From: Branchiostoma floridae | Taxonomy: Eukaryota > Chordata > Leptocardii > Amphioxiformes > Branchiostomatidae | Direction: 5' to 3' | DNA length: 64,000 nt | NCBI RefSeq assembly: GCF_000003815.2 | Contig: NC_049980.1 | Span: 1,763,960 to 1,827,959 of the forward strand | In this document: piece by piece, positions 1 through 64,000 of the stretch | Numbering within the stretch: position 1 is the stretch's first letter | How the letters are laid out: each line of letters starts with the position of its first letter | Made by a program: the position numbers and the translations under genes | The notes under the pieces: generated by a model | Databases searched by the model: none | The model's input: only the letters and a program-made list of their open reading frames with translations | Told to the model about the DNA's origin: nothing

Positions 1-69
1 TGGACTGAACCGGACTGACTTTCTGTACTGCTACCCACCCCACTAATAATGTCTTTACCGTACATCCAG

Positions 70-2109
70 GGGCCATAGCGATGACCATGTACTATAACTA
101 CTCGCTGCACCCTAACCGCGATGGCAACATACCAGGATGCCCCTCACCAGGCCAGTACATCAAGGCTGCTTCGGCTGCGCAGAACCCACGGTGATGACAC
201 CCAACATGACATCACAGACATCAACATGGACGAGCTGGACGACATCGAAATACTTCCCAGGTCACGACCTCCCTCCTGTCCGCCCAGCAGGACCCCCAGT
301 GTGCAGGTGAAAACACCTGGAACACCTGGCATCGCGGCGGGAGCGCCGAGCGTTCTTGAGGGTTCCGTAGCAACGCCAGATCTCCACAGCTCCCTTCTTA
401 AAGCGGTCATGTCCGTGTTGGACGTGTCTACCACTGAAGCAGACGAAAGGCTACCACCAGCCAAATCTTGCCCTGATATATATAATGAGCAGAGATGCCT
501 GTCAGAAACATCAAGTAAGGTACAGAATGATACTCTCAAGTCTTCCTCACAAGAAGCACTGCATGCTGGAGTTAGGGGCCTAGGGAAGGGGATGTGTAAC
601 CTGTCGTTCGCAAAGTCTGAAGAGGTGCTCAGTGAGTGGGGTAAGACGAGGGATTCCTCCCCACCTAGAATCATCATTACCCCCTGTAGTCCCACTGACG
701 GTAGCAACAAGGGAAGACAACACCCCAAGGTTGTTGTACATAGGATGGGTTTTAAAGAAGGGAATGGAAGACAGGGTGTCAGAATGGGAACTGCTACATA
801 TCTTAAGAAACCCGAATGGAAAAAGACCCCTGTAGAGTCGAGGATGGGTGAAGATGATCCTGATAATGGCACAGTAACACCACGCAGTGGTGAAGTTAGC
901 AAGTCCCCAGGGTTAAGGAAGAGGGAGGGTTGCAGCCCCGCACATGTGCCAGTCAGGATCAGGTTAGGTACAGGTTCACCAAGGGTTGGAAAGAGAGGTC
1001 AGGAAGTTGCGAAGGAAACATGGGAGGACATACATCTCACTCCCAACGCTCCATCTGGGAAGGCAAAGAAGGCTCTAGAGTTCACTGAGGGAAGCAAATG
1101 TAGCTCTGCCCCAAAACAAAGCATGATCAGAGGTACTGCCAAGCCAGTCAGTAGCACAGCAAGTGAAAAACAAAATCATCCCACTAAAATATCATCAGAA
1201 TATAAGGACGAGAAAATGCATCAAAAATGGCCGCTAACTCTGAAAAGCGAAAGAGGCAAAGCAGGGAGGGACAGTAAAGACAATCATAAGAACTCAGATC
1301 TTGCCAAAGAGCCTGGCAATCACAGTACAGAAATTCCTTGCAAGGTCGACAAGATTTCAGATTTTGGAAGTGTTCAAGGAAAAAGAATCGATGCTTTTAA
1401 ATCCAGTGACTCTGTTGATGTCAACAAAGTTGGTACTCTGCCAGCGAAGAAAACTTCCCCACTGAAAAAGACTTCAAAAGAAGGAAACAAAGAAAACCGT
1501 TCACCAAAGGCTCAGAAAACTGCAGCAATCCTTGAAACAAGTCAAAGTCCAACCAATAACACTAGTGGCTTAACCATGCAAACCAATACTGCCCCTACTG
1601 TAACCACAAGTGACACAAAGATTGAAAAGAAGCAACCAGTCAACTCTGAGAAGGTCTTCCCAAAGCTAAGGGATTCCCCATCCTTGTCCCGGAAGTCCCT
1701 TTCCAAAATTCCATCCAATGCAGTTTCGGCAAAACTAACACAATTCCGCACGATGACACCCCCAGATAGTCCAGTAAACCCCTCACCCATCCCAAAGAAG
1801 CTTGACACCAAAGTCTCAACTCCAAAGAAAGAGAAAGGGAGACAGTCCCTGGCAAACATACCAAAGAACACAGTTGCGGAGAAGCTGAATAAGTTTGGCA
1901 CCCCAGAGAAAGATGACAGGAAGCAAATGCTCTCTTCAACCAAGGTAGGGCAGGCAGAATTAAGATCTCACTCAGCTGAAGTTTCTCAGAAGGAAGATAC
2001 TGGACCTACAGTTGGGCTTAAGGGGTTAAAACCAGCCAGGAAGTCACTTGCAAACATTCCCAGAAATGCAGTGGGAAGCAGAGTTTCCAAGTTTGACTCC
2101 ATAGTGTGA
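70..2109 (+). CDS. 3' terminal coding exon of an unrecognised disordered protein (5' partial, apparent frameshift)
   Basis: I do not recognise this gene. A good acceptor (pyrimidine-rich stretch ending ACATCCAG) ends at 69, and the reading frame closes with TGA at 2107-2109, so this is probably a last exon. The open frame from 190 to the stop codes for about 640 residues. They are rich in Ser, Thr, Pro and Lys, with many SP and TP sites, no predicted membrane segment and no domain I can name. The C-terminus carries three diverged repeats (about 1,696-2,100) of the form K/R-x-S-L-x-x-I-P-x-N-x-V-x-x-x-L/V-x-x-F. Upstream of about 190 the protein-like frame is a different one (81-188, beginning MTMYYNYSLHPNRDGNIPG), which ends in TGA. 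One extra base in this exon would explain that. The first in-frame ATG at 121 therefore need not be a start. Coding status is fairly sure; identity is unknown. Confidence 0.7.
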
Positions 2110-3620
2110 GACCTTTGAGTCTTTCATTTCCCTTTATCTGCAGTGTATACGAACCAAAGATCACTTGCCAGGCCTTAATTGTTAGGATTTAAATGATGAC
2201 AATGAAATGTGAATACAATGTACTTATCATTGTGACTGCAGGAAAAAGCTAGAGATCGGTGCCAGAAAGTTTAATCTTTGTCCGCAAACTTTGACCGATT
2301 GGTTTGAACAGGGATATGACGTTGTGATCCATGGATGTGAAAATCCTACTTTCTCAGAGTTTATATTGTCTATGTATCCATCAATTAGTATGTATTTGGT
2401 ACATGTATGAATTTTAACCTTAACCTAAAAAAAGCTATTTTAGATACAAGATTTTATATTAATGAAGCTAACAGGTTGCTTTGTATTTCCACTAGTGGAA
2501 GGTACATGTAATGTCATGACCTTACAATGTACATAATTTCTATACATGAGTCAAACTAAAGCTTTCTTCACAAGGAGAGATAGCAATTTTATATGTGGCA
2601 TAGAATGTGTAACCTTGAAATCTATTTACACATTAGTATATTTAATTATGGCTCATTACACATTTAGGATTTTAACTCAATGAATTTGCACATTATAATT
2701 AATGTACATCTAATGATATTATAGAATGACATTTATACATTCAAGTGTGTTTTTATAAGGAGCTGAATAGTGTATTTTATAAGAAATATATGTATGTAAG
2801 TCCTAATGAAAAAGGAATTGCTTTTTATGGGTTACATGTGCCCTGGGGTATCTCTATAATGTTCCCTGATCAGGAAAACATTTTGTTTTTGCTGGTGTGT
2901 TCTTTCTTTTTTGTTCTTCTGTCATGCAGTTCATTTCATGACTGCTAGGAGGCGCTGGTAGAATGCAGGCAAATACTGTCTGCACACTTATACATAGCTT
3001 CTTCGATAACTTATTCAACTTTATGTTCTTTCTTCTTCTGTCATTTTTGGCGATGCCTCAGGGGTAAGCCTAGTTTTTCTGTGCAAGTAGCTTGACAAAA
3101 GGCAAATTATTGGGAGGATTTCGATCCTCGAAAATGTTGGCTTTCTAGTCACCTCAGGCTTTTACTTTTACCCAATTATAGAAATGTTGGGGTAAATCTA
3201 AGAATCTTATCGGATCATAATTGAAAGCAGTGTTTTGTAGCCCAGTATACTACACTGTATGTTATATTCAGACAATCATGGTGTTTTAATGATGATACTT
3301 ACTACAATGTACATGCCATGTCAGACTAAGTCTAGCAATGTGTCCATGTTGGTTAATAAGCAACTTGATGTAAGGATGAATTACATTGTTATGTATATCA
3401 TATTCTGTATTACCCCCTTTTAAAATGGTTATTACTAATGCTGCAGTGCAGAAAACATGCAAATTTAGAAAGAGTGGAATGTGTTGGACAGACAGGACTT
3501 TTGTTGCTTTGTACAGATCCACCTGACATGTCTTTTGAATCATGATGAACTGGAAATTTGTGGTAGGAATCAGTATCAAAGATATTAGTTTGTCAGCATG
3601 GAATGCAGTGATGGCAGTTA
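2110..3620 (+). other. Probable 3' UTR and intergenic sequence, no gene seen
   Basis: AT-rich sequence downstream of the stop codon of the first gene. I see no convincing ORF, RNA gene or repeat here. The first part is presumably 3' UTR, but no strong AATAAA signal sits in an obvious position. Confidence 0.4.
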
Positions 3621-3623
3621 ATT

Positions 3624-4686
3624 ACCTCCATGAAATGTCATGGAGGTTATATTTTACCCTGCGTTTGTGTGTGTGTCTGTCTGTCTGTCAACAAGATAAC
3701 TCAAGAACGGCTGGATGGATTGGTTTCATACTTGGTGTGTTGGTAGGGTGTGATGAAAGCTGGAAGTGATTAGATTTTGGGCCCCCTAGCGGCTTCCCTT
3801 GGTACTGCAGCGCAACTTCTGGTTTTGCTATCTCGTGTTCTGAACAAGCTATGGTCCCAATTTTTGGGTGTTAGATAGCTCTTGCGCTCAGGAATAAGTG
3901 ACATAAGTTTGGGCCCCCTAGCGTCTAGTTTTGGGATAGCAGGGGCATTTTTGTCAAAAACTTCTGAAGACGATAACTCAAGAAAGGAACAGCGGATTTT
4001 CATGATTTTTGGTATGTAGGTACCTCAGACAATGTTGTACAAAATGAAATACTAATTATGCAAAATTATATTACATTTGCATAATTAATGAGAATATTCT
4101 ATCATAGCAGTTTTTTCTATGTATCTCTTGTCCCTGACGTGATATGGTCTTGACATTTGGGTGGTAGATAGCTTTCAGTGTCATGACAAAGTGGGGCAAG
4201 TTTCAGCCCCCTAACATTTAATTTGGGAACTGCAGGGGCGTTTTTGTCAAGACATTCCAATGAGGATAACTGCAGAAAGGATTGACGGATTGGCATCATA
4301 TTAGGCATGCGGGTACCTTAGGCAAAGATGTTCATAATGATATACATGTTATGCAAATGAGAGCTTAATTTGCATAATTAATGAGGAAATGGTATAATTC
4401 CATTGTTTTCAATAACTGGACTTCAATAAATGTAACACATGTTAATTATGATAGGTAGAATATAAGCAGATACCTAATATGGTAATGAGGAACTTATTTG
4501 CATAATTTATGTAAAAATTGCAAAACCGCTTTATGATTAATAATGGGAATTTTATAATTGTGACATGTGTACGTTAGTCAATGATGAACAACACCATGCA
4601 TAAATTATGTTAATGTGTTAGTCAATTGCATGAAATTTATGAAAGCTCTAAATTTTCATGGAGGTATGAGGTCGCCGAACTCTAGT
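3624..4686. repeat. About 1-kb dispersed repeat with ACCTCCATGAAA-type ends
   Basis: The left end reads ACCTCCATGAAATGTCATGG. The right end (CATGGAGGTATGAGGTCGCC) contains the reverse complement of the left CCTCCATG core. Related right ends appear at 26,628-26,660 (opposite strand) and 58,260-58,345 (same strand), which shows a dispersed family. The interior repeats motifs such as TTTGGGCCCCCTAGCG and TTTGCATAATTAATGAG. No transposase ORF is visible. Non-autonomous DNA transposon is the best guess. Confidence 0.6.
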
Positions 4687-4940
4687 TGTTAAGAAATTTG
4701 TCTAGTTTTTTAAAAACTAGTTTGGTGCTGGGATATCGATAAATGTATTGGGAGGACTGAAAGATTAGCATGTAATTTTCCACTCACTGTATCTAATACA
4801 ATATCACAGCAAAGAAACTTTGTTCTATTGTCATTTCTTTACACCAAAACAAGTAGAGAAGCCTTGTAGTTAGGCCATACTAATTGTTTTACATGGATGA
4901 CATCCTCTGGGCACCCTAAAACTGACACAAAATAGTGGTA

Positions 4941-5399
4941 CAGTCAAACCTGTCTTTAGCGGCCACTCAAGGGACTGGAGAATGTGGGCACTATACAATA
5001 GACAGGTGGCCACTATAGAGAAAAAGCTGATAAATTGACCATGAGTTCATGTTAAACATGATTTCAGTACCAACTGATCTTTCTCACCAAGTAGTATTGT
5101 CTCAATACAATTTGCAGACAAAGACTTGCGCTCTAACGTTCAGGGCACGTGTACCTTCCGCTACTGCCAAAATGACCCTGTTGGGACCTCCAAATCCTCA
5201 CAAATGGTGAGATACGGCCGCTGTATGGTTGCAAAAGGCAGTGTTCCTGTATCTACAGGACTGAAAATCCTGTGGCAGTGGCCGCATTGGACAGGTGACC
5301 GCTATGCTCAACAGGAAAAAATCCAAGGGACCGACAAAAAGTGACCGCAATAGCCATGTGGTCACTATGCAAAGGTGGCCACTAGTACAGGTTTGATTG
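4941..5399. mobile_element. TA-flanked inverted-repeat element, CAGTCAAACCTG family
   Basis: The ends read CAGTCAAACCTGTC and the inverted CAGGTTTGATTG, each bordered by TA (4939-4940 and 5400-5401). Related copies lie at 34,108-34,582 and, more decayed, at 8,637-9,030. About 460 bp without coding capacity: a MITE. The TA target duplication suggests a Tc1/mariner-like mobiliser, but that is inference. Confidence 0.7.
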
Positions 5400-6502
5400 T
5401 ACATTTGTATTATGTTGTGTGGCTAAACAAATGACTGAACGTGTTTTTTCTAAGTGGCTAAACAAATGACTGAACACACAGAACATGCATACAGTATACC
5501 AAAACCAATATATTCTTTATTTTTGTCCTTTCACACCTTTGACTTGGGAAGACTCCAGCCAGTAGTATACGGCATGTAAACATACATTTGCTCACTTTGC
5601 AGCTTCTTTATATGATTTACCATAGTGTCACAAACATTTTTTTGAAATATGAAAATTGATGCGCGCAAAGATGTCATACATATATGAAGTTAGTGTGGCC
5701 TTTGGCATAATGTATTCTTGAACTTGCCAAAAAAAGAAGAGCAAACAGTTGGTTTATCTCATAATATTATATTTTTACAGCATCCAAACACAGCCCATCA
5801 CCACTTCAGTACATATTTACAATGTAGCGTATTTAATTCAATTTAATGATTATCGATTTCAAACCACCTGTGTAAGAATAGGGTACAATTTTCATAAAAT
5901 GTGAATGTCCCAGTCCAAGAAAAAGTGTCAGCATTGATCAAGGTGACCATATCAAATGTCCATATACATGTACAAGTATTACGAGACAATCTCCACAAAA
6001 ACTGTGCAACTTTTCTGCAGCTTCTTTTTTGCTTGTTTCCAGTTAAAATAAGCTAGAATCCATTCCATTACAGTGGGTATAAATGGCTGAGACAAAGTAT
6101 TAAATTAATTTTGGTCATATAATCTTAAATATGATAATATACACAAAATCTTGAATGCCTAGCACCACAGGACTATGCCAACTTAAAGCAAAGTATTATC
6201 ATCTATGCAATAGTACAAATTTTGCACTTACAAATGTACATGTACCTAATAAAGTATATAGTCCCCACTATTATTTATACCGGATGAACAAAGTTGTATG
6301 ATACAAAAAGAAAAAGACTTTCAACATTACTTTGCAACTTGCTATATATTATGGAGCGACATGCACCATAAGAATATACATAATATGTATTTGTCCAGTA
6401 ATTTAGACATAATTAAGTTAGCACAACAGGTTAGTTAGTTTAAAAAACAGCAACAATGAATTCCCCATAATTTTTTTCTTCCTAGCAGTAAAGCGCAATA
6501 AT
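5400..6502. other. AT-rich intergenic stretch, nothing recognised
   Basis: No supported coding exon, RNA gene or clear inverted-repeat element. It lies downstream of BSDC1 and may hold distal 3' UTR of that minus-strand gene. A minus-strand AATAAA occurs near 5,516, but it is too far from the stop codon to be assigned. Confidence 0.35.
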
Positions 6503-6506
6503 TTAA

Positions 6507-7034
6507 AGGGGCATTCCACTCCACACGGGAGTGTTATTTTCCGATAGATATTAATTTTTGGAAGTGATAACTGCATTACTACTTCACATTATACGATAAA
6601 GTACCCAGTTGCTCCACATGCCTCAAAAGCATTCACTCTTCTACTAAACTCCCCAAGTACCCTCTAATTGAATTAATCCTATGGCTGAATACAATGCAAA
6701 ACTTTTAGGTAAGGTTACAAAAAACTAATTTCAGGTTCGCTAAGAAATCTCGTCTTGTTCTTGTATTCTTTGCTATCTTATGAGCAATTTGCCTTCTCGG
6801 TGTGCTTAGCGTACCTCATTTATCCCAAAAATATGTACGATAAACAAAGTGTCTATGCGTATAGGGAATGCATGGGTAGGGTCTGCATGGGTTTAGTGAG
6901 TGTCATTATTGTTTTATAAAATACACATCACGTAATTCATCCCAAGGTGAATTCCACAAAATTCGGCTGATTATGTATTCATTGACACATTATCTATTGG
7001 AAAACAAGACTCCCTTCTAGAGTGGAATGCTCCT
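6507..7034. mobile_element. TTAA-flanked MITE (piggyBac-type target site)
   Basis: The inverted ends AGGGGCATTCCACTC and GAGTGGAATGCTCCT are bordered on both sides by TTAA (6503-6506 and 7035-7038). TTAA duplication is the hallmark of piggyBac transposons. The 528-bp interior has no transposase. A related copy in the opposite orientation lies at about 48,736-49,271. Confidence 0.75.
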
Positions 7035-7060
7035 TTAACTCAGCATTGAATGACCACAAC

Positions 7061-7527
7061 TAGCTATAGGGGTGGGGGCCGGTACATTGTACTGGTACAA
7101 AACTGTTTTTTTCTTTTTGGACCGGTACCCCAAGAAAATGAACCTAAAAAAATCAGTGGACCAGATTTGCACCATTTAGAAAATAAGCAAACTGTCACTG
7201 ACCCTGATATATCGGCAGGCGTCCACACATTTGAGGGCTAAGCGGTCCAAGAAAATAAACAAGAGTCTCAGAAAAGGAGTTATTTCCATCAACTTTTTAC
7301 AGTCAAACGTACAGAGGCAGTTGGTCTTGTTTACATGAAGATAGGATTTTAAAATGCCAGTGGGAGTTGGATACTTCAATAAACAGATTCATTTGTATCA
7401 AAATGAATCTGTTTTGAGTATCACCCTTTCACATGTTTTCACACAGACAGTCGGGTCCAGACCTGGACCTGATCCTCTGGACCTGAACAGGACCTGTACC
7501 TGGAATTTCTGTACCGGTGCCCACCCC
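7061..7527. mobile_element. Inverted-repeat element with a 10-bp direct flank duplication
   Basis: The left end contains GGGGTGGGGGCCGGTAC and the right end GTACCGGTGCCCACCCC, so the termini are imperfect inverted repeats. TGACCACAAC occurs immediately outside both ends (7051-7060 and 7528-7537). That direct repeat is the likely target duplication, effectively 8-10 bp, compatible with a hAT- or Mutator-type element. No coding capacity. Confidence 0.7.
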
Positions 7528-7556
7528 TGACCACAACCATTGCTCCTTTGCCCAAC

Positions 7557-7809
7557 TACCCTGGGGGCCAGCCAGGATCGGGCAGCTAGGACAGTTTATT
7601 CGGTGGCCCTAGACAGTCAGGCCCGCCGATTTCCTATTAGCACACAAGAGAGTCTAAGCCCGATGAGGTCCACCTGTCCTTGAAAAGGGTAGCGATAACT
7701 CCTTTGGGCTTAAACTTCCCGGAGCGCTAATGTGAGATCGGCGGGCTGACTGCCTTGCGTCCCCGAACAAAACTCGCTAGCTACCCAATCCTGTCTGGCT
7801 CCCAGGGTA
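7557..7809. mobile_element. MITE with TACCCTGGGGGCCAGCCAGG ends
   Basis: The left terminus TACCCTGGGGGCCAGCCAGG is inverted at the right as CCTGTCTGGCTCCCAGGGTA. The interior also folds on itself: GCCCGCCGATTTC near 7,621 pairs with GATCGGCGGGC near 7,736. No ORF. It ends 62 bp from the BSDC1 stop codon, so it may sit inside the BSDC1 3' UTR. Confidence 0.7.
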
Positions 7810-7871
7810 TTGCACAACACAAAATGTTCCAGTGTTAGCCACTGATGCCAGCAGCTGCTGTGATTGGTCCA

Positions 7872-10800
7872 TCATTCCCAGCTCTCCCAATCATCATCCA
7901 AGTCTCCAGTGTCCTGAAACAGTATCAAAACTTAAAATGAGATGACATATTTGAAGTTTTCCCTTTGTTATTGTTATTATTATTATTGTGATTGGGTGGG
8001 CCGACTACTCTCTCTTGGCAGCCAGGGGCAGAATTGCGAGGAGCTTACAATAGGTGGGGCTAAATTGCAAGGGTCTGGAGCGAGCTGCCATTCGGCGCCA
8101 CTCAGGTGACCTCAATACGACTGTCGCAAATGTCTGGAGCGAGCTGCCATTCGGCGCCACTCAGGTGACCTCAATACAAAAGTAATTGCCCCAGGTGTAG
8201 CCAAGGGACTGCTACATTTGAAAATTTTGATCTAGGCACCGATTGGCTCTTGTCCATAACAGGCCAAGCTCATGAATATTTATAAGCAGGACCATTGAGA
8301 CCTATGGCATGGGCAAGTCTGTCAGAGTTACTCCCACTTAAACATTCCATTCGATACCCTATGATTCCATTCAGTTGTTTATTTTCCAGAATACCACAAC
8401 ATGTATATATTGTGGGTTCATACATTACCTTCCCATCTTTTTCCAGAGCAGCTTGAGCAATCCTCATTTCTTCCTCTGTTAGGTCCAGGTCAAAGTCTTT
8501 TTCCCAATCATCGCTCAGGCTCTCTGAAGAGTCTATAACACATGGGCATACTTGTAAAATTTCATTGCATACGTGTAGCTAGAGCATCCAGAACAGTCAA
8601 TCGTATGGTATGGATGCAATTAAGCAATCTAGAATACAGTCAAACCTGCCCAAGCCGCCATCTCTTTAAGCTCCCAAAAACTTTCCCCATTGATGCAATC
8701 TTTAACTGAAGTGACCTTCCCAAGACAGTCGACCTATCCACATGGCCACGTTGAATGAGGACTGGAGAGGGTCCCAATCCCTGCCCAAGATAGCCTTTTC
8801 AATCATGTGTCTACATTCATTTACTAAGGCGAAATCTTGGTGAAATTGGCCACTTTGCCTTACATTTTGACAGCAAAATGTCACTGGACAAATAGAGCAC
8901 TTGTGGGTTGGGGCAGTCTACTGCAATATGGGTGGAAACATTGCCACAGTGTAGTAATAAAAGCTGGCCACCTGGCAAAAATTTCACTTTCGTCTGGTCC
9001 CCCGGTGGCTGTCTTAGGCAGGTTTTAGCATACTACCAGACATTAAAAACACTCTCTCACCTTTGGCCCCACTGCTGCCCCCAGCAGAAGCTGGTGATGC
9101 CCGATCTATCTCTCCTTCTTTTGCTCCTGCCAGTAGTAATGGTTCACCCACTTCTTTCACATCTTCCTTCTTACTCGCAGCTGCAGGCACTTGTGGTTCA
9201 CTTTCTGGAGCCTTTTCCTCTATCTTGTCTGAAGGTATCCTGACTTGGGCTTCCACTTGTTTAGCCAGACTATCTACGATTGTTTCTTCTGTCTTTTCTT
9301 CAACGACCTGCTCAGGCACAGATCCCTCTGTGTCCAAGGATTGCTGTGGTTTTGGCTCAGTTCTTTCAGCAATCTTATCTTCAACATCTTCTCCCTTTTC
9401 TACACTTTCTTGGGTAACCGGGGGAACAGGAACCACTGAAGGCTTTTCAGATTTCTCATCAGCCGGGGAGGTTTCTTGTACTTGCACTCCAGTCTTTGTA
9501 CTTGCTGTTTCTCTTGTGTCTTCGATGCTTGGTCTGTCGACAAGCACGACATCGGAGGAATCTGATGACGTGGGACTACTCCTCTTGGGTGCTGCTGTGG
9601 CCAGGGTTTCATCGGATGACACGGAGGCTTCTGAGGAAGGTTTCTCCAACATGACAAGTTCAGATGACTCCTCGGATGACACAGCACTGGGGCTTCGCTC
9701 TTCCTCTGGTAGGACAAGCTCTGCTTCCCTTGGGGCTGATTCCTCTTTTGGTTCTTCCTTTGGACCTACAAAACAATGAACACACAATTGTCTGTTATAA
9801 CCAGACCTATAAGATAACGTACAATGACATCTGAATAGAAAATAAGTATAGTTGTGCTTGTACATGGATAACAATTACTATGTAACAGACATTTCTTTGA
9901 TGCAACAAATGCTAGATGTAGCCTTACATATGCAAGTAAGGTCTTATCTACATTGATTCACAATTTAAGTAGTCAACACTTATAGTTATATGAAGTATCT
10001 TCCTTAGATGCAAAACATGCTGCTTTCAGGGGAAATTCTGTTGTTATCGTTTTTGCTTCCCTTTACCTCATTTGCATTCTTTGTTAGACCTGTTTGAAAA
10101 AAAGGGGCCTTTTCTCTTGGCAATGGTACGGTATTAGTTCACATGTCTCAATTGTAGGGTTTTGCTATAGCCACGAGATCTACATGTTAGTGACACACAG
10201 TGTCTGAATGAAGATTAGAGTGAACTTTTCTTGGTGAACTAGTACATTTGTGATATCCTACTCAAAGAAAAGTTGAGCCTGACCCAAACATGTCACTTTA
10301 CCTGGTTGTGTTGCTATGGCCCCTTCACTGATAGCTGGCAGAGTGGAGGCATCAGGAGTCTCCCAACCCCACTCATCTTCATCTGAAACATAAATGTACC
10401 AACAATCTCTCACTAAAATGGGACTGCTTTCAACAACCTAATACAATTTGTAACACTAACAGTCTACATTTGGTATACAATATACCTTTGGAGGCTCTGC
10501 TAAACCGGGCTGAAGTTTCCACTTCATTTGTGGTTGTGGCCTAGACCTAGCTGTCAACCTATAAGAGAACTGCTTTACTTTGGAAAAGCATTTAAGCACT
10601 GTAAACAACAGACTACACAATGTACATTCTTTTGCATTACAGACCAAATTTGTATCCACAGTAAGAGAAATACAAATGATAACTTGAATTTCATATCTAA
10701 TATTGTACCTTTCCAAGGTGGTATGTTGATTTGTTCTTTAACACAGCAAAACCAATCATCTGTAACTAGCACTTTATACCAAGCCCTGGGTAAATGACAA

Positions 10801-13800
10801 CTAGAAGGAAGGGTGATATCTCTACCCTGCCCAGAGCCTTATCTGCTGGGTACTACAGTTCACACTCACCGTCCTCCCAGCCGAGGTCATCGCTGGGGCT
10901 GGTGTTGTCAGCACGCTCCATCAGAGCTGCTCGACGGGCCTCGTCCTGCATGGGGAGACAAACACAAGGGTCTAGATCAGTAGCTCTCATAAAAACTATT
11001 CAATTTCTTACCATCCTAAATATTAACCCAGGTACTGCAGTGTAAATGCAGAAATCTTAACTGTGGTTTCATGCTCACGGCTTTTACGGTGGCTGCTAAA
11101 CCATGAATTCAATACCATCGCGAACATTTTTCTATTACACAATTTACAGCATGTGACTACAGTGAATGGCACTACCGTGAATTCAAAACTCACAAACACC
11201 CCATCTTACTGCTACCGCAAAATTAAATACCAGCAAACGAAATGCATTTACAGTACCTGTTGCCATCTGCAATGATTTTCAATCTACCAGTTTGACTGAC
11301 ACTTTATTTCTTGACTCTAGAATGTTTGTTGTAACTGTAAAACATTTGTAGTGAGGATCTTACCTGCTGCAGCTGGTGGAGCTTGTAGAAATACCTCTGC
11401 CAGAACTCGGAGTGGGAAACAGCTGATGGCACCTGGGAAAACAAGTGGATCAACAGTGGTGAGCTTGCCTAATGAGGTGGAGAGGAGTCCAGATAAACTA
11501 GAAAGGCAACATCTTTTAAACATTAACATAATTTATGCAACTGGAGTCATTCATTGAATTACTGCAATAATAAACAAACATTTTTTGTGAAATGTTTTGG
11601 CATACAATGAAATTTGCCTAATTGTTTCTTGACAAAATCAAGTACATTGTACTTTGAAATTAAATTTTTTTCATTTATGTGAAATAGATGTAACATGGCC
11701 GTTTTAAGGAAAGTTGAACAACATTATTAAGTATAAGAACATTTAAATTAAACTTTAAATTGATAGAGCTACCACTGTGCAGCCATTTGGTTTTTTGACC
11801 GAAGAAGAGCCAAGTAGAGTGTGGTTTATATGTCATTTCGTGTACCCTTGATAATTTATCGCATGCATGTACCCTTAATCCTAAGGATCAACTAAAGTAT
11901 GGTCTTCANNNNNNNNNNNNNNNNNNNNNNNNNNNNNNNNNNNNNNNNNNNNNNNNNNNNNNNNNNNNNNNNNNNNNNNNNNNNNNNNNNNNNNNNNNNN
12001 NNNNNNNNACTCACAAATTTGGCCGTCGCTCCTGTACAGCGTTTGGTTTGGTTTGATAAAAATCTCCATTAGCGACTGATATGTCACTATTCTTCCTGGA
12101 GATTTGTAGAGAATCACCAATTCTAGAAGGAAGGATTTGCACCATCGCACACCACACCATCGCATGTGTGGGGGTTCAACGTGCATGGCTCTCCCCAAAC
12201 ACGGGATCTCCATTTAACGTCCTATCCGAGGGACAGCCCTAGCCAAAGGTACTTATCTAACCTGAGTAAAGTGAGGAAAGCCATGTAAAGTGCCTTTCCC
12301 AAGGGCACAAGATCAGTGACACGGCAGGATTCAAACTCAAGACCTCTCAGTCCCGAGCGAAACATGCTGCCGCTGTGCCACGCAATCTCACTTTGCACCT
12401 GTTGCACAGACATACCTGTGCCCTGCCATACACAGCAGTTGGCGAGGCCGGACCGATACGAATCTCTTCCACATCATCATCATCCACAGCCAGACTCCGA
12501 GAGATGGCGCCAAGAAAGTTGGAGAGGCCTTCCTTTAGAGTACCTCCTGTTGCTGACTGCTCTGCCTTCATAGAACACATATCAACAAAAGGTTCTATTA
12601 CCACAAAGTCTTCAAACATTACGCACACGCTTAATGGAGAAGTATGAAATCAAGGCAGCTTTAGAGATAACTTCTGAATAAAACAATGGGAAAGTTCATT
12701 GACTTCATTGACTCTGTTGACAATGTTCATTTTATCATATGGATGACATCCACATTTCCATCAATTTTTGGCCATTTCTAAAAATGAAACCACAGAAAAA
12801 CTTAACCACATTGCAGGGCTCTAGCCAGCATCCGTTTTTCCGTCAATTGACGGAAATTTGCTGCGTGCGACGGAAAAATTTTACAACCAATCCGTCAACC
12901 TTGATGAACAAAAATCCTTGGTGGAAGCTACAAGCGGCTTGGGGACGCCGATCACGGCCATAAAAGCCACAAACTGTTTGTTTTGCTATTCTTATGATTG
13001 TTGACAATGTGTGTCGGTGCCCTTTCGCATACGATAATCTCATTAAAACACGTTTTTCAAGGTCTCAGTTCAATCTCTCTAACTCCTCGAATAGTGTTTT
13101 CGCAACAATGGGCATTGGCTGACGGAAAAAAATTTCGAGCTGGCTAGAGCCCTGCCCCATTGTAAATTGTGCAAAGCAGCTGAAAATTATCACTTACTGT
13201 AAATTGAAATTTGCATAACAGATACTTATGGCATAAAATGCCAACATCAAAGAAGATGTGAAAAAAACAAAAATGAAAACAAGAACGTTCAGTCATTTGC
13301 TCAACCTTCCTATCCACTTAGATTTCATAATGAAGGCAACTTTTTTTTGGGCCCAACATTTTTATTCTCACAAGTTTTGGGGTTCCCAGAGGATGTCAGC
13401 CAAGATAATCAAATCAACATGGCCTTCATTACTAAAAAATGACCATTTTTCTATCCACTAACATTATGTATCAAAGATTTAAAGCTTCTGCATCCATTAT
13501 TTATATTCCATATTATCAGGCCTGGATGGCTAGTCATAATAAACGTCTATAGGCATTTATGGCTCCCTAACATATACATTGTATATACATGTGACAAAAA
13601 GTTTGTATTTCTCATTTATGCTATTCCATCACCAAACAGAAGATATGACAAGTTACTTGTATTTTCATCCATTGGTTAAACTTAAAAGCACTCCAACCAA
13701 GCCACCACCAGACATGCATTTACATCACACAACATCAAACATACCAGTTCTGATGGCTGAGAAATCTGGTGTTCCTGTTTGAAAAACCATAACTTTTAGG

Positions 13801-16800
13801 ACTCCAAAGGTTACTTTATATTAGATTACTACCACCACGTAAGAAGAGGATTTAGCTGGTGCAAGAATTGAAGCTCCATTTTGAAGCCACATTGCCATAA
13901 TGTGTCATTGTTCCTTACATCACAGAAAATTAATTTGTAGGTTGATTCTTGGATTTAGTAAAAAAATCTTTTGAAGTACCCCATAGAAAACAAAACCCTG
14001 ATGTTAGGTCATATAGCAAAGAGAAAGCAGGCACTTCTTTTGCAAAATTACGTCAGAAAGAACTTTTAATGGCTCCCATTAATGTAGGTCCCATTTAGTT
14101 CTGCTAGTGTGACTTTACTTACATGCAGTTTGGACTTGACAGTGGTTGCTGTAGAAGCTACAGCTGTTGCTGTGTCCTTCTGAACAACTGTGGAGAACTC
14201 CGTCAGGTCTCTCTTCATGAAGTCAAACACTTCACCTGACTAAAACACAGTCAACAGAAACAAAGCATTCAAATGAACAGTTCGGACATATCTATCAGCG
14301 TTCCCGCCAGGTTCTTGAAAGTATGCGTCCAAATATTTGGGAGGGAGGTATTGAGCGCCGGAGGCGCGATACGAGCGCCGTAGGCGCTCGCATTTTAGGG
14401 GGGTCGGGGGGCATGCTCCCCCGGGAAAATTTGGATTTTCAAACCCTCTAAAACACAATTTCCCGCAATTTGAGAGGAAAATCATGCGCTTGAGATTGGA
14501 TGTCGGTTGCCTCTTTACTCTCGTTATTCAGTAATCGACAACCGCCCTCTCTCAAAAAATACACTATAGCGCGGGGAATCAGCCGTCCGTGATCTGGCAC
14601 GGGTATAATTTCTCCAGACATGAAAATTTTTGGATTTTTTATGCTTCGCAACAGGGCTCTAGCCAGTTCGTCAGCCCATGGAAAAATTCTGCCAACTTCT
14701 TCCGTCATTGAAAATGTCGACCTCGTGCGATCGATGTTGCGCCCTCCTTCATCAGCTCATCAAATAGTTTTCCGAGACGATAAAATAACGACGCCATTAC
14801 ACTTTGTGTTTTTTCTTCTATTTTTCGCGATGATTTTACTGAAATTTTTCGAATCGGTGGGGTTTTACAAGGCCGTGCCGTCATTTTCCACGAGCGTGAG
14901 TTTGTTTCCTGCGACCTCAGGTAACCCCGTTTTCGGCGTGAAGTCTTTGGCTGGATTTCTTTTTAAATAGACCAAGAACGTTATACATTACTCGAAGGAG
15001 GACGATCTCTTGCCTCTTTGGAAGTGATCAGTGCCGGGGTAGCCTTGAAGTAGTAGCCAGAAAGACGTTCCACCGTGCTGGGCGCTGCGATCGACGGTCC
15101 ATCTTGGGAGGGGGGCGTGCCGCGCCATGTGCCACGGAGGCCAACACCAGTGCACAGCCGACTCGATCGACGCTTGACAACAATATTGTGGCCCCTTTTC
15201 TGCCACAAATTTTGTCTTTTTGAAACAAAACAAATTTGGAAATAAGAAATAAAGAGTATAGTTTTGGATTCTTCACTTATTTACCGCGCACCGCTTTTTT
15301 AACTTGGATAAATGGGGAAACTTTAATAGTAAATTGTTAGCAGCTAGGGAAGAAACTTGCCAGACGACACGGGCGGCTACCAATATCACAAAACAACGTC
15401 ACGTGCGCTAATACTCGGTAACTTTTCTCCGATGACCAATGACAGAGTACATCATTACATTTATCAAACGCTGATTGGTTATTAAGATGATTAGATTTGG
15501 ACCTCGTGGCCAATCTAGACTGCTTGGCGCCGGCGGCCTGTTGTCAAAGATACCGACTGCCAATCAACTGCCCACAGCGTGAGAACTTTTGTTGAGATGT
15601 GCAACACTCGCGCAAAACAGTTTGTTTGTTCAATACTAGTATTATTAGCCACAAATCTTTACCAAATACATGAAAATGAGGACAAGTAAGTATCATGTTA
15701 AAATCAGAATATAAAATCTGCATAAGATTTCTTCCAGTGTTACAGAATGCTGACTGTGAGATGTATTTCACGGACTACAAATAATTATATTGCGCAACGG
15801 ACAGCTCAGACTGGCGCGTGGATGGGTTTGTCGCACATGGGTCCGCTAGTTGTAAAACGTGCCGCGCTCCGCCCCATTCACAGACTACTGGGATGGCCGG
15901 AAAGTGAACAATTTGAAGTATAAATTGTAAAGGTAGGATTCCTTCTTATAAAGACAGATTTTTTAAAAAGATTCCAGATACATTTTGTACACTGGTGGTA
16001 CAGGTCAGCCTTTCTTACAGATTTTTTTATGGACGCATTCAGCCGAGCCGAGTGCGTCTTTCCAGAAAAAAATGCGTCCAAAGACGTAAAGACGTATGCC
16101 TGGCGGGAACGCTGATATCTATAATTAACAGCATAATTAAAATCCATCCAATTTGACTACCTACAGAATACAAAATCATATAGATGGGTAAAATCTTCCA
16201 ACTTAGCCTCTGGAAATTTTCAACTGCAAGATAATCACATCTGTCATCGCTGATTCCGAGTCTACTTATCTGTAGACTAGTCTTTAAAAAGTGCTTAAGC
16301 TTGTTTACGTACAGGTACACAAGTGTTTTGGTCCGGGCCTCACCTATACAATTTGACAGGTACGGTACAGGTGCGGGCCGGGTATTTAGGTACACAGTTA
16401 TGGGCATAAATATAGAATACAACACGGTGTATTCCGTATCGCTCAAGGTATCAGCCCGACCACGGGTCGGATCGCCTGACGGCCGAAAGCTGGAGGGTGA
16501 TCTGACCCACGGGAGGGCTGACACCGAGGGTGATGCGGAATACACTGTGTTGTATTTCATCTATGTTATACCCACCTGAGAAAACCCATGTTTTGATGCA
16601 AAATTAGGCTGAAGTTGAACAAATTTGGTGCCCTCGAACAATAAGTGTTGCAACAGTAATGTTCCAACGTCCGAATCAGGTACTAGTGAATTGCCAACCG
16701 TGCCGTATTCGGCCCGCTCCAAACAGTTCGATTTATTCGAATGGAGCCTGTGTGATACGCCTTTCGAACCTGTGCGATACGGAAACGTACGGCCCGGTCC

Positions 16801-17690
16801 AGAACACCCATATCGAACGTTTTCGCGTCACAGGTATGACAAAAAACTCCTTACAAAATGTGTCTTCAAGTATCCCCTCAGTGCTATTTGTAATTTCATA
16901 ACACAGTAGTACACATAAATGCGTCAGCAATCGCAAACAATCAACGTCCCCATATAAAGTTAGCAACTAATACTAGTAATAGCCTCTTATCATAAATTAC
17001 GCAGATGACACCTTCAATTAAATTACACATGTCACACCAAGTGTATATATGGAATTTGGGTAAAGTTAATTCGTGAAGGTTACATCATCACAAAAATAAA
17101 GGGGGGCTGATGACATATATAGGTCTGGGACTCTAGGACATGGGGGTGACGACTTAGGACAGAACTGAGGGGGGTTGTAACCCTTAGCACAGTGGGACAG
17201 AGGGGGGAGAATTGGGGGCAGCAGAATTTAGGGGATTGAAGTACTAGTAGTGTCACCGACCCCCTCTATTCTATTGCTTTTCCCCCTTGGAACGGCCCAT
17301 TTTGACAGATTTTGTTGCCATCACACTTATCACTGTTGCACTGCAAATTATACTGGTAACGTAACAGTTTTGGGTTCCACATTCAATTACAGAATGGTTT
17401 AGACAGTGTATGTCACTCAGAGCTTTGTTGTCACTCCTCTTATTGTTCACATAGACAGTCGCCCAGAAAACTGTGTCGTCATCTGGTTCAGTGAAACATT
17501 CCGTTCCTACCTTGTCTTTGGCTGCTTTAACCCAGCCGCCGAACCACGTGTCGCCTCCCCTGGTGATACAAACCAACATTTGTGAGACTAAGACTAAATT
17601 CGGCAAACTTCATACAGTAAAACAGACGAAAATGTCAAGAAAGAAGCACCAAAACAACTCAGAGGATTACGTCACTCACCCTTCCGCCAT
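7872..17690 (-). CDS. BSDC1: BSD domain-containing protein 1 (BSDC1), ten visible coding exons
   Basis: Coding exons in gene order: 17680-17690 (ATG GCG GAA GG), 17511-17559, 14123-14239, 12416-12565, [missing], 11364-11432, 10870-10945, 10302-10382, 9061-9765, 8429-8532, 7872-7913 (stop TGA). All visible junctions are GT-AG and keep phase. Diagnostic matches to the vertebrate family are MAEG at the start, EVFDFMKRDLTEFSTVVQKD in exon 3, LKEGLSNFLGAISRS in exon 4, the second half of the BSD domain with its Phe-Trp pair (AVSHSEFWQRYFYKLHQL) in exon 5, DDWEKDFDLDLTEEEM in exon 9, and the acidic end DDDWESWE. The front half of the BSD domain is absent between exons 4 and 5, where a 100-N gap lies. 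The visible exons code for 467 residues, already longer than the roughly 430-residue human protein, because exon 8 is a long acidic Ser/Glu-rich insert. The BSD fold is shared with TFIIH subunits and synapse-associated proteins; the function of BSDC1 itself is little known. Confidence 0.93.
8073..8176. repeat. Tandem duplication of a 45-bp unit
   Basis: A unit starting GTCTGGAGCGAGCTGCC and ending GACCTCAATAC occurs at 8073 and again at 8132 with no visible mismatch. The period is 59 bp with a 14-bp spacer. It lies in the last intron of BSDC1. Confidence 0.85.
8637..9030. mobile_element. Decayed copy of the CAGTCAAACCTG MITE family
   Basis: The left end CAGTCAAACCTGCCCAAG follows TA. The right end is a diverged CTTAGGCAGGTTTTAGCATA. 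It resembles the copies at 4,941 and 34,108 and sits in BSDC1 intron 8, ending about 30 bp from the donor site of exon 8. Confidence 0.55.
11032..11253. mobile_element. Decayed CTGTAAATGCA / CGCGGTGG MITE
   Basis: Ends related to CTGTAAATGCA are followed by a decayed form of the CGCGAAC-rich interior. It closes with TGCATTTACAG followed by TA at 11,254. Better copies are at 22,400, 58,838 and 63,213. Located in BSDC1 intron 5. Confidence 0.6.
11909..12008. other. 100-N assembly gap
   Basis: Exactly 100 N, the conventional placeholder for a gap of unknown length. It falls between BSDC1 exons 4 and 5, where the conserved first half of the BSD domain should be encoded, so the missing coding sequence is probably here. 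Confidence 0.98.
12145..12400 (-). repeat. tRNA-derived SINE, minus orientation
   Basis: On the minus strand the unit begins with a tRNA-like head (GCGTGGCACAGCGGCAGC, then a B-box-like GAGTTTGAATCCTGC). It continues with CCTTGGGAAAGGCACTTTAC and TTTCCTCACTTTACTCAGG. The same body recurs at 57,445-57,690 (plus) and 58,745-59,205 (minus). The head has no intact cloverleaf, so it is a SINE and not a functional tRNA gene. Confidence 0.7.
12814..13154. mobile_element. hAT-type MITE with CAGGGCTCTAGCCAGC ends
   Basis: The termini CAGGGCTCTAGCCAGC and GCTGGCTAGAGCCCTG are perfect inverted repeats. The 8-bp flanks CCACATTG (left) and CCCCATTG (right) match at 7 of 8 positions, as expected for an aged hAT target duplication. 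The interior holds GACGGAAA motifs pointing inward from both sides. No ORF; in BSDC1 intron 3. Confidence 0.75.
14296..16114. mobile_element. 1.8-kb hAT-like element with exact 8-bp target duplication
   Basis: The inverted termini CAGCGTTCCCGCCAGG and CCTGGCGGGAACGCTG are bordered by ATATCTAT on both sides (14288-14295 and 16115-16122), an exact 8-bp duplication typical of hAT transposons. The interior contains short palindromes (GAGCGCCGGAGGCGC and GAGCGCCGTAGGCGCTC near 14,355-14,390) and, at 14,654, the one-sided end AGGGCTCTAGCCAG of the 12,814 family. No long transposase ORF is visible, so it is non-autonomous or decayed. It fills most of BSDC1 intron 2. Confidence 0.8.
16215..16925 (+). 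repeat. Segmental duplicate of 19,417-19,714
   Basis: The block beginning CAACTGCAAGATAATCACAT and running through TTGTTTACGTACAGGTACAC matches 19,417-19,600. Its far end (ACAAAATGTGTC, CCTCAGTGCTATTTG, CAGTAGTACAC, AAATGCGTC) matches 19,608-19,714. The extra middle part here includes an inverted-repeat element at 16,416-16,556. Copy 1 is in BSDC1 intron territory; copy 2 ends about 90 bp before the gene A start codon. Confidence 0.75.
16416..16556. mobile_element. Short inverted-repeat MITE (AATACAACACGGTGTATTCC ends)
   Basis: AATACAACACGGTGTATTCC at the left is inverted at the right as GGAATACACTGTGTTGTATT. The 141-bp unit is absent from the paralogous block near 19,600, so it looks like an insertion after the duplication. 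Confidence 0.7.
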
Positions 17691-17879
17691 GTTGACTGCC
17701 CGTACTGAGCATGCGTGGTAACCTTTAACCTTATCGATAACAGGTGTTATTCAGTACCCTCCAAGCAGAGGTTTGGTTCCGGCTGTTTTTGACGTGTTTT
17801 TAGGCGGTTTTGTCGGCCCCTCTCTTTTCTTTATGTCTGCTGGCCGAGTCGAACCTCTGTTTTAACGTCATGAAAATGG

Positions 17880-18310
17880 AGAGTAGGCCACAGCATGCAA
17901 TGTACTTTTATCGATAATTTCAACGCACTCATTCTCATTAAGTATTGCCTGATTTTGAAAAAAAAAGAAAAAGAATTTCCCTGACCCGGAAATGGTAAAC
18001 ACGACGAGCTCGAGAACGTACAGAAATTGGAAAATATATTGTGTCGTAGCCTTGGTTGTACTTGTACAAGTGACTAGTAGGGAGTACATGACTAGTAGGG
18101 AGCATGTCGAAGTGAAACTTGTTTTGTTGTAAAAATTTCTGTATTCGAGAAGCGCACAAAGTGACACTAGTATCACTATAACTACACTCAAGACTACCAC
18201 ACTAGCGACACTCTCAAATGCTAGGGTAAAAAAATTTATTGTCTTTTTTGAATGTCATCCATGAAATTGACTTGCTGTAGCCCACTGTGGCTATGGCCTT
18301 ACATCGCATT
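17880..18310. repeat. Dispersed block shared with 43,970-44,520 and partly 59,320-59,560
   Basis: Order-conserved similarity to 43,970-44,520: a GAAAAAAAA-rich patch, GTTGTACTTGTACA, GTGAAACTTG, AAGTGACACTAGTATCA, then GTCATCCATGAAATTGACTTG and TGGCCTTA. The last part also matches 59,450-59,490. No ORF. Either an old repeat family or duplicated flanks of the CABIT genes. Confidence 0.55.
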
Positions 18311-18448
18311 TCTCGCCAATGTTTAACACTAAATAGTCTACGTTACCGTCTGTAGTAATTTTGCGTTTCTGAAAAAAAGACTTCCAAAAGTCTCAGCCCT
18401 CCGACGATATGTAACGTCAGATAGCAATCAAAAGATGGCAAGGGTATA

Positions 18449-18521
18449 CCGTAAATGCAGAAATGTTCGCAGTGGGTTTATGTTCTCCTTTTTCGCTGTG
18501 ACCGCTTCACCGCGAAAAAAA
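18449..18521. mobile_element. Half copy of the CTGTAAATGCA / CGCGGTGG MITE
   Basis: It starts CCGTAAATGCAGAAATGTTCG after TA and reads through a CACCGCGAA segment, then breaks off. Truncated relative to 63,213-63,420. Confidence 0.6.
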
Positions 18522-18827
18522 CACACCTGAAAAAAAGCTTTGTTCTGCCCTCTCCATGCCTAACCCCTTGTCTAAACGCTACATGTAACGTTATACGTAA
18601 CGTTACGTGCTAATACACGTTTGTATAGTATTATGGCAGGTGCCTGTTACGGTGAAGATGCCAAAATACATTTAACACAAATTAAACACAGACCCAACCT
18701 TTGACCATTGAATGTATATCTACCAAATATTGCTACGTATCCAGAGGATGTGTTATGTTTAATCAGTGTCAGTTGATCATGCCAGACTTTAACAGCAGCA
18801 TTATCGCGTGGCAGTTCGATGGCGTTA

Positions 18828-19059
18828 TACCCCTGTCACCGTTGGCGAAAATCGATCGGACGACGATTCTGCGGCAATCGCCCGAGCCTCACTTATAATA
18901 ATAACTTTATTGCACAACAATTGTACAAGGTACAAAGTATGGGTTATATGTGACAGGGACGGTTTTCAGGTGAAAAATACGCGCAACCCTCAGTCGATCT
19001 TAAATATGGCTGATCTTCCATCGAGACGCCCGAACATCGTGGATAATGTGACAGGGGTA
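18828..19059 (-). mobile_element. PIF/Harbinger-like MITE, TACCCCTGTCAC ends (copy 1, inverted)
   Basis: The inverted termini TACCCCTGTCACC and GTGACAGGGGTA enclose an interior shared with 21,072-21,304 and 23,578-23,815. This copy runs in the opposite direction. The interior includes a TTGCACAACAATTGTACAAGG patch next to a poly(A)-signal-like AATAAAG on the other strand. Confidence 0.75.
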
Positions 19060-19803
19060 TAAGCAAGACTAACGTCATTTACAGCGACCGATCCTGATAA
19101 AACTTGTAATTAGGTTGGGTGAAATAAAACATACAAAGGGCACTGATTGGATGGAAGACTAGTACTTATGAGGGTCGTACAGTGTTACGTCATAGGTATA
19201 GTATAGTACAAATTTAAGGTACAGGTACAGGCACGGGTTTAGGTACAGGTCCGGACCATATCATCGGCTGTACCTACATAAGTTTGATAAAGTATACGTA
19301 AGCTTAACATGTAGCTAACTGTCTGTTTAAGTGATAAATTGTAATCTTTGCATGGGGAACTACTTATATTTTTTTTTTATTTGACTCTCAAAACCATTTA
19401 TTGTTCTCTTAATTTTCAACTGCAAGATAATCACATTTGTCATCGCTGATCCCGAGTCTACCGTTATCTATGTGACTAGTCTTTAAAAAGTGCTTAAGCT
19501 TGTTTACGTACAGGTACACAGGTGTTTTGTTCCGGGCATGTGCCCATTCAATTTTACAGGTACGGTACAGGTACGGGTATTTACGTACACAGTTATGGGC
19601 GTCAAAGTCCTTACAAAATGTATCGCCTATACAAGTTTCGCCTAAGGCATTAGCTGCCCGTCACCTCAGTGCTATTTGCAATTTCATACCTCAGTAGTAC
19701 ACTTTAATAAATGCGTCGGCAAACAATAAAAGGTGACTTCCTCTTTTCAAGTTCCCCACCAAATGACCTTTGTTCGACCCCCCTTTACTGCACTTGGGGC
19801 AAG

Positions 19804-22800
19804 ATGGCGGGCCGCGGTACGCTAGAGACAGTGGAGTGGATCGACTACAGGGATTTTAGCCCGGAGGAGTTTCTCGAAGAAGCCAATGACTTTCCCCAGA
19901 TGGTGCAAATAAGCGAGGGTTTCTACGGAGACGGAGAAATGTGGAGTTTCTCCTCGGGACAGATCTTTAAGATCCACGGCGTCAAGACGCAGGAGAAAGT
20001 GGTGACCACGGTAGAGGGAGGGCGCGACACACCCGGAAGTAAAGTTGAGAAACTTCACATCCCCCTCAACTATGGGGGGTATTTTGAAGTTTTACCGTCA
20101 GAACAAGAAGGTACAGACGTTGTCTACAACAGTGTAAGAGAGGTGGCGAAGAACTTTCCACGCTTCGTTTGTGTGGATACGGACATGTCCGTCACAAGTG
20201 ATATGGGAGGGGTTCGGCTGCACCGCGGGGACCAGTTAGAACTGTTGGAAAACGCCAAGCGACCCACCAAGACTGGTCTGAGACCCTTTCTCAAGTGCCG
20301 CGTGAACGATGACAAGGAGTGCTTCCTGCCTCACGAATGCCGGGGAAGGTTTCTGGTGATTCCCGACGAGAATTCGTACACCATCTCAGAGATCATAAAA
20401 AGGTGGGCCCACTTGAATAAAATTTATTTATGATGTTTTTTTAACCACCAGGTGTACAAATCCTTTGGTAGTAGACTGTACATGTAGGTGCCACACATTC
20501 CATGTTAGGGCTATTCCGACTTCCGCGAATACTTCTTCCCTTGCTTCCACGTGAAACTAAGAAACACAATGGTAAAGACTCGTGGTTTATTGTATCTGAT
20601 ATCTGTGATGTGTATATGAAATGCTTGACTATATGGCTATCAAGCTGAGGCTTTTAGTGAGTCAGTGATGAGTCCATGCGTCTTTTGGACGCGTTATTCT
20701 AAAAACAAGAGAGGAAATGGAGGCCCATGAAATGTAAGACCCTCCCAAAGACGCCCTTACCCAGTGAGGAGCAGATCCTATGACAAGCATAAATTCTGAT
20801 TGACCAGGGATGCTACCAGATCACGCATGTAGCCAAGGTCGTAAACTGTAATTGTCATTCGTGTGACCTGTCTGACAGCACATTTGCCCCTCAGGAAGCC
20901 CCATTTTCTCTAAAAAAACTGTCTGAAACTCCACACCCTGGAAGGGGGATTGTTTGGGGATGCCCCGGACCCTCAACAATACTCGCGACTCTCAGTCCGA
21001 CTGGGAAACGTAGACACCTTATCAACATCAACAATGTAACATTAGATATTAACATTGATGCGTATCGCTAATACCCCTGTCACATTATCCACGATCTTCC
21101 GGCGTATCGATGGAAGATATTAAGATCGACAGAGTGTTGCGCGTATACGTATTTTTTTTTACCTGAAAACCGCTCCTGTCACATATAAGCCATACTCTGT
21201 ACCTTGTATAGTTGTTGTGCAATAAAGTTATTATTACAAGCGAGGCTTGGGCGATTACCGCGGAATCGTCGTCCGATCGATTTTCGCCTAATGTGAGGGG
21301 GGTATAAGGAAGAGGCTTTCAGTTAGGCATGTATGTTCAAACCTCCCTTCACAACTTATCTGTCAATACAAGTGATTGTATAAAAATCTTAGATCTGAGT
21401 ATGGAAACTATGATACATATGCCACACAGATTTTGTCCACTTTATGTTAAATGAGAATTAGTGTTCATTCGCCTGAAAAGGGCAGATACTTACCCAAGAC
21501 GAGAGAACATGCAAATATTGTATCAGGAAAGCAATGGAAGATGAACTACATTTTATCTGTTAATGTTCACAGTGAGAAGTGAGCTATTCCTAAAAATCTA
21601 CAAAGCAAACTAGGCTAAATCCTATTATAAGTTCCTTGTCATTCTCTCAAGGAAGGGAGTAATGTGTTCTTCTGTGTTTTTTTACTTTCTGGTCTAATTG
21701 ATGAGATATTTCACTACATTGAAATTAATGTAAAACTACATGAACCTATAAAAATGCATTTAGCCACGAGGCACTTTCTCGCTGACACGGGTAACAACAC
21801 AACTGAAGCCCAGCTAGCGCGCGGCTATCAAACATTGCCTGCTAGTCTTAAGAATGGTCTGGTCTTGTTTAGACACAGCGTCTATCGGCTGTAGCAGTTA
21901 GTGTCAGGCTACAGATTATTAATGAATGAAGGAAAGACCTTTATTGTATATTCATGCCTCGACGGACTAGGTACAGGTCACTGGTAACAGGCATAACAGA
22001 CATGTGCAGAGACAACAAGATGCAATATTATTTCTCCATGTTGATTTCCTTCATTATTTATAACTACTAGTATTTGAAGGTGCTAAGCTAACAGGATGGT
22101 TAACATCTTCTCGCTTCTTTGTACAGGTGTAGATATAGGAACTCTCACTCTCACTCATCCTCGCCGATATAGGAACAGATAATGTTTGATATACAGAAAC
22201 CCTGATCTAGGCGCATCAAAAATAGAAATTTATCCGTTGCATTAAGATGTTCAAAATATGGAAACCCTTTTCTGATTTATTCATAAAGCACAATTCGTTT
22301 CTTGTGGTACAATCTACAGTGTAATATGTTTAGGGAAACGTTCGGGTTATTGACTGACAAAATGAAGTACACTTCAGGAGCAAACTTACGTTGGGTATAC
22401 TGTAAATGCATTTAAGTTCGCGGGGATTTAATTTCGCGGTAGCGGGAAAAGGGACTTTCGCGGTGGATTTAAGTTCGCGGTAACACCATAGACTGCAGTC
22501 TAAAACCATAATAAAAAATGTTCGCGGTGGTTTTAAGTTTTCTGCATTTACAGTATTATCGTCTACTTAGGCCATGTTGATTTCCTTCATTGTCTACAAC
22601 TTGCCAGGTTCCCCCTCCCTCGGCGTGTGCAGTTCTACGGCGGGTACATCAACTACTGCTCCCCGGAGGTCATGCAGTCGCTGGGGTACTCGTTCGATGG
22701 CATCCTGCGCTTAGAGGGGACCACGCTGGAGAAGTACCTCGTCGCCACCACTCAGGGTCTCACCCAAAAGACCAACGAAAACAAGAAAGATCTCCTGGTT

Positions 22801-25800
22801 ATGCCTATCAAGGCGAAAGTGGGTCTTGAGGGCGTTCTTTTGCATCCATTTTCATCTTCCTAGTAGTCATGTCGACGTCTTCACCTATGTAACGCTAAAT
22901 TCACCTTTATCCGCGGGGTAACCTATATCCGATAGGGATATCAAGTCGACGGACGGTGCATGTAGTTTGAAACTGCGATGTGTTCAATTATTCCAGTTTG
23001 AAACATCGTCCATCAAATTGACATCCCTAAATGCTCTAAACGACGGATTTAGGTCCCCCCACAGAATTGACATCCATAAATGCTCTAGATTTAAACAACG
23101 GATTTAGGTTCCCCCTCAGATGAAGATAAATTAGCGTTAGAAGCAAATTTGTCGTTGTTTTTCAGATCAAGTTTTTAGTCGCCAAGGGACTGTTCGAACG
23201 AAGCTCCGAGTATGAAACAGTTTTGACAGCCTTCAGTCGTGACTTTGACGTAGACAGGATGTCGGAGCACCCGTACATGAGTTTTGAGTTCGCCCCCCTG
23301 ACGTACCCCGACGAGGAACCGCCGCCACCCCCAGCTCGGGGCCAGTGCGAGGAGCCGCCCGTGCCCGGAGCAGACGAGGCTCCGCCCAATGTGGACCGCT
23401 CCAGCAAGCCGGACAGCCTCGTGAGAGAGTTAACTACTCCGCGAGCATCAACATCTTCACAAGCTGAATCAGGTGAACAATAGTCAACCGTTGTAGTGTT
23501 TCAGAGGGTTTTTAAGATTGCTATATTTCATATTACCCCTTCCAGTTCACGTATTTTGTCTGTCATATGGCGCCTAATACCCCTCTCACATTATCCACGA
23601 TCTTCGGGCGTATCGATGGAAGATCGGCCATATTTAAGATCGACAGAGGGTTTTGCGTTTATTTTTAACCTGAAAACCGTCCCTGTCACATATAAGCCAT
23701 ACTTTGTACCCAGGACAATTGTGCATTGCGTAATAAAGTTATTATTATAAGCGAGGCTCGGGCGATTGCCGCAGAATCGTCGTCCGATCAATTTTCGCCA
23801 AATGTGACGGGGGTATAAGGAAAATTGTCAATCTGACATCTGAGTCATCAAATTAAAAAAGAATAGTGTAATTCACACGCAGATTAAGGTCTTGACGGTT
23901 CATGTTAGAGTGTTGCACTTCTTTGATTGATTGATTGATTGATATACTTATGCTTTTAATTTGTTTATTGTTTACTGTTTATCTGCGCATACATGTAATA
24001 CAAAAAAAATCATAAGATTGCAAAGGGTGAGAATAAAACATGTAGGAGGAACCAAAAATCCAAAAGGTTTATTGTGGGTTTCCTCTTACTTTAACTAAAC
24101 ATTTCTGGGCCTAGTGGCAGTTTCAAAGACTTGAATGGTACATGCTGCTTTCTATACTCCGTACTCAGCATCGGAGAAAGTGTACGAGAGATTACTTCCT
24201 GTACACTGAAATAGCCCTACCGCTATAGTGATTGCACAACGCTGTGTGGCCCAGGGCCACAGAAACGGAGATAGGCGTCGACAGATGCGCCATGTTTGAT
24301 TCGAGAGGGACTTCAATTTTTTAATGGTAATTTGATTATGTGAATTTCTAATGGTATACATCGTTTAATCATTAAACTTTCTACTCTACTCCAGAGAACT
24401 ACGATTATGACAGTAATGAGGAAGACTATGAGACCATATCGGACGATGACTATGATAGCGTGCCGGAGGGCATAACACCTCCCGTAAAAGGTTTGTAGAC
24501 ACTAGTTTTACCTTTAATTATTTCATGTGATTCTATAAAAGTGCATCTTAAATAATAATATAACGTTAGTATAGCTTCCAATAGGCTATAGAGTATAACA
24601 CCTAAAATCATGGCCTTGTTCGAATACTAGGCACTTATTAGAGTCCATTCCAAGACACCATGAGGGTTTTTAGGCGATATTTATAACTAGTCTGAATTAT
24701 TTTCAATCAAAGAATATCTGAGTCACAATGATTAAATTATTTTCAAAAACTTGACTAAGAAAATACTCATTTATTTGAATTTCTTTGAATATTTTAGAAA
24801 CATTTTGAAAGTAACTGTACAAAAATATCTTTACTTAGAATAATTGTGAAACCTCTCTGTGATTATTTCACATTTACAAATATTTACAAAAAATGGTAAA
24901 CCTGGCCAAATGGTAAAATTAGTTTATTGCCCCCATAAAAGTAAGCCCTATTGTTGTATCTGTATATTTTTAGATTTCACTGCTGGGCACTGGTGGATCC
25001 TTTGTGGTGGGCCTTTGTTGCATGGCACCCAACCATACTTTGCAAGGATGTGTGAATTGCTATATTCCCAGCCCACCGAACCATTTACAAAAAATAGTAG
25101 AAAATGGTAGAAAATGGTAAATAATGGTAGAATGCTGTTATCATTATTTAGAAACCATTAGAAGTATCCAATTCCACACCATGAATATTTCCAAAGTTTT
25201 ACAGGACCAGGGAAATATCTATAAAGTTGAAACAGTGTTAAAAATATTTCTGAAGTATCAAATGCCCTAGACATATAATTACAAAACTTTAAAATCAATT
25301 CTAAACAATGGCAACAAACATCCGCATGGTGTCTTGGAATGGACTCTACAATACCGTGAAAATAATCCAGGTACAGGATAAAAATATTAGATATCAATGT
25401 ACTGATCACTGTTCCTGAATGGATTTACACTCAAGTATTGGCTTATTCTGTTACTTAAAGCATGTGACTCCTACCACGTGCACAAAGAGCACAGATAAGC
25501 ACTGGAAAAATATGAAAACATTTGCATATGCAGTTGAACCAGTACCATCTTTGTTTCTCTCGAAGCACATGTTCTCTGAAGATACCTGAAGACTAAATAC
25601 TATTCTGTTCACTGTTTATCCATGTCTCTGTCCTCAATGAAAACCGCACTTTAGTTTGTCAAGTTGTTCATGTACAGGTACAGGACCTGTACCTAAACCT
25701 CTATAACTGATCACCGTACATTTACCAGGTGTAACGTTTAGGTACACATCCCTATGGCATCTGTTAATTTTATTTGTGGCAAATGTAAACAAACAGCTTT

Positions 25801-28800
25801 TAATGTACGCGCACAAAGTCGTTATAAGAACCACAAATGTTTGAGATACATGTGATTTGGGTTGGGCTATTCTTCCTCAGATCCAAATAACACCCGTGAT
25901 GTTTTTATTTCTACCAGGAGAAACCAGACCTGCAATACCACCAGAAGAGGGAGAATACGAATACATCGACGAAGACAGGTCAGCCATATTTTCATTTTCA
26001 ATCCTTTCTTCTGACGTACTTACGTACGTTGACCTCTGTGCTGTGTTTACGTTCTGAAGGCATAGCGGGTGAACTTTACCCCCCATTGTTCTCAGTCAGT
26101 TTTGGCGAGCGTTCCGGTGACTACCATGAAAGGAATCAGCTTGTGCCTTCAGGGTGTTCGCGGGAACCGAAACGAACCCCAAATGTCAGAAGAATTCGAG
26201 CTTGACATTTTGTTTTTGCCCGAGTTTGTGATTGTTTTTTATTTGTCATCAAATGAGGGCCGTATTTACAGAACACCCATAACGCAGCTCTTGTAAAGTG
26301 TTAGATCATTTGGAGAAGGTAGTTTATAGATTTATATACGCTCGTCGCGATCGTAATTCATGGAATGTGCGTTAAGTGTACTTTCCAAGTAGAGGTTGGT
26401 GGGAAAGACTTTGACCTCCTATCCGTTTGCACTGATAAAACAGTAATGCCGATAAGGAAGTAAATTCCTCAAGAGTAATGCCACTTGGTGGAACATGATA
26501 TGCATATTGATGTTGTCGTGTTTCCGTTTTGCCGTTTTCGGTTACATTTTTCGGCAGATTATGTTTAAACTGGTAGACAGAAATACGGGATAGGAAAACA
26601 AAATGTGGAAGAGACTGCGTCACAAACTAGAGTTCGGCGACTTCATGCTCCATGAAATATTCAGAGCTTTAGTAGATGCAAACGAATACAAAATTTACAT
26701 AATCGATGCATGGCTATGTTTACCTGACTTATCGCTTGACTTGACTTGACTTGATTTTATTTAGATCCACTTTTAGCTAACAACATTATGTTGCCAGCTA
26801 TTCTTCCAGTGGTCTATATAAAATACATCACTACACGCACAACATTTCACACATACATAACATAGTATGTACATTACAAGCTATACAGCTGAGAGAAAAT
26901 ACAAGTTTAATTAGTAACCATTCGTTAGAGGAAGCGCTTCTTTTCTGCATTGGTCCTGGGTTTTGACAGTTTGATGCAGTTTGTTGTTGTTGATCGTGTT
27001 TGGTACCGACTGTTGGTTGACTGGAATGTGAGTTGGGTGTAAAGTGGTTTTGGTAGTCCTGTGTGCACTATCCTGCAGAATGTGGCAAAACTTCTTTTTT
27101 GTATTCTTTCCTTTACTGGTGACCACCCCAAGATGTGTAACCTTGTTGCACTGTCCGTCTGTATCACAAATATGACATTCTTATCATTTCCCAATAAAGA
27201 GTTATAGCATAATAATTACCAAATTAGGTCCAGATCACAATTCGTATCTGGTTATGTTCCTCCTCTCATGGAACATACATGTGTTACATACATTGATGTC
27301 ATATTAAGAAAAAATGGAATCATGGATTTTTACATTATTAATGCTAACTCATCTTTGCTATGTTTACGTTATCTGCATGACCAAAATGATATGAATTGGT
27401 CCTTCTTTTCTTTATCCTCTTTATGTTTAGGAGTTTCTTTTGCGACTTCGTAGGTTTGTGGACACTCTCAGGCCGAAGGGCTACAAGTCTGTCCAGCAGT
27501 TATTGGGTTATCTTTTTCACAACCAGACACACGCACAAACGTTTCTTAAAACATACCATCCCTTTATCCTTGTAGTCCAGGATAAAGCTAAGGGCACAAC
27601 CCGCCGTACGTGCAATTTGTCCGTACGTTTTTTTGGCAGGCCACGTCCACCACGTATTTCTGAAAACGTGGGGACGCTCATTGGCTGTACAGGGCAGGTG
27701 CGTCGCCCGTACTGGCACGTACGGGGGCGAATGCGCAGCCCGATTGCCTGCACGTTAAGTTCTAGGGCGTGTCTGTGTGCTCCTAAATCCGTCGGATTCC
27801 CTACGAGTTCGTACGGAGGCGGTACGTACCACTTACGGATCCCAAAAGATTGCTTATTTGCACATACGGCGGGTTGTGGCCTTAGCTTAACACTGTTCGT
27901 TCTCTTCCGATTCAGGTGCACTTCGCCTGGCGGCGCTGCTGCGGCTGACTCAAGGCAGAAGGCACCCCAGGCCCAGGCCCAGCAAAACCCTTTGGCAACG
28001 GAACTCAAAAATCTGTTCTCCCAGCGTCCACCACCCACCAAGACAACAACTCCTATCCGCCAAGATCCACATGTCAGTAAAGGACCACCTCCCATACCAT
28101 CCGTGGCACAAGCAGCGCTTCCTCCTTTCGGTGGAGTGAAATTGCCAACATCACCAAAGCCTACTTCAAGTCCAACCAGCACAGGAAAAGTTGCACAAAG
28201 CCACAAATCCGCTTCCCCCAAGACCCCTATCCCTAAACCTCCTGTTGCGCCAAGACGAAAAACATCATCTTCCTCAGATATAAAATCGGTTGAAGGCTCG
28301 GCCAGTCCTAGCCAGCCGCACAAGCCTGACCCGGGCACAAAGCCATCAAAAGTGACGGGTCGGGTCTCACCACTGCGGGCAGTTAAACCTGTGGGAACTG
28401 AAGTTAAAGCTGAAGACAAGAAAGAAGAAGGCGAACACATTGGCGTAATCCACAGTGCACAGAGGAAAGCAGCAAGTGGGCAAAGAGAGGTAAGTGTTTT
28501 CCTTAGATATGCTAAGGCAAACGACACATTTGCGCAAAGGGACCCGGCCGAGCAGTTTTGGGGAACGAAAGATATAAAACAAAAACGCAAAACGGACCAA
28601 AATAAATCAACGACAAGCCTTGGGCATATTTATTGGCATAAACTTAACTTTTTCGTTTCCGCAAACAGCCCGTCAGCCCCCGGGTAGGAAATGTGACGTA
28701 GACCTAATAAGTAATTGATTATAAATTCCGCGTTGTAAAATGGTGTAAGAGATCTTTGTATGCTGGTCTTTGTTTTCAGTTGACGTTCTTACGGTGCATG

Positions 28801-30763
28801 ACCATGAGTTAAAAAAAAACATCCATTGCGAGTTCAAGAACATGTAGGTCTTAAACCCCAGGGTCTTTGTACTTTTTTTAGTCATGACGTCAATAAATTT
28901 TCTTTCCTTCCTTGTTGTTTGTGTAGACGTTCTCCAGTCTGAGTGATGTGCCGGCAAACCTCTCCCAACTGTCCATCAAGCAAGTCAGCAACTGTCTCCA
29001 GCTGCTCAACATGGCCGAGTATGTCCCAAGGTCAGGAAGTTTTCACTAGAGGGAGAAGATTCTAGTCTCCAAGCAGACCATACGGTGCCTCAGAGATAGT
29101 ATCAAAGCTGGTCAGGGAGTATAGTGCCCGTTTGGCTCCCTCTGGCCGGCTATACTCCTTGGCCAGCTTTGATACTTTCTCTATTATAAAGGCACCGTTG
29201 GGTCTGCTTGGAGACTAAGAAGATTCAACACAAAGTAGTGGTTCTATAGTCTCCAAGCAGACCCTACGGTTCCTTAGAAATAGTATCAAAGCTGGCCAAG
29301 GACTTAGTATAGCGGCACCGGTGCCCGTTTGACTCCCTTTGGCCGGCTATCTCCCTTTGGCCGGCCATACTCTCCAAGCAGACCATACGGTGCTTCAGAG
29401 ATATTATCAAAGCTGGTCAGGGAGTATAGTGCCCGTTTGGCTCCCTCTGGCCGGCTATACTCCTTGGCCAGCTTTGATACTTTCTCTATTATAAAGGCAC
29501 CGTTGGGTCTGCTTGGAGACTAAGAAGATTCAACACAAAGTAGTGGTTCTATAGTCTCCAAGCAGACCCTACGGTTCCTTAGATATAGTATCAAAGCTGG
29601 CCAAGGACTTAGTATAGCGGCACCGGTGCCCGTTTGACTCCCTTTGGCCGGCCATACTCCTTTGCCAGCTTTGATACTATCTCTTTAGGCACCGTTGGGT
29701 CTGTTTGGAGACTAGTGGTTCTACTGCATCTACATGACTGTCTCACCTCACTAGTCTCGTAACTACTCTAGAAGCCCTCCCAGAAGCCCTTTCGTATACA
29801 TTCTATTACGCAGTCATGCGGGCGCGACAAAACTCTGGGTAATATGTCAAAGGTAAAGTCCCCTGATATGTAAACAGTGTCCTCTCTACCATTGTTCATC
29901 TGCATATCATTGGCCAAAACGCAATGTCAGGGGCCTTCACCCTTGACATATTACCCAGAATTCCAGTCAACCTCGCGAGCGTCATCGAGGTCGCATTACA
30001 AAAATACTCATTCGTTCATTCATTCATTGCAGCTTCGGCCTTTGCACTATTTCTCCATTACATTAACCACTGAATAATTGATCCGCTAAATAATAGCTGA
30101 ATGCAAGACTTATTAGGAGTAATCACGGTAACTTCAAGTAAGTATGCACCCTTTTGCACATGTTGTCTCTTTGGATTGCTAGTACCAATCCAGTGGTAGC
30201 TGGGGCAACGATCGCAAGGAGAAAAACGTATAATTTAGCGTTGTTTTTCTCTGCAAACAACGCTAATTTCGCTAAATTGCGTTTTTCTCCTTGCGATCGT
30301 TGCCCCAGCTAATCCAGTGGCAAAGTGGTGGGTGTTCGACATGCAGTCTGTAGGTCGTGAGTTCGATCCCTGGCCGCTATTCCGGATTCTAAAGACTTTA
30401 AGAATGGTACATACTGCTTTCTCTGTTTAGCTTTCAGCATATGTTCTTTTGCATTCAGCATATGTTCTTTTGCGACCAACCTACGAAGTCGCAAAATAAC
30501 ACATGTGAACACACTGGTAGTCAGTCTGTGTGTTCACATATTTGATTCAGTGGATTGCATAAAACTGTGTGTCCAGGGTTTTGTCCGACACGTCATTTGA
30601 TTGACCCAAAGTCTTTGCCTGTAGATTCGAGAGGGACCAGGTCGACGGGAACTTGATGTGTGAGCTGGACCGAGAGATGCTGACAGAGATGGGCGTGTCA
30701 CGTGTCCACAGCATGAAGCTCAAGAAATTCATCAAGGGATGGCGGCCAAACGCAGATAACTGA
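19804..30763 (+). CDS. GAREM: Gene A: CABIT-SAM adaptor, GRB2-associated regulator of MAPK (GAREM)-like, eight coding exons
   Basis: Coding exons: 19804-20402, 22608-22818, 23166-23472, 24395-24490, 25918-25978, 27916-28489, 28927-29030, 30625-30763 (TGA). All junctions are GT-AG and the phases fit, giving 696 residues. An in-frame ATG at 19711 exists, but 19804 has the better context (AAGATGG). A CABIT domain spans about residues 17-315 (exons 1-3). Exons 4-5 form an acidic tyrosine-rich stretch (YDYD, YETI, YDSV, YEYI). Exon 6 is Pro/Lys-rich with a PxxPxR site (PPVAPRRK). Exons 7-8 encode a C-terminal SAM domain ending DGNL...KLKKFIKGWRP, like vertebrate GAREM. Known family members are bound and tyrosine-phosphorylated downstream of EGFR, recruit GRB2 and SHP2, and promote ERK signalling. 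That role is inferred here. Introns carry many MITEs. Confidence 0.88.
21072..21304 (+). mobile_element. PIF/Harbinger-like MITE, TACCCCTGTCAC ends (copy 2)
   Basis: Flanked by TAA on both sides (21069-21071 and 21305-21307), a 3-bp duplication of the PIF/Harbinger type. Left end TACCCCTGTCAC, right end GTGAGGGGGGTA. In intron 1 of gene A. Confidence 0.75.
21922..22340 (-). repeat. LINE 3' fragment, minus orientation
   Basis: On the minus strand this ends with ACAATAAAGGTC and a short ATTC-type tail, typical of CR1-like LINE 3' ends. It matches 38,645-39,125 (shared AGGCGCATCAAAAATAGAAA and ATTAAGATGTTCAAAATATGG). Only the 3' end is present. In intron 1 of gene A. Confidence 0.65.
22400..22553. 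mobile_element. CTGTAAATGCA / CGCGGTGG MITE (short copy)
   Basis: Perfect 11-base ends (CTGTAAATGCA, TGCATTTACAG) are bordered by TA at 22398-22399 and 22554-22555. The interior is GTTCGCGG-rich. It ends 54 bp before gene A exon 2. Confidence 0.8.
22892..23137. mobile_element. ACGCTAGTTCACC-family MITE in gene A intron 2
   Basis: Ends ACGCTAAATTCACCTTTATC and a diverged GATAAATTAGCGT, bordered by TA. It shares GGGGTAACCTATATCCG with copies at 45,293, 45,822 and 62,852. It lies 28 bp before exon 3 of gene A and occupies most of that intron. Confidence 0.75.
23578..23815 (+). mobile_element. PIF/Harbinger-like MITE, TACCCCTGTCAC family (copy 3)
   Basis: TAA flanks on both sides (23575-23577, 23816-23818). 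Left end TACCCCTCTCAC, right end GTGACGGGGGTA. Same interior as 21,072-21,304. In intron 3 of gene A. Confidence 0.75.
24641..25346. mobile_element. 706-bp TA-flanked element, GAGTCCATTCC family (copy 1)
   Basis: Inverted ends GAGTCCATTCCAAGACACC / GGTGTCTTGGAATGGACTC with TA at 24639-24640 and 25347-25348. It is nearly identical along its length to 36,247-36,951, and a third copy starts at 63,778. The interior has AATGGTA-type repeats and no transposase. In intron 4 of gene A. Confidence 0.85.
26720..27195 (-). repeat. LINE 3' fragment with CTTGA pentamer tail
   Basis: The minus-strand frame 26,925-27,194 looks like the extreme C-terminus of a LINE reverse transcriptase (LPKPLYTQLTF, then KLSKPRTNAEKKRFL), with further frames up to 27,200. 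It is followed on the minus strand by a TCAAG repeat tail at about 26,735-26,755. 5' truncated; in intron 5 of gene A. Confidence 0.6.
27586..27887. mobile_element. MITE abutting gene A exon 6 (AAGCTAAGGGCACAACCCGC ends)
   Basis: The left end AAGCTAAGGGCACAACCCGC is inverted at the right as GCGGGTTGTGGCCTTAGCTT. The interior is unusually rich in CGTACG-type palindromes. The right end is 28 bp from the acceptor of exon 6 (27,916), so branch point and polypyrimidine tract lie at or just outside its edge. The long open frame before exon 6 is a by-product of this element and not coding. Confidence 0.75.
29063..29715. repeat. Tandemly duplicated foldback array in gene A intron 7
   Basis: Units begin TCTCCAAGCAGACC and end with its reverse complement GGTCTGCTTGGAGA. 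Inside, AGTATCAAAGCTGGCCAAGG pairs with CCTTGGCCAGCTTTGATACT. The block starting near 29,069 recurs near 29,374, a period of about 305 bp with few differences. The AGCAGAGG / CCTCTGC motif echoes at 17,763 and 35,362. No coding sequence. Confidence 0.8.
30197..30310. mobile_element. Near-perfect 114-bp foldback with 9-bp flank duplication
   Basis: The arms TAGCTGGGGCAACGATCGCA and TGCGATCGTTGCCCCAGCT(A) are exact inverted repeats. The same ATCCAGTGG stands outside each end (left at 30188-30196, right from 30312). A 9-bp duplication points to a Mutator- or Merlin-like mobiliser. In intron 7 of gene A. Confidence 0.8.
30313..30480 (+). repeat. tRNA-derived SINE fragment, second family
   Basis: A tRNA-like head (GGCAAAGTGGTGGGTGTTCG, then B-box-like GAGTTCGATCCCTGG) is followed by a tail with ACTTTAAGAATGGTACATAC and CAGCATATG. 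Related tail sequence occurs at 24,105-24,180. Interrupted by the foldback at 30,197. Confidence 0.55.
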
Positions 30764-31854
30764 GTTTCGGTGACTATTTTAGATGTTCATGGAAGCTCAT
30801 CTGTGTTGGTAGTTTTCACAGTACATTTTAAGCTAAACTTTCTTCCAACACAAAGTTATACACGGATCAAATTTTCAACGACTACTGTTGCCTTCGTCAG
30901 GATCAATAATGATCCTAGCACGTTTGACCAATTGCTGACGTCACGTATCCGAAAGATCACGTGTCAAGACCTCTAGCTAAACTTAAGTCATAAATGAAGT
31001 CATAGTCGGCGAGAAAACGACAATGAACAGTACTATATAGCTAGTTACCTGATTTCTAACTAAAGTGATGAGTTTCAAAAAGAGAATTGTTTCAACTCGG
31101 CTGCCTTATCACACATACCTATTTTATTGCTTGTGTTCTCGACGTTACAGTCAGACTGCAATCATGCATTAGAACTTGATGTATATGTAACGCTATGAAT
31201 TCGGAAACTAATGTACATTGTCATGAATTGATAGTAAAAATCAGTCTTGGCAGTTCATATTTCTACAATGTATAATTATTAGCAACACATTTTAGATCTG
31301 CACATATCATATGCAGTATCCGTAAACAGCATAATATTACATATATGCGGCTGTACAATGAATTATTTGTATACCTGTTCCATTGGTGCTTATTTCCTAT
31401 TATATTAACGCTCCGCTGCATGGCGCAGAATTATTGGTCAAGTTCCATATATACATATTTATCAGAGCCGTCCCATACCGCACGCAAATTATAAAGTCAT
31501 ACCTTGATACCCTGCGACCATGGAATGTAATGACTATGCTGATGAGAGTACCAATACAATATGAATATGCTTTATGTTCTGTTGTAGTGTCCTCAACTAT
31601 TCACATGAAAGTAAATATGTTGATAAGCATCCTTTGTCATTTCTAAAAGCAACCATTGAATGATAAAGAAATCGTGATTTTTTAAATAAACGGATACAAG
31701 ACGGAAGATCCTGAATTTGTCTCTGACAGCCTTAGCCTTTTTTCTGTCCCATGGCACTTTCATTTTTCTATGTCCTTTCAATGAATAAAACACAGGTACA
31801 ATTTCACAGATTTACCCACTTCACTGTACATGTAAAACTTGTATACTTGGTTGT

Positions 31855-34800
31855 TTACGGTCTCCATCCTTGTGTGAACTTCAGGATTTTCAGCGCGTCT
31901 AACTTGCGCAAGTTCATGTCCTGTGTCATAATGGTTTCGTCCACGTCGCTCAACAGGGCGCCGTCTATCCGCTCCCGCTCAAACGCCGCGATGACGTCAT
32001 CTCCGAGGTTAAGGTGACGTAGGCACGCCGTCACTTCTGAGACAGACAGTGTTGACAGGTCGTCAGGCGGGACCCATGTTGGTGAATCTGCCGACTGTCC
32101 ATGTTTGCTTTTCTCTGACGGATCCGTCAGTGCCGGTATCTCAGAATACATCTCCTCTACGTTATCGTAGTCAGCGTGTGTATTCGTAACTTCTTCTCCA
32201 ACAGGAAACTGACACGTATCGCTTCCCTCTGTACCTTGTATGTAGCCGCCACTAGGAGGTACCATCTGCACGGCTGGGCTCTTGGGGCTATCATAGGCTT
32301 GGCTATCTTCGTGGCATTTCAGTTCTTCAAGTGACTGCACGGGAATCTTGTGAGGTGGCGTCTGATATTCACTATCGCTTTTGATGTCTCCTTTTTCTTC
32401 AGGGCCACCGGATGAGGGCGGAGGGTCTTCATACTCTTCTTCATCTTGTTCAGGTTCCTTCGGCAGTGCAAGGCGTATGTTCAGTGGAGTTTTGTAAGAA
32501 ACGAGTGTACTTGTTTTGTCTGTTGATTCCATCTGCTTGACCAAGTCTTTGACGGACGCGCGCTTGTCAATGACTGGTTGGTCTCCCTCCGACGCAAGTG
32601 AGTCGTACAGGCTATTTTCAAACGTGACAAATGATGTGGGACCTTTAACGGTCGACTCGGTGATTGGCTTAAGTGTGGTGTAATTTCCGCCCGTTAAATC
32701 GGTGTAGTCGCCACTCGTGCCTTGGTCTGATGTCACTGTAGGTGCTTTGGGTCTAGGCGGTACTGGGGGCGGGGTCTTCTTGGACTCTTGTGCCTTTTTC
32801 AGCTCGCCTAAAAGTCCTACCGGCACCGCCGCTGGAGGTATCTTAGCCCTGCGTGGTTTAATTTCAGGCTTAGTGACTGTATCTGACGTCTTATCCTTCT
32901 CTGTAGGTGGTTCTACGGGGGAGTAGTACTCAACAACATTGCTCTGTTCCATAGGAGGCGCGGAAGGCACCACTGCCTTCTGCAAGTCCGGGTCCTGATA
33001 TTCGGGGGTTTCTTCGTATATAGGGTTGGTTGAGGCGATATCTCCTACATTTGCGTATGTAGCGAGATCTGAAGGTTTGAACTGCCTGGTTCTGTCCTGG
33101 TATATAGAAGAGTATGGTTTACCCATCACGAGAATGAACGAATCCATGTTCTTGCTGTCCACGAGAACGCTCGTGCGGACGTTGGACTGAAACAGGCGCA
33201 GAATTTCCTTGTTTTCCGAGAGTTCTAGGTCGGCTGGACTGAACTGGATGTCCGTGTTGATGGAAAACTCGACCTGTGAGATCTGCCCGTCGTCTTGAAC
33301 AGACGTCCCGACGATGACTTCATCCCTATAGGTGTGGAACAGCCGGACGTAACCCGTGAACTCGTCGTCGTCCCCAGGGCAGTCCCCGTGCACGAGTTTG
33401 ACGTCCTGCGGCAGTTTGAAGTTGTCGATGACGTTCTCCACCGTGTAGGTTGTACCGCTCTCGAACTCAAGCGGTTTCAGGGTGAACCGTGCTTTCAGAT
33501 CGCCCGGCAAGGTTACCAGGTCACCATCTTGGTTGCTACACGTGAAGATCATTTTTGGCCTTTGCACTTCAGGCTCTTTGTTCTCAGTGTGAGAAGTTCT
33601 TCTCCCCTTGCCTTTGAACTGTGCCCTCAGCTTGTGGCCGAGCCCTTTCTTGTGTACTTCAGGAATCTCTTGAACATGTTGCACTGGTGCTGGTTGTTCT
33701 CTTGGCTGTGCAGATACAATCATTATGACGTCACCTTTTTTACACAGGGGTTGTCGTGGACCCGTGGTCGCCATTCCCATCTCCGGAGACGCGACCCCGG
33801 CGGGAGGGAGCTCACTGTCCAGAATGTCCTCCTCTACAAGAAGCCTTACTACCGGCATCTTGGACTGCAAGTCCTCGTTGATGACTTCCTCAAGGCTTTC
33901 AAAGACCTTGACGTTGCTTTGATTTTGCAGGAGTTCGAAGCGACCAGGGTAGGCGAGCGGTATGTTCAGCTCGGGGCCCACCACAATACCACCCTCCTTA
34001 CTCAAACTCTGTGCCATGACCTTTTTACTGGTGTACGTGAAATGGAGGAGCAGTATCTGAAATAGAAGAAAACTAGACTTCAGATAAACCAACTTTCAAA
34101 TAATATACAGTAAAACCTGTCCAAGACGACCACCCGGGGGACCGGGCAAAAGCGGTCGATTTGGTCAGCTGGTCGATTAGAAGAGTGTCTACTCACAACA
34201 TGCCCGTTGCATAGTTTAAATGGTTTCCGTTGCCGTGGTGTTTAATGGCAAATAGCAAGCACACGCACGTGCATCCGACGCCATCTTTATTTTGAACATA
34301 ATATCGTAATGGTACTCAAAATCCGACGCAAACTGGCCGAATTCGGCACAAAATCGCGCTAGTTATCATTGAAAATCGATGACACCTCAAAATTTGAAAA
34401 TGACGCGGTCGTTATGGACAGGGATTTTGTCCCAGTTTTGGACGGTCGCGTTGGCCAGGTGGTCGTTGTGAAGAGGTCACTTAATGATTACGTCAATGGG
34501 CAAAATTTTCGGGACCGAGAAAAAGCGGTCGTAATGGCCAGGTGTCGTTAAGAAGAGATGGTCGCTTGGGCAGGTTTGACTGTATTACTTCGGCCCTCTA
34601 GATAAGAATACACCGTAGTTTTGTTTAACAACGTTGTAGGTAGGATTTATTCAACACATACATATAGCATGGCATCCGGCACACGTATACTGATCGCCAT
34701 TATACCCCGGGCCCCTTTCCACTAGGATGGCGCTCTCGCCGCGCGCTCTCTGCAACCTAAAATTTGACAGATCGCTCAACGAATTGTATAGAAAAGAAAC

Positions 34801-37410
34801 GAATCTTTTTACACTTTGTGCGTTTTGTTGTCTTCTTGGTCACAGTTTTACACTTTGTATGATATATCAAGTATGAAATTGAAGGTTACACATATCCTAT
34901 GTAGGTCGCTGTCAGAGCGCAGCGCGATCGCCGTCTAGTGGAAAGGGGACCTGAAGTCGTCCGATTTTGAAATCGACAAAGGGCCGTCCGTATTTTTCAC
35001 CTGAAATTCAACGAGGCTCGTGCACCTGCTAACACCGGTCGATCTCTTAAAATAGACCGATCCTGACTGTCAGAAGCGCAATTAGCAGTTCAACCAATGA
35101 GAAAATGGCAATTAGCAGCTCGACCAATGAGAGAGTGGCTTCATGTCGTCCGTCAAATATTTGTATTCTTGTGCCTTTGTTTTGAATGTCTACGTTTTGA
35201 CAGAAGCTGTGACTACTCCCCAAACAGTGGTTACACTCTGGCTGTTTTTGACATATTTTAGGAGTTTTTGTTGGGCTATCTACTTTGTACCGTAATTTTA
35301 CATAAACGTACAAAACAGAAAGCCCGACAAAACAACTAAAACGGAAAAAAACGGAGCCGGACCTCTGCTTGGAGAGTGGATTTCGCGACCCTTATAGGCA
35401 ACTGAGTGCTTACTATGACAGGTGAATGCTTGATAGTCTGGCTGTAAGAACTGAACCGTGTCTGATCAGTATGTAAATAACCGGAGAGTCGGCGTGGTCA
35501 CAGCTCCGTAAACAAGTGCCCGGGGTTAGAATTTCCAGAAACTACTGAAGCATAGGGGAAGCAAAAGGATATGACAGCTTCATAGCTATCGATATTTCTC
35601 CTCATCCATGTTTGCTTTCACCAGCAAAAAAATCCAAAGCCTGTGTCTATCAACATATTATGCATCATATTTATTTCTCATTATTTCACGTTGGAAAGCA
35701 AACAGACTGAGTTCAAACCGTGACCATATTGACATATGTGTGAGTGAGTCAGTATATATGTGTATATGTGTGTGTGTGTACGTGTGTGTGCGTGTCTGTG
35801 TATGAGTGTGCGTGTGAGTCTGTGGTGTGTGTGTGTGTGTGTGTGCATGTATGTGTGTGTGTACCTGTGTGAGAGTGTGTGAAGTGAAGTGAGTGTGTGC
35901 GTGCGTGTTTCTGTGTGTGTGTGTGTGTGTGCGTGTCTGTCTGTTTGTGTGTGTGTGCGTGTGTGCTTGCAATTTTACGTGCAACCAAAAAAGTATTTTG
36001 AACACTTTGTATGTGCACATATCACAAGATCATAGGGCGTATGAAGTTTGAATTGAAAATCAATAGATAACATTGCTCAAGTAATAAAACATGTTTCTCA
36101 TGCATATAATATATTCTGTAGCAGGCTAGACGTTACGTGCATGGTGACTGAAATGTTCCTGATCGCTGATTGGTCAACTCTGACTAACATTGTGTTTGCA
36201 CTAAACGTTGTATAAACAACATTGCCATTACATGTAAGGACCGTTAGAGTCCATTCCAAGACACCATGAGGGTTTTTAGGCGATATTTATAATTAGTCTG
36301 AATTATTTTGAATAAAAGAATATCTGAGCCACAATAATTAAATTATTTTCAAAAAATTGACTAAGAAAATACTCATTTATTTGAATTTCTTTGAATATTT
36401 TAGAAACATTTTGAAAGTAACTGTACAAAAATATCTTTATTTAGAATAATTGTTAAACCTCTCTGTGATTATTTCACATTTACAAATATTTACAAAAAAT
36501 GGTAAACCTGGCCAAATGGTAAAATTAGTTTATTGCCCCCATAAAAGTAAGCCCTATTGTTGCATCTGTATATTTTTAGATTTCACTGCTGGGCACTGGC
36601 GGTTCCTTTGTGGTGGGCCATTGTTGCATGGCACCCAACCATACTTTGCAAGGATGTGTGAATTGCTATCTTCCCAGCCCACCGAACCATTTACAAAAAT
36701 GGTAGAAAATGGTAGAAAATGGTAAATAATGGTAGAATGCTGTTATCATTATTTAGAAACCATTAGAAGTATCCAATTCCACACCATGAATATTTCCAAA
36801 GTTTTACAGGACCAGGGAAATATCTATAAAGTTGAAACAGTGTTAAAACTATTTCTGAAGTATCAAATGTCCTAGACATATAATTACAAAACTTTAAAAT
36901 CAATTCTAAACAATGGCAACAAACATCCGCACGGTGTCTTGGAATGGACTCTAACCTCTTTTAAAACAACCTTTTCATTGTAATTTAGCATGTCCAGACA
37001 CTGTGCATGGTTCAGGACGAACTAAGTTCAGCGTTGTTGCCTGTACTCAATTTGCAGTCTACTAGACCTTCTTTAGTGTATGATAATACCCACAGATGTG
37101 TACATATCATTACAAGATATAAGAGTTAATAGCCCTAAATTGCCGTACTACTATTAAACCACACGTTGCTACAAACAGAGAGTATACACCCAACAATTTC
37201 CACTGAATTTACCTCATTCTTGGATAGTCCCGGTGCCTCGCACTCCGCGTATGTCACTTTCACTAACTGAGGAAGCTTGTGTGTGTCCAGTAGGAGGTCT
37301 GGAGTCAGAAACTGTCCTTCTTGGCAACGGATGTTCTCCTTAATAGTGAAGATATCCTCGCTATCGACTGGCGCGGCCATGGATGTTACATCTGCCATTG
37401 TTTCTTCCAA
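31855..37410 (-). CDS. GAREM: Gene B: CABIT-SAM adaptor, GAREM-like, two coding exons
   Basis: Exons 37213-37410 (ATG, 66 codons) and 31855-34056 (733 codons plus stop), joined GT-AG in phase 0, give 799 residues. The open frame upstream of 34,056 is intron. The CABIT domain spans about 35-345, with a lysine-rich loop (about 203-219). The middle is disordered, with two YxN sites fitting the GRB2 SH2 motif (YANV near 400, YDNV near 696), further tyrosines (YEET, YTDL, YEDP, YQTP), and a class II SH3 ligand PPVPPRP near 496. The SAM domain covers about 733-799 and ends FTQGWRP like gene A and vertebrate GAREM. The role in receptor tyrosine kinase to ERK signalling is inferred from family. It faces gene A tail to tail across 1.1 kb. 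Confidence 0.9.
34108..34582. mobile_element. CAGTCAAACCTG-family MITE in gene B intron
   Basis: Ends CAGTAAAACCTGTCCAAG and CTTGGGCAGGTTTGACTG, with TA on both sides. Interior motifs AAAAGCGGTCG and AAAAAGCGGTCG. It begins about 50 bp upstream, in the sense of gene B, of exon 2. Confidence 0.75.
34712..34948. mobile_element. MITE with CCCCTTTCCACTAG ends
   Basis: CCCCTTTCCACTAGGATGGC at the left is inverted as GCCGTCTAGTGGAAAGGGG at the right. It appears inserted into a diverged TACCCC-family element: flanking ATACCCC to the left and GTATTTTTCACCTGAAA to the right. Confidence 0.65.
35745..35970. repeat. (TG)n microsatellite
   Basis: About 220 bp of interrupted TG dinucleotide repeat in the gene B intron. 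The long frames reading His-Thr-His-Thr on the other strand are artefacts of it. Confidence 0.95.
36247..36951. mobile_element. 705-bp TA-flanked element, GAGTCCATTCC family (copy 2)
   Basis: Same ends and interior as 24,641-25,346, in the same orientation, with TA at 36245-36246 and 36952-36953. In the gene B intron, 261 bp downstream of the exon 1 donor. Few differences from copy 1 suggest recent activity or recent duplication. Confidence 0.85.
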
Positions 37411-38370
37411 CTTGAGTAACCGAAAGTACCGTGTACAGAGCTATTAGCTACAAAGGTTTGGGCACGAAATCTACCTACAACATGGGACCATCCAGAAATT
37501 GGCAGAAAGGCAGAAGGAAGTACAGAGTTTTGCCTGAGGGAAATGTCACATCAGATATACTGTATAAAGTCCGGACACAAAAACCCAGGTACCGACACAC
37601 GTCCGCAGTTGGTTTCAGCTGTGATACAGCATACACAAGAAAAATGAGACAACGTTCCAGTTGTAAGTAGCTGTTGGAAATCAGGTAGATCTTCACCCGA
37701 AAATTATCGACTTTCCAACTGGCGGCTGCTGTCAATTTCCCCACCAACACCCGGAAGTAGATTTTCGTCCCAAATGAACCGCCCCCAAAGGTGTTCGTAA
37801 CATGAATAAACATCAATTCTAGCTGCGTTGAAGGAAGCAATAACTTTTTTGTTCTTTTGACATCAGAACGTTTATTAGTACCCTGCATAAGTGTCAAGTT
37901 TGGAAGGAAACGTATAACATAGAATGATATTTGAAGTGGTAATGAAAGTCGTAGTGAACATTTCGCTGCGGTCGGTACGTGCAACCTGAAACCTGTTTAG
38001 GTACAGGTGAGTCTTTGCTGTGTGACCAGGTGTATGACGTCATCAGGCTGTCTCTGGGGAAATCACGTGATCTGAGTCACAGGGAAACTCAGTGAAATGA
38101 TACACACTTCTATTGCTTTGGAAAAAGTTTTTTACATTCATTTGTTAATGATTTACTGATCAATAAAGTTTAGAGGCAAGTGTAGTTTGAAATTCTTTAA
38201 ATTTGTGTATGTATAACTGTACGAGCAGACTACAAAGGGTTCTAGAAATAGAGAAAGGTGGTATGGTTGGTTGTCTTCTCTCTCGCAGATTTTCCCCGAT
38301 GCACGGGCAATAGTTTTACGTACTTTATGCATGGTTTCATTTGATCACATAGGGAGATGAAATATAAATG
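37411..38370. other. Upstream region of gene B, no further gene seen
   Basis: It presumably holds the gene B promoter and 5' UTR. No TATA box or other defined element is assigned. The longer frames on either strand have no family likeness or splice logic. Confidence 0.4.
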
Positions 38371-39125
38371 AATGAATGAATGAAGACCTTTATTGCACAT
38401 TTTTGCCACGCCGGGCTAAGTACAGGTCACAACAAGACATGCTGAAAAGATACAGTTCACAGATACAAAAAAATGAGACTATTGCTGGATAAATTCAACT
38501 TCTCCTCGCAAAATATAACCACACCCCCAGATAGGGATCTCGGGTAAAATCTCAGGACTGTTCGTGCAACTGCAGGTGTAGGCCGCCTCTCCAAGCACGC
38601 CGGGCATCACACTCTACTCTCTTCGATAAGTGTGTTGGGCTCTTTAATGAATGAATGAAGACCTTTATTGTACATTCATGCCTCGACGGGCTAGATACAG
38701 GTCACTGATAACAGACATAACAGACATATGCAGGGACAACAAGATACAATTTAACTAATTGAAGGTACTAAGCTAACATGATGGTCGACATCTTCTCGCT
38801 TCTTTGTACAGGTGTAGATATAGGAACAAATAATGTTTAATATACAGGGTTTATCTAGGCGCATCAAAAATAGAAATTTATCCGTTACATTAAGATGTTC
38901 AAAATATGGAAACTCTTTTCTGATATATTCATAAAGCACAATCCGTTCCTTATGGTACAATTTACAGTGTAAAATAAGATGTTGTTCAACTTCTACCTGT
39001 TGTAGATCACAAAATTTGCAGACTCTATGCTGCAGAGGAGTACGGTTGTGCCTTCCAGTTTCGATATGTAACTTTTGGCAACTTATCCGGAGTTTGCAGA
39101 GGGTTGATGCTTGATGCTTACACCT
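38371..39125 (-). repeat. Two LINE 3' fragments, minus orientation
   Basis: About 38,371-38,470 and 38,645-39,125 each end, on the minus strand, in ACAATAAAGGTCTTCATTC or a close variant with an ATTC tail. The longer one encodes a reverse-transcriptase C-terminus with the zinc-knuckle-like pattern C-x2-C-(x)n-H-x3-C (residues VCKFCDL, then EQHLILHCKLY). Matches 21,922-22,340. CR1-like by form. Confidence 0.7.
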
Positions 39126-39797
39126 GATGAAGCTCCCTAATACGCGGGGCCGCTGGCTTTACGTTACTATCCGAAATGAATTTCGCAATACCTTCTGGGC
39201 CGACCCTATGATCAAACTCACAGTGCTGATAAACAAATGCAACCGTGTCGCGCACGTTTTGATATAACGTTAATAAACTAGAATTCAGTCATAACCACCT
39301 ATGTGTTTATATGTTATAGATTTATTAATAAAATACATAGTATTTCTTAGTTGGAACTTTTCTTCTGTCCGTCTTCAATTGTAACGTCATGGTAGAAGTT
39401 AAACGTGTGCCTCTCGGCGCAATGACACGAAACCTAGTCCTAATATCAAACAAATCTTTCTGCAATCATTTTTTATCTTCTATTCAATTCGAGTGTAACC
39501 TCTCGTCAGTATTGCAGGATCTTCATCATGACTCTTTTGTCTTTTTTATAATATACCCACAGAAAAAATACCATGAAGCGACCGAGAAAAGATAGAGACA
39601 TGTACACTTTCACTGCGTTCTTAAGACAAGGCAGGAAAATATGTTTTAAAAACGTTCTTGCCATTGTAATCCAATTTTTACTAACGATTCTAAATATCTC
39701 AAAGAAAACAGCCTGGATACTATTTTGTGACGAATGACATATCTATTTATCTATCATTCTTGCACAGAGGACTTACATGGGACTTGCTTTGCTTCCT

Positions 39798-40063
39798 CAG
39801 ATGACTGGTTTACTACGCTGACGTTCTGGAAGTCGAAAGTGACGCCAGGAGCTAATCAAAAGTGACAGGAAGACAGAAACTATCACCGTCATGGTTCAAT
39901 AAGGGTTGGTGCGCCCTGATGTAAATTGCCTCCTTTTAAAACACATCTTACAAACCAGTCACTGAACCCTGACTGTGGAAGATTCCACTTTCCCACCACT
40001 TTTGATTCGCTCCTGACGTCATTTCCGACTTCTGGAACGTCAGCGCAGTGAATCAGTCATCTG
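39798..40063. mobile_element. Foldback element just 3' of the 779-residue ORF
   Basis: CAGATGACTGGTTTACTACG at the left is inverted at the right as CGCAGTGAATCAGTCATCTG. The arms continue with GCTGACGTTCTGGAAGTCG and CGACTTCTGGAACGTCAGC. The loop has CACTTTTGATT / AATCAAAAGTG. No ORF. Confidence 0.75.
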
Positions 40064-40172
40064 ATAAATGCCGACAAGACCGACTAAAAACTGTTCTACC
40101 AAGACAGATGCTGTGGTTCATTCGAACGTTTACGTGATATTATTCTACATCTTTTACACCTGGTAACACATT

Positions 40173-40199
40173 ATCAATTCAATTCAATTCAATTCAATT
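40173..40199. repeat. Pentanucleotide (TTCAA)n tract touching a stop codon
   Basis: Five TTCAA-type repeats abut the TAA of the 779-residue minus-strand ORF. It may be the tail remnant of a retroelement. Confidence 0.7.
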
Positions 40200-42537
40200 A
40201 TATAAAAACTGACTGGACCATTGAGTCGTCCCTATTTTGTTCTTCCACCATCCGACCAGTTGCGCCTTTAGTAGTGCGGTTAGAACGTTTCATGGATTCA
40301 AACCGCTGAATCATGGTGTTGACGCTGCGTGAGGACATGGAATCATCGTCATCTGTCTCTAACCCTGACCTTATGGTGAAAGAATCTGTCCTTAACGTTC
40401 TTGGTTGCATGGCTATCTCAGTCTCTGTCTGTTTACTGTTGGGTACAGAGTGTTCAAAGACTTTACTGTTGCTTTTTGTCTCGTTTTCATGGGAAGTAAG
40501 AGCTCTAATTTCTACCCCTTTGCTAACATTAGCAGTGTTCTGTGAATACGAATTTCGGCGACTGGAGTTTGATTCCTTTTTCTTCGTAGTGAAGTTCATC
40601 CGCGGTCGATTGATGTCCTTTTCACTGTTGTTAGGTGGTGTTTCATCCGCCACTGCCGATACTTTCTTTGTTTGCGCTGGAACAACATGTGATGGTCCAA
40701 CCGTCTTCGGCTGACGTTCGGTATTTCTCGGTGGTTGTTCGGCTCTAGTCGGCTCACTCGTCGTGTTCTTCCGCCTAGCGTGCCTGGCAACGTCCGTCCC
40801 GACTGTACCTTGCCCACTACTGAGTCGTCTTTGCAACATTTGTTCTATAGTTACTGCGGCCTGTTCTACATCAATACTGTCGTTACAAAGATCTAAAGCA
40901 CTACTGTCGGTACTGATATGTTTGACATTAGCATATTTCGTGGCACTGTTAGCTTTTGGCGGCAAAAAGTCGGCTTTTGCGGAGTACTCTGTAGTGTCCT
41001 CTGGTGAAGACCGGGATGCCGTTGGTCCTTGTGAAACGTTCCCTACAGCTACCGTAGGCTTTGTGACCGAAGTTGTCCTTTTTCGCTCACCATGTTGACC
41101 ATTGTTATCGTACACGAGCTGTCTTGAGTGCCTTGGGTCGTCCTCAGTCGCCTCCTCCTCGGCAAATCTCGTGCTCTCTTCGTCAGGGAAGATCTGGGAG
41201 ATCGGCGGTGCCTGTATGGAGTCCTCCCCCTCAGAGTCATCGTACACGGACTCGTTATATTCCACCTCCACCAGGTTAGTTTCCGAAAACCTGAAAAGCC
41301 CCGTTGTCGCGCTGCTGAAGGCGTCAATGTTAAGAGACGAATGAGACACGCTGTTGTGATAACTCTGAACGTGATGTGCCCACCGCGCCACCTGGCGGTG
41401 TTTAGTTGTCTCTGCACCTTCCGCGCCCCCATCAGAACGATTGGAAGTAACAGGTTCTAGGCAATAACTACCGTAGTCTACAGATCTATCTAAGCTTTGA
41501 ATCCTGCCCGTAGCACGGACACTCAGCTTGTCGGCCTGAGAGAAACCGTTAGGTGGCGAGCCAGTCTCAGGTTTGACACCTGTAATGTTCCTATCCAACG
41601 AGCCGTAGCCTATATCATCCTCAGGTACATGTCCCATATATACTACATCGTCATAATCGTAAAGGTCAGCATCAAAAGGCATTTCCACAAACTCTGGCCT
41701 TCGAACTGTTCTTTCTTTCTTGACAGTTTTGTCAGATGCAGGCACGAGGGGATAGTATGTTTTTTCAGACTCAATTTTTCGACTGTTGACACTCGATGTA
41801 TATCTTGCATTTAGATGAATGGCAGGGGGAAAGAGTGCACTATTGTAGGGGATATCGTCCGGAAAGTCTACAACGACAATGTTGTCGTCGACTTGTCCAT
41901 TCACCAGGGTTTCTTCTGTTACATGGACCTCGAAATGTTCGTGACTGTCTTTCCGGAGTTTTGTTTGTCCTTCGCTGCCAAGGTCATTTGCTGGTAGGCC
42001 ATCGTCTACGGTAATGATAGTCGGATCCTCATAGAAGACTATGTTAGACTTACCCTTCTTTCTCCTTATACTGTCTTCTTTGGCGCGAGCTAAATCTCGT
42101 GGGATAGCGATCCCATCTTCGTCGTAAAGAAATGTACTCAACCGTCTAGATTGTGTACTTGAACTATCGTCACGTGCGTCGCTATTGTCAACATCAGCGA
42201 CAACATCGGTAAGGCCAAGATGCTTGTATCTTAACGACACATCTTCTTCCTTTGGTGGCGGTGGCCTAAGAGACTTCTGTTGAGGTGTAACCGTATTCAA
42301 GCGAGTCTGCTTGTTTGGTCGGGACTTGGGTGTTACCGGTATATCTGTGTCACCTGGTGTCGTCTGCTTCCGGGGTTCGGCTCTTGCTTCTTTGGGCGCC
42401 CTGGCGACGAGAATCCGATCCGTAGAGCGCATACTGGACCTCTTCTTGTCAGCAATGGGCTGCAGAAGGTTCGGAAATGACCTGAAACTCCGAGATTTCT
42501 TTATCAGAGCAGGTCGAGCTGTTATTTTGTCCGCCAT
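40198..42537 (-). CDS. Intronless ORF of 779 residues, unrecognised disordered protein
   Basis: A single open frame starts at an ATG in good context (GCAATGG), with an in-frame TAA nine bases upstream, and stops at TAA 40198-40200. Such length and the closed upstream frame argue for a complete intronless coding exon. I recognise no domain. The protein is low in hydrophobic residues, with a basic N-terminus (SRSFRSFPNLL, about 16-26), acidic patches and many tyrosines (LYDYDD, YGSL, YNES, YDDS, YANV, of which YANV fits a GRB2 SH2 site). The last residues SVFI could be a class II PDZ ligand. It lies between CABIT genes B and C on their strand, so a signalling scaffold is conceivable, but that is inference only. 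Confidence 0.7.
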   Translation of the reverse strand: MADKITARPALIKKSRSFRSFPNLLQPIADKKRSSMRSTDRILVARAPKEARAEPRKQTTPGDTDIPVTPKSRPNKQTRLNTVTPQQKSLRPPPPKEEDVSLRYKHLGLTDVVADVDNSDARDDSSSTQSRRLSTFLYDEDGIAIPRDLARAKEDSIRRKKGKSNIVFYEDPTIITVDDGLPANDLGSEGQTKLRKDSHEHFEVHVTEETLVNGQVDDNIVVVDFPDDIPYNSALFPPAIHLNARYTSSVNSRKIESEKTYYPLVPASDKTVKKERTVRRPEFVEMPFDADLYDYDDVVYMGHVPEDDIGYGSLDRNITGVKPETGSPPNGFSQADKLSVRATGRIQSLDRSVDYGSYCLEPVTSNRSDGGAEGAETTKHRQVARWAHHVQSYHNSVSHSSLNIDAFSSATTGLFRFSETNLVEVEYNESVYDDSEGEDSIQAPPISQIFPDEESTRFAEEEATEDDPRHSRQLVYDNNGQHGERKRTTSVTKPTVAVGNVSQGPTASRSSPEDTTEYSAKADFLPPKANSATKYANVKHISTDSSALDLCNDSIDVEQAAVTIEQMLQRRLSSGQGTVGTDVARHARRKNTTSEPTRAEQPPRNTERQPKTVGPSHVVPAQTKKVSAVADETPPNNSEKDINRPRMNFTTKKKESNSSRRNSYSQNTANVSKGVEIRALTSHENETKSNSKVFEHSVPNSKQTETEIAMQPRTLRTDSFTIRSGLETDDDDSMSSRSVNTMIQRFESMKRSNRTTKGATGRMVEEQNRDDSMVQSVFI

Positions 42538-43160
42538 TGCTGTTTAGGTTACAGTCACTATCTGGACAGTCCGAGAAACGGGCGGGCGTGTGCGCGACGT
42601 GGATATTACAAATCCGTCAACAAATCAGATGATCTGATAAAATATCCCCAAACATACCCTAGCCGTTTGTCGCATGTCCTTTGGCTAGATCACTAGGGGA
42701 CTTGCACTAATGGCAGTCCAGCCTCGCCATTATAGGATATAAATCAATACATCAATGAATCAGGCATCCAATATGTACCTGAGATATGCCATAAGATCCT
42801 TCAGAATACGTGTAAGCTATATCGCCTCACGGTGTGGGGTCCGACTCGACGATTCCGTACGTTAGAATGATTACAAACGATATGGAGATCAACAGGAAAA
42901 GATGGCTCCCATTTGTTGCTGACAGCGAGTTGAAAGGAAAGGTCACCGAAAACAAGACTTTCTACTTGGGCCTCAGACAGAGTGCGTGAGAAAATGTGAT
43001 GTGTGTGAGGCGTTCCCTGGGGGCAGGTGGGCGGTTCAAATGGCGCAGAAGGAGACATAATGGACAGGAATTCTGCGCCAGCGGGTAATCAGGTACGAGC
43101 GCAGGGTAGCTGAATGGTAGCACGGTCTCCAATCATTCCACCTGGGTGCACCATGCACAA
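42538..43160. other. Upstream of the 779-residue ORF, nothing recognised
   Basis: Probable 5' UTR and promoter of the minus-strand ORF. No defined element seen. A weak tRNA-like A box (GGGTAGCTGAATGGTAGC, near 43,105) is probably a SINE remnant. Confidence 0.35.
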
Positions 43161-43164
43161 ATAT

Positions 43165-43500
43165 AGCGCTATTTCACCTTTATCTGTGGGGTTACCTATA
43201 TCCGTTGTTTTTAGAAACGGTATTTAATGATATCATTCCACGAAATCATCTTCCGGGAGAGACATAAAACGGGGGTCCCGTGCTCGAGGAGGTGCCTCGA
43301 CCACGTCAATCAGCCTCATTACTCAATTTGGGTGCCTGCCTATGGCACTGGCTGCAAGTGCACCAGATAGATATCAAGTCAACGGACAGTGGTTGCAAAG
43401 TACAATTTTTTGAAAACATTACGGTTTGGTATAAAAACGGATATAGGTTACCCCAATATTTGAAAATCTTGCAGTTTGATGTAACAACGGATATAGGTTA
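43165..43500. mobile_element. Degenerate or rearranged ACGCTAGTTCACC-family MITE
   Basis: It contains CACCTTTATCTGTGGGGTTA and CCTATATCCGTTGTTTT at the left, and GGATATAGGTTACCCC and AACGGATATAGGTTA at the right. The order is not that of a simple copy. Confidence 0.55.
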
Positions 43501-43969
43501 GGTACCCCCCAACTTGCCGGTCAATATCAGCAACAAACGTATGGGGGCGCTTCGGAAGATTCGAGGCCTCTTTTCTGTAGACTCTACCAGGCTCCACAGG
43601 TGACTGGAAAACAGTAGAAATTTGCCAGCTAAACTGATATCATACAGATGAGTTAGCTGGCCGAGGGCAACATTTGTTGTCACCTGTGTTTTTTTACCAG
43701 CTAACTCCTATTGCATGTTGTCTGTCTATTTGGCCAATGTTTACTATTTTTCCGGTGACCTGTGAAGCCTGGTAGAAGCTAACTAGTCTGTAACGTTATC
43801 TATTTCAAGGCCGAAAAATGTTCCCACCACAATCACACACCACATGTAGACCAGTCTTCTACTTTCTGCGTATAGTGTCCAAGCAGATGTTAGATAAACA
43901 GGGAAACTGGGCAGAGACCAGGCGGAAATCATGACTAGTTTCCTTCGGAAGGGCACAGGAAGTAAATTC

Positions 43970-44520
43970 TATGGCAGAAATCATTTTTTTCTGATTTCAG
44001 GAAAAAAAACACAAGAATTTTCTTCGAATTCTTTTTCGGAGAAGGTCAACCTGACGAGAAAGTACCAAATGGGAAGTATGTTGTGTTGTAGCCTAATGAT
44101 TGTACTTGTACACAATGTAGAAGTGATACTAGAGAGGTAACCATGCCTGACTGAAAAGTGAAACTACTTGGATAGTTGTAAAAGTGGTACAAATATGTAA
44201 GTTAAGTCATGAGTGTATTTGCCAACTTCATAAGTGATACCAGTCTATCATACCAGCGTCACTTTTACTACACTAGTTAACTTCTTGAGTACAGGAATGA
44301 ATGGCTTCTTGGCTGTAATACCACGTTTTGTCACTCCAATTCTTGTTGCAACGTTTATGGTGTCTATTTTGAAAAATTAAGCCATCTTGTTTCTCTTTTA
44401 CCCATCTTGTTTTTTTCGCCCTATCTCACTATTTTTGCAGTCTGCAGAGGATGTCATCCATAAAATGTACTTGGCGTGGCCTAACACCTGTTTGTAGAAT
44501 GTCGGCAACTGTAATTTATT
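43970..44520. repeat. Dispersed block paired with 17,880-18,310
   Basis: Collinear similarity to the block upstream of gene A, and in its last 200 bp (TTGTTGCAACG, CCATCTTGT, CTGCAGAGGATGTCATCC) to 59,345-59,490 upstream of gene E. No ORF. Confidence 0.55.
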
Positions 44521-45290
44521 GCTGGATTCTAGGTGGTAGCCATGAGTAATTGACTTGTTAACACAGACATACACTGTTGCGTGTAGACATTTATAACGTT
44601 ATATCTGTTGAATGACTCCTGTATAATACAGTACCATACCGTAGAAACGTCTTTACGGTTACCTCTGACGTCACACCGCTTTTGTGCACTACGCTTTGTT
44701 CCACACGTTCGACCTGCGACCTTCGACCAATCACAGACGTGGGCACAAATTACACAAACCCTTAGACTGTGAACTTTGTGTTGAATTTGCTGTGTCAAAT
44801 AACGTCACGTCGGGAGAGACACCGGCCTACATTGAATGTCGCCCGCGAATAGAGGGCTAGTTTCTACGTTCAACCCAAAGTGTGACATGGCCAGAAAACA
44901 AGTAGTTCACAAGGAAATGGACGCTTCGTCACACGCGTCGTTAAATGAGACAAGCGCAATTTATTGGATCTTTCATGACCTTGTCGTGATTGAACAACGT
45001 AAGAAGATATTTTTATTTTAACCGTATTTTGCTTGCTATAAAAAATGAACGATAAACACATTGAGATCAGCAAGATCATATTAAAACAAATTGAATTTGT
45101 TTTCTAACCAGAATATTAGAGTGATATTCTGTGGTGCTAGGTCATCATTTCAGCATATGGATTTCTTTTATTGAAAGCAAAAGCCATTTGGTGACATGAT
45201 TCATAACTTTGCTGTCAAAAGCTAGGCGGAGTTATAGAGTATGTGGCAGTGCATTATCGCTTTGATGCAAACATTAAAACCGATTCAGTG
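44521..45290. other. Intergenic, nothing recognised
   Basis: No gene, RNA or clear repeat supported in this stretch. Confidence 0.35.
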
Positions 45291-45292
45291 TA

Positions 45293-45477
45293 ACTTAAGT
45301 TCACCTTTATCCGCGGGGTAACCTATATCCGTTGTTTTCAAAAATAGGCGGTTTCAAATCGCAATACTTTAGATAGCAGTTTAAAACCACCGTCCATCAA
45401 CTTGATATTCCTAAATACTCTTTTTATTTTAAATCAACGGATATAGGTTGCTCTCGCCGATAAAGGTGTACTAGCGT
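45293..45477. mobile_element. ACGCTAGTTCACC-family MITE
   Basis: Left end diverged (CTTAAGTTCACCTTTATCCG), right end GATAAAGGTGTACTAGCGT, TA at both sides. Shares CTATATCCG and CGGATATAGG near the ends. Confidence 0.7.
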
Positions 45478-45821
45478 TATATCTAAAGCAGTTTAACATC
45501 GTTCATGGCATTTAATGGCGATCGTTTGTAAGCTTGTACAATCTATTCTTATCTTAATTTTGGCGTAATTGATCAATCAGAAAAGAAGATTTTGGGCCTA
45601 TTTTGATATCGAAAAGAATTGTTACATAAGGTCAATAGTCCTGTTTGTTCTTTTGGACGAACTTTGACATCTGCGAATGGTCAGGGCTTAGCTTGGGGAG
45701 GAAAGCTTTGCGGTCCGCAGTTGTCCCTCCCCGTGTAAGGTTGGGTAGGCACACCACATCACTGGTACCTCACTAGGCCTAGTGGAACACGGAGGGGTCA
45801 ATAAACATGTTGGTGAATGTA

Positions 45822-46039
45822 ACGCTAGTTCACCTTTATCCCCGGAGTAACCTATATCCGTAATATTTAAAAACAGTATATGATTTAGGCACATCAAGTC
45901 GACGGGTGGTAGTTTTAAACTGCAATGTACTGAAAATATTGAAATTTTAAACCAAAGTCCGTCAACGTGATATCCCCAAATGCCCTGCTTTTAAAAACAA
46001 CGGATATAGGTTACCCAACGGATAAAGGTGAACTAGCGT
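45822..46039. mobile_element. ACGCTAGTTCACC-family MITE
   Basis: Ends ACGCTAGTTCACCTTTATCC and GGATAAAGGTGAACTAGCGT with TA duplications. Only 345 bp from the previous copy, in the same orientation. Confidence 0.8.
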
Positions 46040-46412
46040 TAGACATAGCCAGGAAATGGGCTTTTGGGGAAATAGTACTGCAGTTGTATGAGACAGTGCC
46101 GTCTCCAAATATAATCTAACGTTACCTGTGTTTTAACAAGTTGCCACAACAATTCATAAATAAGAACGGTAAAAATAGCTTACAAAAATACATTTGGAAG
46201 CCTAAACATCCATTTGAAGATTGTGCTAACTACGCGTGCTGCTGTTATTCTACGCGTTAAGTAAGCTAGAAGCTCTACGTAACAAAGCCTAACAAAGGTC
46301 ATTTTTTGTCTGTCAAATGTGCGATATTCGTATAGGTAAGTTATGAAATTAAACATTTTTTTTGTACAAAATGATCATAGATGTGTTGTATACATGTAGG
46401 AATAAATAGATG
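46040..46412. other. 3' flank of the 351-residue ORF, nothing recognised
   Basis: Probably 3' UTR of the minus-strand ORF. No clear poly(A) signal assigned. Confidence 0.3.
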
Positions 46413-47468
46413 TTACACAAAAATCAAGGGCCGAGAATCCTTCCTTATGCCGGTAATGTCTATGTACGAAACGTTACTGGCAGAACGCTCTAAACCACCT
46501 GCTGGCTTCTGCTGGTCCGGAGCTTGTCCCGGGGACTGCTGCCGACGGTCGCCCTTCCAGTTGTCCCTGGGAACTTCTTCTCCCACGGTCGCGACGGTTC
46601 CGAAATGGACGCGCTTCTGTGAGTTGGACCTCGGGGGCCGGGGCGGCGGAGGACCTCGCCTGCTGGGAGTTTTCTTGACGGGGAGGGCTGTGATGTCCTT
46701 CGGTACGTGTTTCCCTTCTCCCGACACCAAAGCGTACACGTCGTCGCGACTCTTCTCGCTAGACTTTTGGACTCCTGCGTCTGTTTTCTGTGTGGACGTC
46801 AGGATAGCGCCGGTCAACCTCTCCAGTTCTAGGGCGTCAGCTTGCTCGTGGAGGATGATTTCTTCCGGTCCCACCGGATCGTACTTATCCGGGCTGAGAG
46901 AAATGCTGCTAGTAGGGAAAGTCGTGTCTTCCTCCGAGTTTCTTACTACGTCCAACGAGGCGGACGACATGTTCTCTCCAGTGTCTGATACAGTATCTTG
47001 TCCGACTGCATCATCTTTGGCATCCACGTCTCTCTGCTCTTCATCAGAGATTTGTTCATCTTTGTTGCCATCTTCTGTGACCGTTTCGTTGTCTGTCGAA
47101 GGTTTAGAAGTTGATGGGGAGTCCTTGGACACATTGGAAGGCGGTAACAAATCTTGGTAGTCACTCGTTTCCGCACTGGTAGGCAGTAGACAGGTGTAGG
47201 CGGGATGGGAGGCCTCAAAACTGGCGGTATACTCCAGCGGAGCACAGGAGTCGCTCGAGCTCTCCCCCACACGGTGGATCAATACAGTCTCCACTTTCTG
47301 CACCCGTTTCCGACCCTGTTTGCTGGTGTATATCTGTTCCAGAAGGTTCGGGACATCTCGAGAGATGTTCAGACCCAGTGACGCTACCTTCTTCATCGGC
47401 GGGGCCCGGTATCCGACTGTAGCCGGTTGGCGCACGTTCGACGTTAACGGTTTCCGCCAGGTAGCCAT
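46413..47468 (-). CDS. Intronless ORF of 351 residues, unrecognised disordered protein with PP1-type and SH3-type motifs
   Basis: I take the ATG at 47468 (CCAAGATGG context) over the in-frame ATG five codons earlier. Stop at 46413-46415. No domain recognised. The N-terminal third is basic with VPNLLEQ (about 39-45); the middle is acidic Ser/Asp/Glu-rich. Near the C-terminus come PPPPRPPR (about 273-280), a proline-rich SH3-type stretch, and then KRVHF (about 285-289), which fits the RVxF docking motif of protein phosphatase 1. It ends IRKDSRPLIFV. It shares strand, intronless form, PNLL motif and hydrophobic C-terminus with the 779-residue ORF, so the two may be distant relatives. Function unknown. 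It could also be a chance ORF, but length and start context favour a gene. Confidence 0.6.
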   Translation of the reverse strand: MATWRKPLTSNVRQPATVGYRAPPMKKVASLGLNISRDVPNLLEQIYTSKQGRKRVQKVETVLIHRVGESSSDSCAPLEYTASFEASHPAYTCLLPTSAETSDYQDLLPPSNVSKDSPSTSKPSTDNETVTEDGNKDEQISDEEQRDVDAKDDAVGQDTVSDTGENMSSASLDVVRNSEEDTTFPTSSISLSPDKYDPVGPEEIILHEQADALELERLTGAILTSTQKTDAGVQKSSEKSRDDVYALVSGEGKHVPKDITALPVKKTPSRRGPPPPRPPRSNSQKRVHFGTVATVGEEVPRDNWKGDRRQQSPGQAPDQQKPAGGLERSASNVSYIDITGIRKDSRPLIFV

Positions 47469-48735
47469 CTTGGAAGAATACACGGCACTACTCTGCAGAA
47501 CGCTATATTTTGGGAAGAAGTTCTAAGTCCAAGCCTTGTTTACCAAAAGGTCATAAATTCCACCGGGCACGTCAGAACAGTGGGCCGTTTTACAATCGCA
47601 ACCAGGACACACCTATCTCCATAAATGCACTGAAACTTTGTCGTCCATCCGTTGAGACAAATCTGCGATCACCGTACACAGAAAACAAGTTCTCTATGAT
47701 ACCCTCTGTTTGACTACGTGTGCATCGCAATAGTCTCTGTTTGCCCAGTGAATACTCTGCTACAACTGCACCGTCCATGCATTCTTTCGTAACCGAGTGC
47801 CACAAAAGAGGGCCGGCACCCAAATGTCAATAAAGTGTATTTCGTTGACTAAAAAGGTTGGTCGCAGCCTGGATACAAGAGTGTATGTAAGAAAAGCCTA
47901 AACATACATGCCATGGCACGCTACTTGCTAAAGTCCACTTCTAGGACGTTTGTTGCCTGTCTGGTACCCTCGAACCCAGCAATATTGAATTGGGACAAAT
48001 AACACTCATGTTGTATGTAAACCCTGGTCAAGATGGAAAAAAATGGGGTTTGGGGGCTAAAAGATCGAATAATGCTCCCGGCTTAGGACGATGTATACAT
48101 TGCATATATTTCCCTTCTGGAAGACTAAGCACACACATTAATAGGTCTGAAGTAGAAAACAATATCAATTGAAACTGCATCTTTTATTATTATATGATAA
48201 TTATGTGTACATTTCTTGAAGAAGCCTTAACTGACGTATTCACGACATCACGAAAATGTGACAAATTTTGTATCCTTAAAATTTCTCGAACAGTTGTTAA
48301 AAGCAACCTTACCTGAATCACCCTGTTCCGTCAATACTATAAAACCCTACATCACCCCATAAAACATCAATAAATACGCAATCTACGGTAACGCAAATAT
48401 TGTCCACTCGTCTTGTTGAAAATACAATATTCAGTGATACAGGCTAAACAATCTCAGACGTACGCTAGTTACAAATAAATCGATATAAAGTAGGTTACCA
48501 TTAACGAACGTCAAACACATCAATAAATGCCAATGACACAGGAAGTTCCGTGTATGTTAGCGGCTTGTTTGGACCGTCTGTGGTATGGTGTAAACATGTG
48601 TGAGGGATGTTTGCCTTGTCTATGCGTGGTGCATGTGTGTGTAACACTGTGTGCAGTTTGCATTAGGACAAACAGGTGCAGGGAAAGTGGGATTTTCTCA
48701 CAAACTTTGTCACAGAGCAGGTAGTTGTGCTACAT
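47469..48735. other. Intergenic, no gene seen
   Basis: Upstream of the 351-residue ORF and presumably holding its promoter. No supported exon or repeat. Confidence 0.35.
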
Positions 48736-49271
48736 CTGCGTTCCACTCCAGAAGGGAGTCTAATTTACCGACAGATAATGTATCAATTGATATATAATCA
48801 GCCGACCTTTTTATGGAATTCCACTTGTGGTGAATTGCGCGAGGTGGGTTTTGTAAAACAATATGACACTCACTAAACCAATGTAGACCCTACCCAATGA
48901 TGGACGTATTTATAAGCACACCAAAAATTCCAATTGCTCATAAGATATCGAAGAACACATGATGATTAAGACGAGTTTCTCTTATCGCCCAGAAAATTTG
49001 TTTTGTAACTTAACTTTAGTAAGGCGTTATCACATTGTATTCAACCATATGCATAGGCTGAGATAAATTGATCTAATGAGAGAGTAATTAGGGAGTTTAT
49101 TGTAATACTGAATACTCTCTCGCATGCGTGGGGCTAATGGGTACTTTTGATATCGTATAATGTGAAGTAGTATGCATTTAGTACTTCCTAGAATTGATAT
49201 CTCTATCTGAAAATACCAAGGATTGATATCTATCGGAAAATAAAACTCAATTCTGGAGTGGAATACCCCTT
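48736..49271 (-). mobile_element. Second copy of the TTAA-type MITE (inverted relative to 6,507)
   Basis: Ends GTTCCACTCC and GGAGTGGAATACCCCTTTT. Internal matches include GTAGACCCTACCCA and TTGCTCATAAGATA in reverse orientation to 6,760-6,890. The left terminus is decayed, so no duplication can be read. It sits at the 3' end of gene C and contains a minus-strand AATAAA (49,096-49,101) that could serve that gene. Confidence 0.6.
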
Positions 49272-49336
49272 TTGACACTGTACTACGAATCTGCGATGAA
49301 GTTCTTTTGACCTAATATCATTAAAACCGTTTTTGC

Positions 49337-51181
49337 TCAGTTTGAGGGTGATTTCTGCCGGTCCGGTATGGGTGGTGGTGGGCCCGCCGGTCGGGACGTC
49401 ATTGTCTTAACGATGTTCCGCTGTCCTCCGCTAGAGGTCTTCAGTGACACCCACCCACTATCGTCCTGTGTTCTACCACCTGGACTCGTGTTGTTCTTGA
49501 GGTCTAGGTTTTGTAGACCTTCAGTGGTAGCCAGTGGGATGGGAGGGGCGGGTCGGCGGGGTTTGCTGGCTGTCTGGGGTAGTGGGGACGGGATGACAGT
49601 CACATCACTTCGTGCGGAAGTAGGCAACTCAACAGCATCTTCCCCGAACTTTTCCCACGCGGCGTCCGGATTTAAGAGACTAGTTTTCTTCGTAGGGGAT
49701 TTCTCTCCAACAAAGCTCAACGAGACCTCTTCCACCGCCCTTTCGTCCTGAGCTTCTTTACTCCCAGTCTCTTGCCCTGTGACTGTTTGTAAGGAGTCGA
49801 TAGCCTCCATCGCTTCTTTGTAGACATTTACGGCGTCGTCTGCGGCAGCGCTGTGTGCATCCGCTTTGGTGCGGCCAGCTTTCCTTTTCATCAGAGATGG
49901 CAACTTCAGTTTTTGGGAGAAGCTGGATTTCCTTGAGTTGAGGAAACTTGCCTGGGTAGTCGCAAGCTGGCTGGTTTGATGTCCATGCAGAACGTCTTCG
50001 TTAGATGGAGTGCTGGTCTGGTCAGAGGAGTACATGTCAGGTTTGAACGTGCTGTACGCAGCCGGCGACACGTTTCCATCCGTGTTCACTGTTTCTTCCA
50101 TCGGGGCGGATTTCCCTGTCGGAGTGGTGCTCGCCGCGACGCTCACAATCTTATCCGCTTCCGAGTTTCTCGGCAGGACGTTGTTCTGCGTGTGTAACCT
50201 GATCAAAAGTTCCGCGTATTCACGGGAAGATGTGTCTGCGAGACAAAACCGCAAGAGGGCGCTTGTAGACAGTTCCATTGCCGCCCTGACCTTGTCCCCT
50301 TTAATCAAAGACGCCAGAACTACGCTTTCTTTGTAAGCATCGAGGAGTCGAAAGAATGGCGTCGACTGGAAGTCACCTCTGGGTATTTCCCCGCTAAGCA
50401 ACTTCACGTCAATCGGTAGCTTCGTCTTTTCGACGATATCTTTAACTTGAAGTTGAGAATGTTCGCTTGATGTTGGTCGGACGGATGTAAAAGTCGACCT
50501 GTGTTTCGCTGGTAAATACAGCACCTCTCCCAACTGATTGCTACACACTAGATACTCGTAAACCTCCTCTTTTCCGTCAATCTTCGATCGTTCCTTTTTC
50601 CTCAGCAGGGTCCTCTTCCATTCCTTCGCGCTGCCGAAACTAGCGAGGCGGCCCATGCCCTTGTGCCCGGCCAGGCGGACTGCCTTCCCCTCGGGCAGGA
50701 GAATGTCTCCCCTCCGACACGCGTGTTTCCTATCACTGTACATCCCGAGGTTGTGAGCGACAGATTTCGGTACCCTCTCCTTGTCGCTCAAGACGACGTC
50801 CTCCTCCACCAAAACTTTGAAGACTCGCGAAGGGTCGTCTTCCACCGCTTTCAAGATCTCTTGCACGCTGTCGAAGACCCTACCCTCGCCGTACATGACT
50901 TCGAAAGTCCCGGGATAACTGTAACCAATGTTAAACATGGGACCCACCAGTCTCCCGCCCTGACGGTCCATACACTGTGCCAGAACCTTATGACTGGAGT
51001 AGGAGGAGTGCAGTAAGAGCACATCGCCTTGTTGGAGCGGGATGTCTGGGTCCGGCTGTCTCACCATAGCTAACAGCGGCAGGGCATGGTTATCGAGAAC
51101 CTGGGATATGTTGTAGTCTGTTTCCCAGCGCCACTGTAAGCCTGACACCAGGCTGCCACTTTGTAGATCCGAACTGGCCAT
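49337..51181 (-). CDS. Gene C: single-exon CABIT-domain adaptor without SAM, 614 residues
   Basis: Complete open frame from ATG 51181 to TGA 49337-49339. The CABIT domain spans about 27-330, with the family landmarks DVLLLHSSYSSHKVLAQ, GPMFNIGYSYPGTF, VLVEEDV and YLVCSNQLGEVLYLPAK. The basic loop at about 176-205 separates the two halves, as in its neighbours. The tail is disordered and carries RRPAPPIPLA (about 542-551) and PPPPIPDRQ near the end, both SH3-type ligands. No SAM follows before the stop. Closest in order and motif to genes B and D. An adaptor between kinases and GRB2-like SH3 proteins is inferred from the GAREM/THEMIS family. It has no intron where gene B has one. Confidence 0.85.
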   Translation of the reverse strand: MASSDLQSGSLVSGLQWRWETDYNISQVLDNHALPLLAMVRQPDPDIPLQQGDVLLLHSSYSSHKVLAQCMDRQGGRLVGPMFNIGYSYPGTFEVMYGEGRVFDSVQEILKAVEDDPSRVFKVLVEEDVVLSDKERVPKSVAHNLGMYSDRKHACRRGDILLPEGKAVRLAGHKGMGRLASFGSAKEWKRTLLRKKERSKIDGKEEVYEYLVCSNQLGEVLYLPAKHRSTFTSVRPTSSEHSQLQVKDIVEKTKLPIDVKLLSGEIPRGDFQSTPFFRLLDAYKESVVLASLIKGDKVRAAMELSTSALLRFCLADTSSREYAELLIRLHTQNNVLPRNSEADKIVSVAASTTPTGKSAPMEETVNTDGNVSPAAYSTFKPDMYSSDQTSTPSNEDVLHGHQTSQLATTQASFLNSRKSSFSQKLKLPSLMKRKAGRTKADAHSAAADDAVNVYKEAMEAIDSLQTVTGQETGSKEAQDERAVEEVSLSFVGEKSPTKKTSLLNPDAAWEKFGEDAVELPTSARSDVTVIPSPLPQTASKPRRPAPPIPLATTEGLQNLDLKNNTSPGGRTQDDSGWVSLKTSSGGQRNIVKTMTSRPAGPPPPIPDRQKSPSN

Positions 51182-54159
51182 GGTTATATTACTATAGTAT
51201 CTACCAAACTAATATTTATGTAATAAAAGTTAAGAGTAATTATGACAGTGACCGTGCGAGTGTTCCTTTCCTATGCCTGTTTATCTTCAGTAACGATACC
51301 CACGGTAGAGGCTGAGCCCTCGAGTTCCTTTCTTGTGACCTCTCCGGCGGCCTTGTCGTCTCGCGACGCCCGCACACCTTTAACAACACGATGTTTCAGA
51401 GAGTCCACAGGAAATCTACCAGCTACGACCCTTACCTGCGGCAAACCGTCACTACTTGGTTCTCCATGTTGTGCTCTGTTCATTTCGCGGTGACACGACG
51501 GTATAATATTGCTGTCATATGTTTTGGCATGTCGTACTTACAGTTCTACATTTCCCGTATAGTAAGGACGTCGCAAATCTCTCTCTTCTAGTGTGACCTC
51601 TTCGACCTCAAACTGCTGAGATTTGACCTTGAGGGGTGAATGGGGAGGGGGGGAACAAACAGACTTCGACTTAGATGCCGCTTATCTGACGCACCATCTT
51701 TCGCATGACTTGATATTGGTTTTGTCCCACAAATATGATATGGATCATCCCTTCCAGACGAACGTGATGTTGATTTCTTCTTCTTCTCGCGTAACGAGTC
51801 GCTTTGTAAAACTACCGAGCGATACTTGGCAATCCTGCGCTGCACTTTGAACTACAGCGCGTCCAGAACAAGTCCTTGGTCCAGAACAACAGTGGTGCCC
51901 TCCTTGCCGTACCACAGTCAATACCGGCAGGAAAATCCAGCCACGAAAAAAATGCTGCAACGTCTCGACAACTGTTAAATATAGATGTTTGGAAGGTCCA
52001 AATGTCCAGAGTTTTGACTGAAAAAAGCCAGCCAACAAGCAAGCAAATTCAATTCTGACTTCGTGGCATGTCGGCTGTAGTAGACACACCCAGGGTAAAG
52101 CTGTGTAATTTACAGGGCTGGGTGCACGCAATTATATTCACAACGACACACCTTACTTACTTCACAAAGCTTTGTCCCTGGTAACGTTAAAAACCTCACG
52201 TGGACTAGTACCGGCGACTTTGAAGTTGCGATTGTGGTGCAAACGCTACCATTAAATTCTGCCTTTGCTAGGCGAATGAAAAAAACAACAACACAATTTA
52301 CCACTGCACTATTACACGACAGAACGTTTCGCTCAAGCACGAGTAATCTAAAAATGAACATCTCCAAACAGATGTTAGGGGTACTTATGTTGTTCATATA
52401 CTGTCCTATTCCAATATTCGCTGACAAAGCATGATCTATATATATATCCAAGTATTTGTCTGTTTACATGATGTTGAATACGTATGTCTTTATCCTTTGA
52501 TGGCTACCCTAGCCTTGTAATGATGTGAACAGTCAAGTTTATCCAATAATTGACTTTAAAACTATTGACGAAAATTTCACCATGTTTATTTTGACTCGGA
52601 GAAAATGGCACAACAGATGTCCGAAGAGAAGATAATAGTAATACCTCTCCTATGATATTATAAGCAATTCATGAAATCGACAAATCATGAAATAAAAGGC
52701 GTTAAAATGTGAAGCAAAGGCATAGGTTTGTGGTAGGCATGCTGACGGTAACTTAAAATCACGATCAAATTTCATTAGCACTTCAATAAGCTTTGTATTC
52801 GACGAGTAAGTAGCGTTATCAAAATTGTAATCATTTTTCATCCCCCTTGACACTCATATTAATAAAAGGCGAAGTCAAAATAAAATCCTAAATAACATTT
52901 GTTTTCTTCGAATGACAGATGACGAAGTGGTGACCTTTTGTAATGGCACGTTTATCACAGATGACCGGAGATATTGAGCTACTGACTGTGGTTCGACAGG
53001 AAAAGTCAGTTTGTAGTTTGAACTCCGAACCTTGACCTGTATACATGGCCCATACAGAACCTCTACCGCAAAACATAACAACCGTACAGAGAAATCTGAG
53101 CACGAAAGAAAGGCAAACATTGAAATTTAAATCACAGATCTATTTTGTATAATGTGATATGTACAATGAAGGTCATTTAGCTACATTATCAGTACTTTTA
53201 TCTTTATTACTTCTAGATATTAAGCTTTTCAAAACAATGAAAGTACACAAAAGGTATAAAGATCACAAAAATCGCAATTAAATATCGTCTTCTGTTGTTA
53301 CAACTGTTGGGATTTAAGAAAATACCATATTTTTCTTTTTCTTTTCTTTGCTGAACTAGATGAGGTACATAATAGATAAGATGGGCAATTGTCATGTCTT
53401 TAATAGTTTGACATGTCCTTGATATAAGATCAAAAACAATAATTGATCTATATTTTCTTCACATAAGTAAATGCTTACATTCATGCTTACAAATACACTA
53501 ATTCATATATAAAATTCTTTCCATATATTAATATATTGATGTCTTTGTCAAAGGATATTGATGTATAGACTTCTTGTGTATAGTACTATCTATCTAAAAT
53601 TTAGTTTGTCATTTGTAAAATATCACTACAAATTGAAAGAGCAATGTTAAAGTGATATATATGGATGAACATACGTATATGGCTGTATTGTGTATTGATG
53701 TACATTAATGTCCTTGTGTCAAGTGCTGTCCACCCATCTTGTAATTGGTGAAATACAATGTAATAACAATCATTTTACAAGAAAATTCCATGTCAAACGT
53801 TCACGTGTGAAGTGGACTCAACCGAACCACCTGTCACACCTGGTATTTCTCAAACTATGAAAAACTTTGTAATCCTGATCTAAAACTTACACACACCTGG
53901 CCCTCATCTACAGCAGGTTTCCCATAGTGTCTCTTTCTACATCGTAACAATTCACAAAGCGCCAACAAAGTCAAGGTTCGTGTTTGGATAAAAGAGAGTA
54001 ATGTGAAATGTAACTTACAAATGTACAGTGAAGAAATGGACCTGATACTATGCAAAGTGCATGTTCTTAAGGCTAAGGTAAAATATAAACAGTCAAGGCT
54101 CACTTTAAGAGAATAATATAGTTTCTCAAGGTATCATGCCCCATGTAACGTGGTTAGTG
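51182..54159. other. Intergenic between genes C and D, no gene seen
   Basis: About 3 kb of AT-rich sequence. It holds the gene C promoter side and the gene D 3' side. A minus-strand AATAAA at 53,203-53,208 could end gene D, about 950 bp past its stop. No supported exon or inverted-repeat element. Confidence 0.4.
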
Positions 54160-55320
54160 TCAGTTTGGTGGCTCTGTTTCTTCTGGGATAGACTTCTCCC
54201 CCTTTCTCCTCAGAGATCTGTTCCTCCATTTCCCGATCAGGTTGATGCTGTCCATGGACGGAAACGACGACCCGCCGAGGTTAGGCCGAAAACTGCCGAG
54301 CCTTTTCCGTGTCACGCTCCCGTCGTTAGGGGTGGCCGTGGCTCGCTTCAAGAAGTCTCTGTTCTTCGGGTCGTCCGGATCGGCGGGCGCGAACTTCACC
54401 CCACAATCCACGCCAAACTCTACGGAAGAGAAACCCCCGTCTTCTTCTAGAATAGACGCCACGACAAGCTTCTTCTCGTACGACGTCAGCAGTTTGACGA
54501 GTCCCGTGAAGTGTTCGTCCTCCATGAACGCCTCCCCGTCGACGTACAGCACGTCCGCCGGCAAGTCTATGTCAGCGTCATCCACGATATCCTTCAGGGT
54601 GAACGTGGGGCCGCTCGTGTTGCGTAGAGCTACGGTCGAGAATCTGCCACTACAATAAGACGGGATACACATAATTTCACCGTCTTGGTTCATACAGATC
54701 ACGTACGCCGGCAGCGGTTTACCTTTCTTCTTACTTTTCTTGGATCCTTTCTTCTGCTGACCGCCTGCGTCGCCGTTCAGTGGGTTGTCTTCTCCTTGTG
54801 GTTCGCCATTTGTGGGGTTGAGAATCCCCCTCATGGAAAGTAGATCCCCCCTTCTGACGAGAGTTTTTGGGAACTTCCCCTTGAGTCCGGACTCTCCAAG
54901 CTCGCTGATCATCATCTGTTGTACAGAGTCTGGCAGGCGCTGTTTCTTCCATTTCATGTCTTCTTCCACCGTGAAGGTGCCAGAGAATGGCTGCGAGTCG
55001 ACCACTTCCTGCACCGTTTGGAACGACTGCGGCGCCAGCAGCCGGAACGTTCCCGTGTACGACGCCGGGATACTGACCAGCGGACCGATAGTCTTCCCAG
55101 TCTCCCGCTCCAAGCTCTGCGCAAGAACCTTCTCTTCCGAGAAGGAGGAATTCACCAGGAGGACGAGGTCTTTGCTAAGCTGAGAACGACGGTCGGATTG
55201 AGTGACCTTGACCAAAGTGGGGAGGCTGCATCTCTCAAGAATTTCCTCAGGAGTGAGGGAGTCTTCCAGCCACTTCAAGTCCTCCACTTGTTTCTTGATA
55301 CATAACGTCACGTTGCCCAT
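54160..55320 (-). CDS. Gene D: single-exon CABIT-domain protein without SAM, 386 residues
   Basis: The start is taken at ATG 55320 (AAGATGGG, MGNVTLC). The open frame continues 25 codons upstream, but TTTTTGGTTGCACAG before it looks like a splice acceptor, so a 5' UTR exon is likely. Stop at 54160-54162. The CABIT domain covers about 20-320: LVLLVNSSFSEEKVLAQ, GPLVSIPASYTGTF, FTVEED, YVICMNQDGEIMCIPSYC and VKLLTSYEKKLVVASIL. A lysine cluster (KKGSKKSKKKGK, about 190-201) fills the loop between the halves. After the CABIT only about 65 basic residues follow, with no proline-rich ligand and no SAM, so this is the shortest member. Its N-terminal MGN resembles gene E, but residue 6 is Leu, so N-myristoylation is doubtful. 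Confidence 0.85.
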   Translation of the reverse strand: MGNVTLCIKKQVEDLKWLEDSLTPEEILERCSLPTLVKVTQSDRRSQLSKDLVLLVNSSFSEEKVLAQSLERETGKTIGPLVSIPASYTGTFRLLAPQSFQTVQEVVDSQPFSGTFTVEEDMKWKKQRLPDSVQQMMISELGESGLKGKFPKTLVRRGDLLSMRGILNPTNGEPQGEDNPLNGDAGGQQKKGSKKSKKKGKPLPAYVICMNQDGEIMCIPSYCSGRFSTVALRNTSGPTFTLKDIVDDADIDLPADVLYVDGEAFMEDEHFTGLVKLLTSYEKKLVVASILEEDGGFSSVEFGVDCGVKFAPADPDDPKNRDFLKRATATPNDGSVTRKRLGSFRPNLGGSSFPSMDSINLIGKWRNRSLRRKGEKSIPEETEPPN

Positions 55321-57440
55321 CTTTGCCGCCAAATTCTGTGCAACCAAAAAGGATAGAACAAGAGATTTTAGTACGACAGACAAGCACATTGACAAGCCAC
55401 CATTTTGGTATACTCAGTGACCTATGATATAGTCTGTATTCAGACTAGCCCAACCCTCGGGCAACAGAGGGGAGGCCTACCTTTCAGTCATACACAAAAG
55501 GTTTAAATGACTGCAGCTTTTATATAGTAGCACACATTATCCCCCAAAATATGAACGCTAGCTTCGTACACACAGCGGCAGTGTATACGTTAGACCGTAT
55601 GGCACAGTTTAACACCATATTCATGTAATCTGCCAAAAGCCTTGTCAAACTTCAATAGAGATACGTGAGACACGAGACTCAATATTGAAAATATAACGAT
55701 AAGAGTTTCATTATGGTGTTCTTTATGGCTATTTTAGGCATGTATTTACCACTGGTTGTGTATTGGATCATTAGATTATCACTGATAAAGTAATAACTAT
55801 GGAAAAAAGGATTGGGTTCATAAAGAGGTCTGTCCATTGAGCGGTAACTTATATGTTCGTGTTTTTGCCAGATCAAATGTAGCTTGGGTATTTTGTTGCA
55901 GGCATATCACCAACGAATTATATGGCGATACAGGTGGACTGTTTGACTATCAGTCCAATGTGTCGTTTTAATCAAATATTGCAATCAGTACTCACATTTT
56001 ACTGTGGGAAAACCATCAGCTGGCGAAGCTGGACTTCGTAGCGGTTATATGAGTTTTCTGGCCAAGGAATGTGGGTGCCTCCTTCGTTTTCCCACACGTC
56101 GACCTGTTAGATGCATGTAGGTTGATGGAAGTCCACGTGCGTTTGAACACGACGAGTTATGCTGAGCCAAGCTAGCTAGTTTAAAGCTACTTAGAACGCA
56201 CGGTCGTCACAAGTCAGGACGGATGCGTCACTCATTTGAGGCACTTGGTTGAGCTGCGAGCCGCCAAACTACACAGTCTCCACCTTTAGTGAGTAGTTTG
56301 TAGCCGGACAGTGGTGAATCTTTCGTTCTCACTGGCCTGTAAAGTTTACAGCAGCGTTTGAAGCCAAGAACAGAGAAACTTGATGTCTAAACTTCAACCT
56401 AAAGCTGACTATATCTAGCTAGATCCACGATATTGGAATCAATGGCGCTGTCACGGCGACATAGCTAAGTTCATGACCCGCGAGCTCGATGCAGTCCCGA
56501 GTCGCACTCCCTTCCGATGCGGTTGGACGACACTTCAGACCGCAGCTTCCCTTTGGCAGATCACCAATTCTTCAAATCCCTCAAACATGGACCTTATTGT
56601 CTGCAAAATCACGGCTCAATGCCGGTCTTGAGTCAGTAGAACATAATATCAGCCGTCTCATGACAGATAACGTTGTCTCTACAAGAGAATTCACAGAAAG
56701 AAGTAAGAAAACGGAAAAGGTGTGCGCGCCACAGAGAACGTGTCCTCAGGAAGCTGCCCCCGCCATTGTCGTCTGTTCTCTGCAGGCCGCTCGAAGACGT
56801 GGAAGCCTGCGGATATATGATAAGCATTTCAAGAGGGTCAAAGGTCCTCGCAATTACTCTCGCAGTATGAGCACAGAAAGACCCTGTTCACACTCTGTCG
56901 CTTGATCATCCACGAATGAATCCAGAAAACGGTTCCAACGAGACACGAAATATCCTTTTATCATGTGTGTAGGAAAATCTGACAATACATTATCTAACTA
57001 TTCAGAAGTTTAAAGAAGCTGCAAGGTTATCTGACTTCTGATAGCATCAAATCCTTGGGTCATATCCCGACGTTGAAAGACCTGCTTCGTCATTTTGCCG
57101 TTGGCGCAGAGCAGACTACTCAAGACAAGCGAACACCTAAGGACAAGAGGGTGCCATGAATTAAGGCTGTGCAAGGATGGCACTGATTATTCATACCTCA
57201 ATGGTCTTGGACTTGTTGCGCTTTCACCATAAACAGTTTACATATCAATCATTTTAATCCAGTCGAAACGGAAAAAAACCTATGTTGGCTTATCACATTT
57301 TGATATTTTATGAGTTGTAAAGTTTTGAAAGTTGCTTTTAGATATGATATGTACCCCAACGACACTGCTATGCCATCTCGACAAGTCAAGTGAAGTCCCA
57401 TGTTTTGTCTATTTACACAAACCGTAGAATGGCCGTGTAG
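55321..57440. other. Upstream region of gene D, no gene seen
   Basis: Likely holds 5' UTR exon and promoter of gene D. The plus-strand frame at 56,489-56,905 lacks any family likeness and I do not call it. Confidence 0.4.
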
Positions 57441-57444
57441 AGTA

Positions 57445-57690
57445 ACTGCAGTGTATCCGGCTCAGAACCTAGTGGTCTTGGGTTCATGCCATGCTTCCCA
57501 TTTTGTGCTCTTGGGAAAGGCACTTTGCACGACTTTCCTCACTGAACCCAGGTGAAAAATGGGTACCTGACTTTGGTTGGGGAGGTAAAGGCGGTGCGAG
57601 GAGACGGGATGGGCTCTGCCTTCCAATACCGTGCCCTAGACACAGTAGATAACAACCCACTGTCCCTACGGCCTCGAAAAGGGTATGAGA
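57445..57690 (+). repeat. tRNA-derived SINE, plus orientation
   Basis: Head with B-box-like GGGTTCATGCC, then TGCTCTTGGGAAAGGCACTT, TTTCCTCACTGAACCCAGG and GGGTACCTGACTTTGGTTGG. Same family as 12,145-12,400, longer toward the tail (GAGGAGACGGGATGGGC). Confidence 0.7.
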
Positions 57691-58129
57691 CTACCTTTAC
57701 CCTTTAGCTTTACAAACTGTTGCCTGTTAACGGTAGATTTAACCGGTGTGGTGACAGACACGAGTGGCCTAACACGCGACCGGGAGGTGGTCATCCCCAA
57801 TTTGGCCCTCAGGGTTAACGTGCTCTTACGGTGTGAGGTCAACGAGTTCAAAGATATTTGCACAACCTTTTTTTTTGATATATCGGAAAATATACGGCAC
57901 TAGCTAGCACTGCTCCCAATATTGATTGATTATTCATTTTTGCGCATGTGGCTTGTACACATGTTGATGGAATTGCTGTCCCTACATTTTCACATTTTTA
58001 CAAAATTTACAAATCAAAATACAATTTAACAAGTCATAAGGTATTAAAGATTGAATAAATGTGAAGATTATACATTAAACAATAATATCACCCAGTGCAG
58101 AATACCAATAACATCACAGGTAACTGCCA

Positions 58130-58345
58130 CTTCCAGCTTCAACACTCTGTTTGTGATGAAATTAATACAAAAATTGCAAAGTCGGTTAATGATAAATGAT
58201 CATGATATAGTAAGTTCATACTTGTGACAAGTGTAATTAAGTTGAAGTTGAACATTAATTATGCATAAATTATGTAAATTGCATAAGATGATCTACAACA
58301 GCTCTAAATGTTTCATGGAGGTATGAGGTTGCCGAACTCTATTTA
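58130..58345. repeat. Right-end fragment of the 3,624-4,686 repeat family
   Basis: It contains TTAATTATGCATAAATTATG and CATGGAGGTATGAGGTTGCC, followed by GAACTCTA. Truncated. Confidence 0.6.
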
Positions 58346-58744
58346 TGAACTTTAGTCATAGCCTTCACAAGTTCCCACATTGTTGTTTTTTTAATTTTAT
58401 TTTTTATTGGGATCTCCATTAGTGATACTAAATGTAGTATCGCTATTCTCCCTGGAGTCGTACAATTCATAAACAATAAAAACAAAACATAAGCAGCAAA
58501 TCTTGTGCAATAAGTAAACAGAAAGGTAAATCACGTGGGAGATCAGAGGTCAAATTAAAATGTCAGAAACCATTACCTAGGTTTTGTATGCAGAAGATGA
58601 ATAAAAACAATGTTTGTTTGTATTGTATACCCGGTAAACCGCCTCAAGGCGTAACACACCAGGTTTGTACCGAAGAGTACAAGCTGCATATGGGGACGGA
58701 TTTATTTGATCCACTCACATCGGAAAGGACACATACCCTTTTCA

Positions 58745-59205
58745 ATAAGTGCGGTGGGTTCTTTAACATGCTCGAGGTGTTGCTTTCCATAAACACGGGA
58801 CCTCCATTTAGGTCCTATCTGAGGGACGACCCTAATACTGTAAATGTAGAAACTTTTGGGGTGGTTTAATGTTCGCGGTTTTCGCGGCGGCCGCCTCACC
58901 GCGAATTTAAAACGAAATATTTTTCCATGGCAGTCAGAGACTACAGTGGATGGTGCAACGGCGAAATTAAAACCACCGCGATAAGTCCATTTTCTCGCTG
59001 CCGCGAAATTAGATATCCGCGAACTTAAATGCATTTACAGCATCCGAAGCTAAGTACTTATTTGAACCTGAGTGAAGTGAGAAAAGTTGTGTATTTCCCA
59101 AGAGCACAAGATCGGTGACATATCAGTGGACATATCAGAGTAGACAACTCGGGACCTCTGCGTTCCGGGCCAAGCGCCCTGCCGCGACGCCACGCGATTT
59201 CGAAT
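58745..59205 (-). repeat. tRNA-derived SINE split by a MITE
   Basis: The minus-strand head and body lie at 59,041-59,205 (CCAAGAGCACAAGATCGGTGA, GAACCTGAGTGAAGTGAG on the plus strand). The rest is at 58,745-58,837 (AACACGGGACCTCCATTTAG, CTATCTGAGGGACGACCCTA). Together they match 12,145-12,400. The interruption is the element at 58,838-59,040. Confidence 0.7.
58838..59040. mobile_element. CTGTAAATGCA / CGCGGTGG MITE nested in a SINE
   Basis: Ends CTGTAAATGTAG and TGCATTTACAG; TA on the left, lost on the right. The interior is CGCGAA-rich as in 63,213-63,420. It is inserted in the SINE above, so it is younger than that copy. Confidence 0.8.
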
Positions 59206-59319
59206 GTTTGCCATGTTTGCTAAAAGGTAAAGAGTTGGGAAATTACTTCTTTCACGCACAAGATACATCCACATTACAATTATATATAGCTATTCATACA
59301 ATTCAATAACTGAATACAG

Positions 59320-59560
59320 ATATAAAAGTCTTGTTGGTGGTGACACCATGTATTGTTGCTTCAATTCTTGTTTATGTTATCTATTTTGAATATGTAGCCA
59401 TCTTGTCTTTACCATCTTGTCTCGCCCTCTGTCGTTAAATGTGGGATCTGCAGATGATGACATCCACAAAGTTTACTTGCTGTGGCCTTATCTAAGGGCA
59501 GGATGTATTTGTTCTATTGTAGGACGGGTGGAATGTGCCAGACATTGCTGTATAATAGAG
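59320..59560. repeat. Block similar to 44,290-44,510, upstream of gene E
   Basis: Shared order: ATTGTTGCTTCAATTCTTG, CATCTTGTC, ATCTGCAGATGATGACATCC, then ACTTGCTGTGGCCTTA. It ends about 210 bp before the gene E start codon. Confidence 0.5.
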
Positions 59561-59769
59561 ACGTCGGACAGGTTTGACACCACGATGACCTCAGGATTTT
59601 GTCGGTGGCCTCGTCTCGGTCAAAACAACTGTAGCGTTCTAGACCTAGGGCTCCTGCCTGACATTTCTTGCCTAACAGAACATAGTTACAGGGCTGTAGA
59701 CTAGGACTAAATCTGTCTTCTGTGTTGACGACAAACTTGGCGTCGTGAGAGAGCTAGAGTTGCGGTAAC

Positions 59770-61539
59770 ATGGGGAACAACCAGGCCGCGAGGATTCGGC
59801 AGCGGGCCGAGAAGTTGGAATGGACGGACGAGATTCTCTCTCCTGGCGAAGTACTGAACGACTACGACCTGCCCGTGTTCGTAACAGTCGCCAGGGAGGA
59901 CCCTCAAGCAGACCTGGCTAAAGACGATATCTATCTGTTGCGGTCGTCTTATTCAGAGCGTGACGTGTTCGCCAGAAAAGTCCACAGGACGAGCGGTCGT
60001 CTGTATGGTCCCCTCTTGACGATTCCCCTCAAACACCCGGCAAAGTTTGTCATTTTTAAGAAAGTGTTTTACAACGGCGTGAGTGAGTTACTGCGGGCGA
60101 ACCCTTTCCCGGAGAGCTTCAGAGTAGAAGAGAATGTGACGTGGAGAGAGTCGGGGAAATCTCAGGAAGCTTTCGAGTTGTTGGGACTACTGAGTATGAA
60201 AATGTCCCAGAACCAGAGTAAAGATGGCGGCCATGTTTATGCCAAGGACATGAGTAAAATGAAGCCGAAGGTCATCAACATGTCTCCCGTGGTGGGCGAC
60301 TGTCTTACAGTCATAGACAAGACGGAACCAATCCAAGACTCTGAGGAAGTAGTCTTAGATATGAGCCAAGGTGGGGGTAAGAAGAAGACGTCGACGTTGA
60401 AAAGAATTAAAAGTTCATTTAAGGGCAAAAAGGAATCGAGGAAAACTAAGACAGTCGCTCAGCCCATGGGCTACTTGGTTTGTGCTAACCAGACTGGAGG
60501 TTTGGTATGCCTACACACGGACTGTACGGGCAGGTTCTCGGCCTACCTTCCAGAACAATACACCATGGAGGAACTACTGGAAAACTTCAAGCTACCAGGA
60601 GACGTCGAGGTGGTGGGAGGGAAGCTTCCAGACGATCACCCAAACTTCGGAGGGCGTTTGAGACTCTTGAGTTTTTGTACAGAGACTTTTCTTGTTGTTA
60701 ACGGCCTGCCAAAGCAGGGGGAGGTTACAGGAGCTGGCGTCCAAGCCGCGGTGGTGACGGAACTGTCTATAGATAGTGATGTACGGTTCACACCTGCAAG
60801 AAAATCGTCGCCACAAAACGTAGAACTGCTGAAGCTACTGCAGGGGCACCTTCAGCGCGTTAGGCCGTGCTCGGAAGGGTGCGTGGCGGCGGTCAGTGCC
60901 GGGGCGGCGACGGACGCGATGAGGGCCGAGTGGGCGGAATCCCAGGCCCGTGCAAGAGCAGCAGCTCTCTCAGCTGCACGGAGGACGACGCCTGCCATGA
61001 CGAGACAGGCCACTCAGCCTCCACCCGGCAAGCAACCCTCGTGGTGGCGCCGACTCTACAACTCCAGTCGGCGGAGATCTTCCCAGTTGACCGAGACGCC
61101 AACGGTGACCCCTCCCGGCACAAGGACCACCGGAAACGTACAGAGAACAGCAGGCTACGGGCCAAGACCACTGGACATTATAGAAGAAGCCTCGGACACA
61201 GAGAACTCGGACACAGAGAACTCAGACACAGACAATTCCAGTCTAGGTCTCGAACCCGAAGAGCAAGATAGGGTTATGAACGCTAAGAAAGGCGGCTTGA
61301 TTCCTAACGGAGGATTGGTCTCAAAAGGTGAGGTTCTAACGACAACTACTGTAAGTTCTGTACCGCTTGATAACATGCACATCAGAAATTCAGCAAGAGA
61401 CGATATTCCAAAGAAAGACGAGTCTTTCACGTTTTTAAAAACAAGGGAACAGATACAAGAACAGTTACCGAAAGAGGAAGATTCCGACGACTCGGACGAA
61501 TCTGTGAAGTTCTCTCAGGCGTGTTACGTTTATAAGTAG
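59770..61539 (+). CDS. Gene E: single-exon CABIT-domain protein without SAM, 589 residues, candidate N-myristoyl protein
   Basis: ATG at 59770 in good context (AACATGG); stop TAG 61537-61539. The CABIT domain covers about 20-345: DIYLLRSSYSERDVFARK, GPLLTIPLKHPAKF, FRVEENV, YLVCANQTGGLVCLHTDC and LRLLSFCTETFLVV. A very basic loop lies at about 203-226 (KKKTSTLKRIKSSFKGKK). The N-terminus MGNNQAA fits the myristoylation pattern with a small residue at position 6. A nearby basic segment could help membrane binding. After the CABIT come an Ala/Arg-rich helix-like stretch (about 380-405), a WWRR patch, and an in-frame repeat SDTENSDTENSDTDNS (about 475-490). No SAM and no clear PxxPxR. N-terminal similarity makes gene D its nearest neighbour in type. 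Confidence 0.85.
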   Translation: MGNNQAARIRQRAEKLEWTDEILSPGEVLNDYDLPVFVTVAREDPQADLAKDDIYLLRSSYSERDVFARKVHRTSGRLYGPLLTIPLKHPAKFVIFKKVFYNGVSELLRANPFPESFRVEENVTWRESGKSQEAFELLGLLSMKMSQNQSKDGGHVYAKDMSKMKPKVINMSPVVGDCLTVIDKTEPIQDSEEVVLDMSQGGGKKKTSTLKRIKSSFKGKKESRKTKTVAQPMGYLVCANQTGGLVCLHTDCTGRFSAYLPEQYTMEELLENFKLPGDVEVVGGKLPDDHPNFGGRLRLLSFCTETFLVVNGLPKQGEVTGAGVQAAVVTELSIDSDVRFTPARKSSPQNVELLKLLQGHLQRVRPCSEGCVAAVSAGAATDAMRAEWAESQARARAAALSAARRTTPAMTRQATQPPPGKQPSWWRRLYNSSRRRSSQLTETPTVTPPGTRTTGNVQRTAGYGPRPLDIIEEASDTENSDTENSDTDNSSLGLEPEEQDRVMNAKKGGLIPNGGLVSKGEVLTTTTVSSVPLDNMHIRNSARDDIPKKDESFTFLKTREQIQEQLPKEEDSDDSDESVKFSQACYVYK

Positions 61540-62850
61540 AAGTATATGTTGATTGTGCTTAAAAGCTGCGATCATATTGTTTTCATTGTTTCGAAAAAAG
61601 TGCCAGGCATTGTTCCTTAAGACCGATGTTAACAATAATAATAATAATGAATAACACCAAAACAAATAGTACATGTACAAGGGGGCGTGGCTCTTTCGGC
61701 CCTGGAGCGGAATTATAGGAATGGATTGTTGTCTTTGCTGTTTGTAACATGGATTTTGCTCGAAGTACTTCTTCACAAACTAACATGTAGTCAAAACCTC
61801 AACAGCAATACCTTAACAGTACTGTAACTAACAATAACAGTAACTAGCACCTGTCACAATTTTATCTTGTATTGTCTAGATGACAATAGTGAAGTGATCG
61901 CAAAATGACAAAACGTGAAGTTTGTGTGACAATATTTTGAATACGTTGCAAGATCTAAATGCATGATTGGGAACAGAACAAAACGCACAAAACGTAAAGA
62001 CACCATGCTCTATCTTCGCCTCTAGTGGAAGGCCGTATGAGCAAAACTACAGCGGTATGTACAACATTTGAATGTGTCCTATAGTTGATAACTGTTGATT
62101 AGATGTACATGTATTTCTAAACTTTATCTATTCTTGATCCAGCTCTGTCCAAAATGGGTCGCCGCTGAGAGTCTAGCATGTTTGAAAGGGTGTATGGCAG
62201 CAGAGAGCACCACAGCGGCGGCGCAACATGAACACATATAGAACACAGTTTGTCTATATGACATAAGTTAAGGTTATATGACCAGTGTTGCTTTTAGTTT
62301 AGGAACAGTTCAGGAAAAACAGAGGGGAATGTTTTTGTGTAAAGTTATTTTTTTTCATATCAATGTAACGTTATAATTTTGTCCTGCAAAGTTCTTATCA
62401 TGGTTTTGTTATACATTCTTAGGGCCATCTTCTTTCTTGTGTGAACTGTTATTGCATTTGGTATCCTTATGTATACCGTTGTTTTGTAAATGGCATCTCA
62501 TAGTTTTCCACATTGCGTATATTGTGCAGGAGCGCCACCTTCCAAAATACATTTAAATGACATTGCACAGAACTTATTTCATATCATTCCAACATATACA
62601 TGTACATTACCTGAAGATAGAAAATATACTATGTATACCTGTTAACTCTCTTTAAATCACTTAAGATTCATCTTTGTTTTCTCATGTGGCAGTATCATAT
62701 TATAGCACCAAGTGGAATTATGAAAGTTGATGTTACCAAAAAAAGTAAATATGAGTTTATGGACTTTATGCAGAATTTGAAATAAACATAATGTTAACAA
62801 CCCCTCTCAGAAACATGGTCCAAAATGTGCTTCTATGTTTTAATGGCTTT
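61540..62850. other. 3' flank of gene E, no further gene seen
   Basis: It presumably includes the gene E 3' UTR. An ATAATAATAATAATG patch lies at about 61,636-61,650. No supported exon. Confidence 0.4.
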
Positions 62851-62851
62851 A

Positions 62852-63076
62852 ACGCTAGTTCACCCTTATCCGCAGGGTAACCTATATTCGTTGTGTTTAC
62901 CAACATGGTATTAAGTGATATCAACTGGACGGACGGTGGTTTAAAGTATTTAAAATATGTATGTTCAAAATATTGTAGTTTGAAACTCTCGTCCGTCGAC
63001 TTAATCAACATCCCTAAATACCCATTTCTGACCGCAACGGATATAGGTTACCCCGCGGATAAAGGTGAACTAGCGT
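62852..63076. mobile_element. ACGCTAGTTCACC-family MITE (best-preserved ends)
   Basis: Ends ACGCTAGTTCACCCTTATCC and GGATAAAGGTGAACTAGCGT, TA at 62850-62851 and 63077-63078. The second 20 bases of each arm, CGCAGGGTAACCTATATTCG and its counterpart, are also inverted. Confidence 0.85.
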
Positions 63077-63212
63077 TACATGTAACATCAACTGTCATAA
63101 CTCCACCAGATGCCATAATACTGTCACATATGAACGTGATTCAAAGAGATGTACCAACATGCATCAGTATACCAATATAATTTTGAGGTAACATTACATG
63201 TACTAGTATATA

Positions 63213-63420
63213 CTGTAAATGCAGAAATGTTCGCGGTGGATTAATGTTCGCGGTTTTCGCGGTGACCACTTCACCGCGAACTTAAATCCACCGCGAACAT
63301 TTTTCTATAATGGTATTAGACTGAAGTCTACGGTGTTACTGCGAACTTAAATCCACCGCGAAAAGTCATTTTTCCCGTTACCGCGAAATTAAATCCCCGC
63401 GAACTTAAATGCATTTACAG
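63213..63420. mobile_element. CTGTAAATGCA / CGCGGTGG MITE (best-preserved copy)
   Basis: Ends CTGTAAATGCA / TGCATTTACAG with TA at 63211-63212 and 63421-63422. The interior alternates GTTCGCGGTGG and CCACCGCGAAC, so it can fold into nested hairpins. Confidence 0.85.
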
Positions 63421-63777
63421 TACACTACAGAATATAGATATTTTGGAGTTCATAACAATTTTGAGAAGGCCACTATATAACAATTTTTTTAATGTGGCAG
63501 TTTTATGGCACCTGGTGGAATTATAATAGTTGATGTTATATATTAGGCTACTGCATTTCCAGTCAACATTGGGCTTTGGACAGACACCTAGAAGTAAGGA
63601 GTTTTGAGAAACTTTGTGTCGCAGTTGAGATGTCATCAGAAATCCTCAGGCCCACCAGAGACTTTGCCTAGAGCTACAAGAAGGGCTGAACTAGACTATA
63701 AATCAATAATACCTCTTATCAGTCTCCTACACTGGTAATCATTTATACAGGTCCCTGATATTTAGTGGCGAAGACTA

Positions 63778-64000
63778 GAGTCCATTCCAAGACACCATGA
63801 GGGTTTCTAGGCGATATTTATAATTAGTCTGAATTACTTTGAATATGTGAGCCACAATAATTAAATTATTCTAAAAAGATTGACTGTGAAAGTACTCATA
63901 TATTTCAATTCCTTTGAATATTTTAGAAACATTTTGAAAGTAACTGTAAAAAATATCTTTATTTAGAATAATTGTGAAACCTCTGTGTGATTATTTCACA
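63778..64000. mobile_element. TA-flanked GAGTCCATTCC element (copy 3, cut by window end)
   Basis: TA at 63776-63777 followed by the same first 220 bp as 24,641 and 36,247, with a 10-bp deletion near 63,845. It continues past the window. Confidence 0.8.

Follow-up and report, generated by a model that had tools for sequence, protein, structure and literature searches.

Does a run of neighbouring CABIT-domain genes in the lancelet Branchiostoma floridae represent a simple expansion of one kind of signalling adaptor, or an older and more heterogeneous array? The GAREM- and THEMIS-type genes of vertebrates, including GAREM1 and GAREM2 (FAM59A/B), are dispersed, whereas the genes considered here are clustered. 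The question arose from a sequence-only reading of a 64,000-nucleotide stretch of DNA (hereafter the window), which proposed a lineage-specific tandem expansion of five tyrosine-kinase adaptors sharing the same CABIT landmarks.

The CABIT array extends beyond the window

All five genes of the window, A to E, matched the Pfam CABIT profile (PF12736, cut-off 24 bits) with E-values from 1e-13 to 3e-32. The scores were 112.8 bits for A and 86.1 bits for B, both spliced, and 73.3, 76.1 and 51.3 bits for C, D and E. Since all five frames match the profile, the claim of five separate CABIT genes, which would fall without a match in C, D or E, stands. Both Pfam and tblastn showed one CABIT stretch per protein. 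In tblastn searches of the whole window, B, C, D and E matched one another (25-30% identity, E 6e-17 to 1e-33), and with these four queries no sixth CABIT locus was found in the window. The open reading frames X (40198-42537), Y (46413-47468) and Z (124-2109) were considered as CABIT tails and rejected; they showed no similarity to the nine CABIT proteins described below at less than E 0.18 and no Pfam match at E<=1.

The five genes span the region from the start of A at 19804 to the end of the E stop codon at 61539. A search of the 513-Mb genome of the same animal gave nine CABIT matches, eight of which (genes A to H) lie within 66 kb, while the ninth (I) lies 12.6 Mb away. F, G and H are located just beyond the end of the window, and these three and the distant I are on the same contig as A to E. 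The array in the window is thus part of a larger, eight-gene cluster that is truncated by the window end; the proposed five-gene cluster was real in its members but incomplete. A BSDC1-like gene is among the flanking neighbours of the cluster. No match was found in any of 14 control genomes by the family search, and for the CABIT piece of B no relative was confirmed among 47 pattern matches in prokaryote genomes or two in viral contigs.

The CABIT domains of the copies share only about 22-34% pairwise identity, which suggests that the array and its expansion are old. This low identity, together with the presence of copies on both strands, also bears on the idea that haplotype copies were laid side by side in the assembly. 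Lancelet genomes are highly heterozygous, with a value of 4% given for B. belcheri (PMC6526094), but copies as different as these make such an artefact highly improbable.

Genes B to E form a nested expansion

The relationships of the copies were analyzed in a main tree of 15 rows and in 14 variant trees returned of 18 tried; the human GAREM and THEMIS references in these trees were supplied by the analyst rather than drawn from a database. B, C, D and E formed a clade in the 15-row tree (96/99) and in 14 of the 14 variants, excluding A, F, G, H and I as well as the human GAREM and THEMIS domains. Two earlier trees were too thin: that of nine rows gave the clade at 80/94, and that of 11 rows left it unresolved, with a p-AU of 0.45 when B to E were constrained to one clade. 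As judged by the trees, B to E are a nested, lineage-specific local expansion. The phylogeny with GAREM and THEMIS thus retained the proposed single origin for four of the window genes and placed the other five of the nine genes outside it.

Gene F, located 6.9 kb past the window end, has no intron in its coding part and carries CABIT, proline motifs and SAM. It grouped with human GAREM1/2 in the 15-row tree (99/98) and in 10 of the 12 variant trees that include GAREM, the grouping being absent from the other two. The SAM domain of F matched the solved SAM domain 2dkz at 5.5e-19; Pfam SAM models gave no match at E<=0.1 on F or on the last exon of H. By its CABIT domain, proline motifs, SAM domain and position in the tree, F fits GAREM1/GAREM2 and, on this sequence evidence, is the GAREM counterpart of the cluster. 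B was also considered as the GAREM orthologue; a clade of B with GAREM was rejected (p-AU 1.2e-5), and F takes that place.

Gene A was outside B to E in all 14 variant trees. It paired with the first CABIT domain of THEMIS in the 15-row tree (73/90) and in six of the 14 variants, while its bit scores with I (32), F (29) and GAREM1 (27) were all higher than that with THEMIS (21). The landmarks shared by the window genes also hold in part: B to E carry VEED and CxNQ, whereas A has diverged to VDTD and KCRVNDDKECFLP at these positions. The cysteine of the core motif (C165 of A) is an invariant column in the five-row alignment of A to E; inspection by eye showed that it is replaced in the distant gene I (LEVVRKKDG).

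The proposal that five GAREM/THEMIS-type adaptors arose by a simple lineage-specific tandem expansion, and then divided their roles, draws on the five neighbouring CABIT genes, on the B to E clade and on a clade of A to E that is not formally rejected (p-AU 0.128). The position of A, the presence of a GAREM counterpart in the same cluster with B rejected for that place, and the rejection of all nine genes as a single clade (p-AU 0.004) argue against it. We therefore regard this proposal as unlikely; what survives of it is the expansion of B to E.

The reading that we prefer is that the eight-gene array is old and mixed, comprising the GAREM counterpart F, gene A, the single genes G and H, and the nested lineage-specific group B to E, with A and B as scaffolds and C to E as modulators. 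We give this reading a probability of roughly 70%.

Genes A and B retain a whole adaptor layout

Gene A was modelled with eight exons on the forward strand (19804-30763), with a SAM domain at its end. Exon 1 (19804..20402) contains the start codon and the greater part of CABIT (Pfam CABIT 2e-27) and has a GT donor after 20402 in fitting phase. Exon 2 (22608..22818) runs toward the end of the domain, and exon 3 (23166..23472) contains its end and the beginning of a proline-rich tail; both have GT-AG boundaries and a fitting phase. The remaining exons, also with GT-AG boundaries, carry the acidic tyrosine motifs YETI and YDSV (exon 4, 24395..24490), the motif YEYI (exon 5, 25918..25978), a proline-rich region with PPVAPRR (exon 6, 27916..28489), the first half of SAM (exon 7, 28927..29030), and its second half with the stop codon (exon 8, 30625..30763). 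The CABIT score was 96.7 bits for exon 1 alone and reached its spliced value with an E-value of 2.5e-32, covering positions 1-243 of the 255 in the profile. A tblastn search with exon 1 found no other copy in the window at E<=1; with whole A as the query, CABIT matches appeared in B (6e-4) and E (6e-6).

The tail of A contains three Y[DE]x[IVL] motifs, against 0.16 expected from shuffles, and the protein has three PxxPx[RK] motifs, against 0.91 expected (p 0.053). Spliced A matched Pfam SAM_1 above the cut-off (1.4e-6), and the best PDB match was the solved SAM domain 2dkz (2.9e-7).

Gene B was modelled with two exons on the reverse strand (37398-31855), also with a SAM domain at its end. Exon 1 (37213..37398), supported by an in-phase GT donor and codon score, contains the start codon and the first part of CABIT. 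It has a weak tblastn match to D (E 0.45), and its addition raised the CABIT score from 76.4 bits to the spliced value (3.4e-24) and completed the start of the domain. Exon 2 (31855..34056) carries the remainder of CABIT, the SH3-type motif PPPVPPRPK, the tyrosine motifs YxxP (six copies) and YxN (two copies), SAM and the stop codon. The number of YxxP motifs exceeds that in shuffles (1.84, p 0.007), while those of YxN (p 0.063) and of the single SH3-type motif (p 0.38) do not. The SAM domain of B matched 2dkz at 1.6e-14, with Pfam SAM_1 below the cut-off (0.13). For a profile of the A and B SAM domains, the best match was 2dkz (4e-20), followed by Polyhomeotic (3e-5).

The layout of GAREM is one CABIT domain, a proline-rich region and a C-terminal SAM domain (PMC4082722), and A and B share with GAREM1/GAREM2 this layout and the SAM type, with 2dkz as the best solved match. 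Among A to E, only A and B keep the whole adaptor tail of SH3-type prolines, phosphotyrosine-type motifs and SAM. Docking adaptors of the Gab/Dok type carry Grb2 proline motifs and a disordered tail with several phosphotyrosine sites. Their working layout is similar, but A and B carry CABIT and SAM, have no PH or PTB domain detected by Pfam, and are not members of that group.

Genes C, D and E have a reduced set of adaptor parts

Gene C (49337..51181, reverse strand) is a single exon encoding 614 residues, with CABIT at 2.7e-20, proline motifs and an AATAAA signal about 240 bases after the stop codon. Its single SH3-type motif is not beyond shuffles (p 0.25), and no phosphotyrosine-type motif was counted in it. 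Gene D (54160..55320, reverse strand) has a single coding exon for 386 residues, with CABIT at 3.8e-21 and a tail that is short and basic. Judged by eye, an AG acceptor lies immediately before the D start and suggests an intron in the 5' UTR. Its first residues, MGN, do not fit the PS00008 myristoylation pattern. A structure model of D was of moderate confidence (pLDDT 66, pTM 0.49), and no solved CABIT structure was matched by this model. Gene E (59770..61539, forward strand) is a single exon encoding 589 residues, with CABIT at 1.4e-13. It begins with MGNNQAAR and is the only one of the nine genes in which the PS00008 pattern matches, at Gly2. The N terminus of E is of the myristoylation type by sequence pattern, and the protein may be held at the membrane by N-myristoylation.

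The PxxPx[RK] motif is absent from D and E, and no SH3-type, phosphotyrosine-type or SAM part was found in the tail of E. With SAM queries, tblastn across the window plus a further 40 kb found, apart from chance matches, only the SAM domains of A, B, F and H, and none for C, D or E within this range. These three genes thus differ from GAREM1/GAREM2 in having no detected SAM, and D and E also in having no SH3-type motif.

The missing SAM domains and most tail motifs, together with the single coding exons, could mean that C, D and E are copies decaying into pseudogenes after the loss of their tails. However, their open frames extend over 386-614 codons, the CABIT profile is covered over about 200-240 of its 255 positions, and the core cysteine is kept. 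Their start contexts are good by eye, and no stop codon has arisen in any of them over a divergence of roughly one change per site each. It is therefore very unlikely that they are decaying.

The distribution of introns raises another possibility, namely that the genes with intronless coding parts are reverse-transcribed copies inserted near their source. Coding-part introns number seven in A, one in B, three in H and two in I in our models, and there is none in C, D, E, F or G. The GAREM counterpart F is intronless too, and so is not explained simply as a late copy. In addition, D may have an intron in its 5' UTR, and retrocopies usually insert far from their source gene. An origin of these five genes by retrocopying thus seems improbable, and we retain the old, mixed array as the preferred reading.

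Proposed roles of the cluster proteins

GAREM binds Grb2 through its proline-rich region, and a Shp-type site, LPYEEL, is present in GAREM1 (PMC8086153); THEMIS2 engages Lyn through a YEEI site and Grb2 through PPPRPPK (PMC2903609), and A has similar acidic sites of the YxxI/V type. In Themis, deletion of either CABIT core abolished Grb2 binding, removal of the first core had a more severe effect than losing the protein altogether, and dominant-negative phenotypes are mentioned (PMC3931654).

By analogy with these proteins, we infer the binding partners, the CABIT competition and the membrane attachment of the cluster proteins as follows. CABIT would be the docking module for activated receptor or kinase complexes, Grb2 would be held via its SH3 domains by the proline motifs, phosphorylated tail tyrosines would recruit SH2 proteins such as Grb2, Crk-type or Src-family proteins, and SAM would cluster the scaffold. 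Since A and B have all of the adaptor parts, both are expected to act as functional scaffolds, each with its own SH2 partners, predicted to be Src-family-like for A (YETI, YDSV, YEYI) and Crk/Grb2-like for B (from its YxxP and YxN motifs). C, with proline motifs only, and D and E, with CABIT only, are best seen as modulators, or as competitors for the CABIT docking site, E possibly from the membrane. It is thus likely, on this analogy, that A and B are scaffolds of the Grb2/Src pathway and C to E modulators. The label of tyrosine-kinase adaptor given to all five genes suits A and B; C, D and E fit it poorly because the adaptor parts are wholly or partly missing.

Gene A and a possible origin of THEMIS

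THEMIS and THEMIS2 belong to the same domain family as the window genes, and a profile of A to E has its best solved matches in THEMIS chains (1e-8). Entries for THEMIS include 9uou, 9i3p and 9iaz. THEMIS was matched by A alone at 3e-4, while B, C, D, E and F alone gave no THEMIS match. In contrast to the single CABIT domain of each of A to E and the SAM domains of A and B, the Themis proteins have two consecutive CABIT domains and no SAM (PMC4082722). A may be described as a THEMIS-leaning CABIT domain joined to a GAREM-type SAM domain, its tie to THEMIS being weak.

A tentative scenario, to which we give clearly less than even odds, is that THEMIS and GAREM derive from neighbours in an ancient CABIT array that is kept here almost whole. 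A would then be a living intermediate with a THEMIS-type first CABIT and a GAREM-type SAM, and the vertebrate line would later have doubled CABIT, dropped SAM and recruited THEMIS to T-cell signalling. THEMIS is required for thymocyte selection.

In the openly licensed literature, we found no paper joining CABIT, or Themis, with amphioxus. Among the matches listed there, no title concerned lancelet CABIT genes, none of those on amphioxus or lancelets named FAM59 or the "regulator of MAPK protein", only one of those on Themis, invertebrates and evolution contained CABIT, and none was the publication behind the solved THEMIS structures.

A cluster containing both a GAREM counterpart and the THEMIS-leaning, SAM-bearing A would open the origin of THEMIS to tests by phylogeny and by the binding of A. 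B to E form a natural series from a whole adaptor to a bare CABIT domain, which could reveal what CABIT does alone. The presence of at least nine CABIT genes in this animal, against five described for mammals (PMC4082722), matters for studies of receptor tyrosine kinase signalling in such animals.

Five CABIT genes in the window

The sequence-only reading had counted five CABIT genes here, and the Pfam search bore this out. The frames of A (19711-20430, plus strand; 2e-27), B (31858-34095, minus; 3.2e-21), C (49340-51208, minus; 2.7e-20), D (54163-55413, minus; 3.8e-21) and E (59758-61536, plus; 1.4e-13) all matched the CABIT profile above its curated cut-off of 24 bits. CABIT was absent from five further long window frames in the same scan, and tblastn of the five frames against the whole window recovered their own loci and, weakly, exon 1 of B (E 0.45), with no sixth CABIT gene.

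The gene models are predictions from the sequence. A is predicted to have eight plus-strand exons (19804-20402, 22608-22818, 23166-23472, 24395-24490, 25918-25978, 27916-28489, 28927-29030 and 30625-30763) with GT-AG borders and fitting phases, encoding 696 aa. B would have two exons (37398-37213 and 34056-31855, minus; 795 aa), and C (51181-49337, minus; 614 aa), D (55320-54160, minus; 386 aa) and E (59770-61539, plus; 589 aa) a single coding exon each.

Other features were also observed. Intron 7 of A holds two 305-base units head-to-tail (29066-29664; 97% alike). A stretch of about 710 bases occurs twice (24638-25348 and 36244-36953), the parts that recur being 97-98% identical; further pieces of it lie at 63776-63953. 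The arrangement looks like a recent mobile-element duplication within the cluster. Two long single-exon minus-strand frames between B and C (40198-42537, 779 aa; 46413-47468, about 350 aa) showed no Pfam match at E<=1 and no likeness to CABIT proteins. The single-exon frame at 124-2109 (plus; 661 aa), which ends in a repeated SLxxIPxNxVxxKL-like motif, gave no Pfam match.

The cluster beyond the window

The family search covered the window's own genome (513,431,437 bases, 431 contigs) alongside 14 control genomes, none of which gave a CABIT family match. The genome itself gave at least nine, all on contig C2, where the window occupies 1763960-1827959; only the best candidates were scored, and nine is thus a lower bound. 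F (C2:1837208-1834896), G (C2:1841114-1839807) and H (four exons, C2:1849483-1844020), all on the minus strand, lie outside the window, and A to H span about 66 kb. The lone ninth gene, I (three exons, C2:14483302-14479158, minus; pieces L008 / L013-L014), lies 12.6 Mb off; by eye, the conserved core cysteine of the family is replaced in it (LEVVRKKDG).

Upstream of A and adjoining it are minus-strand exons (8429-14239) of a gene with a BSD domain (PF03909, 11304-11468, 5e-9), which resembles BSDC1; the sole 100-N run of the window (11909-12008) falls among these exons, outside the CABIT genes. Human BSDC1 and THEMIS2 both lie at 1p35, and this neighbourhood hints at a possible old linkage. 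About 12 kb upstream of the window is a Toll-like receptor type frame (L016:5469-8060, plus; 864 aa) with leucine-rich repeats and TIR (4.5e-21), and an MFS transporter gene lies downstream of H.

Kinship of the nine genes

The main tree combined the CABITs of all nine genes with six human ones (GAREM1, GAREM2, and two each from THEMIS and THEMIS2), the latter used as provisional references. B-E formed a single group (96/99), F joined GAREM1/2 (99/98), and A joined the first CABIT of THEMIS/THEMIS2, not significantly (73/90). The p-AU values were 0.004 for a single clade of all nine, 1.2e-5 for B with GAREM, 0.128 for A-E and 0.227 for A with all four THEMIS domains. Variant trees were attempted in 18 settings, which combined three modes of the aligner with two levels of trimming and three sets of rows; a tree resulted in 14 of them, once from an unfinished search. 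B-E grouped in all 14, F with GAREM in 10 of the 12 containing GAREM, and A with the first THEMIS CABIT in 6/14; an A-E clade appeared in none. The tandem expansion proposed for all five genes is supported for B-E but not for A-E as a whole. In earlier trees built on fewer rows the picture was less sharp: B-E had 80/94 in the 9-row tree and was unresolved in the 11-row one.

In phmmer, B-C, B-D and D-E scored 130, 131 and 118 bits, as against 62 for B-GAREM1, and F-GAREM1 scored 203; these scores agree with the tree groupings. Between the CABITs of the nine genes, pairwise identity is roughly 22-34% (blastp). Of the nine, A gave THEMIS CABIT1 its highest score, 20.5 bits, followed by I at 11.1. 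Since A itself scores higher with I (32), F (29), GAREM1 (27) and B (25), its kinship with THEMIS is a tentative reading.

Domains and tails

Spliced A matched CABIT at 2.5e-32 and SAM_1 over the cut-off (1.4e-6); spliced B matched CABIT at 3.4e-24 and SAM_1 under it (0.13). Against solved structures, the two SAMs jointly matched 2dkz at 4e-20 (next entry 3e-5), and singly at 2.9e-7 (A) and 1.6e-14 (B). This entry is titled 'hypothetical protein LOC64762' and is presumably GAREM1. A five-CABIT profile of A-E matched the THEMIS chains 9uou, 9i3p and 9iaz (1e-8 to 5e-8), followed by GRB2 chains (0.014). A alone reached THEMIS at 3e-4 on its whole sequence, individual stretches all being below threshold, and B, C, D or E searched singly matched no THEMIS chain.

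F matched CABIT at 1.5e-37 (Pfam) and its SAM matched 2dkz at 5.5e-19, although the Pfam scan of F at E<=0.1 gave no SAM. The SAM of H matched that of F (tblastn, 4.5e-7); Pfam gave none for the last exon of H at E<=0.1. G has a CABIT and proline motifs, and a SAM was looked for in it and not found.

Tyrosine and proline motifs of the kinds tallied below are labelled Src-, Crk- and Grb2-type. The labels of YEEI and PPPRPPK come from a published source (PMC2903609). Tail motifs downstream of the CABIT were set against shuffles, and as several were tested per gene the single p values are soft: in A, Y[DE]x[IVL] occurs three times (0.16 expected; matched by 0/1000 shuffles), as does PxxPx[RK] (p 0.053); the tail of B carries six YxxP (1.84 expected, p 0.007), two YxN (p 0.063) and, inside TPPPVPPRPK, a single PxxPxR (p 0.38); that of C carries a PxxPxR (p 0.25) and a class I motif (p 0.22), one of each, and no tyrosine motifs; the D and E tails have none of the tested motifs; and F has four PxxPx[RK] (0.80 expected, p 0.006). 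F also contains the site IPYDFL, comparable to LPYEEL of GAREM1 (PMC8086153). The N terminus of E (MGNNQAAR) fits the N-myristoylation pattern, and that of D (MGN) does not.

Discussion

A-I are members of the known CABIT family. In the literature searched, clustered lancelet CABIT genes of such kind were not found. As far as searched, three points are new: eight of at least nine CABIT matches of the genome lie in a single cluster, a GAREM counterpart stands there beside a SAM-bearing, THEMIS-leaning gene, and one branch of the cluster is reduced to the bare CABIT.

In PMC4082722, mammalian Themis proteins are described as having two CABITs and a proline-rich region, and GAREMs as combining a single CABIT with a SAM and a proline-rich region; mammals have five CABIT genes, and the family is traced to cnidarians. 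According to other sources, the proline motif binds Grb2 and tail phosphotyrosines bind SH2 proteins (PMC2903609, PMC3931654, PMC8086153). Partial CABIT proteins can interfere, since removal of the first CABIT core of Themis has a worse effect than absence of the whole protein, and dominant-negative effects are described for it (PMC3931654). By the Grb2/SH2 docking logic of Themis and GAREM, A and B would be complete scaffolds with differing SH2 preferences and C a partial scaffold, and D and E may be bare docking domains that compete with or tune the products of the other genes.
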